NCBI RefSeq assembly: GCF_021155765.1
Contig: NC_060116.1
Span: 11,718,001 to 11,782,000 of the forward strand
Direction: 5' to 3'
Origin: Diprion similis
Lineage: Eukaryota > Arthropoda > Insecta > Hymenoptera > Diprionidae
DNA length: 64,000 nt
Of the stretch, positions 1 to 64,000 are shown in pieces. The notes beneath the pieces were generated by a model. It was not told the DNA's origin and did not search any database. It saw only the letters and a program-made list of their open reading frames with translations. The position numbers and the translations under genes were made by a program. Positions within the stretch are counted from its first letter, which is position 1. Each line of letters begins with the position of its first letter.

Positions 1-425
1 AATATGCAATTTTTGTACTGCCGAAAACACGAAGAAAAAAAATATTGAAAAACTTGCAAAAAAAAAAAAAAAAGGACGAACATTATTCAAATAGTCAGAG
101 GGTACACTGAAATTGTAACGCGAAAGAACATTTTTCAATAAAAAAAAAAAACAATTATTATAAAACAAAATTTTCGTATACAATAATCGTATTTTACACG
201 TAAATAATGAACATTTGTATTTGTATAGAAAGTCACGGGAATAACTGCGTTATTTTCTAAAATACTTCACCTGTTTAACATGAAAATAATGTTTAAATCT
301 GAATCTGAATGTCATTAACACGGTTTTATATAATGTTACTAAAGAAAATATAATAATAAAATTTACCTCGTGTTGCGCGTATTCGAATAATGGCAAATTT
401 CGATTATTTTTCACGATTGCTATTG
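1..425. other. AT-rich flank, no gene seen
   Basis: This is A/T-rich sequence with poly-A runs, downstream of the small Tyr-rich gene on the minus strand. It probably holds that gene's 3' UTR. I see no coding exon and no clear AATAAA on the minus strand. Confidence 0.5.
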
Positions 426-1089
426 TTAGTGAAGTCCGTAATCGTAGTCAAAATCGTATTGATCGTAGTATGCGAACGGTTCTGCGATATTGTTGATTTC
501 AACGTGCTCAATATCATTTGACGTATACGGATCTGTAAAATATTTTTTCATCAATGATTCTCACGATTCTGTGTATACTTTGTCATTTAATTATAATCAA
601 TTTTATTCCTATCGTCTTACCTGCGTTGTCAGAAGCGAAAAAAAGATCGTCGGTATCGTCAACAATAACAAACGGTAATGCTTTTGTAGGCGAAATTTCA
701 TACTGCAGTTCTAAACAAATATAAAATGAAAAAATAACGAGCAAACTTGGGTTACGGACGTAAACTCAAAGTCACCCCGTACTATGTCTGTATAGTAAAC
801 AAGTTCAAGTTCGAGTTTACGCCGCCTTATCGCTCTGCACAGAATCGAGCCGGTTTCAGTTTCATTTTGTCTGCGGCCGGGTTGGGATCTATCCAAATTT
901 CTTACCGTGAAGATTGTGTGACCGAGTGTTCGGCTTGTTCCGGTTTTCTATGTTTACGTTTTGATAGCTAGTCGCGCCGTGGCCATGATGGACTGTGTGC
1001 AAGTTCGGAAAGTTATTCTCCTGCAAGGTGTGATCAACGATACTTCGGGTGATTCTTCCGGCCCACGAAGCAGCGATCATCATCATCAT
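426..1089 (-). CDS. Small acidic, Tyr-rich secreted protein (3 exons seen, possible extra 5' exon)
   Basis: Exons are 906-1089, 621-710 and 426-532, with phase-1 introns. All donors read GT-AAG or similar and all acceptors end in TTTAG or TACAG. The joined product is about 126 residues and starts MMMMIAASWAG. The C-terminal half is acidic, and the last 20 residues are rich in Tyr and Asp (YYDQYDFDYDYGLH). I do not recognise the family. A good acceptor (CTTTCAG) sits 9 bases before this ATG, so translation may really begin upstream. A possible first exon, ATGGAG followed by GTAAGT, lies at 1880-1885 and joins in frame to give MELCTMMMMIAAS, a better signal peptide and the same micro-exon plan as the neighbours. 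The three-exon core is fairly sure and the upstream exon is tentative. Confidence 0.62.
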
Positions 1090-2093
1090 CGTGCACAGCT
1101 GAAAGGTAGAATATCAACGTGAAAATACTTCTAGTTTTTAAAAAATTTTTACGTCTGTAACCATGACTGTACGATTGATTGTAATCATGAATTGGTTATA
1201 CAAATTTTTACGGACAATCACTCACTAATAATTTCATAACGACTCTGCTGCGGTAATTTTACCCCGCGATGATAACTTTGCGAATATGTATCTTCTACTG
1301 AGCACAATCTTCCCGTAACGAGCCGTTTTATGCAGTTTGTTTGTTAGGAAGTTTCGTAATACCATGGGAATGAAACGTACTAGAGTCTTGAAATCGCTGC
1401 TCTATCAGCATGCCTATGGGAAATATACCATAGAATGGGCCCCTTGCATAATATTTTACGCGAATTGGGATCACTCGTACCGCGTATAAAAGACCTTGTG
1501 AATAATTGTATGAATTCTGGTAAATTCGGAAAGAGGTTCTTATTTCTTTCAAAAACACTACGCGTTTGCTCCAAGTTCGCGTCATCGAGGCAACTTCGAA
1601 AAATGCATCGTTTTTAGTGTGTTGTATAATAATTAAAAAATACGAGTAACAAAAACTCGGATTCGCATTCAGGCTTTTGAGTCTCTAAAGTAAATTATTC
1701 TTCCCCATTTAATTTAATTCGTTGGAACAATTAAATACTGAAAACCTTTCGTAAGATTTCCGCGAGAATTTACCGGATAAATTATTATCAAACGTTGCGA
1801 AAGAGCGCTTGTTTCACGTATGTATATACGTCATGTGTAATTAATGAATGGATACTTTGCTCCGCAATCGGATACTTACCTCCATTATACACTCTTAACG
1901 ATTTCACGCAGCGATTGCGCTATATTGCGCACGAGATCTGGGTTCGCACCTCGAAATACCGTGAAAACACGTGTCTTATTTTCGCGTACTTGACCCATTT
2001 GTAATATCCTACACACATGTACATACATACATACATACTTCGAAATGGGAATAATATTCAGCGTGAGAAAGTATTCTATGTTCAAAATTTCTT

Positions 2094-2099
2094 TTTATT
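2094..2099 (-). terminator. Poly(A) signal AATAAA
   Basis: AATAAA on the minus strand, about 150 bases past the stop of the His-Gln-Pro gene. Confidence 0.5.
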
Positions 2100-2247
2100 A
2101 GTTCAACCAGTGTGTACATTATCCAATTTTGATTTCATTACAAAAATTACAATTAGCAAACAGTACATATTAGACTAAAGTGTTAATTCCTCTTCGATTA
2201 ATGTCGCGCGTGAAGAAAACCGAATGTATAAAGCCCGTTGGACCGGT

Positions 2248-3631
2248 TCATTTATGGCAAGGTTGATTAACATTGATGATTTTTGACTGATAATGTCCAC
2301 CGACCGCGTAATCAACTCGTGGCGCAACAGATGATACAGGATGTTGCGCATAGTGAACAACCGCATTCTGCACCACAGGTTGATGAATTTTTAACGGAAT
2401 GTGAACTATCGGTTGATGTACAATTGGCTGATGGATTTTCGGCGCGACGTGAAACACGGGTTGATGAATTTTTTGAACGTAATTAACCATCGGCTGGTGC
2501 ACCGGCTGATGTATCTTCTGAACGTAATGCATCATTGGCTGATGATAGTTTGGGGCGTATTGAAGCATCGGCTGGTGAGCATTCTGCACGACTGGCTGAT
2601 GTATATTTACGTAAGAAATTCGAGGTTGATGTATTTTCTCGCAGTCAACATGCGGCGACGCTGGTGCAGAAACTTTGACGATTGGTTGTTGCTCTGTTTT
2701 ATAAACAATATCCACGCTGGTATGCTTGTTCGTATGAGCCGGGGCGAAATAGATGGGTTTAGGTTGGGTTAGGTGTTTTGGAGGCAGGTAAGAGATCTGT
2801 TGGAACACTTGCTTTGGGTAATAGGACTGTGTTTGCATCAGCGGTTTGACCATCGGTTTACCGGGCACAACGAACGTTCCCAAATGCTTACCATCTTCGC
2901 ATGGAATCTCTTTGACAAGCGGCGTTTTTACCGGGTGAATGAGCTGCACTGGCTGAATATGCTGAATCGGCTTCACGTAGGAAATTGACTGCTCTTTTAC
3001 AATCGGAGCGTAAATTGGCTGCTGGATGTATTGAACCTGGTGTTTGGCGATCGGTTCAACTTTGTAGGCTGCGTGATGCACTGCTGGTCTCTGAATCGTT
3101 TGGTAAATCATTTTCGGAATCACTGGTCTTTGGTATTCCGCCATTACCACCTTCGGTGTATGGTGATAAGTCGGAATTATCAACGGACTGTGATACGTTG
3201 GCGGTACGTGGTGGGTGGAAACTTCGGACGCAGGGGGTAGGTAACCAGCGGAATGCAATATGGGTATGGGACACGGTGATGATCCCCCATGGTTGAGGTA
3301 TCGTTTCAGTTTCAAACTCATCCCGACCGTCTCTTCCTTCGTGTCAGACATCATCTCCGGCGAACCTCGGGCTCCGAGTATCTCGAAGAAGATCCCCGAA
3401 AGCCCCAGAAGGCACATGACCTATCGCGAATGAAACAGAACGCATCATTTAAAAAAATAAATATTGCTTCTATACTAAATTAGGTAACGATATGTTGTTG
3501 GCTAGATTATTGACATTTTTTCGTAGCAACTTTCAGTCCAAGCGATTTAATTCCGTGTGTATAATTGAGAATGATGATGTAAGTGAACGAAAGATCCTCA
3601 GGAGATTCACTCTTACCAGTAGCCTAAACAT
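2248..3631 (-). CDS. His-Gln-Pro repeat secreted protein
   Basis: Exon 1 is 3617-3631 (MFRLL, donor GTAAGA). Exon 2 is 2248-3420 (acceptor ATAG, phase 0). The product is 395 residues. The signal peptide runs over MFRLLVMCLLGLSGIFFEILG, ending near residue 21-23. A KLKR site follows at residues 42-45. The rest is low complexity, rich in His, Gln, Pro, Tyr and Val. The C-terminal 150 residues are built from units around IHQPV, HQPM and VQKIHQPV, repeated more than ten times. There is one Cys near residue 50, one in the middle (HVDCEK) and one at the end (QPCHK). It looks like a structural cuticle or adhesive-type protein, but I cannot name a family. The many His residues could bind metal, which is inference only. 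Confidence 0.8.
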
Positions 3632-3723
3632 GGCTGTCGAATGGAATGGAAGCTTGAGACGATGGTTTGAAAGATGGACGAGACGAAGAGCTGGACTAGG
3701 AGCTTGAGATACGCGTCTCGTTA

Positions 3724-3730
3724 TTTTATA
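3724..3730 (-). promoter_or_regulatory. TATA box of the His-Gln-Pro gene
   Basis: The minus strand reads TATAAAA about 95 bases before the ATG at 3631. Position and sequence fit a core promoter. Confidence 0.6.
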
Positions 3731-4144
3731 AACTTGCGCGTTGGTCAGCAGGCGTGGTACTAGTCGAATGAAATCTCATGGAATTCCCTTATCCAGAGCA
3801 AAAAGTTGCCCCAACATCTGACGCAACGTGTCATACGCCGTGACGACGTGTATGTAGGTATTTCCTGAACACGACTCGTGTACTAGCCAAGCCCATATAG
3901 GATTCCTTGCAGTTTCACATTAGTGTCAGAGTGCCGCAGATATGTCGCCGCCGTTTATTTATGCGACTTGGAAAACAAATAGAAAGGTACATGAATAATT
4001 GTGTGACCTATAACAGTAGGCTTGATGGCGTTACAATATACCTGGTTCATTAAATGACTTATTCATTCATATATTTGGGAGTGACGCGAAGGAAATATGT
4101 GTAGATTGAAATAAGCTCATCGTCAATCGTATAGGAAAAAATGA

Positions 4145-4150
4145 TTTATT
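4145..4150 (-). terminator. Poly(A) signal AATAAA of Vajk-like gene 1
   Basis: AATAAA on the minus strand, about 155 bases past the stop codon. Confidence 0.5.
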
Positions 4151-4306
4151 CTAAAAACATAACGAGAACAACGAACATTAACAACAAAAAAATCTATGTA
4201 CAGTATAAGCATTAAATTGCGATTCCAAGATCGGATACCAAGAGATTTTTTCTCTCTTTCTTTTTGGCAATTAGCGTCGATCATTGAAAGTAAATCTGCG
4301 CACGAA

Positions 4307-5249
4307 TCAGTGCTTCCAGCCTCCGTGTCCTTTGCTGCTTTGGTGATGGAAGACGTGCTTGTATACCGGTACGTGGACGGCGTATGGTTTCGGGATTGGT
4401 ACCGGGAAATGTTTTTCCACGGTGACAGGATACGGTTTTTCAACAACGTACGGGACCTGAAAGACAATTTTTTTAGTCATTAATTTCAGAGGAAATAAAT
4501 ACAGAAAAAAATTTAGTCGCTACTCGCTTGTATCGGAAACCGAATTCACATGCGTGCGGCTCGATTGTGTCCGTCTGACCACATCGCGTCCATGACTACT
4601 TACGCTCGGATATGATCAGTACTGTATATACTCGTAATATGTATAATAAGCGATATGTGCGGACTCTCACTTGGCTGATTTGTTCCGGATCGTTAGAAAG
4701 GAGAACGGAATTGCTTTGATGTGTTAGTCATTTTTGAGAATTCCAATTGGCGATGTGTATTACCTTCTTTTCCACGACGTAAGGCTCTGGCTTTTCTACC
4801 GGTATTTCAACGTGCTTGATAACTTCAACAGGAACGGGGTGCGGAACCTGCACTTGGACTTGGTACGGCTGCGGAATCGGGACTTTGATGTGCTGGGGAA
4901 CAGCGACTGGCACCGGATGCGGTATTGGGATGGCGTATTTTTTGTATATCGGTATCTCGACTGGTTTTGAGGTTTCGTGATACGTCGTTCCACCGTGCCC
5001 ATGTTCTTCTTCGCCGTAATGACTGGCTGAAGCTAGCCCCACTATCGTTGCCAATATCTAAATTAAACCAATCCACTGATGATCACCATCCTTTTTCTTA
5101 CTCCAAAATTCATTTATCGGTTTTGAGTTTTGACTTGTGAATAAGAAAAAATAAAAAAAGAAAGAAAAAAAGCGAAACGGAAATTTTTTTTTCTCTCTCT
5201 TTTTCACGCACCGGAGCTACGTGCAGTTACTACTTACAAAAATCTTCAT
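4307..5249 (-). CDS. Vajk-like Pro-Val-Glu-Lys repeat protein 1
   Basis: Exons are 5238-5249 (MKIF), 4764-5057 and 4307-4456, both introns phase 0. The product is 151 residues. The signal peptide is MKIFILATIVGLASA. A short acidic/His/Gly spacer follows. The core has alternating motifs IPHPVPV, IPQPYQV, HPVPVEV, IPVEKPEPY, VEKPYPV and [10 protein letters not shown], and it ends GHGGWKH. Strict alternation of Pro and Val with Glu-Lys pairs is the hallmark shared with the four paralogues to the right. It resembles Drosophila Vajk cuticular proteins (recalled, not searched). Compared with the next paralogue it lacks the phase-1 intron after the YKKY motif, so exons 2 and 3 of that gene are fused here. 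Confidence 0.85.
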
Positions 5250-5360
5250 GGTCCTGATATATGATCAGGTGTGCCTGTGGTGTGTTTTTATTATACGAGG
5301 AACCTTATGGCACTTCGCTTCGGTCCGCGATGCTTTGATGCTTTCAAAGTCACGGCCATC

Positions 5361-5369
5361 ATTTATATA
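5361..5369 (-). promoter_or_regulatory. TATA box of Vajk-like gene 1
   Basis: The minus strand reads TATATAAAT about 115 bases before the ATG at 5249. Confidence 0.6.
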
Positions 5370-7153
5370 CTGCCGCTACTTTCTCCCTTCTCTCGGAGGC
5401 TGTTCCATGTTATTATGATTTCATTCCGATATTGGGGATTGAACGGTACTGCTAGAAACATTCCAAATTGGTGGAGGCTAGTTGCAGGTATTAGTTTCAA
5501 CGCAAGCGCTTCGACCTCTTCGGTCTAATTAGATTGATTGTTCGTTTTTTTTCTGTTCCGTTTTTTAATCCACACACTAAAATTTTTAAAGTACCGATCT
5601 GATTCTACGTATATGTATAGAAATTGCAGTTTTCTCATCGGTTCTTTAGTCATTTATTTCACTTAGAATTTTTGTTTTAAATGATAGATTATAAATTTGA
5701 TTACCCGGAAGAGGTTTTACACCGTTTTTATACCTTGATAGAAATTCGGTATTATTTATGCAAACAAAATTGACCATTCGAAAAACTGTCGTAATAGGTC
5801 AATAAATTTTAACACTAGGGAAAAGAAAGTGAGTGCTGTTTCACGTTCGCGATTGTAATTAATGGGTTTTCTACGTTTCCTGATAGATATAATAATAAGC
5901 GGCAGAAAACCGTCGCCAGAGTAAAATTCAAATTGGATTTCTCAAAGATTACGACGGCATATGATATGAATAATGAATAATAATTAATAATTATATAGTA
6001 TAAACTCTATAAGAAATTTTCATAATATATAAAAAAGTTATTCTTCATCGATCAGCGATTCGATATTCATACAATTAATCATTATTTTCGGTAATCTGAA
6101 ATGTGAAATTTGGAGCGCTTTATAATCGCGCGAATTGATTCTCGCGCTGAAGCAGGATTTGATCGAGTTTGGTAGGAGTAGGTATAATTAAAACAAAGTT
6201 AGCAATACAGCGTCCACCACTCCGCGGGGCGTTCCTCTCGATCGAAGACCCCTTCCAAAATCAACCATCAGACTGACAAGATTAAAGTAAAGAGGCTGGA
6301 GTGAAAGTGCGTCTCGCAAGTAAAAGTAGTTCTGCACGCTGCCGAGGCGGTGGATTCATAATATACAGGTATCAACGTACTTTACGTACATGCTCTGACT
6401 CGATACGGTAAATCGAATTCTAGTTCCTGTATAACTATTTGATCCTGATCTCTATGCTACCCGTTAAAATGATGACTTAAGAAATTTGAAGAATTTTCCG
6501 TTATTTGAAACCGATTTATTACAAGAGTCGAATATCATATACGTATACGTCAGACATAGAACAGGGACATAAATAAACATTTGCATTTTTATTTTTTATT
6601 TTTTATTAGAAATCATTTCTATAGAGAAAAATCAGAAAAAAACACTTATAAAAAATAAACGTAAGAAAATAATCAACAATACACAGTATAACATAAACAA
6701 ATTCCTCCTATTTACATATGCATATAGTTTCTAATTTTTAAATTACTGCGGTTGCGGGTGCTGAATACGTTTGATCGATGCCAGCTGCATGTTGGAAAAC
6801 GCCAATGGAATGAGGGAGAGAGGGGGGGGGGGGATATATAATCATTTTATTTCTTGGTAAAAGTATAAATGTGCTCAGGTAATTGTCTTTCTTTCCTCCT
6901 TACCGCTGCTTTTCAAATAATCACTTACGAAGTATTATTCTCTCCAGATGACTTTTTCCATAATATTATTCCATTGCCATAATAATATTCCTATTTTATG
7001 GCTACTCGTTTTGTCAAGCAGCGGGGTTTTTCCGGGGTTCCATATTCTTTTCCGGACCAACATTTGCGCAGATTTTTTGTAAATTAAGATAGTTGCGGGC
7101 TTATTGTATGGTTTTAAAATTTAAATGGTTATAGTCTGGCATATGACCGAAAT
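5370..7153. other. Intergenic, AT-rich
   Basis: No convincing gene. It holds a GC-richer patch at about 6215-6360 and a run of 12 G at 6822-6833. On the minus strand a pyrimidine-rich tract leads to an AG at about 6770 followed by a short open stretch (LASIKRIQHPQPQ, then stop). That could be an unused or alternative terminal exon of the gene at 7154, but support is weak. AATAAA of that gene lies at 6846-6851 on the minus strand. Confidence 0.4.
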
Positions 7154-8011
7154 TTAATGCCACCCTTTACCGTGTCCACCGGAGGAAGTGTGATGGAAAA
7201 CGTGCTTGTAAACTGGCACGTGAACTGGGTACGGCTTGGCAATTGGAACTGGGAATTTCTTCTCGACGTATACTGGATAGGGCTTTTCAACGATGAAGGG
7301 TACCTGTCCGGATGCAAAAAAAAAAAAAAAAATTAAAACAACTAATCCAAACTAACTCTAGAATTTGTATTTCTTTTTTTTTTCAACGATTACTTACGTG
7401 CTTCTCGACGGTGTACGGCTCGGGCTTTTCAACCGGAATTTCAACGTGCTTTATAACTTCCACGGGGTAGGGGTGAGGGATCTGAACCTGGACATTGTAT
7501 GGTTGGGGTATGGGGATCTTGATTTCCTGAGGCACTTGTACCGGCACGGGATGAGGAATTGGTATGGCTGTTGAATAGAAAATGCGCGAATGATTAATCG
7601 ATTGATGAAGAATCGAACAGTTAATAATTTGTATAGAACTGGATGAACACTGTCTTCATGCAATTGCTTTGCACATGTTAATTAATACAAGACGGTGTCA
7701 GACTTACCATACTTTTTGTAGATGGGAATGTGCACGGTTTTTGTCTTTTCTTCGTAAGTTGACTTGCCGTGATCCTCTTCGTATCCACTGGCGTTGACCA
7801 CCGCGGCTAAGGCCACAAATCCCAGGATAAAAATCTAGAATTCAATCATTTTCCTCATTATACGATCGTGGATTAGAACGAATTTTTGAATCTATTCAAT
7901 TTATTCAGTTTTAGCGTTATTGATAATGATAAAGTTTGGCCTTCGATATTTTTTCATCAAACATATAATATAGGGACGCGAGTCTGCCATAATGCTTACA
8001 ATTTTATTCAT
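7154..8011 (-). CDS. Vajk-like Pro-Val-Glu-Lys repeat protein 2
   Basis: Exons are 8000-8011 (MNKI), 7708-7834, 7398-7567 and 7154-7303. Intron phases are 0, 1 and 0. The product is 152 residues. The signal peptide is MNKIIFILGFVALAAVVNA. The core aligns closely along its length with the gene at 4307-5249: [73 protein letters not shown], end GKGWH. The phase-1 intron splits the codon just after YKKY. The same position and phase occur in two longer paralogues, so it is probably ancestral. The likely role is a secreted cuticle protein. Confidence 0.86.
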
Positions 8012-8084
8012 GTTTGTAAATGTGCGGGGGATGTGCTGACGCAAGGATTCAAGTGCTGAATGTCGTCAGGGGGCGAGATTTCAG

Positions 8085-8092
8085 CTTATATA
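8085..8092 (-). promoter_or_regulatory. TATA box of Vajk-like gene 2
   Basis: The minus strand reads TATATAAG about 80 bases before the ATG at 8011. Confidence 0.6.
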
Positions 8093-11000
8093 CTTGGATC
8101 GAATCTACCACCTTTCACCAAAAGCCTCCAGCATGGTATACACACACGCCTCTTCCGTTCTGAGACACGTAACTTGGGGAATGGTCTATACCTAAACATT
8201 TTCTACAGCACTCGAGACTCTAGCTTACAGATGCTGGTTAGATACCGATTTGAAAGGAAGTCCATTGTACAGAGCTAGAGCTCAGCTCTGTCTTTTTTAC
8301 ATCGTATCTTTGTAAAGCAACAGATTACATCTATTCTCATTCGCTATACAAAACCTTTGAAAACTCACCAGTACGACTGAATTTAAGTATCCTGAAGAAA
8401 AAATTAATTTCACCGGTTTTTAAAAACTAATTTTAAGTTTGATATATTGGTGTGTTTTAAGCTATATGCATATGTAGGCATAACAAAACGATATCGCTTT
8501 ACTAAAATTAACAGTTTTCTCATTTCTCTTTTTTGCCAGAAATATCCTGAACTTTCGTTCGATCTCCTTATTTGAAAAAAAAAGAAAGATATGTACAATA
8601 CACTTGAAAAGTAAGAGGACGAGAAAGGTCCAGGATAATATATTATTGACGCTGTACACTCGCCTCTCGCTAAGGTACAAAGAAATATCCCCGCGGCTGA
8701 GTAGTTATTACGCTTTTATACCGGAAGTGATTTGTTGAGTATGCTCAGCCTATTTCAACGTGCCCGGCCCTTATACACTTGTCTTTGTAATTGTTACGAA
8801 ATTTGTATCTCAAGAATCAATCACCGTTGAAACTAATTCGGTAGATACATTTTTATGACTTTGCTACGCAAAAAGCAGAATCACGTTCACTCGTTCGGGG
8901 TTCTTCCTAAAAAGTAACCGAAAGTGTCCGTTCGAAATACTTTTCTATTCACGTTATGGTATTACGCACGTGTATTTGCGGAGTAAAACCATTCTCCGAG
9001 TGCTTGGTATCTAGTTTCATTTAGAAAAAAAACTGTAATTCTGTAAACGGACAATAACTTATCCAATACTTTTAACAAAGTTTGAAATGGTTTCCCTCCT
9101 TAGTTCCATGTAGAAGTACACGATGCCTCGCTGAGCATGTGGTAGATCGGATAATAAGCATGAATCGCATGGTTCGTCGTGCCGTGTAAAATGCTCTTCC
9201 GGGTGTCGTCGTAGGTGAAACTCTTCACTGGTTGGAACTTGGATGGGGAGGTTATTAATTACAGAGTAAGAGAATTGCTCTGGCGATGCGTTACGATTTA
9301 TTAACTGAAGCGAATCAGAATCACGAAGCATTTTTATAACATATATGCCTATCCAGTACAGTACCTACTTTTCACTTCAAGATGTAATACAAGTTATAGA
9401 AATTCAAGAATCGATGCTTACACGTCGCGTACGCTTATTAATTAAAATGTTTGTACAGTTTGGAATTATCTTGACACTGATTGAAGCGGTTCTCCAGCAA
9501 GGCTCCATCGTCGAGTAATAGCTGTCAATACTTATCTTAAATACGATCGTATAGCGCATGAATAATGAATCGATCGTTGTTTGAAAACAGTTTCTATCCG
9601 AAGGTAGGTCAGCAATTAAAAACAGACGATGCAGGCTGAACGAATTGCTGAAGTTGTTCATCTCAGATCGTTCATAATCCATTAGTTCCGTACTTATATG
9701 TCCTGCTCATGCCGGGGCGCATTGGCTGACTTCCGGTAAATGTACGTAAACGCCTTGCGCTAAGAGACAATATGAGGTACAGGTAATTATTTTTATTGAT
9801 TCGAATAAAGCTTGAGGCCATTAGAATGGGGAAGGTATTTGAAATGGGTGGAATAACTCAATAATAGGTTATAGCAACCTTTCGAATTGCTTTCACTGGG
9901 AAAACTTCCTTTCATAAGACGGCAAAAAAGCCCCGCGAAACAGCTGTCTCATGTGCACTTAGATTTTTTTCTTCCTCTTGTGTTACATGTGGATTTATCT
10001 CTTCCCGAATTATGTGCAAATAAGAAACTCCTCAAGTTCTGCAGATAATCGAATGTCGGCCGAATCTCATTGTCCAGCATCGAGCAAAAAAGAAAACCGA
10101 TTGTCTCTAGGTGCAGGCATTTTGGCCAGAGATTCGAGTTTGGGTCAAATTGTGACGTATGATGCGGTTACGCTCTGTTATCCCCGAGACATTTGCCTTG
10201 ACGACGACGAAGGTTTACTGTCTCACCCTGGCAGAAACATATTCGTCATGAATTTAAAAAGCCGGGACTTTCTTCACGCGGTGAAATGAAACGGTTGTTT
10301 TTTTTTTTTTTTTTTTTTTTTCTCTCAAATGTTATATATACCTGTAACGAGCTGTTTCGATATTCTCTTTTTGTATCTAGATTCTAGATGTACACACGGT
10401 GTATTGGTGTACAACATTGAATTTAACGGTGAATGTTAAAGCGACTAAAAAACGCGTTTGCCGTCTGCAAACTCCACCTGTGTAACGACAGGTCTATTAT
10501 GTATCTTATAGTCCTGCAGAAAGAATAGACCAACAGTTTTTAAACTCGAGGAAATAATAAGGTATCCGATTAGTCGAGAATTTACTGATCGTGAGCGTGC
10601 GTTCAACTTTTATTACACTTTTACGTAATTTTTTTTCTCGTCTTCGCGCGAATCAGGTATGAGAGACGAGATTGAATTTTTTTAATTTAGAACGCACTTC
10701 TTGTGCACAAGGCGAATACTTTCCCTGTGCGAAACCAAGCAACTGCAGTAATCGTGGTAATGCGATAAAATCTTGATTTTTATTCTTCCCTTTTTGGCAA
10801 CAAGCTTTTTTATGGATAACTACGCACGTTAGTCATTTTTTTTCGCAAAAAACAGTCATTACAAATTTGCAACTTCCCCATTCGATCTTACTTTTTCGTA
10901 ACCAAGGAACATTTTAATGTGGTAATGGTAATGTGTGATAAATAATCTTGTGGAAACTTTTTTTGTATTTACGGTTCATCATTTCAAACAAAACAAATAA

Positions 11001-11228
11001 TGTACAGCTAACAATACTTATACAACTATAAAAAATATACTAGCCTCGATTATCATTAACTTAAATATTTAAATACACCATGAAACAGAACGGTGCGTGA
11101 CGTGAAAATCTGAAACGGTTACATGTGAATTGTTAAACGTCACTTGATAGCCTCGTTGCTAATTGTGTAAGGAGGGTCATATTCTGACGCTACGTTGCTT
11201 TTTCCTTCCACAAGTTACTGTTTTTTAT
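8093..11228. other. Intergenic, 3.1 kb
   Basis: I see no well-supported gene. Two open minus-strand stretches at 9404-9682 and 9059-9331 can be joined in frame (donor after CGACGT near 9422, acceptor CTTCAG near 9308) into a roughly 170-residue product with no signal peptide. Both are short enough to be chance. A plus-strand stretch at 9978-10289 ends at a long T run (about 10297-10321) and also looks like chance. Confidence 0.4.
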
Positions 11229-12337
11229 TCAATGTCCTTTGCTACTGTGAACGACGGTTTTGTATACAGGAATTTTGATCGGGAACCGCTTGATGACTGG
11301 CACGGGAACGTGTTTGTACACCTTGAAAGGCACGGGCTTTTCCACCTTGTAAGGAATGATTTTCTCCACCGGAGTTGGCACCTTCTTTTCGACCTTAGTC
11401 ACGACGTTTTTGATCACCTGGAATAGAATGACGCGTTAAGTTTGGAACAGGTTTTTCTGAGGGATGATCAACCTTACTTTTCCGAATAGTCTTACCTCGT
11501 ATGGGACGGGCTGGGACACGGGAACCGCTACCGGATAGGGTTGCGGCACGGTTTGTATCACTGGATGAGGGATCTTGACCTCAACCGGCTTGACCACCGG
11601 AACTCCAATTTCCTTGACCACCGGGATAACGTGAAGCCCGTGTCCCACGTGACCCCCGCCTCCGATGCTAAAGACGGAATCCCAGCCTCCATGTCCTGTT
11701 GAATACCGAAATGGTTCAATTTTGGGTATGGAGTAACGTTTCCCATTTTGTGGGTTCAATAATACCGCGAGAGCTATTTCCCCATTTAATGAATCTTTGA
11801 TGTCTCGCTAACAAGTCCCCAGAAATCGTCGGTTTTGGGGAGCTCCAGTTCTACTTGAGTCATCAAAATTACTCTTTACGAGCCAGAAACACACCTCCTA
11901 GATTCCAGCCGCCACCGTGACCTCCAAGGCTTGACTCGTCGAGGGAAATTGCCGGCAATTCGTGGCCGTGACCTCCCACGGAAATCTCCCCTAGACTCAG
12001 CCCACCGTGGCCTCCAATGTCCCAGCCTGACCCCTGACACCAGCCGACGATCCCCAGTAAAAGCACCTTCAAAATACACCTCGCATTAGGAACGCTTCAC
12101 CGTTTCATATACAGCTATGATGAATTGTTTGAATGAATCTTATTTCACTATAGATTAGGATTAGGCACCCCAAATTTTATGGGGGTATAATATTCATCGG
12201 TTGTTTTTTATTCGATTTGCCGCACACTTGTCACTGATTTGGAACAAAGTTCATTTAATCATATTGCTAGTTCATTTAATTGAACTTTGGCTAATTTATA
12301 GGAATCTGGTTGAACTGTTACGTACGATTCTGTTCAT
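11229..12337 (-). CDS. Vajk-like repeat protein 3, with Gly/His-rich N-terminal region
   Basis: Exons are 12326-12337 (MNRI), 11895-12066, 11496-11695 and 11229-11417. Intron phases are 0, 1 and 0. The product is 190 residues. The signal peptide is MNRIVLLLGIVGWCQG. Residues 17-90 are Gly/His-rich (GGHGG, VGGHGH). The core then runs VIPVVKEIGVPVVKPVEV, IPHPVIQ, VPQPYPVAV, VSQPVPYE, KKVPTPVEK, YKVEKPVPFKV, PVPVIKRFPIKIPVYK. The intron after KEIG seen in two paralogues is absent. Instead one phase-1 intron splits the Gly/His region and a phase-0 intron follows PVPYE. The first exon MNRI is identical to that of the next paralogue. Confidence 0.85.
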
Positions 12338-12427
12338 GGTTGTCAGTTTTTGGGAAGAGGCAGCGAGACCCCTCGAAGTCTGAGCGAAGTTTCAGTTAAC
12401 TTAAGCAAGAGATCTCTTTACGGGGGA

Positions 12428-12435
12428 CTTATATA
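12428..12435 (-). promoter_or_regulatory. TATA box of Vajk-like gene 3
   Basis: The minus strand reads TATATAAG about 95 bases before the ATG at 12337. Confidence 0.6.
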
Positions 12436-15400
12436 CCTTGTGGTTGTTTGTCCCACTATCACCTTAAATTGCACTCACACACATTCACTCGTAGCAATCA
12501 AGTAGCTGTTCGCTTAGTTTATCAGAGCTGTGTTTCAAATACAGGCTCAATATTGTTACGGTACAAGTCCGGCAATAGCAGCAATACAGTGGCATTTTAT
12601 GTCTTATATAATTGTTGCTTCCACTGGTATAAGGTACAGCATGCGGAATCACGAGGCTTCCGCCTTTCTTTCGTTAAACCGATTCAAGTAAGGAATTTTA
12701 GACGGTTATTTCAGATATATACCTCATATTTCAGGCATTTGTACAAAATCGTGCAAGAAGCCCAATACGTGTATGTTGTTAAATTATATTCGCTTCAGTG
12801 TAATGCGTAACATCGTTTTACAACTTTTTACTCGGCTGCACAGCTAATGGCTTCGATTCACCGGGTTTTATTGATGCGTAATATTTATACATCGAATCTC
12901 TTACCATTCATTCATTTTTCTATTTTACATGCGAACGTTTCGGGTATCCTGACGGTAGCAAATCATCGATGTGGACAAAAGTGGCACAGAGTCCTTTGTT
13001 TTAACTTCTGGTATCAATTGCATTGGCACTGACCAACCGATGAATAAAAAGCTGGATAAAGGCTCAAATTACGATCTATACAGAACTCTCGAGTTCTTTG
13101 GTCATTATTTAATTGTGTTTCTGTTATGCTGTGTGCTTTGAGCTCTTGTCATACAATCTGATCAGGCAGGAAAAATGTCATGATGGTTTTAGATTTTTTG
13201 CAAATTCAATCACGTGTATATATCATGTTAAATTTACAGTTTCAATCGGATCGATTTCTCAATGCCAAAAACTTTGCTAGATGTTCACTATGACCTAAAT
13301 TCTGTTCCCTAAACAGTAGGAGATGTTTGTTTGATGTTCTAATAACACCGTTGGTTTCATTGAATGACGTGCTTTTAACATTTGACAGACGATGCCGCGC
13401 GTAGCTAAACGTAGTTCAACTCATGACAGTGAGAAATTTTGAGCGACGATGATGAGATGTATGATAAATTAATTGGGGGCTCGAGTTTACCGTTCTTAAA
13501 TCCTTAAAGAGCACCTTCGCTTAACTACTCGACGTTTTTACGGTCTTTTTTTTTGGGCTCACGCGTCGGCGTCTGTTTCACTCTTCGTGCACAAGCATAT
13601 GCGTGTATGCGGATCATAAATTTGAGTTGTTGATAGTCAGTAATAATTTTATTTTATTTGTTTTCCACCTTTTTTCTCAAGTATCGTAAAAACTGATAAA
13701 ACAATTTAAGAAAGAATCTGGAGCTCAATTTACTTTCACTTATCATCAATTAGCTCATGAAATAGTTTGGTTCAATTTAAATAAGCTTGACACATTTCAC
13801 GGAGTAATTATTTCATCTTTTTTTTTTTTTTTTCTTTACTCTCTCGATGTTTATCACCGGACCGGTTTTAATGAGTTCGTCATCCGTTGATCGGAGATAA
13901 CTATAAATTAATGGTTACTGTCCTCCATTGTAATTACTAGTATGAGTCGTACTCTTGTCACGAACAGACTCCTATACTAAGAAAGTCAATCAAATCAAAG
14001 TAAAGTCACTCATCGTCAGGACGATAGGCCGACATCTCTCGTGTTTTTATTACGGTCTGACTGCTCGTGTATATAGTCTAGAATTTTCTATTTTAATGGG
14101 TCCAAAAGAACATACTGCGACAAATACGTAAATGGGGCAGGATCGTTTCTACAGATATCGTTTTTACAGAGCATATTTTGCCAGAAAGTTCGTTTCTACA
14201 CAATCATTTTTGGCCTCCAATTACTACAAGTCGTTTCTACAGAATTTTGGTCTGGAAGATCGATTCTATAGAATTCGGTCCTAGAAGTTCGGTTCTACAG
14301 AAATCGAAAAAAAAAAAAAAAAAACGACTTCGAGTACCGAAATTTTTATTAGGGCACGTAATGAGCATTTAATGAAAATTTAATTACGCTATAACTCATG
14401 TTAGACTTTTTTGATCCTACCTCTGCAATTACTATCCATTCATCGTTAGTTAAACTAGATATGACTTGTTAGTATAACTACAGTAAGAGTTCGGCCACGC
14501 TGTTATAAGCGAGTAGTAAAAAAACTGTAAGATAATAACAGTCATTTCACTGTCTACGCGAATGGCCTGTATATTGAATATAACGTTCATTGATTACCGG
14601 AGTGTTGCACAATTTATGGTCACTGTCACTGCCAGCGAATGCAGACCGTTCATTCAAACTGAGGTGAGACTCCTTCACGCGTTGTTAATACGAACGTTAC
14701 TTAGTCCTGAAGTAATCTTGCATTTCCAAGTTTCATTCGCACCTTCCGCATACCCTCGATAATTCGCGATATTAGTCACCGCACTGCCGCTCATTAGCTG
14801 CTTGAGCCAATTACGTGAGAAAGAAAGATTCCTGTGATTATCGCGGTGAGAAACTCGTTCCATTGTCGTACAGTGATTTTAGAAAAAGAATGAAAGAAAA
14901 AACAAAACGATCATTAAAGCAGCCTGCAATTATTCCTCACCGTGCACTCGGTTAAATTCTGTAATTGCGGTTCGTTTCCAACGAGTACAACTGATTGCGA
15001 CGTTTTGTGCGGTTTCGTATGTTTCTGACGAATACCTGTGAAAGGTTTCATTAGGAGGTGTATATATACATCGCTTTTTCGAATTTCTCTTCTTGGTTTT
15101 GCACTCTGATAAACGGAAATTTCTATCGCTATCCGATTATCGGAATTATTTTATACACATACATGTGGACGTTTAACATCTTTCTAATCCTCAACAGGAA
15201 CTAAATTCATTCAACGAGAAAACTGCGTCGGATTCATTCTATGATCTGTATAATATAAAATTACTGCTCTCGGAATACGATTTGACATTCTTGAACTCCT
15301 GATGAATAAGTAGTTTAAAAAATTGTTGCGTAGCCTTGAATTGACGGCAGAATTTTAACACGAAGGAAAGTCGAAAGATTATACCCATTGTTATGAAAAG

Positions 15401-15646
15401 CAACAACGTTTAATCAGTAAAAGAAAATCATGTACAAAAAAACAATATAATTAGTAACAAAATTATCAATAACAGTATACAACGCTTCAAATATATACAA
15501 AACAATAGATGTGTAAAAACTTAACAACCAGAACAGACATCGACCGATGACTTCTCCATGACTTTAGGGCCGATTCGTCAAATCACAAAATGTATACAAA
15601 AACCAAAACAAAAACTACAATCTCCTCTGACGTATTTTACAAATAT
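12436..15646. other. Intergenic, 3.2 kb
   Basis: No gene seen on either strand. Apart from T and A runs it holds the degenerate tandem repeat at 14143-14310. The end near 15400-15640 is probably 3' UTR of the next gene; a minus-strand ATTAAA lies near 15410. Confidence 0.45.
14143..14310. repeat. Degenerate tandem repeat, core TCGTTTCTACAGAAT
   Basis: Six copies of a core close to TCGTTTCTACAGAAT start at 14143, 14158, 14190, 14231, 14260 and 14289. The last three are spaced exactly 29 bases apart and share a tail like TTGGTCTGGAAG. Spacing of the earlier copies is irregular (15, 32 and 41 bases). An A run follows at about 14307. Confidence 0.7.
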
Positions 15647-16727
15647 TTAGTGATGATGACCACCGCCGCCTCCGCTTTTTGCGTGGTGATAGATGGTCTT
15701 GTAAACGGGAATCCTGATTGGATAGGGCTTGAATACGGGAACAGGAATGTGCTTTTCGATCTTGATTGGCACGTGCTTCTCAACGGCGACTGGAATGTGC
15801 TTCTCAACTGGATAAGGCACCTTCTTCTCGACGGGGACAGCTACGGTTTTGATAACCTGAATCGGCACGGGTTGCGATACCGGAACTGCGACCGGGTAAG
15901 GCTGCGGAACACCAACAGCAACCGGGTGAGGAACGTTGATTTTAACCGGCTGAGCGACAGGCACACCTGGAAATCGATCACAACGAATATAACACATCGC
16001 GAAGAATAACCCCCGAGCCATTTCCTCCCTGATAAAATCTGTCGATGATGAAAAAGCTGCCCTTAATCCTCACCGATTTCCTTGTAGACTGGAACCGCAA
16101 CGGGCTTCGTCACTTCCACGTGTTCCGAGACTGGAACGCTTTGAACGTAGTTGTGACCACCGTCCAGGGAAATTCCGTGACCACCGCCGTCGCCCCCGTG
16201 ATCACCTCCGAAGTTTTCGAAGGCTGCGTAGCCTTGGCTCTCTCCGAAACCACCGTGGCCACCGCTGGCACCAAAACCCTCGAAGCTCTGACCCCCATGA
16301 CCCCCGTAACCTCCCTCGTAGCCACCACCCCCGGCCTCTAGATGGCTGCTGGATCCATCCGATCCTCCGTGGCCTCCGAAATCGTAGCCCCCGCCCTCAC
16401 TTCCGGAACTTAAATTCTCGTAACCGGATCTCATGGATATGTGCTGCCCGTTGGTGTCGGACGATAAGGCTTGAGAATGATATTCCGGCTGGTATTGATA
16501 CGGGTGATAAGATGGCTGCCAGGGCGCTGCGGCTGCCAGCGATAAGACGGAGAGTAAAAGTACCTGGAAGAGAAGAGGACAATTCGTTATTACTTTTTTA
16601 CACAGTTTAGGTGAAACTTAATGTTTTCTTCTGATAAGAGTGAAATCAATTTTTTACTGACGACGGTTTTTCGTCTTTTTTACACGAATCATGATCGTTC
16701 ATCGTCTTTACTCACGATTCTGTTCAT
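15647..16727 (-). CDS. Vajk-like repeat protein 4, with Gly-rich N-terminal region
   Basis: Exons are 16716-16727 (MNRI), 16074-16563 and 15647-15966. Intron phases are 0 and 1. The product is 273 residues. The signal peptide is MNRIVLLLSVLSLAAAAP. A Gln/Tyr/His stretch follows, then a long Gly/Ser/His-rich region (GGYDFGGHGG, GGYEGGYGGHGG) to about residue 130. The core runs [20 protein letters not shown], then the intron splits a Gly codon, then [76 protein letters not shown]. The end is GGGGGHHH. Intron phase and position match the genes at 7154 and 18548. Confidence 0.87.
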
Positions 16728-16818
16728 GGCTAGGGACTTGAGCTTTCGTTGAGCACTAAGGCTGCTGTTGTGATGTGAGCCGCTTCTACGACTGATACAA
16801 TTTCGATCATTTCTCGTC

Positions 16819-16826
16819 TTAATATA
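16819..16826 (-). promoter_or_regulatory. Weak TATA-like box of Vajk-like gene 4
   Basis: The minus strand reads TATATTAA about 95 bases before the ATG at 16727. This is the expected distance, but the match is poorer than in the paralogues. Confidence 0.3.
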
Positions 16827-18547
16827 CCGGGGAGCCTTTCACTCCTACGGTATTTATTTTGTCCCGATTGTATACCTTGCAGTCTTTCTTTCGACCGCGC
16901 GCAAATCTTCGCCGGTGGAATATAACGTCTCTTACATTGGACTCGGAGAACTATAGACCAGTCTTTGAACATCGAGGAAGAAACGATTGTCCGACAATTT
17001 CAATCCCGTTCTAAGAAAGCGTGTTCCACGCTCCGGTAAAGTTTTGTTCAACTATCATCTCTTCTACAGTATTCAGACAGTTTTCAATACTTTTCAGTCG
17101 CTTGTGTTGAGCCTCCTTACTCACTTGAGGCACACTCCATTCTTACACTTTACCATAAGACTATCGTGCATCTTGCACTATAATATGATCCAACGACGCG
17201 TAGGTACCGGAAGTACTTTTACTATTAACGCAGTGCTCCTTAGAATACAAACCATGCATAGAATCCTTTTACTCTCGTTTACACGTCGGGCAAATAATGA
17301 GCGCTGAATGACTGGTGCTTTTGTCGTTTATGCACATTCAATGATTAAACCGATCCTTCAAGTTTTTTTATGGTTAATAAACGAGTAAATTGGATGCGGC
17401 GAGTTGTGATAAGAAAATTTGCTTCAACACCTCGTAAAGTTTTCGAACACTTTCATAGGCTCTTAAGTCGTGGCTTTAAAATCTCAAAAACAGTTCTAAC
17501 GAACTTTTAGAATTCTTAAAAAAACCGTGGACGTTGAAAGAAACTATCAATGAAGAGTTCTAGGAACTGCTAGACGTTTTCGTCCCATCAAGATCAAGGC
17601 TTTGAGGGCTTGGTCCATCATACCGATCACTCGGCACTCTGCGCTTCACAGACAGCCAGACATCATTCAATCCTGGATCTGAGTGCTGAGTTATTTAGTC
17701 CACCACGTGGAGAGAGCATGACGGGCTATTTTTTTCTATTGCCCTCTTCAGAATCACTTTAATGTGTACATGATTAAGAAACGGAAAAGTGCACGGGAAG
17801 TCGATGATTAATTATACCAGAAGCGCATGTATAACACTGGTATTATACTATTCCGATGTACGCATCCATCTCTGCCAATGAACAATTTTTTGCTTCGGGG
17901 TATCGAATACTAATAATCTTGACCCGATCATTGAGATCCATTTTCACGGCTGGCAATTTTCGATCCGTAAGCTTACTTACACATGTGCTCCATCTTCAAG
18001 GGAAATAGTTTATTCGTTTTTTTTTTTTTAAACGACTCCGACATTTTCGAGTGAAATTTTCGTGAATTTATACAGCGTATGCATATTTTTTTTTTTATTG
18101 TAGGGAAGTAAAGTAGAAAGAGTTTTTTTTTCTATATAATCATATTTAAATTAAACTTTTATTTTGTAAATCAAGTATAACAATATGTACAAAATTAACA
18201 CTTATCTTAACACTAGTTATACTATTACACATGCATTCAAAGAACGGGTGTGCAATATTGTCATGGCTTAGCAGTGTGTATAAACGTCACACACTGATTA
18301 TGTGTTAATGAGAAGGCGACTTAAGGCGATCCTGATTAATCACGCCCTTGGTACGTTCGTCGAAATATTGTCTCTGCATGGCTTTCCCTGCAGCTATAAT
18401 CATATACTACAGACGAGATGCAGGCGTTCAAGTCACAACAACGACAACAACTTATCGAGAAAAGCGAAAATTAAAAAACAAAAACAACAAACAATCCAAA
18501 ATTTTCCCACCGAACAAAAGGAACGACGGACTCGTTACTTATGGCAT
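16827..18547. other. Intergenic
   Basis: No gene seen. The right end holds the AATAAA (minus strand, 18158-18163) of the next gene, about 385 bases past its stop. Confidence 0.45.
18158..18163 (-). terminator. Poly(A) signal AATAAA of Vajk-like gene 5
   Basis: AATAAA on the minus strand downstream of the stop at 18548. Confidence 0.4.
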
Positions 18548-20312
18548 TTAATGATGGCTCCATCCGTGACTCTTGACTCTGTGGAACACGTGCTTGTAAA
18601 CTGGAATGTGTATGGGGTACGGTTTTTCAACTGGTACTGGTATATGCTTCTCAATTGTAATTGGAACCGCCTTCTCAACTGGCACTGGGATTATCTTCTC
18701 CACTGGATACGGGACTTTCTTCTCAACTGGTACAGCGATCGTTTTTACCACGGGAACGGGTACCGGATGTGCGACGGGTACGTGGACCGGATAGGGTTGC
18801 GGCACCCCCACCGCTATGGGGTGAGGAATGGCTATGGCGACTGCCTGGGCGACGGGAACACCTGAAAAATGAATTTTATAAATCGGCATCACGATATCAG
18901 GTCCTACAATAAGTATACAATTTGAAAATTCTCCGAGCTGTTACCTATTTCTTTGTAAACGGGAACGGCGACTGGTCTGGTCACTTCGATGTGCTGACCC
19001 AGCGGTATCGTTTGAGCATGGTGATGCTGCACTTGGACTCCCCCGTATCCTCCACCGTAGTTGGATTCGATGTTGGCTACGCCTAGTCCACCGTATCCAC
19101 CTCCGTAGTTCGATTCGATGTTCGCTCCATGGAGTCCGCTGCCGATTCCTCCTCCGAGATTGTATCCTATGTTCTGACCGGCACCGTATCCACCTCCGTA
19201 TCCACCTCCGTATCCACCTCCGTATCCAACCTCTTGTCCGCCCCCGTAGCCTTCCAGTCCAGAGCCTCCGTAGGCAGAGCCATAAGACGCCGATTCCTGA
19301 TGCTGCAAGCTCCCCTGGTTGTAATTATCCAGCCCGCCGAGGTTGCCGGCTACATTGCCATTGTCAATATTGCCGTATGAACCCGATGAGCCGATTCTGT
19401 TGAACGAAGTTAACGATCAAAATCGGTTTTTTATTATCGAGAGTCGGTAGGCTTTAGGAATTGGAACTTCTAGATGTACCCTGATCAGAGTTTTAGTATT
19501 TTTACACCTGATATCGGTTTACTCGTGGCACGTGCCTCTATGCAAATGAATTAAAATTCTGGTTTTTTTATTACTCGTCGTTTCGTTGATGATTTTAATA
19601 TGTTACTAGCTGGTAGTTATTTTATAGTAGAAATTGAGAGTTGAATGGCACGATTTATTTCTTCTTTTTACAGTATCAATTTCACGCTGTTTTTACGATC
19701 AATTTATGAACTTACCCTTGCCAACCTCCGGTGGAATAGTCACTGGCCAGACTGCAGGTCGTGACTAATAAGAGGACTGCGACAACCTGAAAGAATTTTA
19801 TATATATATTCATGAGTACAATACTGCTGAATCAAAAATTCTTAAACTGTACGGATCTACGTCTGAATTTGATCTAATCACGACGGTCATTGTTCATTAG
19901 CGTATGTTACGATGAGTGAATAAGCTGGTGACAGCAGCTGATTGATCTTTTTGCTCCAGTGTTCAATTATCTCAAATACAGCATTGAGAAATGCAGCATC
20001 GTCGAAAAAACGCGATCGAATTAACAAAGCCCGAGCGTATACAAGCGAACGAATGAGTAGATAGATCGATGTAAAAAGTTGAAATATTTAGAACAGCTTC
20101 CCTTTCGCTATTTATTATGTATACTATCTCTCGTCTCCCGTATGCATAGTTCATACTCTCGGTAAGAATCAGCTCCTTTCGCCAGTCGCTAAATTTTTTT
20201 CTAGCAAACAGATCACAGCGCGATGGGTGATCGGAGCTCTAAACGATGGTAAAAAGATAATCGAGATACTTTGATAGTTGTTGGGTATATGTTTACTCAC
20301 GGAAGTGATCAT
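18548..20312 (-). CDS. Vajk-like repeat protein 5, with GGY-rich N-terminal region
   Basis: Exons are 20301-20312 (MITS), 19716-19786, 18945-19396 and 18548-18861. Intron phases are 0, 2 and 1. The product is 282 residues. The signal peptide is [18 protein letters not shown]. The N-terminal half is Gly/Tyr/Asn-rich, with runs of GGGYGGGY and three copies of a unit like [12 protein letters not shown]. The core begins [21 protein letters not shown] phase-1 intron follows KEI at the same place as in the genes at 15647 and 7154. It continues [75 protein letters not shown] and ends with a His/Ser/Trp tail. It has one more intron than its neighbour, inside the Gly-rich part. Confidence 0.87.
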
Positions 20313-20391
20313 TTTTCTTTGATTTAATGGGAAATATTATTCCAGATGAGTCGCCGATGGGACACTACAGTCACGAACCGATGAACCGTTG

Positions 20392-20399
20392 TTTTTATA
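20392..20399 (-). promoter_or_regulatory. TATA box of Vajk-like gene 5
   Basis: The minus strand reads TATAAAAA about 85 bases before the ATG at 20312. Confidence 0.6.
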
Positions 20400-23300
20400 G
20401 CTTGGCTTTCTCCCCTCTCGATCGGATTTCCGCTCTGCGAAAACCGGACCTTAACGTATACCAAGCCGTCCGTTTTATTGGCGACGTGTTGCGCCCGCCT
20501 AGATCTCCTAGTCGTTCGTCCACACCTGTCGTGCCGTTTTGATATAGCGAGAATATGCTCCTGACATTTTACTCGGAGATCATGAAACTCCTCGGGATCG
20601 TCGCGGTTCTGACTCGCGGCGGAATCGGAGTCGTCGTCAAGATCGAATAATGCCTTCAGCTAGTCTTTGTGTAATGCAAAGCGGTGAACGGTCGGCCGTT
20701 CTGCGCTTGAAACGAAAGTGTTTTCCTTTTTAATCCTGTTTCTTCTTTTCATTTTACTTATAGGTAAGTACTCGACAACGCCTTGGTTGCTTGTTTGCTC
20801 GTTTGCTCGTTACGCTTGCCCGGTGAAATGCAACAAGAATAAAGGAGCTTCGATGCGCCCGATGGTATCATTTTTATTTAATAATAATAACAACGATATT
20901 CATATCGTAGACGTATTATAGGATTATATTATACCACTTTCGTTTTTTCTCACTTCGGGAAATATATTTCGACGCGGTATATATCATTCGGAGATGTATC
21001 AAATGATAATCATCAAATGAATTCCATGACTGAATTAAGAAAGTGCTATTAATACCAACGTTGGAGAAACGCTTCCTATGGGAGAGGCTCGCAGTGGAAT
21101 GAGTAAAATGTTTCAGTCCGAAAGTCCGTGTAGTAGATTGATCATAATCTCATAATTTGAATATTTTGGCGAAAAGTAATTAATCGTTCTACGTCGTATG
21201 ATGCAGACCTGCTGTTGAAAGTTATGATATATTAGTTATTATATCTCAGCAAGGTTTAACTTACGGAATACTCTTTTAATTAATTCGTAACCGCGATAGT
21301 TATAACAGTGTACCTACTATTGTAGAACTGTTTCTTGTTATAAATTTCTAGATTTTTGAAACACGTGACACGATCGTGTGTTAAGTTTGTTTTCCAGGTT
21401 TCGAATCACTGGATCTCTAGATTATAATCGCGAGAAAGCTTCACGATTTTAAATGAATATACGAGCGGTATTTTTTCTCCTTTATGTGGTTTCTGTATCT
21501 TTCTATCCTTTCATTTGATTCTCAACGGAGACACACATGTCGGTTTATTTAAAGCAATAAACAATTACTTTAATGCGGCAACGCAGAAAAGATCTTCAAT
21601 TTGTCCCGAGGGTCATTTTGGTAATGATGTCAATTAATTTTCGAGGCGGTTTTGGCTTTGCGAACATGACGGTAATTTCCACCAGGTAAAAGCCTCGCTT
21701 TGCACGCCAAGTTGCACTTCCATTTGTGCGTATATCTAGAGTGAGAACTCGTGGTGCAAAAAGTAAGAAGTTGCATAAAGTAAACGCCTCCGGCGACAGG
21801 TAGGCTGATCGTATAAACGCGTATAAATACACGCCACTCAATGGCAATGAAAGTGCCGCTTCAGGTTGCTGACTGTTGTACTGACCAAAGATCAGAGGAT
21901 CATCGACTTCTGAAATATAAAACGATGAAGTAATTAAGATGGTTGCGGTTGATCCTGTCATCGATGAACTTCGATAAAATTCCATCACGGATTGACCTCA
22001 CTTGGAATTTCGAATGCTCGCGATATCATCAACTCTGCTTTGATTCATAATCGAATGATAATTGATTCGGATCTGAATTCACAAAATCTGAGATTTCCTT
22101 CCAAACACGAGTGTTATTAGAGAGGAGTGTAATTGCGAGACAGGGTTCTGGTCGGTGGCTAGTGAGAGTACCGGATGGGCGGTGAATGTCCAACACGGAT
22201 GAAAGGAAAGTATGTAAAAATGATAGCGCGAGCAAATAGATCGAAAGAGATCAAAAAACCGCAAATGAAAGTACCTACGGCGGTCAGGGCTTCCAATCTG
22301 GTCGCCGTTAAGGAGCCGCGACGTTTCTGCTCGGTTTTATTTTAACGACCACCACTTAAATGACGGTTCTCATCGTCAGACGCTGGTCCATCTCCCAGTT
22401 GGAAAGGCGGAGCTTTTCACTCCCCGAACGATGTTCATCACTCGCGGATCCAACTTGCAGAATTGCCGAGCCTCTTAATCGGGATGAAATTTTAGTCTTG
22501 TTCTATCAGCGGACCGTTTTAGATCACAGAGCCGCCAATTTTCAGAATCTATATCGTATAGTGACAAGCATGCTCGATGATAGAATCAAGATAAGATGAC
22601 ATTAGGTGGCCGGCAATTGGTCGATGAACTTACTTGATTCTCCTGGTAAGGTGTTCCGGTATTGGAGTGCCTTGCCTGACGGTTGTCGAGTAGTGACCGT
22701 TATACTTTCACTGCAATTATCCACCGTTGTTAGAGCAATGTCATTACCTCACCTTTCCTTTAGCCTTGGCTGCGGTTAATCTGCTGTACGTATCCACCTT
22801 TAACTTTATCACATCTTGTTAATAATTGGACCAATTATTTGTCGATGCTGTGGGTCTTATTGTTAGCTGTCGTGCATCCATAAATGGCTCGAAGCTCTTT
22901 TCCTTTGACATTGACTTGCGGCAGCAAAGCGTGATACCAATTTGTAACGGTTTTTTTTTCTTTTTTCTTTTCTTTAACACAAACGTGTTACTCACTGTGA
23001 GCTTGCGGCTCCTGAGGAGATCTTCAAACAAGTTGCGCATATCGCGAGGCCGCTGATTGATTGATCTCAAATAGACAAGGCTGTTGAAGGTAGAAAATTT
23101 CTGAGGGAAGATCAAATTGAAAGTATTTTGACATCGCGCTCATTTGAAGATACGTCTGTGAAACGCTGATCACGCTTTTACTCGGACCACGTGGCGAACC
23201 CAGCGTTCCATATTTTCGGCGCTTACCTTTTGACCTTTGAATTTGCCGGCAAAAAACAAGTTGTTTTTTTTCAGAGTATAATGCGACTAAACTCAGCGTG

Positions 23301-23480
23301 ATCCTTTATTCGTCCCCATTTCGTTTGCCCATTTTTTTGCCATCGGAATTCTGTCGAACGTCAATTAGCAAAACTTTCGATCTGCATAATGTAGTAACGC
23401 TTTTTGATCCGGAGCAGCGAGTGCTTTGCTGGATTTGGTTGTGATGAATAATAACACGTTAAATTGGAGTTCGATTAACT
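20400..23480. other. Intergenic, about 3 kb
   Basis: No supported gene. A 130-codon minus-strand open stretch at 21596-21988 has an AATAAA 46 bases past its stop (21544-21549). It has no TATA box, no clear signal peptide and no recognisable domain, so I treat it as possible chance. The plus-strand stretches at 20718 and 22360 look like chance. Confidence 0.4.
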
Positions 23481-23486
23481 TTTATT
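23481..23486 (-). terminator. Poly(A) signal AATAAA of the Ala-rich gene
   Basis: AATAAA on the minus strand, about 205 bases past the stop at 23692. Confidence 0.5.
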
Positions 23487-23691
23487 GGTAACGAGTACGT
23501 AAACATGTGAATCAATATAAAAACGCCTAACAACGGCCTTATACCATCACCACTTATTGTTAACTTATATTGATAATTGTCAAGTAAGTTGATTACATTG
23601 AATACGCATAATCAGCAGTCTCTTGAAGTATTTTTTTTTTTGTTTCTAAATCATTTCTTATCTGATCAGTATATGTATATTAGAGTATCGA

Positions 23692-24844
23692 TTAACCCCA
23701 TGAAGGATACGACGGTTTTTCTACCGCTGCATGTTGCAGAGCGTTAGCGATGGCATTTTCCTTCGCTGCAACGATGTCCTTTTGCTGAGTAAATGAAAAA
23801 AATAAAAAAATAATTAAAAAGTCTAACATTAAGCCAAATTAATAAAAAAAAATGTCAACGCACCCTGGCTTCTTCTTCGCTGATACTAATTTGCTTATCG
23901 ACGTCTTGTTTCTTCAGTTCCGCGGCTGTGGCTGTGGCCGTTCTCTGGATGGCTGCAGCAGCGGCGGCTTCTCTGGCTGCAGCGACTCTTTGGGCAGCTG
24001 CAACGGCGTCCTTCAGGGTCGCAAGTCTTTGCTGGGAAGCAACCAGCTGTCTGGCACTGCCTCTGGCCTCGGCTAAAGCATGGGCTGCAATTTCTTGGGA
24101 CCTTTGTTGCAAAAATACTAGTTGGTTAAAAAAAGACCATTCTTCAGGTTTCAGGATTAAGTCAAGAAAAGTGCGCAGTCACCTGTGAGCCGCCTCTCTG
24201 GCGTTCGCTTCCTTGACGAGGGCGATCTTTTGCTGAAGATGAGCGGCCTGCTTGGCATCCGCGACCCTTTGCTGCGCCACAAGGACGTTATGACTCGCAT
24301 CCTTCGCCTGCTGGATCGCCTGGATCACTTCCGGCGGATAGGCGATGCTCGGTGTACCCGTCGGGAGATCTCTCAACGCCTTTTAATTCGGACGAAACGT
24401 TGAATTAATGTTAGTACGACGGTTTACCGATCAAAAACCTGTTTTTTCTCACAGTATTCTCGCCGGTCTATCACGGCACCATTCACTCACTTGGAGAGCG
24501 ATGTTGTGCGTCGCCTGCAGCTGAATCTGACCCAAAGCTGCGTCAGGGTTGCCCCATCCACCAGCGACGTAGCCGACAGGCGTCCATCCGCTAGATCCGA
24601 AGGCTGGAGTCCCTCCGAAGACGTCGTATCCTGGGACGCCGAAAACTGAGACACCGCGTTTATCCTTCGGCTTGGAATCAGGAGATTTTTGGGTCTCTGT
24701 AACGGCGACAGCCATTGAGACGGACAGGAGAATCTGAATGTTGATATTTCGAGATTAGAAAGATGGTGGTTTGGATTAGCTTGTTTTTATAGATCTTGGT
24801 GCTGGCGTCAGTGATGGACGAATTACCAATAGAGCGGTCTTCAT
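23692..24844 (-). CDS. Ala-rich secreted coiled-coil protein
   Basis: Exons are 24827-24844 (MKTALL), 24491-24733, 24183-24379, 23864-24101 and 23692-23784. The product is 262 residues. The signal peptide is MKTALLILLSVSMAVAV. A short polar propeptide ends in KDKRG (KR at 31-32), a likely convertase site. Residues about 35-85 are Gly/Pro/aromatic (VFGVPGYDVFGG, GYVAGGWGNPD). From about residue 105 to 245 it is predicted alpha-helical and very rich in Ala, Gln, Glu and Lys, with few Pro or Gly. It includes REAAAAAAIQ and long heptad-compatible stretches. The C-terminus is EKPSYPSWG. The layout recalls coiled-coil silk fibroins of Hymenoptera in composition only. Those are usually intron-poor, so homology is not claimed. 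Confidence 0.85.
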
Positions 24845-24896
24845 CTTGCTGATACCTCGGTGATGGCACTGGCGACTTCATCCCGATGATCCGACC

Positions 24897-24904
24897 CTTA
24901 TATA
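24897..24904 (-). promoter_or_regulatory. TATA box of the Ala-rich gene
   Basis: The minus strand reads TATATAAG about 55 bases before the ATG at 24844. Confidence 0.6.
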
Positions 24905-26307
24905 CCGCAAGAAAGACACCGGGAAACACGCCCATGGTTGTTAACGTAATTACAAAGTTAATTAAAACTACGTATCGCAAAGTTTTGCGTAAAAATACGA
25001 ATCCCTAGATCGGACAAATTATAGGCCTTGGCTTCCTACTGCAGAAGATTGGGCGATGCCTTTCGCGAATACCGCTCTGCCTGTGTGCTACTACTCGGCA
25101 ATCGGAAGACAGCTGGTAATTTTAGATCGTACCAACCTTCACCTTATCCTCAGATATCCACCTGCACCATCTATCGGTAAAGTATATTATGTACTTACCC
25201 ATTTTCGTTTATTTGTAGAGATCGTGCGAACCGTTTATCAAGCCGATCAATGTTGGAGAGATAATTTAATAATCGTGGAGAAAGATACTTTGAAAAGAAA
25301 ACACAGCTCTTAGAGAAAGTTTTATTTTGAAATACCCAATTTGTAGTATAAAACTGAGGCGTTATTACAGCAGAATTGAGCCACCGACGAAACGCGCTTA
25401 TCACCGGGTTTGATCGAATTTTATGTCAAGTTTTTGTTTTTTAATATGCAGCTCGACTAAGGACATCTCGAAAATTGTTATTTTGTTTCTTATTTTGTAT
25501 TGAAATTAACAGCAAACGACATATACGGTTAACTTGCATTTTATTTCGTAACAAAAAAAGTAATAATATTACAATTGTCTAATCATATTCGCTCGGCACG
25601 CTTGTAAGATCGTTACAAGTGTTTTCATGCCGCTTGAAATATATTTTCAAAACATTAGAAAATCCTTCATTAGAGTGGGTGAAGCTGGACAGCTGTAACA
25701 TTATCGGGGTTTTCGTCAAATATCTTGACAATTACCTGGATTTCGTCGATTTTGCATACAGAAGCACAACGTTAGCTAAATTTTAAGACTAGTTCGGATT
25801 CTTAAGAACGACATTATAATTTTTTGCTACAACATTTTGAATATTTGACTCGAAAGTCGAATTCGTATATAACTCGAAAATAAAATCTTTCAATGCGTTA
25901 TAATAGGTATTTGGGGGGTAATTTTTTACCGATATTTCGAACTCGCAAAAAGAGTTTGGTTGAAATCGGCAATTATCTGCTCAAACAGTGGCAGAGTATC
26001 GCTGAAACAGCCCGAGGGTAAAAACTTAACATATTTATAAACATACGAGTATATTATAATATACTTAACAAATTAACATCGTACGTGGCTTCTGATTTCC
26101 TAAGCATTTCTCATCGAGCCATGTAGTCTTGTAGTCCAATAGAGTCGAGTGAAAATGGAATTCAGCAATTTTTCGCCCTTTTGAAAGACAGCGTGCGTCG
26201 TCACTCGAGGGGTTGATTATAAGCCCGGACCAATTTGGTTCTGTGATTCGTCCCGTTATGGATTAATTACAGTCTAGTGAGAATTATAATTATGCTCAAA
26301 CTACCGA
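24905..26307. other. Intergenic, AT-rich
   Basis: No gene seen on either strand. It probably includes the 3' UTR of the gene ending at 26308. Confidence 0.45.
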
Positions 26308-29300
26308 TTAGATGCCGGCTAGATCTTGCACGATTTTCGGTCTCATTGGATCAATCGCGAACGCGTCAAAGCTGAACGTGGAATCTGGTTGTGCCAAACT
26401 TCTTACAGCGGTACTTGCATGGCCGTGATAATCGCGGGTTTCCGGGGTCTTTTTGTTGTCCGACTTCCATGCGCTTCCGGTGGAGTAAGAATAAGAGTCA
26501 CCCTTTTCGTATCCGTTGTCGTTTTCCGGCGACTTGTAGGACGACCTACTCGATTTAACGTAAGAGTCCTTCTTCGGGGACTTCTTCACTGCGGAATACG
26601 AGTCTCCGGTGGGACTCTTTTTGTATTTTGAATACCCTTGGCTCTTGGGACTCTTGTAGCCGAATGAGTCTTCGTGAATTACCTTCGGCGATCTGTTGTA
26701 GGTTCGGATATTTGACCCGTAACCTTCGCTGTCACCGCTCTTCGGACTCTTTCGGTACTTTCGCGATGAGTGACTGCCGTAGTGTCTGCTCTCTTCAGGC
26801 TCTTCTTCCTGGGCCTGATGACGAGACTCTTTAGGTTTAGAGTTGTACTTTGTAACAGGCTCCGTACCTTCGATTTCCGGTACCTCCTTTATGTGGACGT
26901 ATTCTGGAGGGACACATCGGTTAATCAGTGTTAGGATAATCGTCATTTGCAGTGACAACTGGATCTATCAAATACTTAGAAATTTTTTTTATCTACTTAC
27001 TGTTCTGCGGAAGTTCTCTTTTGTACGAGTCTTCGAATTCCTGTTCGAAGTCTTGCCCGTAGGAATTGAACGCCGCGAGTTCACCCTCTTCTTCCGCTTC
27101 CTCTTGTCGCTCGTTCTTCCGGCTCTCCTCTCCTGAATAATCGTACTTGCTTGGTCTAGATTGGGGGGATCTGTAATCGGCATGGTGGGTCGTCGAGTGT
27201 CCGTCATACTCGTCATCGTCATCGGCAGACGAATGGTGATGATACCTCGACGAGGGTCCGTCGTCTTCAGCTTCTTCGTCCGACGAAGGCCTTGCGTACC
27301 TGCCGAATTTATCCTCGTATGACTCGAAGGGGTAGCCGGTGGATGGCTTGAAGTCACTTTCCCCGCTGGACTCCTTGACGTACGATCCACGGTGCGGTGA
27401 TTCGTCCTCTACGTCATCGTGCTGAGGACCGTACTCCCTCTCGATCGCTCTGTAACCTGGAAGAACAACAAATTAGAACCAATCCAAGGAGGTGATCATT
27501 CTTCGCCACGTACCCTCGTCCACTTCGTCCTCGTCAAAATCGTGGGGATCGGGCGCGGGCGGCTTCTTCTTCTTGATTATTTCAACGTCATCGCGATTCT
27601 CTTCCAAGGGTCTACCGCTCACCAAAGGGTGTTCAACTACGGAAGATACCGGACGGATAACTGGTACGACTGGTGCTGGTGTCACTGCTGGTACTATTGG
27701 TAGAGCTGGTTTCCCCGCGAAGTGGAGTTGGGGTTGATTCTTGAGGTGCTGGTAACTGCCTATCGTAGGTCTTTCCTGGTTGTAACCTAGTCCCGTGTTG
27801 ATACTGGCACCCTTGTACTGCGGAAACTCAGGACTGCCATTGGCGCTCTTTACTGGAACTACTTGAGGTTGATTGGGTTGTTGGTTGTTTAGGAACGGCA
27901 GAAGATTCGGCGTCAAGCTCTTCGTGAAGTCGGCCAGAAAGTTGAACTCAGTTTGTGCTTGAGTTGGTGAGGCTGTCTCCAAAGCAATTGGCTGACTGTG
28001 GATGACCTGAGCAAATCCCGGGAAGTCTTTGGCGCTTTGCAGCTGAAGAAGTGGTAGCGGTATCTTCTTACCCTCGAAGTTTACCGTCAATGGACCTAAA
28101 CTGGCGCTCTGCTGGACAGCCGGTATGAAGTTGGAAGCGCTTTGATGGTACGGTGCATACATCTGGGTAAAACCTGAACTCCTTTGCTCAGGAACACTGG
28201 TTTTTGGAGCATTTCGCTGAACTTGGGAAGATGCGGCGAGAGCTGGACTAGCCTGCAGGAAGTAAGGCGAGGCTTGGGTATAGCTCGCTGCTTCTTGAAT
28301 CGGGTAAGAGAATAAGTTTGGATCAATGTACGACACCGTCTGATGATTTGGCGCGTAAGTCACTTGCGACTTTTGGGCTGCATGTTGCTCGAACGGCGCC
28401 TGGAAGAGTCCGGCATTCTGCCGATTTTCGACGGGACTAGGACCGGTGGTGAAAATCGTGTAGTACGGAGTGTTGAATACGTCCGCACTTTGAAGCTGCC
28501 CACTTTGGACATTTTGGGCCTGAGATAGGCCGGTCAAAGGTTGTGCGTTTTGGAACCTACCAAAGTTCGGTACGTCCTGAGTAGTCACCGGCTGAATTCG
28601 AGGCGTGAACACTGCCGTGTATCCGGAGTTATCAGCCTGGTTTGCGGTCCCATGATTCTGTGAAGCGCTGTAACCAACATTTCCATAAACTTGTCCAGCA
28701 TTTCCGTTATAGTTTTCTTTAGCCGCCGTGTAACTTTGGCTGGGATACCCCGAAGCTTGCTGACCACCGGCGTTCTGATTGTTATACGTTATTTTTTGGT
28801 CGTAGATTTTTGCGGGGGAATACGCGGCCGTTGGTTCAGGGTTGTTGCTCTGCTGAACGTATTGGCCACTATTCTGACTCGAAGCAGTGGGACTTGTGCT
28901 TGGATTAACCGATGGCGACGGGTAGCCGTTCTGACTGGCCCAACTCTTTGTTCCAATCTGAACGATCCCGCGTTTCAACTTTGCTCCAGTGGCTTCAGCT
29001 GCGTTAGCCGATGATGTCGATGCTGTTGGTGATCCTGTGGAGGCAACGGCATCGTTTGATCCCGCTGCTATCGCAGCCGCGAAGAAAAGCGCTGCACTGT
29101 ATACCTGCAACAAATAAACGGTCGGTAATGTTTATCGCAAAAGGTGTGTCACGGTTTTTTTTTTTTTTAGGTGTTAGTGGATCAAGATGTGGATCTATGC
29201 ATCTTTGGCATATTGTTAAATTGTTAATAACACTTCAATATATACACTTGTATCACACAGGTTTGGAAGGCCGAAATTTTCAAGATATTTTTTACAATCT

Positions 29301-29374
29301 ACCCCAATCCGAAATACTAGACATTCCCGATGTTTCGAAATACATTCTTTTCAACGTACCAGCATAGTACCCAT
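26308..29374 (-). CDS. Long Gln/Ser/Tyr-rich secreted protein with KSP-repeat tail
   Basis: Exons are 29360-29374 (MGTML), 27514-29104, 27001-27456 and 26308-26903. Intron phases are 0, 1 and 1. The product is 885 residues. The signal peptide is MGTMLVYSAALFFAAAIAAG. An Ala/Ser/Thr propeptide follows and ends in KLKRG (KR at 49-50). Residues about 50-500 are Gln/Ser/Pro/Tyr-rich without Cys. A charged hinge (EIIKKKKPPAPDPHDFDEDEVDEG) ends exon 2. Exon 3 is acidic with His clusters. Exon 4 is basic and repetitive, with about eight KSPK, RSPK or KSPE units spaced by Tyr/Ser/Gly, a plausible phosphorylation-rich region. It ends FDAFAIDPMRPKIVQDLAGI. I do not recognise a family. The position and build suggest an extracellular matrix or cuticle role. 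Confidence 0.82.
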
Positions 29375-29435
29375 TTTCGGATACCGTACAGTTCAATCGC
29401 TCGATGCCAACTGGCGTGATTCGTTATTCCACGCT

Positions 29436-29443
29436 CTTTTATA
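29436..29443 (-). promoter_or_regulatory. TATA box of the KSP-tail gene
   Basis: The minus strand reads TATAAAAG about 65 bases before the ATG at 29374. Confidence 0.6.
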
Positions 29444-31503
29444 TTCCATGACAGCTGATGCGGATCGACTGAGCACAAGAGACTTTTCTAAAATGTATAA
29501 AAACTGTGGAGCTGAAAAACCGCCGAACCTCCCTGCCGTGTCGCGCCGTTGTATTACGGACGAGTTGCGGACAGCATGCCTGTCATCACAGTTGCCGAGT
29601 ATCTAAGGCGCATGAGGTTGTATTAAAAAATACATTCTTCCATGACTAATGAAGGTTGCTTACCTGCCGTGCTGAGAAAGTTGTAGGCAAAATATTTATT
29701 TGATCAAACAATTGTACGCGGTATATTGAATCTTATCCATCGATGGGTTTTTCTTTTTTTTTTCATTTTCTTTTCTTTTCGCACGTTCAGACCATAATTG
29801 TCCGTTTGACCCTTCGTGTCGGCGATAAAAATTTCTTTACTACCGGAAATTGAGAGTACAAATATATTTGCTTATACATTTATTCATTTGGTTCGCGGGT
29901 TCGGCCTTGCGTGACGTTATGGTATGTTAGACGTGGATATAATGTACCCGCCAATAGTAACCAAGTTCAGTTATTTATTCATATTATAATCAACGTCTCA
30001 GCCGAATGATCTTGTACAATAATATTTCACGCTTTTTCTAGATCCGTGTTTTCGATTATCTCTTTTTATAACGAATTCAAATGTCATCGTTGAAACTCTG
30101 TCACCATTCCTATTCGTTAGCGATTGTCAAAGCAATTCTTGTTAACAATTATGAGCTCATTTAACGCTCTCTCTTTCGATTGTTATGCACGTTATATGTA
30201 TAGATTGACACAAAACCTTCCAGCCCTCTGTTCGAGTGGCACGGTATCCGAAGATTGGTATCGATCGCAATGATGATATATTGATAAATTGGATGAAGTA
30301 AGGTGTTGAGTAATTTTGAGTGGTGAATAATCTGATTTAAGTGAAAAAACTTGGCTGATTGCTAGGTTGTAGCCAAAGTTACGACATAATTGGAATTATC
30401 TTTCTGATCTACTGTTACGGATACCATTGAACCCAAGAAATATGTGGTATTGTGGTTACGGTGTAGCGATCAACTGAATTGCTTATTACCCAGAATCCAA
30501 GGTAGATGGATTTGGAAAGAGAATGTGGCATTTGAAGAATGAAGTCATTGCAGCTTTTTCCAGTGACTGCAGAATGCAGTTACGCTCTATGAAAGTGAAA
30601 ACTAATTTGGTTAAGTTCGGATAACTTAACTTAGTGTCCCGTCTGCTCAATTAATTTAACGTTGATCGTACCTGACGATCACCTACTTACTTACCATCTG
30701 CAAGAAGTAAAAATAGTATAAACAATCAACGATATTCGCGTTCTTCGTGACTTGCATAATTGATTGTTATGTTCGTTTAGTCTATCGCGGTTCTTTCAAT
30801 TTTCACTTTTAACGCAATCAATTTCTATCGATCGATCAGCCGACGAAATTACTCGAGGTTACAATGAAATTTACACTGTTTGTTATTAGAGAACCGTAAT
30901 AGGAATTTTCCATCGGTTAAACAATCCTTTAAAGCTGATGGCCTTTTATTTTCATTGATTTCTTATGTACTAAACATTAGAGTATAAATCATAACGAAAT
31001 AATTCAGTCAATATAATCCATCAGGATGTCCTAATTCGAGCTTAAAACTAATTGTAAATTCTAATTGATAATAATGCGTACGTATACGAGAGAAAAAAAA
31101 TACAGAAAATATTTCATATTATAAGATAATTTGTGTGTTGCTTTCTCATTTAGTCAGCAGTTACTGCTAATATTATCGCGATCGAGTATTGAAATTTAAC
31201 GAATTCTGCTAATCCTGCTCAAGGTCCATGTGTAATCGATTATACAATAAAGCAAAGACTATAATTGCAAGGGAGAGCCTCGTGTAATACTTCTAAAGTT
31301 GCAAATGCATTGGCAAGCAATAGTTGCGACGCGTCGTTTCTCAAATATTTGTTTTATCGACTTGTCATGCGATTTTGTCAGGCTCACCTTGAATCACGAA
31401 ATTTCTAGCAAGTAATAGACTGGGCTTAACAACAACGATGTAACGTAACGTCTAAATTATTCATACAATCTATATAACAGTATAATTATTGCACATGTAA
31501 TAG
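29444..31503. other. Intergenic, AT-rich
   Basis: No gene seen. On the minus strand an ATG at 30695-30697 is followed at once by GTAAGTAAG. Spliced to the exon at 29104 it would give MVYSAALFF in frame, so an alternative first exon is conceivable. There is no TATA box beside it. Confidence 0.4.
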
Positions 31504-34500
31504 CTATAGAACCCCACTTTTTAGCGATCGCGTCGAATTTGTGTTCATCGCCTCAAAAATCTTGTGGTCCGATTTCTCCTCGAATGTTTTTGATATCTCT
31601 GGGGAAAACTCAGCATTTCTTTCATCCCAACGCTCCGTGTCGTTTTGAGACTCCCTTTCTCTCTCCTCCGCTTTTCCTTCTTTCGTCCCGAACTGATTCT
31701 TCGTATTTCCAGCTGGCAGCCGTTTGTTCTTACGTAACAATCCCATCAGGTTGTGCGTTCTCTGGTGATTGAAGTCGAAGTTGTGAAAGCTGGGCTTGCG
31801 GTAATCATCGGGGACCGGACTAGAGGTGGTAAGGCTGGGGTACCTCGAGTTCGGAAAACTCTGTCCTCGCAGTCCCGAGTATGAGGTTTGATAATCGGTT
31901 TCGAAGTCCTGGATCTCGTGGCTGAACGACGTAGGTCTACTCCGAGGAAATTCCTGCATTGGAGCATCAAAGCTGGAGCTATGGTGAGCTACATTGCTTG
32001 CGGCTGCTTCTATCACTCCTCCAGGACGTCGCGGTGTGCCAGGATATTTCGACCTGCCGTTATCCGAAGTAGATAACTTGGGCCCCCGTCTTTTCTTGGA
32101 AATGGGCTCGTTGAACGGGCTCTTCGAGATGAATGCATCCGGCTTAGGTGGTGTCAGGAACTCGTGGATAAAATCTACCTGGCCAATATCCGGGTCAAAT
32201 TTAAACTCCGGATGATTTAGATCCGAGATTGTGGGTCTCGTCAGGTGGATGTTTGGTTTATAGTAGAATCTGGCTGGTTCCAGGGAAACTGGTGGTGGCT
32301 GCTTGATGTTTGTGAAATCCGGTGCTTGAGTTGGGAGTTTTTTCAAGGATTGGCTGTCCCTGATCTCAGTACCAGAGCCAGTGAAGTGGGCCTCCAGGAT
32401 CTGCTTGCTCGGCTTGATGTCCGGAGCGGAATACTTGACTTTGCGGATATCGTCGTTGAGCTTTTGGGACGTTGTGACGGTGGAAATGTCCGAACTCTGA
32501 GCCTTGTGATCGTTGTTCCATTTTTGCGTGTTGTATATCGTCTTCAGAGATTCTTTGAACATTTCTTCCGCGTATTTTTGCAGGTCAGAGGTCAGCTTTG
32601 GCTTGGAGATCAAATCGTCATTCGAAAAATACGAGTTTTTGTAGAAATTACCGCCTGGAATCAGCGGCACCAAATTCAGTCCCTGTAGCAGAGGTTCATG
32701 AAAGTTGTATTTACTATTCAGAGCTTTTTGGGCCTTCAAAGTTTCCGTGCTCGGTACGAAGCTTATCGGATTATACAGCTCGGGAGTGTTCGGTTTCGAG
32801 TTTGTCGTCGATGTTTTCTGGTCATTGTCCTTAGCTCCGTGTTCCGTAAACGAACCGAGGTAGTTGTGAACCGAGAGGGGCCCAGCGGTCGACAGATTTG
32901 GGACTCTGAGGGACGTGTCGAATTCGGTTGTAGCGAAGATTGGAGACGTGGTTGTCAAACTAGGGCCCCCAAAACCGTTCGAATTTAAAAACGTGTTCTT
33001 GAGGATGTTGTCTGGAAGACTTGGTCTGATATTAGGATTAAGAATCTCAACGTTTTTCGTTCCTGAATACTGGGGCGGAGTTTCACCTGCCTTTGCAAAA
33101 CCCCCGTTCGCCAAAATCTGCGCATTAGTATTTCCTAGTCTGTTGGCTCTCAGGGCCTGAGTCTTTTGCAGCTGTTTTAGCTGATTCAAAGTGCTCTCAA
33201 ATATGTCATTCGCTACTTTGAGTATTTGCTGATTTTGCTCCTTGTAAGTCTGGGCGATCGCATTTGACGCCTGAGATATTTGTTCGGCCTGATTATCTCG
33301 GTTCGAGTTTTGCACGCCTGCGTCCTTCTGGCTGTAGAAATTCAGCAAGGTCGGTGCAAGCTCGGCGCTTTGGGCAATTTCTCTCGTTTTAGGTAACAAA
33401 TTCTCGTGGCGAAAGGCTTGATAGAAGTTCTCTTGCAACTGAGACCTTAGATTTTGAACGTTGATTTGATTCTGAATCTGATCACCAACTGCCAGACTAG
33501 CCGAGGCGAGATATTGGCCGTTTGATCCCGGGTTGCCAGTATTTTTACCAATTTCTTCCGTCACCCTCACGTTGCTATTCACCAGATAACTCGGTGTTGT
33601 CGAATAAGTTACAGCCGGACCGTGCACCATGTATAAATTGTGACCAGGTGGAAAATTTTGTCCCTGCAAACCGTGGTGGTTTACTTGAACGTTGTTGACT
33701 GGGGCGGATGGGGTGCCATTTTGTTGGATATTTGAAAAAGTTTGCGTAGTAGGATGAGGGTTAAGAAACTGCGAAGTACTCTGAACGTTTTGAATTTGAT
33801 TGCCGTTGGAAGTTTGATAGTTTTGTAAATTTTGATTGGGATTATGCGCCGCAGTTTGAATCGGCGAATTGAAAGCGATCGATTGTAGGTTTTGATTGGC
33901 GATCAGACTTTGCTGGTAAGAATTTTGATTGTTTAACAAAAACGGGCTTCTCACATTCTGTCCAAATTTGTACGTGGTTTGATAACTTTGTTGGGGTACC
34001 AGCACCGTTTGTACGGGATTCTGGAAAGTGTTTTGCCCGACGATTATCTCTGGAACCGACGGTTGTACTTTGACGTTTGAGTTTTGAAAATTTGCTGCAT
34101 TCTTTCCGATGTTATGTCCCAAAATAGTTTGCGGCGTGCTCAAAATTGGAGCGATAGGAGCTACTGTTGGACCGTTATTAAAGGCCACAGGTGTCGCAGT
34201 GACGAAATTATGCAGCACCGCATTCGACAAGTCAAATCCCTGACTGTTGCCCAGGGCAGTAGCATGATCGAAATTCGCTACGGGAACGATGTTGACCTTT
34301 ACCGGTAAAACAAGCTTCGGCTTTTCAACTTGATCAATTTCTATACCACTAGAATGCGATATCTCGACATTCGGACTGACGTTCGCCCAGCTGTTTCCCT
34401 TAGGCGTCTTATTCTGGTTATTATAAAATCTCTGCTTCCTGTCCTCAGAGTCCGTTGCAGGGATCTCGTATCCTCCCTCGTCCACCTCTTCTTCTCCTAT

Positions 34501-36069
34501 CGGACTCTCACTTTGAAGCCACGCATTTGGCTTCGGTTTGTGGCTGTGAATTTTCGGCCTAAACCGAGTCCTTGGTCTTTCGGTCTCTTCGATGTCCACC
34601 GAGCCTTCAAAGTCTCTGTGTTCCTTTGCCAGTCGTGTCGAGTCGACGGCGTGACTTGGCCTCCGTCTCTGCTTCCGTAATCGCTTTGGCTTTTCCGTCA
34701 CTTCGACGTACTCGTAATTCTCATCGGACGAGTCCCTCGACTCCTCGGTCTTGTCGTAGTGATGGTTGTTTTCTTCCCTGTCGAATAGAGCTTCGTGCTC
34801 GAAGTAGTTCAAATTGTTATAGCTCTGACTCCCAGGCGATGTGTTATCGAAGTCTGAAATCGTCTTGGCCTTCGTCGTCGAGAGTTGTTTCGCGTTTAGT
34901 CTCGGTCTGCGCTCGCTCTGGGAAAATTTTTTCTTCGGGTGTCTCTGGCGGTAAGTAACATCAGCTGCAGGAGGATTCGTTGGCTGGTTGTTGTAGCTTT
35001 GCTGCTGGTTCGTGGGTGCAATACGTGGCGTACTTTCCTCCTTCTGAGAATTATAATCGAGAGTTTCAACGGGTGAAAAGGTGTTGGTGAATTTTTTGTA
35101 CCCGTTTTTACTTCGGACATCATTCATCCGGTTGTAGGATAAGAACTGATCATCGCTGGCCGCGTTTCTTTGGCTTTGAGCACCAAAATTTTCACCGTAA
35201 CTTATCCCGTTATAATCACCCGTTTTCTTACCGCGTCCACTAATATCGTCGAAATAATTTTTCTCCCTCTCGTGATTTCGCCGATCTTCGTAGTAGCGCG
35301 TTTCTCTATTATCATCAGCTTTCTCTCTGTTACGTGAGTTTTGATTAGATCCGGTAAGGCTGTTGTAAAAATTCTGATAATCAGCCACGGTTGGAGTGTG
35401 ACTATTTATTTTCAACAATTCAAAGTCATCCGTCGAGTCCTGAGAGTCGGAGGACCTTCTGTTGGAAAACGGCTGAGTCAGGCTGAGGAAAATTCTCGCC
35501 TCGGTTGAGTAAAACGGATCATTTTCCAACGATTTCTCTTCTAATTTCGGGTAGCCCGGTTCTCTTATAAAAAGAGAGAGATGCTCCTCGGTGCTGAAAT
35601 TTTTGTCAAGACGATTTTCTACTACGATTGTTTCTTCCTCTGCGGTCAGAGTATCGCTTTCCGGTGTTATTGGCACGAAACCGTTAGCATTTTCGTAACG
35701 AATCGTCGTGGCATCCAACTCTTGGAAAGGCCTCTCCAAGGTCGAGTGATTTGCGGTAATGTTTTGCAATCTAACGATCGATTCTGCTGCCACTTGATCC
35801 GCTTCTTCATCGATCTTTGATGACGAGTTTCTCGAGGCCGTGCTCCATCGGCTGGCCAGTAGCAGGATCACAATCTGCGAAACGTTCGAAGGATTTTAAC
35901 GCTATTTCGCAATTGAAGATCAGATAACATCAATCAAGAATATTCGAAACCGCGGATCAATTGCGGAAGAATTAAATGAGGGCAATTTTTCTTTTGTCAA
36001 ATACCGAATTAACACACGGTATGGATTAACGAAACTTACGTGACAGGAGAACCTTTTCCACGGCCACAT
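31504..36069 (-). CDS. Giant Asn/Gln-rich secreted protein
   Basis: Exon 1 is 36040-36069 (MWPWKRFSCH, donor GTAAGT). Exon 2 is 31504-35874 (acceptor CGCAG, phase 0), a single open stretch of more than 4.3 kb. The product is 1466 residues. The signal peptide spans MWPWKRFSCHIVILLLASRW. The first third is charged, with acidic, Arg-rich and Tyr parts and a basic cluster RLRKQRRRPS near residue 405. The middle (about 590-800) is Asn/Gln-rich, with repeats like QNLQNYQ and QNVQSTSQ. The last third is mixed polar, with KKRRGPK near residue 1310 and an acidic tail. Cys is nearly absent after the signal peptide. No family is recognised. Many Gln/Asn-rich insect proteins are mislabelled as transcription co-factors; the signal peptide argues against that here. 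Confidence 0.82.
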
Positions 36070-36249
36070 TCTTTGATTAGTAAAAAAAAAAAACAAATTT
36101 ATCCGCACTTTTCAAGAGTTGAATCACACGATTTTTTTTCCACACATTTATCTTCGTCGTTACTGTAAAACTTTGAATTATCGCTGACTGAGTTGTTCAT
36201 GGACGAACTTTCTGGGTAGAACTGAGCCACACACGATGCGTACAATTTT

Positions 36250-36256
36250 CTTTATA
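36250..36256 (-). promoter_or_regulatory. TATA box of the giant Asn/Gln-rich gene
   Basis: The minus strand reads TATAAAG about 180 bases before the ATG at 36069. This is farther than in other genes of the cluster. Confidence 0.4.
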
Positions 36257-38008
36257 CACTTCGGTGACCAAGTGAAAAATATCGTTCTAAATATTATACT
36301 ATATACTTCTCGCGTCTTTCCTGAGATACTTTCATTTGTGGCACGCGACAGACGTCGGGAAAATTTTGTCTCGATATCTCGATGAAGATCACGTTTTCTC
36401 GTAAATACTGGGAATCTTTCAATTGTCCAATAAATCCAGCCGTCTTGTTCGATATTTCAAATACCCATAACTGCAGATTCACAAGAACCCATCTCCGCGC
36501 TATTACATCATTACGCGAAAAATATTTTTGTAAATCTTTGACTCGCAAAACTCAACGTTTTTAACTGCAGCGGTCATCTTTTTAACAGTTTTCTTTAAAG
36601 ACGGTGAAAAAAATTGATGGTAACTAGCCTAATTTTTTTTCCCCCATAAAAAGATTTGGCGACCAACGCTGCATCACGAAGTTTTGGTCAATTATTTTAC
36701 CGCTGTGAAGGAACTCCTACGCGCTCTATAACACACGCGTTATGCTCAGTGCGCGCGGCAGAAGCGCCGACACGATTTACACTTGAAAAATAACTTTATA
36801 CAGCGAAGAATATCGTTTAGCAAAGTGCACACGCGTATTTTACGGTCTCCACAACCACATGGCGAAACATAATTTCTTCCATAGCACATCAGGTAGCTGC
36901 CACACACACAATTGTAACAACGCCTTGCATTTTAATTGCCTTTGTCTGCAGATTTGCAGAGCTCGTGTTTGTATAACGTGATATTAACTTGGCTTAATCG
37001 TTATTGCCGTTTCGACTTTTATTTTACACTCAATTAACGATAATTATTACCCCTGCTGATGCTCTAAGGCATGTAAAAATACGTCCGATGTTTAACCGTG
37101 TGGGTGAAAACGATATAAGGGACATTTGGATCGACGGAAGATGGAGAAAGTTTGTATTTTATTGTGTTTCATTTTCATTAAACACATTTGTATACATCGC
37201 TATTTATTCAATTTACATATATTACAGCGTGAAATCCTGAAAGTTTTTCTATTCTAACAGGTGTAAATATACATATATATATATAGGTATGATATTTATA
37301 CATATAATATACATAGCAGTGTTTATATATTGCACGCAGTTTTCAAAAAACGTTTTAAATATATAAGTTTTATTAGGTACCTTTTCGAAGCGTCAAAATT
37401 TGGTTAGTTCATTAAAATATATAATGATAGAACAAAATTCGAATACATATACACGATTCGCAGAATTGATCACCTATAATTTCGTCAAGTCTATCGTATG
37501 AACGAACGAATTTGAATTCATACGTATTGCACAGGTCCCATATTAAATATTCATAACTTACATCTTAAAACTTACAAGTAAGATCGACAAAATTTGACGA
37601 TCTGTCTTAATTAATGAAATCCCGACGACTTTACTAGCTTATGCATTGTAAACCAGAAAAAAAAGGGACGGTTTTTTCTTCGAGGGATGTCGTGAAAGAA
37701 AAATGAACATCGTCGTACGCTCTTCTCTGACCTAAATGACGTTGCCGGAACAGAAAAGAACTTACTTTCTTCAGAACTCGCGACAACGTGACTGAATCTC
37801 TCAGCAGCGCATAGTGTTGTAGAAATTGTATCGATGGAAAGTTTACGAAGTATGAATATAAGAATAAAAAGAAAAAAAAGTAAAAAATAAAAACAAATTT
37901 AACGGCGCGACAAATGTCTTTCAGAATATAACTAAATAATAAATTAATTAGAAGCAGAGGAATCCTGTGTCAAATAAGTTTCAAAGTCTGTTAGAAATAT
38001 TTCGAATT
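36257..38008. other. Intergenic
   Basis: No gene seen. It contains a small CpG-rich patch near 36720-36780 and an AT-repeat stretch at about 37265-37290. The right half is probably 3' UTR of the next gene; minus-strand AATAAA lies at 37369-37374. Confidence 0.45.
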
Positions 38009-41000
38009 TCAATTTTTTACTTTGTACGTTGTGAATCTTGGATCGTCTATTATCTCCACGTTTTTGACTTTATGTTTCCGCGGAGCTACGTACTTTGCGT
38101 TTTGCAAGTTACTGTATTCGCCTTTTTCAAATTCTCCGTAGCTTGACTGACTCGATAAAGTACTTGGTTGGTAACTTTGACCAGCGATGCTCTGCGCAAA
38201 ATTGTGAGCAAAATTTTGTTTGAAATTCGAGCCTTGTCTGAGCTGACTCAAACTTTGGGTCAGCCGACCCAGATCGTAAAGCTCGGGGCCCGAAGACCCC
38301 TGAGTATCCGGAACCTCATAGCCCTGATCGTATCCCTGACTCTTGGCCAAGTTTGTCACAGTTTGCGCGTACTGAGTAAGATACTTCTGCAAAAGCGCCT
38401 TGAGATTGATATTCGGCGTGGCTTTTGGCTGGATCGGTGCGACGCCGTCGACCCTCAGAATGATGACCGGAATCAAGGAATTACCAGCCTGAACGAAAGT
38501 TGGCTGGGCGTTCAGAATCGAAGCCGGATTACTGATGTACTGAGATAACGACGGGTTATAATCCAGCAGACTCGAGTATTGCAGGCTGGACGGCGACGAC
38601 GACGACGACGTCGACGGTCCCGTGGCTGTCGTCTGGTACTCTTGACTCTTTCCAGCTCCTTCGAGGCCGAGAGCCTTCTTCAAGTACTGCTGGACCTGCG
38701 GTTTGTATTTGGACAGAACAGTAGTCGAGGGTGTTTTACCAGGTAGAGAATCAGACCCTGGATTCGAGGGCTGCTGGAAGGTGTAGGTGCCGGTTCGTTG
38801 GCTATCCAATGCTTCGAAGTCTTGGCCAATCGAGTAGCTCTGCAGAGGCGGATACTCCGGCTGAGGACTGTCGACAGGATAGCTGGAGACGGGTTTCGTG
38901 TCCTGGACACCCGGCTTGCCGAGACTTCCACTTTGGCCACTGCTAGCCGAGTAAGTATTCTGGTAACCGAATTTCAGCGAGGGTTGTGTGGCCTGCGAAG
39001 GTGATCCAAAGTAACCTGGATTACTGCTGGATATCGAAGCCGAGGACACGAATTGGTTCGCCTTTGAGTCCCCCTCGTCGGAATCCTCGCTATTGGGAAA
39101 AGTTGCCGGTTTCTGAGAGTAAATGCCCCCGGAGCTTGCGGAGTATCCGTTGCCGTCCGACTTCGGGTAGTTCGAGGTTAAGCTGATCTTCGTGGGGCTC
39201 GAATACCCCGAGTACGAACCGTCGTAGGAACTCGGCCCGACCTCGGACACCATGCCGTCCGGATACTTCCAGACAATTTTGTGCTCGTATCTAACTCCAT
39301 TCTCGAAACTGTACTTCGGCGAGTTTCCTCCCAAGGCTGACAGCACCGTCGTCTGACCATGGTCCGAGTAGCTCTGAGGCTTCGGAGTCGCGTAGTTTGC
39401 GCTGATCGTTGGTCCCGGCGTCGGCAGGAATGAATCGTAGTTTTGAATCGGCGAGTTGTACGTCTTCTGGTTCTGGTACTGGTACTGGGTCTGAGGGGAA
39501 GGGTTGTTGTAGACCGGCGGTCGCGGGCTGGTGAAGCCGTTGAATCCGGAGGCCTGGTTGCCGTAGCTTCCGAGACCAACCGGAGCAACAGGATAGATGT
39601 TCGATTGGAACTCGGGTCTGGGTGTGGAGTAGCTAACATAGTTCGGTTTCTGGGTTGCGCCGAACCCCGAAAACGATTGGAAGCTCTGACTATTCGTCTT
39701 CTGGAGTTTGGTCCGTTGTCCGAAGGCCAAGGGCGTCACGGGGTTGGCTCTCGGCTGATTATGAGATTGCACAGGACTGCCGAACAGATTGGAGTAGGGA
39801 CCTGCATCGTTCACCTTCTCGATTATGGTAGTCGGTAGAAAAGGGCTGATAGATTCCTCGATGCTGACTTTTGTCCCGGTTTTTCCGGCTGGCAGGTAAT
39901 AGTTGTACTTTCCTGACAGTATGTTGTTAGACTGGAAGCCGTAGCCCAGGTTCCCGTTTATTGTTCGCTTTGACTTTTCCTCGCTCGTCAAGTTCGTCCC
40001 GTTCGTAAAGTCGATCAGGATTATCGGCGGCAGGATCGGCAGCTCGGCTCCTCCTTCGCTTCCAAGGTCCACGACGTCATCGAGGGTTTCCTGACGCTCT
40101 TCTTCTTCTGCAGCTGCGCCATCCTTGCCAACTTTTTTCAACTCGGAGCCGTCAACGTCCAGCGATGGATTCTCCGTAGTTGGTGCGCAATTAGCGACGA
40201 ACAACGCGCAGGATAATATCTGCGTGGAAAAAGAAATCTTAAAACCGGTTTTACCAAGTCCCCGATTTCACTATGTGTTATTCATTGTTTGCGAACCGGC
40301 CCTTCGGACTTCACGGAAATAAATATACTTGTTTGCATATTTGTATAATATTTAAAGCGAGTTTTGCGGAGGTATATATATATACATATAGGTGTAATGC
40401 ATTCGCTTTTCTGCAGGAAACCGGACTTTGATCGCTTTGTTGCTACGCTTTAACCGAACTTTCCCTCGCGGCAGGTTTCTTTGCTCGATCAATCGCTCTA
40501 GTGCTTTTTTTTTTTTTTTCTTATTTTCATTTTTCCGCTCTTTTCTACCTTTCCACGCAACGTCCCTTTGCCTCGTATCCCGTTACACTTGATGTCTCAC
40601 TTAAATTTATTTTTGTAAATGTATTTTTCATGCATTATACATGCGATTCGCGCGCTGCTGCAGTGTCTTGAATGAATTGGAAGCGATTCGAGATCCTCAA
40701 TTTCGTCTAAAACCATGGCTGGAGAACTGTGGTGGCGACCGATTACAACGTCAAAGTTTTTTTCTAATCTTTTTGCACTTCTATATCGTTGACAATTCGT
40801 AGAATCAACAAGACAAATTATGCTCAAACCTATTTAACGATCGTCAGATCGAGATCCACGTCAATAAACCCGGTAGTGATTATAGTACAAAGTATATGAA
40901 TGCTTTGCAAAAGATATGCAGCTCGTAACGGACTTCATACTTTATACACATCACTCATACTTAATGCAAAAGAGAAATCTTGCAAGGATTAATGATCTTC

Positions 41001-42760
41001 AATTCCGCGGACAGCTGCTGACGTTCAGCAAAAATCGCAAACACGATGTATGATTCACGATCTACACAGTGCCGCGATCTCGTCGTTGTCTAGTCTTGTT
41101 CTTGAGACCTGTTGCTGCTCGTTAGTTAGTGTATCATACGTGTATACATAGTACCGTTTTAAAACTGGTTACATACATCAGTCGCAGGCTTTTATTCTCA
41201 CTGCTTTCTTTCATATCCTCATATGTAGGTACATTTTGCGTTGAATGTTATTTTTCTCGTTATATTTTCCTTATTTTGTGGTAAGCAATAGTACACAATT
41301 CTAATTTTCGCTGATCGGCAAGCGCGGATTGAGGTAAAAATTTATAAGTGAAACCGCTCCGATTTTGAAGTAAAATTTTTAAGGCTATAAATCGTAATAT
41401 TAAGTATCTTGGGAACTGAAATACTATTAGAAATTTATGTGATACAGTACAACGATAAATTGCATAAGTTAATTTCACTTGAAGCCGTATCGCAGATTGG
41501 TGTGAACTTTCACCAAATTGCTCAAGATTATCTTCTTCTAAAAAAAGACTTATTACACCTTAGAGTCAACCTTATTGAAAGGACGTACAAACGTGCTCGT
41601 ACATCAAGGCGCTACTAATACGCGATTGTAATAAACTCCGGGACGAGACGAAAATTACTTTCTCCTCGTGGACTTATACTGCGCCATATATAATATCGTT
41701 GGGCACAGATTCCCGGAAGTCGCTGTATATCTCGGACTTGTCCTTAGACTCGGATATCCCGTTACAATTCAACCAGCCTACTTCTTTAAATTATATCTCT
41801 ACGTTACAGGCTTGTAAAAAATATGTGTAATTTCCCGGCACCGGATATTGCCATCATTTGGATCTTAGCTTGAGGTTTTACACTTCCGTTATTAGTCTTC
41901 TGATTTTTCAACTTCACGATACGCAGACCGGAGTAGAAGAAAATAAAAGGCGAGAGTTTACGAACTTTCTTAATGTTCGCGTGCGAGTTCGACCCCAAGG
42001 TCGTTAAATAATAACTATTACAATTTCAAGGTAACAAGAAGAGACACGCGAAGATATTATTTAATCCATTTTCTCCTCATCTTTTTTTTTCACGGTTCTC
42101 CTTTCACACCGATTATAAACGCAATGATATAAACGGAGGAAAGGTTCCATTGTTTTTCGTGTTACAATCAATATTATGTAATCGCATAACTATTGTAGAA
42201 AACTGTTTCGCATTACTAATTGATTTTTACACTTGCCTACTCGCGAACTTTTCGCACAGATTTAACAGATAATTTTTGGGTGTGACATAAGGTCTCTGAG
42301 CTTATCGATTAATGTAAGCCTCTCTCGATTCTGTGATTACCGACCGGAAAAAGGTAATCGAACGAAGTTGTAAACGATTCACCTTAGGCATAGTGTATTA
42401 AATTAAGAAAATAAGCGGGTAGAAATCAATGGACGTTACACCAGTGCAATTACATTAATAGCTGTTATAAGCGGTCCATCAAATTACAAATGTACTATCG
42501 GTGATCAAATAACATAAATTTAGAAGATCGTTAGGTGTATAAACAAAGTCGGAAAAAAAAATCTATCGAAAGGCGAACAATTTTACAAATTACGCGAGAC
42601 GATCGAACGGCGTGAAGCTAATGACAGCGCAGCAAATACACAAGAATTCTCGACGTGTCTAACGATTCGCAAAACGGTGAAGACGGAATACGGATCATTT
42701 GAATGAGCGGTGAAATAATCTATGTTCCCAACTTACGTATAATATCCACGTGAATTTCAT
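38009..42760 (-). CDS. Ser/Gln/Tyr-rich secreted protein with remote first exon
   Basis: Exon 1 is 42737-42760 (MKFTWILY, donor GTAAGT). Exon 2 is 38009-40219 (acceptor CGCAG, phase 0), about 2.5 kb away. No nearer ATG-plus-donor gives an in-frame signal peptide, whereas this join gives MKFTWILYILSCALFVANCA, a textbook one. The product is 744 residues. An acidic propeptide (EEEERQETLDDVVDL) precedes EKSKR (KR at 92-93). Directly after it, blocks such as NGNLGYGFQSNN, KYNYYLPAGKTG and VSIEESISPFLP have normal complexity and may be a conserved domain. The rest is Ser/Gln/Pro/Tyr-rich, interrupted by another ordered block, VRYEHKIVWKYPDG. The C-terminus is basic (APRKHKVKNVEIIDD). Family not recognised. 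Confidence 0.78.
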
Positions 42761-42860
42761 CTCAGATACAATGAAATTCGCAAGAGTTAAGTTAAACCGT
42801 GTGAGCGTTCGCCCGTGTCTCGTGTGTTTGGTACTGATGTCGGCTGGACGCAGCATCACA

Positions 42861-42868
42861 CCTTATAT
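42861..42868 (-). promoter_or_regulatory. TATA-like box of the remote-first-exon gene
   Basis: The minus strand reads ATATAAGG about 100 bases before the ATG at 42760. It supports that exon as the true first exon. Confidence 0.5.
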
Positions 42869-43793
42869 GCCTTCATGGGGCTTGCGAGGAGGCGTGCAAA
42901 CGAGCGATCGAGAAGAGGGACGTACCGGAGGCCAGTTTCACCACGAGACGCGAGATTCACCGGATTCCCCGACATACCAAAGAGCCTGCAACGGATCAAC
43001 GAGCGCGTCCAGGACGAGGAAGGAGCCCGTCGTCCAGTAGCGTGGAGTCTCACAACTCCAGCTGGGCAATTGGTGCAGTCGCTGGAATGAAAAAGGCTCA
43101 ATCAAACCTCTTCGGTGATGGTTCGTGATTTTTGAAAATGGAAATCAGTGCATCCAATTCAATCCAATCCTACAGCAGGTAAAGGTGCTTGCACCGTTTG
43201 TTTATTACCCTAACATCAGAGCAAAGTGTTGCTTCGTGAAATTGACGATCTCTACACCGTTGGATCATCCTCGGCAGCATCCGCTTTCTCGATCTGTTGT
43301 ACGGAAATGTTGCACGTATACCTCAGACAGCTTATCCATATGTACGTAACGTGTTCTCTGCCTTTATTGCGTTGAGCGACGACGTGGTGGTGTATCACTA
43401 TACCAAGGAATACCTTGAGCCTTTAGAAACAGATGGAGACTCGCACTCGCCGCAATGAATAATTGATATTTACTCAACTATTTGATGGACTGATAAGTGA
43501 TCGCTAAGTGAGTGGTCCTGCTGACGCCTCGCCTTAATTATATCATCCTTTCGAATGAATTTCAATGTGTATCTTACAATTACGTTGCGACATAGCTGTG
43601 CACTTAATCAGGTATACCGTTCTTGATTGGTGGTCACCGAGCTGGTCTTTCTCGCATCCTTTCTTTCCTCCACCATCAGTTTTTAGACCAGTTTGACAAC
43701 ATTTCATCAACCAATCGGCCAGGAGTGATTAATCATCTGCTCTTTCCAGACTGACTAATGGACCTTGCTACCCACGGCTGGTACCATCCAAGA
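42869..43793. other. Intergenic or 3' UTR
   Basis: No coding exon seen. Minus-strand AATAAA at 43201-43206 and 43363-43368 could serve the exon ending at 43794. A plus-strand open stretch at 42750-43090 overlaps the promoter and first exon of the gene at 38009-42760 and is not credited. Confidence 0.4.
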
Positions 43794-43940
43794 TCACTTG
43801 ATTAAAGTGTCTGTCTGCAGGTACTTCGTCTCTTGAGGATCGAACTCCCAGGGAAGTTTATAATCGTCGATCTGCTGTTTCGCCGGATGCGTTGCAGAGT
43901 GAGCGTATATTAGGTGCGAGTCCTTTTCATTTTCATATTG
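43794..43940 (-). CDS. Terminal exon of an unrecognised gene (partial)
   Basis: An acceptor TTTCCGCAG leads into 48 codons, from QYENEKDSHLIYAHS through QQIDDYKLPWEFD to a stop at 43794. Composition and lack of low complexity look like real coding sequence. Upstream candidate exons on the minus strand are weaker. A stretch near 45265-45334 reads MKHVSKYFAFKFPNKEGNE with donor GTAAGA. A 25-base exon at about 45091-45115 with good splice signals joins in frame (EKFWELTVK). A stretch with acceptor TTTTCAG near 44864 reads NERQMSHQRWVNFAFDTR. I could not join these to the terminal exon with confidence. It could also be an alternative 3' end of the gene at 45763-50040. Confidence 0.45.
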   Translation of the reverse strand, partial: QYENEKDSHLIYAHSATHPAKQQIDDYKLPWEFDPQETKYLQTDTLIK

Positions 43941-45762
43941 CTGCGGAAATGTCCCAGGGTTTTTTAATTCAGCATTTCACGATCCATTGTCTTTTCGTCA
44001 CTTTACAAGCCGGACAGTTTTGTCAGGGTATCTTCGATCTCTTGTGAACTAGCAGAGAGATTTCTTCACTCGGGTTCACAATGGACGTGCTGGAAAGTAG
44101 TGCACTGTTGTCGTTATTTTATTTTTATCTCCTTTTACCTAAGAGGCAATTGACACGTCGTTAACGCTTCGCGATGTATTTTAATGAAGGGACATGAAAA
44201 TTTTTAAAACACGGTTCACAGGTGTGCGGTGAATTTTTTACTGTAATAAACATCCAGGGAATCGTAAACATACCACTTTCTCGGATTTAAAACCGAGGAT
44301 ATGATGATTTATGTAGATTGTACAACCTGTTTTTGCCTTAGATATGATTTTAGACTTTGAATTTGTGAAATTTTAATCGGTAGATATTCATAGTGTTTGT
44401 ATATCAATGGATTGCCGGTCATCTAAGTGTAAAAAATTTAAAACTCATTTCAACGTATCCCGTATTTTGACACTCACGCGAATCTGAAAAAATGCTATTA
44501 AATACTTGAAACCTTGCTTTTACTCCGGGTATAATTTATCCGCGAATTTAAGGAGAATAACTTGTCGTACAAGTCTCATGTTTTTTTAAATGCTTTCTCG
44601 GAGTCCGAATACAGTTCTAAAACCTTGCCATTGCTGTTAAGTACCGTTCTGAGCGTGATACAACGACCACGAAATAATGTCTCTATTATCAATTTGGCAA
44701 TTTGAGCATTGAACAGGCTTAACTCTTTGACAATTAAAGAATCGTTGAGTACTAATACGCATGGACAGATGTAGCAAAATTAATTTGCTGCAATTTTGCA
44801 TGTCTACTACACGGGTGTCGAAAGCAAAATTGACCCAACGTTGGTGACTCATTTGTCTTTCGTTCTGAAAATACACCGCAATAAATTAATCGCCAAACTG
44901 ATCATGCATAATAGAACATGCGAATTATTCACGCTGTAGAAATTGTGCCAGTTCAAAGTATTTACCGTGATAATCGGGATCGTAACGTTACATCAGCCGT
45001 TTCATCACTATGTCAAATTATACGAATCCGCGTATAACGTTGGTGGCTGGCGCCTCGGTCCATTGCTTGTACCGCGAAGAGAGTGTCTACCTTGACCGTT
45101 AATTCCCAGAATTTTCTGCAACATAAAATGCAAAAAAGATATTCAGGATATCGTCGATGGCCAAATCGATAGTCTATCATTTCTCCAATCTAGTCAAGTC
45201 CACGTTGTCTCATAATGTACTTACAGTACGTTGATCTATAACGATGATTGAGTTGGATTTTCTTACTCTTCGTTTCCTTCCTTGTTGGGAAATTTGAAAG
45301 CGAAATATTTCGAAACATGCTTCATGGAATTGGCTGGGATTCAGATGAATAAAAGTGAAACTTTTGTCAACCGATGCAGATCGCTTTCTAACGGATCTGA
45401 CAACTGTCGGATATAATTAATCCGCGGTATGGCTGCGGGGGATAATTAACGGTATTTTAATTCGGTGTGACGGGAAATTGTGGAAATAGAACGAGAGAAA
45501 GAGAGAAAGACAAAGAATATTTAAAAATAAGGTGCGAATGAAACAGGAACGTCGGTGTATCTTTTTATCAATGGTTTATTTAAAAAAGAGAAGAGTATAA
45601 AAGAAAAAAATTTACATGATCATACATACATAAAATTACATGCCATGCCCCTTAAGGAGAGACTAGATAAGGTGGTAAGATTCTATTCATACCGACAGCT
45701 CACAAGCGATTAAATTATATAAAACTCGTAAATTTCGACCTTTGCAAAATTTTCCATTAAAA
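43941..45762. other. Probable introns of the partial gene, plus 3' UTR of the next gene
   Basis: It holds the weak candidate exons described under 43794-43940. The right end carries AATAAA (minus strand) at 45575-45580, about 185 bases past the stop of the seven-exon gene. Confidence 0.4.
45575..45580 (-). terminator. Poly(A) signal AATAAA of the seven-exon gene
   Basis: AATAAA on the minus strand downstream of the stop at 45763. Confidence 0.5.
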
Positions 45763-48700
45763 TTATTCAGATTTTCGCTTTTGGGTGTAAAAGTGAGCGT
45801 ACGATCCCTTCGACGGTAAAAATCCACTCTCCAGGCGCAGCGGCCTCTCTCGGTACCTAGAATTGAATTCAAAAACTCGTTTTACTTTTTGCCTACCGGT
45901 GAAGACAGTTCGCGCTATAAATGTACAAACAATCTTTACTGTTCCAGGAAAATACAACCAGAAACTCTAACGTCCCGACGATATGCAGTTAGATTAAAAA
46001 TTAGGAAAAATCGAAATAAACGGACTCACCTCTCACTATCTTGTGCTGCAATCACGTGACTCGGCGTGTAAGAATCCAGCAGGGATTTTGGCCCGGATGA
46101 ATAGTGAATATGGTTATCCGACTGTAAGTTTCCTGAGAAAACCGGTCGCAGCTGAGTGATTTGTTCACTCTTGAAGTTCTGAGCAGGAACTTCAGGTACA
46201 CTCAGAGTGTAGCGTGGCTCCTGTGGAATCTGTCGCGGAAACCGAACATGAGAATCATTGAGAAGTTTCAGAGCTAAGGTTCAAGAGTCAAAGATGCAAT
46301 CTTTAAACAAGTTGCGTTGAAGCTAGCGAAAGATCCTACATGGAAATTATTCAAGATTCACCCGACAGATTTTCTTGACTCTGTGATGTGTTGTAGTACG
46401 TAAAAAATATTGGACGAGCATAGTTCGCGTGCTGATTCGGTCCTTCAAGTGTTAAAGAAGACCATCCCTAATGTTCACCCCCCCAAAAATGAAATTTACA
46501 ACTTCCCAGGGTGAAAATACTACGCGTATTTATCACCTGTTAACAGTAAATAACGTTCAATTGGTAGTGTCGAAAATCTTACGTCGTTCTCGATAAAACC
46601 TAAAAAAAGTTTCTTTTCGGATAAACCTTACGGATTGACTTCACACTTTAAATGGCTGAACCAGCACATGCAAAAATATCTGTCCAATGTTTTTCCATGT
46701 ACTATAATCTATGTACAGGTAAATCTCGGATACTTTCCTTGTTAGTAAAGTTAAAATACGGCGCGTTACCTTGGCGTAGCTTTGGGCGATACTGTGAGAT
46801 GTTTGCTGCTCCGAAATCTGGGCTGCCAAGTGCTCGGCCAGCTTGGGGGTGACGTAGAAGGGTTGGCTGTTAGTGTAGCTCAGGGTGTTGCCTTGGCTCG
46901 CGAGAGAGGGTGTGTAAGTAGGTCTTTGGTAGTATTGGCTCGACTGAGGCTGGACGTAGTAAGCTTGGGTGTAGGCCACCTTGGGCACAGTGGTGTAAAT
47001 CGGACTTTGCGGGGTGTAAGTTAGTCCGGGGTAGGCTTGCGCCGATGAGTAAGCTTGCGGAACGACGTACGCGAATTTTTCCGTCTCCTGAAACGGTTAA
47101 ATTGCTAGTTTTTCAATAGTCACAAGTGTTAGGGGAGATCTTTTCAGGCGTAGAATTTGAAAGAACATGAAAAAGAGTTGCAGACGACTCCAACTTAGTG
47201 ATGAGACAAAATTTCAAATAGTATGCACACCGTGTACCGATTACAATCACATTCGTACCAATGGCAGCCATATACATTGCATGTAATCAAAAGTACAATG
47301 GCCACAAATGGTACGAATATGATTTGATAGAGGTACCTAAACAACACTTTTTTTAACCACTGAAGTTTACCCAGTATCAAAAACTTTTTTCCAAAACTTG
47401 TTCATTGCTCGATCTTGGTAATGAATTGATCAATCACAGAGACTAAATCGTAAATCTCGCGTTATTGAATGCAGAATTTTATGAAAGTGTCTAGAAATGG
47501 TGGATGTACCCTATGGATCATGATTTTAGTGTTACAAGCTGCAAAGGATGCGCTGAATATGGTTCCTCACTCACGGATAATACATATGCCGGCTTGTATG
47601 ACAATCATTCTCGTTCAATATCAGAATAATTAACATGTAACTGCATTAGGTTTAAAGTTCTGAGTACTGTTGAACTGATCATCGTGCTGGAACTTATACT
47701 GGAAGTTTTCGATAAAGAGTTCTGACGCAAATGATCTTCCGCCGGCAGATAGGCAACCGAGGCTACGTCTGAGCTACTTTTACTGCTGTGAGATGCCACT
47801 TCGGTTGCCTGTCTGCCGGCGAAATATCGCTTGAACGCATATGACAACTATTCCTTAACGAGTAAAGTGGTTATTGCTGTAGCTTGTTCTCTATGCTAAA
47901 TAGTAATCTATTCCGATATAAATGTAGTCCGAAACTTAATTCTGCAGTGATCATTTTTATCAGCGTCTGTCCATCTTGTCTATAGATTTCCTGATATTCA
48001 ATTAAAATGGAATCTCTTAAAAAAATCAGTTTCGATAATGAAATCTATGACTTGAAAGTTGGTGCTCCCGCATTTCATGCCAATAAAAAATATCTGGTTG
48101 GACGATTTTTTCTATCTGATACATTAACTTTATGACATAATAAAAATAAAAAAATATTCTAGAGATCTTTTAAACTAAGTGGAGATTTTACTACTTAAAA
48201 TTTCTATTGCAAATTTCTGGAAGTAAATTTTCCGTCTCATAGTAGACACATGAGTTTTACAGTGTAAGAGATGAAAAAACGATGACAAGATTTCGTTGAG
48301 AGAATAGACAATTTATGTCTCCCTTTATACGTGCTTATTGAGCCTATGTTGATGTATTTTAAGAATTGCATCACAATGACAAGCGTGATCTTATGCGAAT
48401 GCAAGTCACCTCAGGGTTCTAATAAAGAGAAAAATAAACGAAAAAAAACTACCGATTGTACTTTCTCCAGGTTACATGACACGGTCGAATACGAGATGAC
48501 TCACTTCCTGTGGCATAGTTCATGGTTATAATATCACGGGGTTGACCAGGGATTCATTCGTTATACCGTAAATTGCAAAGTTAAATTGTTACATACCTTT
48601 GGTTCGTACGTCGATTTCTCAGGCTGCACATACTGCGGTTCATAGACGTATTTAATTTGCGTTTGCGGTTGGTAGGAGATTTTCGACGGTTGGCCCAAGG

Positions 48701-50040
48701 GTGGAATGTAGGTGGCAGGCAGTTTCACGTTTTGTGCGGCTTGCGTCGCAAGACGGTGAAGAAGCGGTTGCACTTGACTCTTGGAGCCCAATCCAGAGCT
48801 TGCGGAAGTTGGGAAGTAAAGCAGCTGCTGCTGATTCGTGTAATCGCTGGCTGAAAATCGATGTGACCAAAATCAATGCTCGCACCCTTTGGAAACTCAT
48901 TTGCACTTTGCAAACCTTGGGTGAACCGTGCTTTAACGATGTTGAAAAACCAACAATCCTCACCTTTGCTAATTCCCTGGGAAAATTTCTGCGCCGCGTA
49001 TTTTTGCTGGTAGCTTTGGATCTGGTTACCCACCGATATCTCGGGCTGGTAAGACAATCCATCGATCACTTGAGACTGGTACGATATTTGAGGTGCGATT
49101 TTCGGAGACTGGTAAGCTTCCGCTTGATAGCTGGCGGGATTGTAGAATTGCTGAGGAGCTTGCGCCAATAGTTGCTGCTGGTGTTGGTAAGCTTGCAGAT
49201 CCTGGCTGTACGCTTCTGGTTGTACCTGCGAATAATTAATTCCTTGATTAATATTCCGCTTTAATTACCTACGGAGTAATTATTAACCGGTTTGTTGCTG
49301 TTTCTCCCGTTTTAACGGCGATGAATTTTGTTCCTACGGGTAATGGCACCGCGTTTCAATTAGAACGGAATGTGTTGTGCGTTCGCTAATTACCAGATAC
49401 TTAATTTCGTGAGACGGCTGACTACCGGCTGACCGAGCTTCGGTCTGATACTGATACTGAGCCTTGCTCTCAGGATTCTCCGAGTTGTACTTGAGCTGGT
49501 TTGGTCGGACATTCTCCTCTTCGGACTGCTCTTCTGACTTGAGATTGTCCCTCTCTATGTCTTCGAGATTTATCTTTTTTTCGCCGAGGGCAACAGCGAA
49601 GCATAAAGCTAGGATCGCGTAGGATTTCTGAAATGTAATAAATTGTCATCAACGTTGTCTAAATCGCCATGATAATCTATGACTAATTCACCTCGTCACA
49701 CCACGCGACTTATTCGATATTTAAATTTCCAGAAGTAAAATCTACCGACTCCGTTAAACCGTAAATTGTTATGAAAGATTATTCAAATTTCTCGATTCAA
49801 TGGAATGACATTCGGGTTTTGAAAGGTTAATTAAACCGCAGGTGTTAAATAAATTTCGGGTCAAAATTCCATGTAAAAGAAACTCCACTTTCTCCTTGAC
49901 TCAAGTCTATAATTTTTAAAACGTAGGAAGATTGGGAAACAATATTTCTAGCGCAGCAAAGTCTTTCAAACGCGATGCAATTCCAGTTAAGTGAAAATTC
50001 GACAACGCTCAGAATTAAAAACATTGTGTTAATTCACCAT
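45763..50040 (-). CDS. Tyr/Gln-rich secreted protein, seven exons
   Basis: Exons are 50038-50040 (the ATG alone, donor GTGAAT), 49394-49627, 48964-49225, 48597-48850, 46770-47087, 46030-46220 and 45763-45856. Intron phases are 0, 0, 1, 0, 0 and 2. All joins keep frame and total 451 residues. The signal peptide is MKSYAILALCFAVALG. An acidic segment (LEDIERDNLKSEEQSEEE) follows. The body is Tyr/Gln/Pro/Ser-rich, with motifs such as YQSPKIAPQISYQ, YVYEPQYVQPE, YTQAYYVQPQ and FYVTPKLAEHLAAQI. The C-terminus is basic (YTQKRKSE). There is no K-x-K-R site after the signal peptide, unlike several neighbours. Introns 3-5 are long, and intron 4 holds a strong hairpin. No family recognised; a cuticle or matrix role is inferred from the context. 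Confidence 0.82.
47733..47828. repeat. Long inverted repeat (hairpin) inside an intron
   Basis: The arms are 47741-47760 and 47801-47820, 19 of 20 bases paired (core GCCGGCAGA, AGGCAACCGA), with a 40-base loop. Pairing extends outward with a few mismatches to about 47733 and 47828. The hairpin lies in the intron between 47088 and 48596 of the seven-exon gene. It could be a precursor RNA, the termini of a small element, or part of an unrecognised exon. Confidence 0.6.
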
Positions 50041-50166
50041 TGCGAATTTGGACCGTTTGAGAGAAAAAAAGACACCATCAAACGACAAAAAAAAAAGATA
50101 ACGCAGACAGGATGTTCACTTTCACTGTTTGTCTGACTCTGAATCTCGCCGACGTTCTGGACCAAT

Positions 50167-50174
50167 CTTATATA
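50167..50174 (-). promoter_or_regulatory. TATA box of the seven-exon gene
   Basis: The minus strand reads TATATAAG about 130 bases before the ATG at 50040. Confidence 0.6.
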
Positions 50175-50628
50175 GGCCCACGGGTCTCTTTGCCACTCCC
50201 AAAGTCCAACCACTTAAAAATGCGAGGTGTAACACCATGGTGGTAAAAGTGAATTCTCCTTCTCTTCGCGGTTCGATTCTGATCGTCACGGGACTCCCAA
50301 CAATGAACCACTAAACCACTATTCAAGTGAAGAAGGAAGAATATTACAGAAAAGTTTTCTTTCAAAAATCAAGGAATCTAACGCATCATAAATTGCAGTG
50401 TGAAAATCTCTCAGCTTATTCAAAGCATGTGTATTGAAAAATCGACCCTAAAAATGGTCGTCCGAAATCGCATCGTCAATGAAAGCAATAAAAAATTAAA
50501 AAGAGGAATTGGACAGAAAGTTTTGCGTTTCAATTTCTCGCTATCGATGGAATAGAAAATCGATCATTGTATTCGGACGAACGATACTTCGGAATTCTGA
50601 TATGGCAATGAAGCGTTTGGGTACCCAC

Positions 50629-50715
50629 CATAATGGAGCCAATAAAAATTCCAACAATGACGCGACGGACCCTAGCTCTACTGTAGAATCAGAACTGGCA
50701 TCTTTCACTTATATA
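50629..50715 (-). promoter_or_regulatory. Possible second promoter and first exon of the seven-exon gene
   Basis: The minus strand has TATATAAG at 50708-50715. About 80 bases on, an ATG at 50629-50631 is followed directly by GTGGGT. This is the same ATG-then-donor layout as the used first exon, and splicing to 49627 would give the identical protein. It could be an alternative or decayed promoter copy. Confidence 0.25.
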
Positions 50716-51246
50716 GCCTTTACCCCTACCGACTCCTATCTGACCGCACACCTTGCCGCAGCGGTAACCGCACATTTCAGCATGCTAGTATTGATACACA
50801 ACATCCAACATGGAGGCTGGGCAGAGGGGATGGGAGCGGCTTCACGATGGTTATAGGATCATAATTTGATGTGTAATACCTGCACCATGATACTCGACGG
50901 TCCGTTCTCCACAGCGTAAAACGCCGATGGTTTCGAGAGTAAGTATCGTGAGATTGTACATGAAGATGTATGTGTATCCTACGAACGGCAGGTGATGGTT
51001 AAGCGTTTGCAAACACGAAGCCATTCACTTTGCCCCTGAGTCCTGACCCACGGGTTAATAGACACGCCTGTGCATCTCGTCTCTCGAGATAAGATGCAGA
51101 GTGCAAGGACACTTTCCTCATTCCAAGGCCATCCAACCGTATAAGCTATAACTACAAATCCTTTCACTGATCTCGATTGTCGTGCATAATGCATAGAACT
51201 GCAGTGTCGTATCATTTGTCTGATTATTATTATTAATATCATTATC

Positions 51247-51273
51247 GTTATTATTATTATTATTATTATTATT
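51247..51273. repeat. ATT microsatellite
   Basis: About nine uninterrupted TTA units. Confidence 0.85.
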
Positions 51274-53372
51274 TAACGTTTTCTGTCGGTCGTTAATTTT
51301 AGGCTCGAAGTTAAATATCGCGTGTCAAGTCTTCTTCATTTACCTCGCGTTCAGGCGATCACGATCGCACTTAATACAAGTGCCTAATTTTTGACAGGTA
51401 AAAATTTCATCCGAAAGTATGTAAAGCATATTTCTATAGCGCGGCTATGAGACTAGGTTCTAAAATGAATCAACCTCTTTGAATAAGCGCAAGGCGAAAT
51501 TACTTGTTAAATAATGTTAAGGTGTGCACTTGAGCTCGATGCACACGATGGGAAGAAATTGATTTCTTTTTTAACGTAAATGTAATCGATCAATTAACTA
51601 CGCGGCAGGATTTTTTGATCTGCGGAAGATAACGTTGAAGCTGTCCTACGATATACGGGCAGGACTATTATTGGCGGATAGAAACTTTCAGATGGTAAGT
51701 AACCGGGTGATGCACATTGCTTATTTCATAATGAGAGTAAGTAATCAACCGCGTCGCGTGCGGCGTCAACTTGATTGAAACACCGACGCGAAAATCGCAG
51801 GAAGGATTCGTGCGGCGAACAGATGACATTTCGGCGCCAACTTATCTTTCGGAATATTAATTAGACACACGTGCTAGTAGTAAACTGGTTGATCATAATG
51901 ACCGCGAATTTCGTTAAATCGCATCAACGCGTTTCGAAAACGTTCAAAGAAATTTTAGAATTTTATCAAACGGGCTATAATTCGGGTGAAATAAAAAAGA
52001 AACGATTCATTAGTTGGGTAAATTTTCTAAAAAGCAATACTTTTTTGGTCATTTGTCGCAGTAAAAAATAAAACCAAAACTACACAAAAAGTAGCTCAGA
52101 TCATTTTAAAACGGTGAAAAAACGGATACGTGCATTCGATTGCTGCATTTTGCGTCGAATTATTTCGTGTAGAAGATAATACTTTATCATCTCATTACAA
52201 TATTTTCTTCTACTTTTTCATAATTTTTTTGTTCATAATCTTAGACTTATTGTTAGTTGCAATTTTGGGGCAATTATGGTAGCAATAATTTGTTAAGCAC
52301 TGAACGAGCAACTATCTTGTAATAAAATTACCAGAAAAGTATTGATTTTCGTCTGGACAACCTCCTCAGTTAATCAGTTATCATTCACGAATAAAAATCG
52401 CCGGGCGTGAAATTGCATCTCTTCAAAAGATGACACAGAACTTTATTCATTCTATTGTTTCGCACTCACGCGAATAATGCAGTCTCTTATTCGGTCAGCT
52501 CGGCGTACGCGTATCAAAAGCACGAAACGATATCTCACCAACGAAGTTTGAGTATATGTCAACTTTTGTTGGAATGACCTACATCCATAATATAATATGC
52601 ATAATGCGGATTCAAACAGCACCTCGTTATTGGTCGGTATAATAAATTAAATCTTGGACGGTCCATTTACGATGGTTGCCATTTTCATGAAACGAGGTAT
52701 TTAGGTATATGCGTTATTACGACATTTCACGCGCAAATAAAATCTAGTCGATCCGAAATTCCGCATAATTTATCCATCAACGACACGGACTGACAATTTT
52801 TCTAAATCTTAATTGACTTCAATTTGCTTCACGATTTATAACTGCCGCTTGATCCGCTTGTGTAACGATCTGCAGGCATCTATAATTGTCATTTCTCTTC
52901 TTGAATTGCTACTTGAAGTTATATTTTTTGTCAAATTTATCTTTCAACCTGCGGTGTCTTTATTTCTACGCTCGTCGTAGCTGCAATTACGAGTAAAAGC
53001 TAATTGCATCGAAAGTATAACAACGACGACGATCTTACACGTAACGTAATCGTACAGGTGGTTATCTGTATCAAATCTCATTTCCTTTTCGTCGATGAGA
53101 AATTCTCTTCTTCCCTACGTCGATTAATTGGAAATCCAGCTGAATGCAGCGAGAACAGAAATTCACAGCGTCAAAACGAAGGGAACCCGAGAGGATATAG
53201 TGTAGGAAAGAAAAAGGAATTTACAAGCGGAATTGCAGCTATAGTTAAGGGAAAAGGGGAGAGAAAATGAGTCGTGCGAATTAATAACTGAGACAAGAGT
53301 AAAAGGACCTCTTTCTCGGTCGTCCTCTCTCTTTGTTGGGATTTAAATGAGACTCTCTCGAGTCTCTTCGAC

Positions 53373-53393
53373 GTGTGTGTGTGTGTGTGTGTG
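53373..53393. repeat. GT microsatellite
   Basis: About ten uninterrupted GT units. Confidence 0.85.
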
Positions 53394-56129
53394 AGGTACA
53401 GAGAGATGACCGGCGCTGAATCGGTGCTCGAGTTAAGTTCCTTTTCTTCTTTCTTTCTTTCGCCAAGTTGGACGTCGGTTGCTGCCTTCGCCGCTTCCTG
53501 AAGGCGGTCACTTTCTAGCAGCCTCGGGGGTTGCGGACCTCCTACAGAGCCAAGCTCGGATTATACAGATCGCACCGTATCTTCGGAAGATTATTGCTCA
53601 AGCCGTAACGAGTTGCACTTGCGAAGCACTAAATATACTCGGCAGCAGATCCACATTCTATGCGCTACTGCGAAACTTTCACGCATCAGGAACAAGCATA
53701 ATTGTTGATCATAATTCGGATAATTATAACGCGGCCGGTACGTTTCATCAAGACGCCTTAGAAGCTGACCCCTCATAGATATATTTATATATATATATAT
53801 ATATTATAATTGCGAGCAATTTCCGTTACTCCCAGGAAAGAAACTCGCTTCATTTAACTTTATATATCAGCCGCACATCTTGCCGTGGATTACATAAAAT
53901 AATTCACACCCTAGAACGAGTTCAAACTTTCAGCGGACATCGCGTTGCCTGATGATGTATAAAATCTAGACGAAATCTACGATGTCGCTTTCTAGGATGA
54001 TATTGCTGTTCTCCTTTTGCAATTTAACCATAAATCCGGTCCAAATGATCATCGCCTCTGACTCTTGGAGGACCCGGGAATGACTGATCGTTGATTCGCC
54101 GTGCATTAATCGGCCCTTTTAAAATATTACGGTGGCTAATGGTCCGGCTCGAGATGAATCGGTGAGCAGAATCAAGACACGCGCTGTTACGTGTCTCGTC
54201 TGACGTCAATTTATGCGCCCGCTGTTTGCTCCACCTTGCATCGCACGGTTGCAAAATACACTCACGGTTAGTAATGTGTCGAAATAACGAAGAGGACGGA
54301 TGATTTCTCCGATCTGGTGTATGGATATATGCAACTTCACATTAACGTTATCGACAAATTAATTTCGACCGAATTACAGACCCGCGATCTATGACTATAA
54401 TATTGCGTTGTACCTGCTTCAATGCTTCGGACCGAGGATCGAACGTCAGGTTTCACCCCTTTTCCCCATTTCGTGATCCAGTCGGTTTCGCTTTCTAGAA
54501 AGAGGGATAGTGTGACGGATTTGGACTGGCCGTGAGTACGGGTGTCGTCGTATTCAAGTGAGTGATTACAGGTTCATCGCCACGCAGCCTTCTTCTCGAC
54601 TTCTTGTATACACGCCATTGAACGCTTCGTTGAGAGCGTTAATAATATTCAACGGCCATACTCGAGGTGAACGGATGTCGGCTGAACGGACGAGGGTCTT
54701 CCTTTTACTATTCCTTTATCCTCTTCCTCCTTATCCTTCTCAACTATAAAGAAAGTTTGACAGCCGGTGTAAACAAACAATATTCACCAACGTCTGTATA
54801 TGACCGTAACTTCTTTGGAAGGAAGCTGATTGAACCTGTTCAACGAAGAATGCGCGTTCAATGGGAGCAGAGATAAAAAAAATTCACGGTGAACACTGGC
54901 AGCTAATATTGTGAGAGAAATTGACTGGTTTCTTTTATTTCAAAGACGTGCGTAGGCACCGAGTTGACAGCATTTGGATCATCTTAGAGCTGTGCGGAAC
55001 AAAGTGGGGGGGGGGGGATTTGAACGAACAGATGGAATTTGGCATGATGAAATAGAGAAATTGAAGAGCTGTTTCTGGGCCGTTTCGCGTCTACGCATCG
55101 CCCAGATCACACGTAGTTTACTGCACAAATTCTGTGAAAGTAAGAGGTTGGCCCTACCGGCATTATTTTAACCGACAGCGGCTGACCACATGTTCCTTAT
55201 TAAAATGAAAAATAAAAAGTGATATATCGGATCTCATCCTCTCACCTGCCGCTGCAGCCTGAAACGTAACTGTATTCAGAACAGAACAGCCAGATATTCT
55301 GATTCGCTTCGTTCCTTTGTCTGTTTTTATTGTTAATTTTCTCTTTTCTTCTTTTTCTACATCAATATTTTTCTTTTTTCTTTCTTCATTCTCTTTTTGC
55401 TTTTTTGTCTTCTTTGAGAGGCGTGAAAGTCTTTTGAACCATCATCGTCGGGATTCAGAATGAAATTAAATACGATGCTAACTCTAATTAGCTGGCTTAC
55501 TATAGCCTTGATTGTACGTCTTCTTATATTTTCAGTCTCTTTCTTCGATCTCTTGTGGGAATAAGAGTTATGAAACGGTTAGCAGAACGATGCCAGCCGT
55601 TCTAATTTATATACTTATAATTTATGCACGATTCGATAGTCATCGGTTGTCGGGTGGTGTGAATGAAAGAAGTACTTTATTATCATTCTTATGCATTATT
55701 ATTATCATCATTATTATTAATAACTAACTAAAAATAAGTACAAAGGACATAAATAATAATATTATTTTGATTCGTCTTTTTTTTTTTTTTAACATTACAT
55801 AATTTCCTTTCGAAATTTTATGTGCGTCTTTCGTGTTACGTATAACACGCGATGTGCGTATAAATATATATATTTATATATGCATGAACACAGAAGTATG
55901 TATATTCGTTAACTTGGCCATAACACAACCATGGATATCAATAATCATCTCTTTCTGCTGTATTAAATTTCATCGCAAAAGCTGTGCTCAGGTTCGAAGT
56001 TTGAAGATCAACTTCCATTATGAGAATTAATCGATCAGTCTTGCTTTCCAAATAATTATATCGCACGACAGTGACTCTCCACAGCATTAATTACCACCTT
56101 TTTCTCATGATCCCACCGTAAACACACAT

Positions 56130-58299
56130 CTAACCTTGATTTCCTTGTTTCGTTCCGAAATTAACGTCTTCCAAATTAGTCTTGGCTTGTTGCTGAGGCT
56201 CCCGACTTAACGGGCCCCCGTTCATCAGGTGGTAAGTGTAGGCCTGAGGCCGCGCAGCAAAGCCTCCACCGTTCTGGGCCCTAAACGAAACCCCGTCTTT
56301 GATCCGGTAGGAAATTCCATGAGTCGATGGTGTCTGGTTATAGGATTGAACGAACGACTCGCCTGTAATTTCTGGTTGAGCCGGCGAAATGTAGGCGCTC
56401 TGAGACCTCTCGAAGGTTACTTGAGTCGCCGGCATCTGCGCTACGTTGGTATACGGGTGGCTATGGAACTTGGCCGGGGTCTTCGTCAGGGTGTCGGTAC
56501 CATGATGGAAATTTTCCAGGTCCTTGTCCGACTGTACGGAACTCTTGTCGTCAGTATCCTGCGTCTCGCCGTAAGCCCGTAAGGCCTCAGCCAATTTGCG
56601 TGAGTTCTGGTCATCCTGAGCGAGGAATTGGCCGTTCGAATCCTTGGAAGGCAGGTCCTGATCCTCGGATCTATACGCCTGCATCTTCGCCGTCTTTCCT
56701 GGCTGCGCGTTTGAGTAGAATAACTGACCCTCGCGTATCTTCGACGAGGGGACTTGATCCTGGGTGTAAACCTGAAGGTTATCCTGAGGGTTATCCGGCT
56801 TCGACATCTTCCCCTGCTGACTGAAGGATGCGTGGGACGGAGTCACGAAGTGCTGCGAAAACGCGGGGCCCAGAGATTTTGCCAGACTTTGAACCGCCGC
56901 GACTTGCTCCATCAGCTGGGCACGCGCGTAGCCCACCGGAAGTGGGTAGTTGGGACCAACGGGCCGGCCACCGACGCTGATCACCTTGTAAGTCGGCTGC
57001 AGCAACGGATGGTAATTGCCGGTTAATTGGTCGGCGGGAATCTTGTTGTAGGAGGAATCCAACTGGGGCGCGAGGTCCTTGTGGCTTTGCGATATCAAGT
57101 TGTCGCCGTCGACGAACCGGCCGCTCTCCTTCATCCTGGGCTTGGTAGCCTTCGGTTTTTCAGGTTTTTCGCTCGGATAATAATCCCCGCTAAATTCGCT
57201 CCTGATGGGAGGTCCTGGTGGTCCCACATTATCATGGCCTGGAAATGAGTAGGGAAAACCCTGGTTGTAGTACTCGGGGTAGAAGTACGACGGCTGAGGG
57301 TAGTACTCGGGGTACGGGCCGGAAGTCGGTGGACCGGAAGTGTAGGGGCTCGGATAACCGGCGAAGAGGCTGTTTCCGAAGTGGTGGGGAAACTGAGACG
57401 TCGGGGGACCTCGGGGATGCGAATTAAAGCCGGGAAAGTAGGAGTCTTTCGGACTTCCGGCGGCGAAGCTTCCGGTGAACGAGTCCCTGGACTCGGGACG
57501 AGGCGAGTAGAGTTCGGGCTTGAAGAAGGTTGCGAGATCTCGGTCGGAGCCTCTTTTCGTCAGTTTCGGATTGTACGGGTAGATCGGATGGATCGGCAGA
57601 AAAGGCTCGTCGTTTGGATTCACGTGCTTCCGGTACCTCTGCTGGGCGAAAATTCCGGGGGATATGAGAAGCAGGATCTGAAATCAGTTTGCGATTATTT
57701 CGACACGCTGTGTTTTCGCTTTCGCGATTACTTTTTTTTCGACAAATTTTGAATAATCGTAGAGAAATTGACTTGGCACTTGTTTCTCAATTTGTCAGTG
57801 TAATATCACGTAGTGAACAATTTCTTTATTTTTCATTAAGTTTGGTACAACGTATGGCTTTAGAAATATTCCTTTCACTCTGTCGGTTTTGTTGTAAACG
57901 CCTCGTTGTGCGGAGTTTATTTGCTCGCGAGGCTGACTAGCATACAATCATCATGTTACACATTATTTATCTAGTTTCTTGTTTTTTATTTATTTATTTT
58001 TTTTTTTTCAGAAACCTGCAAGTCGGTGAAAATTATATGTACCGCTGTTGATCATTTTCGACACCCGATCTGTTAAACTGGCCCGTGCGATTAAACGCTT
58101 TCAATTTATTGCTAAGTCCGGCTGGCTGATGACTGTTATTAATTTTTAGTCCTAAGATATAAATCTTTGTTAATTTAAGACGGGTTCTTAATGCACGAAA
58201 TTGATTTTCCAAGTTTTTTTCACCGATAGATTGACCCGCGAATGAATAAAAGTTACAAAGCTCTTGCTTGCCGCATAAAATACTGACCAAAATCTCCAT
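56130..58299 (-). CDS. Pro/Tyr/Gln-rich secreted protein
   Basis: Exon 1 is 58288-58299 (MEIL, donor GTCAGT). Exon 2 is 56130-57677 (acceptor TTTCAG, phase 0). The product is 519 residues. The signal peptide is MEILILLLISPGIFAQ. A short Pro-rich segment leads to LTKRG (KR at 45-46). The first 180 residues of the mature part are rich in Pro, Tyr, Gly, Ser and Phe (YPSPYTSGPPTSGPYPEYY). A less repetitive block follows (LLQPTYKVISVGGRP, YARAQLMEQVAAVQSLAKS). The C-terminal half is polar, Gln/Ser/Asp-rich. There is no Cys. Family not recognised. The donor is slightly off consensus, but the resulting signal peptide is excellent. Confidence 0.8.
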
Positions 58300-58460
58300 T
58301 TTTGACAGTCCAACGAGGCGAAGGTTGTATCAGAGAAACTCTAGTGTGGACTAATCGAGAGTTGCAGTTGCTGTTTAACCATCGAGAAAAATGTTGATGC
58401 ACGATGTGCGATCAATGATACTTGAAGCGTTAGTGATGCGTCCCTAGAGCGTAAATATCT

Positions 58461-58468
58461 CTTTTATA
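58461..58468 (-). promoter_or_regulatory. TATA box of the Pro/Tyr/Gln-rich gene
   Basis: The minus strand reads TATAAAAG about 165 bases before the ATG at 58299. Confidence 0.5.
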
Positions 58469-61400
58469 CTAGTAAATTGGAAAAAACTTCTCGAACTAGT
58501 TTAACTTTTCTCCTTACTTATGCGCGAGTCAATAACGCCTTGTTTATCACCCCGTTTGGCCAGCTTCGACTGCAGTGAAAATAGACTTGTTTTGAAGCGA
58601 GTGCAGCATCTCGAGAAATGGAATTGGATAAATAGGTCGATGCGCTTGTATCGGCGGCGGTTTGGCTGCATTTCTGAAGCGATAGTGAGACGCACGCCTC
58701 GGATCGATAGATCGAGCAAAGTCACGGGCACTCGATCGCAATGAATTCCACCCCGCGTAGATCCGCAGGTGTAAATCGAATCGGGTGATCCTTGCTTAAA
58801 TTGCCTTAACGACCTTGAGGATCCACCAGCCGGAACGGAGCGAGTAATTTAAGAGCACGAACGCTGCTCGATCTTTTTCTCTCTCTCTCTCTCTGTTTCT
58901 CTCGATTCCACCTGTGCGGTCCTTATATGCGCGTCATTAAGACTCCGGGGCGAATATTTCGGAGACTAATCATCTTCGAGAGAGTGAATAAAAAGATTAA
59001 ATTGGCGAAATTTTATGAAAAAAAAAAAAGAACAAAGTAGAATTTCACTTCGATACGTCAGGATATACAACGATCCTTGAATCAATAGGCATTGTTGGTG
59101 AATCGATAGAACTTTTCGTTTTTTTTTCATTCATTCTCTTCGTATTTCGTTTTCATTCGCATTGTTCTTCGAGTTTTTTTTTTTGTTTTTTGTATTTTTT
59201 TTTTTTTTGGGTGTGGTCTTATTATTATACAGGTGCGATTTGAACCGTCGATATATGAATCATAATCGGTGAAAGTGAAATGGTGTATATCGTTCAACGG
59301 AATCTGTTGCAGGCTGAAGGATATTTGCAGCACCGTATACTTGCGAACACAATAGGCACCTCGAGTCTCTGATGGTCCTGTCACTGAGAGGCAATCTGTC
59401 GATCCACTGTTTTTATAATTTCTTTTTTATTTTTAACCACTGTCGTTTCTCGAGCTCGTCGTTTGTAATCTTACTTACGCGTCGGTATAACCATATCGCA
59501 TATCCGGCGAGATCGAGACGTGAGAAATTTCGCTCTATGTAGCGGTTATTATAATCGAATGGTAATGAATGCAGAAATTTGATTCGACGATCTGGCAACG
59601 ATATGATAATTATTGTGACAATCAAGCCTTCGGCGCTTTGTTCTCTTTTCTTTATACCACGTGGTAGTTTAATCACATGTAATAACGACTAATCAATAAT
59701 TCTACGACAAATTATATGCAGGTGGTGCAGCTGCATCGATCCGATGAATGTTGATTTTATCGCTGAATTTGGCCATCGGTAGAAATTCGCAGCTATGATC
59801 GCGACTATCGAATCACGATTTGAACGTCGCTGGCAATTTTGGCGAATGAGGTTACTCGGCTCTACTCGCCAAATTATAATTAAATTATTCATACGCCCAT
59901 TTGACTCGTATAGCTATGACTCTTCGTATTATAATTAATATATCCCAATTATAATATTACTTGCATATTTATTCACCGTTTAATTAATGCCTAATGGGCG
60001 ACTCTGCACGTGTTTGATAAACTATACCCTGATATATATATATACGCTCACATCCTCTCTCTTTCTCTCGGTTTTAATACTGCCCATAGATTTTTCAATG
60101 AGAAACGAGAACTTCAGGTGCAACAATATACATAACATCACGCCGTTCGATAAATTGATTTATCCGTTCCTCTTTCCTCGGCGAAATTCAAATTAATTTC
60201 GATAGTTTCTATAATCAATCTTTCAACCATGAGAACCAATCGGCGTCTCGATATTGTTGAAAAAATATACGAGGGAATGGGAAATGCCGTAGATCAGCCC
60301 TTGTAATGACTCCGCAGAAATTAGTGCGTGGTTGACTTTTTACAGCAGTAGGCGCCGCGCCTGTTATTACGGCTAATCGTCGGTCAGCTGCAAACAAATT
60401 TATGCCACATCATAAAACTGACTTTCTCATCTATAACTCGAGATGCTCCGGCGTTTGAACCACCACGCCGATGTCTAAACGTGGGCACTTAAATCCGTAT
60501 AGAAGAGGGTCGCGAGGTGTTCGCTCGAGTTGATTTATCCGCAACGCGATGCGGAATATCGTAGATTTTCTGGAAACTTCGATTCCGAAAGAACACCTAG
60601 AGACTAAACACCGACTCCACTGAAATTCGAATCCGTTCGAACAGTCGCCAGGAAGCGAGATGGGCGTCGGGTCCAGAGCGTCGTCTCCATCGTCGCCATC
60701 TCTCTTGCACCCGTGACATTCTTCCACCGCGCGAACTTTCCCAAATAAAATATAAAGATTTAGAAAGGAGATTACCGTCCGCGTGCCCTGCCCGTCTGCG
60801 GTGGAAGAATGCGTTCTTCGTCAGCCTTAAACCGAGCGAAGTAAAAGTGAACTCAATTTTGTCGAGGATATCCTTTATTTCTATACCTACAGCTATCTAT
60901 ATATCCTCGTGGTGTAGTTATAAGACAGGGTCTTCGGGTGTGTTATTACTTTCACATCTCGCTCGCGAATGCGGGTCGGAAATTCTTTTCGTTCTGTAGG
61001 ACGTTATAATCGTTCAGTGATTCGTACCACGAGTTATAGTCCGAGAGACCTTGTATACATATACGCTTCATACTTATTTACCTTTGATCAATTATACCTG
61101 CTCGCGTGGAAAACTGAAAGTCTTATACGACTGACGGCCACCTGCAACAGTAGCTTCCTTCTTTTTATCATTCGGACGTTCGTAAAAACCGTTTGCCGCT
61201 CGACTTTCCTCTGATTTTTCTACTATATGCTCCTTATTATGTGGCTGTACAATTTCATTTTTAAATCTGTTGAAAAACCGTCTAATTGTAGCGTGAAAAC
61301 TTCGGATCACGACGGAAAGTTTCACAGTTGGTGTTCAGTTTTACTGATTTCTTTTTTTTTTTTTTTTCTTTATTCGGGGGAATTTACTGAACGGTAGTCG

Positions 61401-61941
61401 TGTGCATGCTGGAATATCTGTATGATAAACTCTGTGTTTTTTTTCACAATTTATTATCTTGCACTTGCTGAGTAATTGGCTTTACACTTATTGTAACGGT
61501 AAAGGCAAGACAGTAAAGTAAAGAACAAAGCATATTGTTTCATGATATTTTTCCTTTTATTACAAAACAATGCGGTATAAAATAAACTTAGGAAGAGATG
61601 AAAAATAATACGAAATAACTATACAACAGAGATCATTCGCTCGTATTACACAGATCTGTAATATCGAACGATGATCAAACAACATATCATAAATAGTCAA
61701 CAAGGATATCTTAAAGTAAACTGTTACATATTATAAATACGTGAACCGTTTGTTCACTCTGTATTATTATACTCGTCTCAATTGTTTCAGGTATTCGTGC
61801 TCTGTCGGCGTCCAGTCAATATTACAATGTCAAACGTTTGTCAATGAGAATGTGGAACTCGAAATGCCTCTCACTACTCACTCTGGGATTGAATGTGAAA
61901 AAAATTCCGATAATCAAGCCTCTTTGCGATACTTCACTCTT
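58469..61941. other. Intergenic, 3.5 kb
   Basis: No supported gene. A CT microsatellite lies at about 58878-58894 and T-rich runs at 59110-59215 and 61350-61368. A 14-base perfect inverted repeat (CATTCTTCCACCGC) occurs at about 60719-60732 and 60800-60813. A minus-strand open stretch at 60431-60727 overlaps one arm and has no clear start or splice context. A minus-strand AATAAA at 61556-61561 probably serves the gene ending at 61942. Confidence 0.4.
61556..61561 (-). terminator. Poly(A) signal AATAAA of the Ser/Gly/Tyr-rich gene
   Basis: AATAAA on the minus strand, about 380 bases past the stop at 61942. Confidence 0.4.
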
Positions 61942-63657
61942 CTAATATTTACCCCCAGGACTTGAGTACGAGATGGTGTCGTACTTGTTGCCTCCGGCGT
62001 TGTAACTGTCGTACGACCTTCCGGAGAAGCTCGCGTATCTTGGGCTCAAGCTCGAATAAGCTCCGTGCGAATCGCTGGGGCTTCCGTAGGAGCTCGAGGG
62101 TGCCGACGAGTAGGAGGAGTAGGACGAGCCTGCGTCGGAGCCTGAGTAAGAACCCGATGAAATTGGAAGGCTGTAGCTCGAGCTGTCCGAAGAGCCGCTG
62201 GAGAGTCCGATGTGGGATGACGAAGGGCTGTAGGAGTCGGAACTGCCGTGGGAGGAGGACGAGATCACCGGGGAGTTGTAGCCTGACGAGGATCCGGAGG
62301 CGCTGGCGGAAGCCAGGGCACTCAATATGGACCCGGACCCGTGGGATGAACCGGATGACGACGGGGAGCCGTAGCTCGAGCTCAGGGACGAGGAGCCCAG
62401 GCTGTATCCGGAGGAGGAGGGCGAGCCGTAGCTCGAGGAGGGTGCGCCGTAGTTAGAGGAGGGCGCGCCGTAGCTTGAGGAGAGCGAGGAGATTCCGTGA
62501 GAAGAGGAACCGGACGACGAGGGAAGGCCGTAGCTCGTTGACGGTGAGCTGTAGCTCGACGAATCCGAGGAGAGTCCGTGAGACGAGCTCGATGAAGACG
62601 GGAAGTTGTAAGAGCTGGAGGATATTCCGTGGGATGAGCCGGAAGAAGATGGGAGGCTGTAGCTTGAGCTGGAAGAGGATGGGAGGCTGTAGCTGGAGCT
62701 AGACGAAGAAGGGTAGCTGAACGAGCTGGATGAGATTCCGTGAGAGGAGCTGGAGGAAGGTGAGCTGTAGCTCGAGCCCGAGGAGACAGAAAGCGGAGCG
62801 CCGTAGCTGCCGGATATACCGTGAGAAGAAACAGCGGAAGACGGGAGGCTGTATGAGGAGCTCTGGATCCCGGAGGAGAGTGAGCCGAGAGAAATTCCGT
62901 GTGAGGAGGAGGATGAGGGGAAGCTGTAGGAAGAGCCGAGGGAGGCCGAGCTCAAGGGGAGGCTGTAGCTCGCGCCGGAAGAGACGGGAAGACCGAAGCT
63001 CGAGGCACCGGAAGAAGAGAGGCCGTGCAGAGAAGCTCCGGAGGAAATCGGGAGGCTGTACGATGAGCTCGCGCCGTTGCCGTAGGCCGAAAGACCCTGG
63101 ATCCCGGTGGCGTAGACCGGAGGTGTGTAGCTTCCGCTGTGGAGGCCGAAGGTGACGGGTCCCTGCTTACCGGCGGAGGCGATCAACGCACCTCCGTAGC
63201 CGCCTCCGAATCCGCCGCCTCCAACGCTAAGGGAAGACGCGCTGGGCAGCGAATACGACAGTCCGTGAGCTCCGAGGCCTTGGCTCACCGAGGGGAAGGA
63301 GTAGCCACTGCCGCCTCCGAGGCTGAGCCCGCCGAGGTTGTAGCCTCCTCCGAATCCTCCGAGGCCTCCGAAGCCCTGGAAGCTTCCGTGGCCCAGGGAA
63401 AGGGGGCTGCTTGATCCGCCGAGGGAGTATCCCGAGCTCAGAGAAGGCGCTGCGTAGCCTCCGAAGCTCTGGATAGGCGCCGATGAGTAGCCGGACGATC
63501 CTCCGAGGGACGAGCCTCCGATGTAACCTCCATCGGATACTCCTCGCTTCCCTTTAGTCGACGTAGATGAATACTTTTTGCCCTCGGATGATTTTCCGTC
63601 TTCGACTTTCTCGGATATTACGCTTGCTAGAAGCAGGACGCAGATACCGAGTACAAC
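61942..63657 (-). CDS. Ser/Gly/Tyr/Leu-repeat secreted protein (5' exon missing)
   Basis: The visible exon starts at 63657 after acceptor TTCCAG and encodes 571 residues. It opens in the middle of a signal peptide (VVLGICVLLLASVIS), so a short first exon must lie upstream, probably beyond base 64000. A Lys/Ser/Glu propeptide ends in KGKRGV. Then comes a Gly/Ser/Tyr/Phe-rich region (GGYIGGSSLGGSSGY, GFGGLGGFGGGYNLGG). About 330 residues of irregular repeats follow, around SYSLPSSS and SHGISSSS, then a Ser/Asp/Tyr tail ending YDTISYSSPGGKY. The repeats resemble silk-, glue- or cuticle-type structural proteins. Strong codon preference in the repeats leaves long antisense open stretches, which are not genes. 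Confidence 0.8.
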   Translation of the reverse strand, partial: VVLGICVLLLASVISEKVEDGKSSEGKKYSSTSTKGKRGVSDGGYIGGSSLGGSSGYSSAPIQSFGGYAAPSLSSGYSLGGSSSPLSLGHGSFQGFGGLGGFGGGYNLGGLSLGGGSGYSFPSVSQGLGAHGLSYSLPSASSLSVGGGGFGGGYGGALIASAGKQGPVTFGLHSGSYTPPVYATGIQGLSAYGNGASSSYSLPISSGASLHGLSSSGASSFGLPVSSGASYSLPLSSASLGSSYSFPSSSSSHGISLGSLSSGIQSSSYSLPSSAVSSHGISGSYGAPLSVSSGSSYSSPSSSSSHGISSSSFSYPSSSSSSYSLPSSSSSSYSLPSSSGSSHGISSSSYNFPSSSSSSHGLSSDSSSYSSPSTSYGLPSSSGSSSHGISSLSSSYGAPSSNYGAPSSSYGSPSSSGYSLGSSSLSSSYGSPSSSGSSHGSGSILSALASASASGSSSGYNSPVISSSSHGSSDSYSPSSSHIGLSSGSSDSSSYSLPISSGSYSGSDAGSSYSSYSSAPSSSYGSPSDSHGAYSSLSPRYASFSGRSYDSYNAGGNKYDTISYSSPGGKY

Positions 63658-64000
63658 CTGGAATTATAAGGTGTGGGAATTAAGTTACATACGTGTATGT
63701 GTGTGTGTATGTGTGGCTGTGTCAGTGGGGGATTTTGTAGATGATGGATGAGAAAGAAGAACGAAAAAGAACACATATGTATACCGGCTCCACACTTTCG
63801 ATTGACCTCGTTCGACCGAGAACTCGGACCGGTCGCTCGATTTGACCAATATTCGATATCGTTTTCTAGTAATACTGGAGGATGAGAAGCACAGCTATTC
63901 CATAGTAGGTTATCGAAATTTTACGAATTTTGAATCAATCGTGGGTACGACTATAAAACAGCTCGTGCTAAACCGGATTTAGTCGTTGATCGAAAAAATT
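63658..64000. other. Intron or promoter region at the window edge
   Basis: No in-frame first exon for the gene at 61942-63657 was found here. A plus-strand TATAAAAC lies at about 63954, with a TTTAGTCG start-like site some 28 bases on. It could be a plus-strand promoter whose gene lies outside the window, or chance. Confidence 0.3.

Follow-up and report, generated by a model that had tools for sequence, protein, structure and literature searches.

At least 16 genes clustered on one strand in Diprion similis encode probable cuticle or apical matrix proteins, many with a candidate convertase site behind the signal peptide

In this work, we describe a cluster of at least 16 genes, all on one strand, whose secreted, low-complexity products, most of them free of cysteine, are probably structural components of insect cuticle or of some other apical matrix. 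The cluster was found through a 64,000-nucleotide stretch of the Diprion similis genome (hereafter the window). The 16 modelled genes, every one on the minus strand, span 426-76434; 14 lie inside the window, RF and S16 lie in the right flank, and the first exon of GGY is 65 bases beyond the window end (Table 1). The first-pass annotation had proposed a one-strand cluster of thirteen or more genes, and the cluster proved longer than that. Frames are coherent across GT..AG introns in 15 models, EKK being a partial model only, and the sixteenth, S16, was read separately from the bases. The reading of the products as secreted low-complexity structural proteins also stands; their hydrophobic signal peptides were called by eye rather than by a signal-peptide program.

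Table 1. Positions of the modelled genes and candidate cleavage sites, numbered from the first base of the window.
Feature	Position	Strand	First coding exon (bases)	Exons and remarks
SM, small secreted protein	426..1237	-	12	4 coding exons 1237-1226 (MKLL), 1098-906, 710-621, 532-426
HQP, 395 aa	2248..3631	-	15	3631-3617 (MFRLL), 3420-2248
HQP candidate convertase site KLKR	3301..3312	-
PV1, PV-rich	4307..5249	-	12	5249-5238 (MKIF), 5057-4764, 4456-4307
PV2, PV-rich	7154..8011	-	12	8011-8000 (MNKI), 7834-7708, 7567-7398, 7303-7154
PV3, PV-rich	11229..12337	-	12	12337-12326 (MNRI), 12066-11895, 11695-11496, 11417-11229
PV4, PV-rich, Gly-rich front	15647..16727	-	12	16727-16716 (MNRI), 16563-16074, 15966-15647
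PV5, PV-rich, GGY front	18548..20312	-	12	20312-20301 (MITS), 19786-19716, 19396-18945, 18861-18548
ALA, Ala-rich	23692..24844	-	18	5 exons, first 24844-24827 (MKTALL)
ALA candidate convertase site KDKR (KDKRGVS)	24656..24667	-
YAA, 885 aa, low-complexity	26308..29374	-	15	29374-29360 (MGTML), 29104-27514, 27456-27001, 26903-26308
YAA candidate convertase site KLKR (KLKRGIV)	28970..28981	-		coordinates derived from gene model
NQ, ~1466 aa, Asn/Ser-rich	31504..36069	-	30 (ambiguous)	exon 2 35874-31504; first exon 36069-36040 plausible, uncertain
KYP, ~739 aa, Ser-rich	38009..42391	-	9 (ambiguous)	exon 2 40219-38009; first exon 42391-42383 uncertain
KYP candidate convertase site KSKR	39965..39976	-		coordinates derived from gene model
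EKK, Gln/Tyr-rich, multi-exon, partial	46641..50631	-	3 (ambiguous, two candidates)	signal-peptide exon from 49627; first-exon ATG 50631 or 50040
EKK further exons	~49226-48.6 kb and 47.09-46.64 kb	-		seen only in translation
QQR, 519 aa	56130..58299	-	12	58299-58288 (MEIL), 57677-56130
QQR dibasic site LTKR (KRG)	57552..57563	-		coordinates derived from gene model
GGY, 575 aa, Ser/Gly-rich, exon 2	61942..63657	-	12	first exon (MKPF) 64076-64065, outside window
GGY candidate convertase site KGKR (KGKRGVS)	63544..63555	-		coordinates derived from gene model
RF	72711-70408	-	9	right flank
S16	76434-75740	-	15	right flank

A first coding exon of 3-30 bases, with a phase 0 junction inside the signal peptide, is present in 16 of 16 models, 13 of them with a firm first exon and three (NQ, KYP and EKK) with an ambiguous one; the proposal of a tiny coding exon joined to a signal-peptide exon is thus upheld. 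One detail failed: the small gene at 426-1089 had been thought to need a 6-base exon at 1880, whereas the 12-base exon of SM at 1237-1226 (donor GTGAGT) fits; it splices to 1098 at phase 0 and is preceded, at a distance of 95 bases, by CATAAAAC. The micro-exon/TATA composite exceeds chance on the minus strand of the cluster: a search of 0-77 kb for a TATA box, an ATG, an exon of at most 30 nt and a donor returned 11 minus rows, representing 10 places and nine of the modelled genes, and one plus row, while 227 kb of flank returned four minus and six plus. A strict pattern of TATA, Inr and micro-exon gave few rows (five minus, two plus), and the scored composite was used instead. TATA boxes by themselves are uninformative; strong ones number 45 on the minus and 37 on the plus strand (about -3 to 74 kb). 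A TATA score of at least 7.5 was found 45-150 nt upstream in 10/16 genes, and in 9/13 with a firm first exon, as compared with 86/1003 of all ATGs on the minus strand and 104/1110 on the plus strand. The p-values of this comparison are optimistic, as several first exons were picked partly on their TATA score; for SM, HQP and PV3 the choice was made by reading, and for PV4 and RF a candidate with a higher score was passed over. The count rises to 12/16 at a score of at least 6. QQR and RF score low in this range (1.7 and 2.3, respectively), and QQR has TATAAAAG 169 nt upstream. TATA-like boxes had been claimed for eleven genes, and promoters mostly of the TATA type are indeed what we find; beyond the core TATA, promoter similarity is weak.

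This plan is the common format of insect cuticle genes and nothing special to the cluster, because Rebers-Riddiford (RR) cuticle loci, an unlinked S16 paralogue and Anopheles CPR genes all have it. In the same genome, six of eight RR loci on other contigs follow the plan, L007 and L008 among them being near copies of each other; the misses are L003, with stops inside the match, and L002, where an in-frame Met is possible. The S16 paralogue, on contig C2, was read by eye. In Anopheles, Cornman 2008 reported the plan in 86% of intron-bearing CPR genes, with first exons of 3-36 nt and a median and mode of 12 (PMC2259329), and published CPR genes with the same plan are described elsewhere (PMC2793513). 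For the honeybee, a relatively small first exon was noted in 14 of the 24 cuticular protein genes with differential expression (PMC3766229). The adjacent M14 carboxypeptidase gene was considered as a further sharer of the plan and ruled out, as no intron splits its signal peptide. The micro-exon plan also occurs in unlinked genes and cannot serve as evidence that insect cuticle-type genes share an ancestor. From this plan it had been suggested that a single gene for a secreted protein (promoter, micro-exon, signal peptide and perhaps propeptide) was copied repeatedly on the strand, with replacement of the mature regions, and that inference is not supported; the idea is partly rescued by the PV paralogues and by the prepro segment of ALA, YAA, GGY and S16 described below, and as an account of the cluster we consider it unlikely.

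A short front segment with a likely protease cut site was overlooked in the first-pass annotation. One KR lies within residues 21-100, a span chosen only after the motif was seen, in eight of the 11 non-PV proteins (GGY, ALA, YAA, S16, HQP, KYP, QQR and RF), where shuffling gives a mean of 1.53 and 0/5000 shuffles reach eight. Within those residues there is none in SM, NQ or the partial EKK, in any of the five PV proteins, or in any of five RR proteins, this control comprising the eight loci less L002, L003 and L007, which nearly duplicates L008. In the bodies of 10 non-PV proteins, KR occurs in 4/55 windows. The stricter [KR]xKR follows the signal peptide in 6/11 non-PV proteins (shuffle mean 0.14, reached in 0/5000), QQR and RF having KR without a basic residue at P4. 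ALA, YAA, GGY and S16 have [KR]xKRG[VI] in common; the first exon of S16 was picked before the KR idea arose, and the S16 exon was then found to carry RDKRG. The prepro segment of these four proteins, as read from the sequence, fits a retained front with a replaced body, and a prepro segment with KR is a better candidate for a shared cassette than the micro-exon plan. We propose only tentatively, and think it rather unlikely, that the cluster is a modular system in which unlike bodies follow one unvarying front cassette, made up of promoter, micro-exon, signal peptide and a short propeptide ending in [KR]xKRG[VI], so that one convertase step would jointly activate otherwise unrelated insect cuticle proteins.

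Fourteen of the 16 models have no Cys after residue 20; HQP has four cysteines. PF00379 has no place in the window among at least 87 in the genome, and the Rebers-Riddiford/Chitin_bind_4 domain that defines CPR membership was not found in the window. Pfam gave no match above cut-off in 20 window ORF pieces, a scan outside which SM, RF and S16 fall; the sole match was a weak, sub-threshold one to Lamprin (15.3 bits vs a cut-off of 34). The genome was searched with PV4, ALA, GGY, KYP, S16, NQ, QQR, RF, HQP and YAA exon 2 (SM, EKK, PV1, PV2, PV3 and PV5 were left out), and eight non-PV bodies, including HQP, ALA, QQR, GGY and YAA exon 2, match only themselves at E up to 0.01. Like CPR genes, those described here lie in a cluster, have TATA boxes and begin with a very short coding exon that ends within the signal peptide (PMC2259329 and the RR loci of this genome). 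They are unlike CPR genes in lacking the chitin-binding 4 domain in the window, in all being on one strand and in the KR front segment, which is absent from the five RR proteins compared.

With pairwise identities of 42-72% (72% for PV2 and PV1), the five PV-rich genes are, on sequence, true tandem paralogues. All five are rich in V and P, and in PV1-PV3 K is one of the five commonest residues; they may resemble Vajk. A Nimrod-type EGF motif had no match in 304 kb, and so the Vajk-Nimrod cluster association of Drosophila is not seen here. The proline content of 9-18% and the 6.9-10.7 PV/PY pairs per 100 residues fit the CPLCP/Vajk proline-valine-rich cuticle proteins, and like the CPLCP family, which is characterised by low complexity and high proline content (PMC12426002), PV1-PV5 combine both properties; PV4 and PV5 differ in their long Gly-rich front. 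In the honeybee, a Vajk2 homologue belongs to expression cluster 1, a pupal-high group with enrichment for cuticle development (PMC13207783). On other contigs, PV4 also has six weak matches (E 1.1e-9 to 1.6e-4).

Proteins of chorion, silk or glue could resemble those of the cluster. Chorion and vitelline genes, too, occur in clusters, are driven by TATA promoters and have low complexity, and an eggshell gene cluster would account for the cysteine-poor, low-complexity secreted proteins seen here; matrix proteins that are processed as they are secreted would be expected to have dibasic sites as well. However, the gene plan matches that of RR cuticle genes in the same genome, there is no specific pointer to the ovary, and GGY-rich, Cys-free genes are epidermal in the honeybee; we therefore regard an eggshell role as improbable. 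The honeybee genes in question, GB12449 and GB12811, are Gly-rich, are assigned to no known cuticular protein family, and are expressed in pharate-adult epidermis (PMC3766229); they are likened to the cluster by description, through their GGY motifs, signal peptide and Cys-free mature protein. A silk or glue cluster is very improbable: ALA (22% Ala) and GGY (40% Ser, 17% Gly) have suitable compositions, but the PV-rich and HQP bodies would not be silk-like, neither ALA nor GGY has any match in the genome other than itself, and ALA has four coding introns, whereas honeybee coiled-coil silk genes are single-exon.

Our preferred reading is thus a cluster of cuticle or apical matrix genes, and we propose the following model. 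Each gene has the ordinary insect cuticle-gene format: the promoter is in most cases of the TATA type, the first coding exon is very short, and a phase-0 intron interrupts the signal peptide. The genes may be co-expressed in step with the moult. The PV-rich five arose by tandem duplication. Most non-PV proteins (8/11) would be made as preproproteins consisting of a signal peptide, a short front segment and a KR site ahead of the body, and a furin-like convertase would cut the KR site before the body joins the matrix. A parallel is offered by the cuticle collagens of Caenorhabditis elegans, BLI-4 substrates with furin sites, which are likewise structural cuticle proteins with an N-terminal basic site; mutating that site in DPY-7 and DPY-8 blocks secretion (PMC13225626, PMC11304992). 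The nematode proteins differ in being collagens, many with a transmembrane segment, and the analogy is one of mechanism, with no claim of homology. The open-access papers retrieved on furin, dibasic or convertase sites and cuticular proteins concern nematodes, ticks, mites and viruses, and we saw no insect structural cuticle protein described in this way in the C. elegans studies consulted.

These observations show that, in insect cuticle-type genes, kinship is not readable from a shared micro-exon plan. The candidate convertase-type site close behind the signal peptide of most of these unlike proteins is a testable feature. If the KR sites are cut in vivo, the assembly of insect cuticle might be gated by proteolysis, as in the collagens of C. 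elegans.

The cluster called in the first-pass annotation is borne out and extended: 16 genes could be modelled (15 built as models, and S16 read from the right flank), all of them on the minus strand, and two, RF and S16, lie beyond the window, C12:11718001-11782000 (table). In every model a first coding exon of 3-30 nt, exactly 12 nt in 8 of the 16, joins at phase 0 to a second exon that supplies the remainder of the hydrophobic signal peptide, signal peptides being judged by eye; the first exons of NQ, KYP and EKK are uncertain and the EKK model is partial. For the small gene, SM, the first exon earlier placed at 1880 is not favoured, and 1237-1226 is the better placement.

Features of the cluster and its flanks (window-based coordinates)
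Feature	Position	Strand	Remark
SM, HQP, PV1, PV2, PV3, PV4, PV5, ALA, YAA, NQ, KYP, EKK, QQR, GGY	in window	minus	GGY first exon just outside window
RF	72711-70408	minus	right flank; further cluster gene
S16	76434-75740	minus	right flank; further cluster gene
M14 carboxypeptidase gene (L010)	~80600-82700	minus	right flank; Propep_M14, E 2.9e-9
Satellite-like array (L011 onward)	~93683 to at least 112383		right flank; unit ~304 bases
Paired open frames	~-1239 to -308	opposite	left flank
Smaug-like gene (L029)	-5788 to -5111	plus	left flank; SAM and PHAT domain matches
HMG-box gene	near -19 kb		further left

A composite scan that required a TATA box, an ATG, an exon no longer than 30 nt and a splice donor gave 11 minus-strand rows (10 places) against one plus-strand row in 0-77 kb, and four minus and six plus in 227 kb of flanking sequence. 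A TATA score of at least 7.5 lies 45-150 nt upstream in 10 of the 16 genes, against 86 of 1003 minus-strand and 104 of 1110 plus-strand ATGs, a comparison that is partly circular because the TATA box guided the choice of several first exons; QQR and RF score low in this interval. Whereas this cluster runs one way, the Rebers-Riddiford (RR) cuticle clusters elsewhere in the genome have genes on both strands (plus/minus 14/6 on C9, 4/8 on C2 and 10/2 on C14 among the places listed). Five of our genes are tandem duplicates, which makes the uniform orientation less surprising than if the strands of all 16 had been set independently.

The shared plan had been read as expansion of a secreted-protein cassette whose mature regions were then replaced. 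That argument does not stand, since the plan, with TATA box, micro-exon and phase-0 junction, is present in six of eight RR loci on other contigs (the misses being L002 and L003), with first exons MNRL, MNTL, MAVK, MYTAL, MAFK and MAFK, the two MAFK loci being near copies. According to PMC2259329, the signal peptide is interrupted in 86% of Anopheles CPR genes with introns, first exons range from 3 to 36 nt, 12 being both the median and the mode, and TATAAA occurs in 126 of 153 genes; in honeybee, the first exon is termed relatively small for 14 of the 24 CP genes that are differentially expressed (PMC3766229). The plan therefore marks a cuticle-type gene, not descent from one cassette. It does separate the cluster from one secreted neighbour, the M14 carboxypeptidase, whose signal peptide is uninterrupted despite a TATAAAAG box upstream of its ATG. 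Elsewhere in the flanks, most array units hold a 130-codon minus-strand open frame, and the two similar paired frames, with KPHKLIFLYRNLRRCHS in common, are probably a repeated or inverted element.

PV1-PV5 are V- and P-rich paralogues (42-72% identity; 6.9-10.7 PV/PY pairs per 100 residues) that presumably resemble Vajk proteins. Searched against the genome (269 Mb, 60 contigs), PV4 matches the other PV genes and, weakly, six places on other contigs; ALA, GGY, KYP, NQ, QQR, RF, HQP and YAA exon 2 match only themselves at E up to 0.01. S16, whose small, Ala/Tyr-rich product carries RDKRG, has one unlinked paralogue (L034, C2:4525452) with the same plan, TATATAAA and an RDKR site. A Pfam scan of 20 window ORF pieces, SM, RF and S16 not among them, gave nothing above cut-off. 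The genome has at least 87 chitin_bind_4 places, many clustered on C9, C2 and C14; none of the 87 listed lies in the window. Their number, together with the neighbouring genes, points to an insect genome. After residue 20, 14 of the 16 models have no cysteine, six of these proteins being 519-1466 aa long; HQP has four and the partial EKK one. The CPLCP description (PMC12426002) fits PV1-PV5, and in honeybee, genes that are rich in GGY and belong to no known family show epidermal expression during adult cuticle formation (PMC3766229). A different and weaker sign of a cassette is present in the prepro segment, between signal peptide and candidate convertase site, of four to eight genes. The first-pass interpretation is thus borne out in part: the cluster holds, and a role in the cuticle is likely for its genes.
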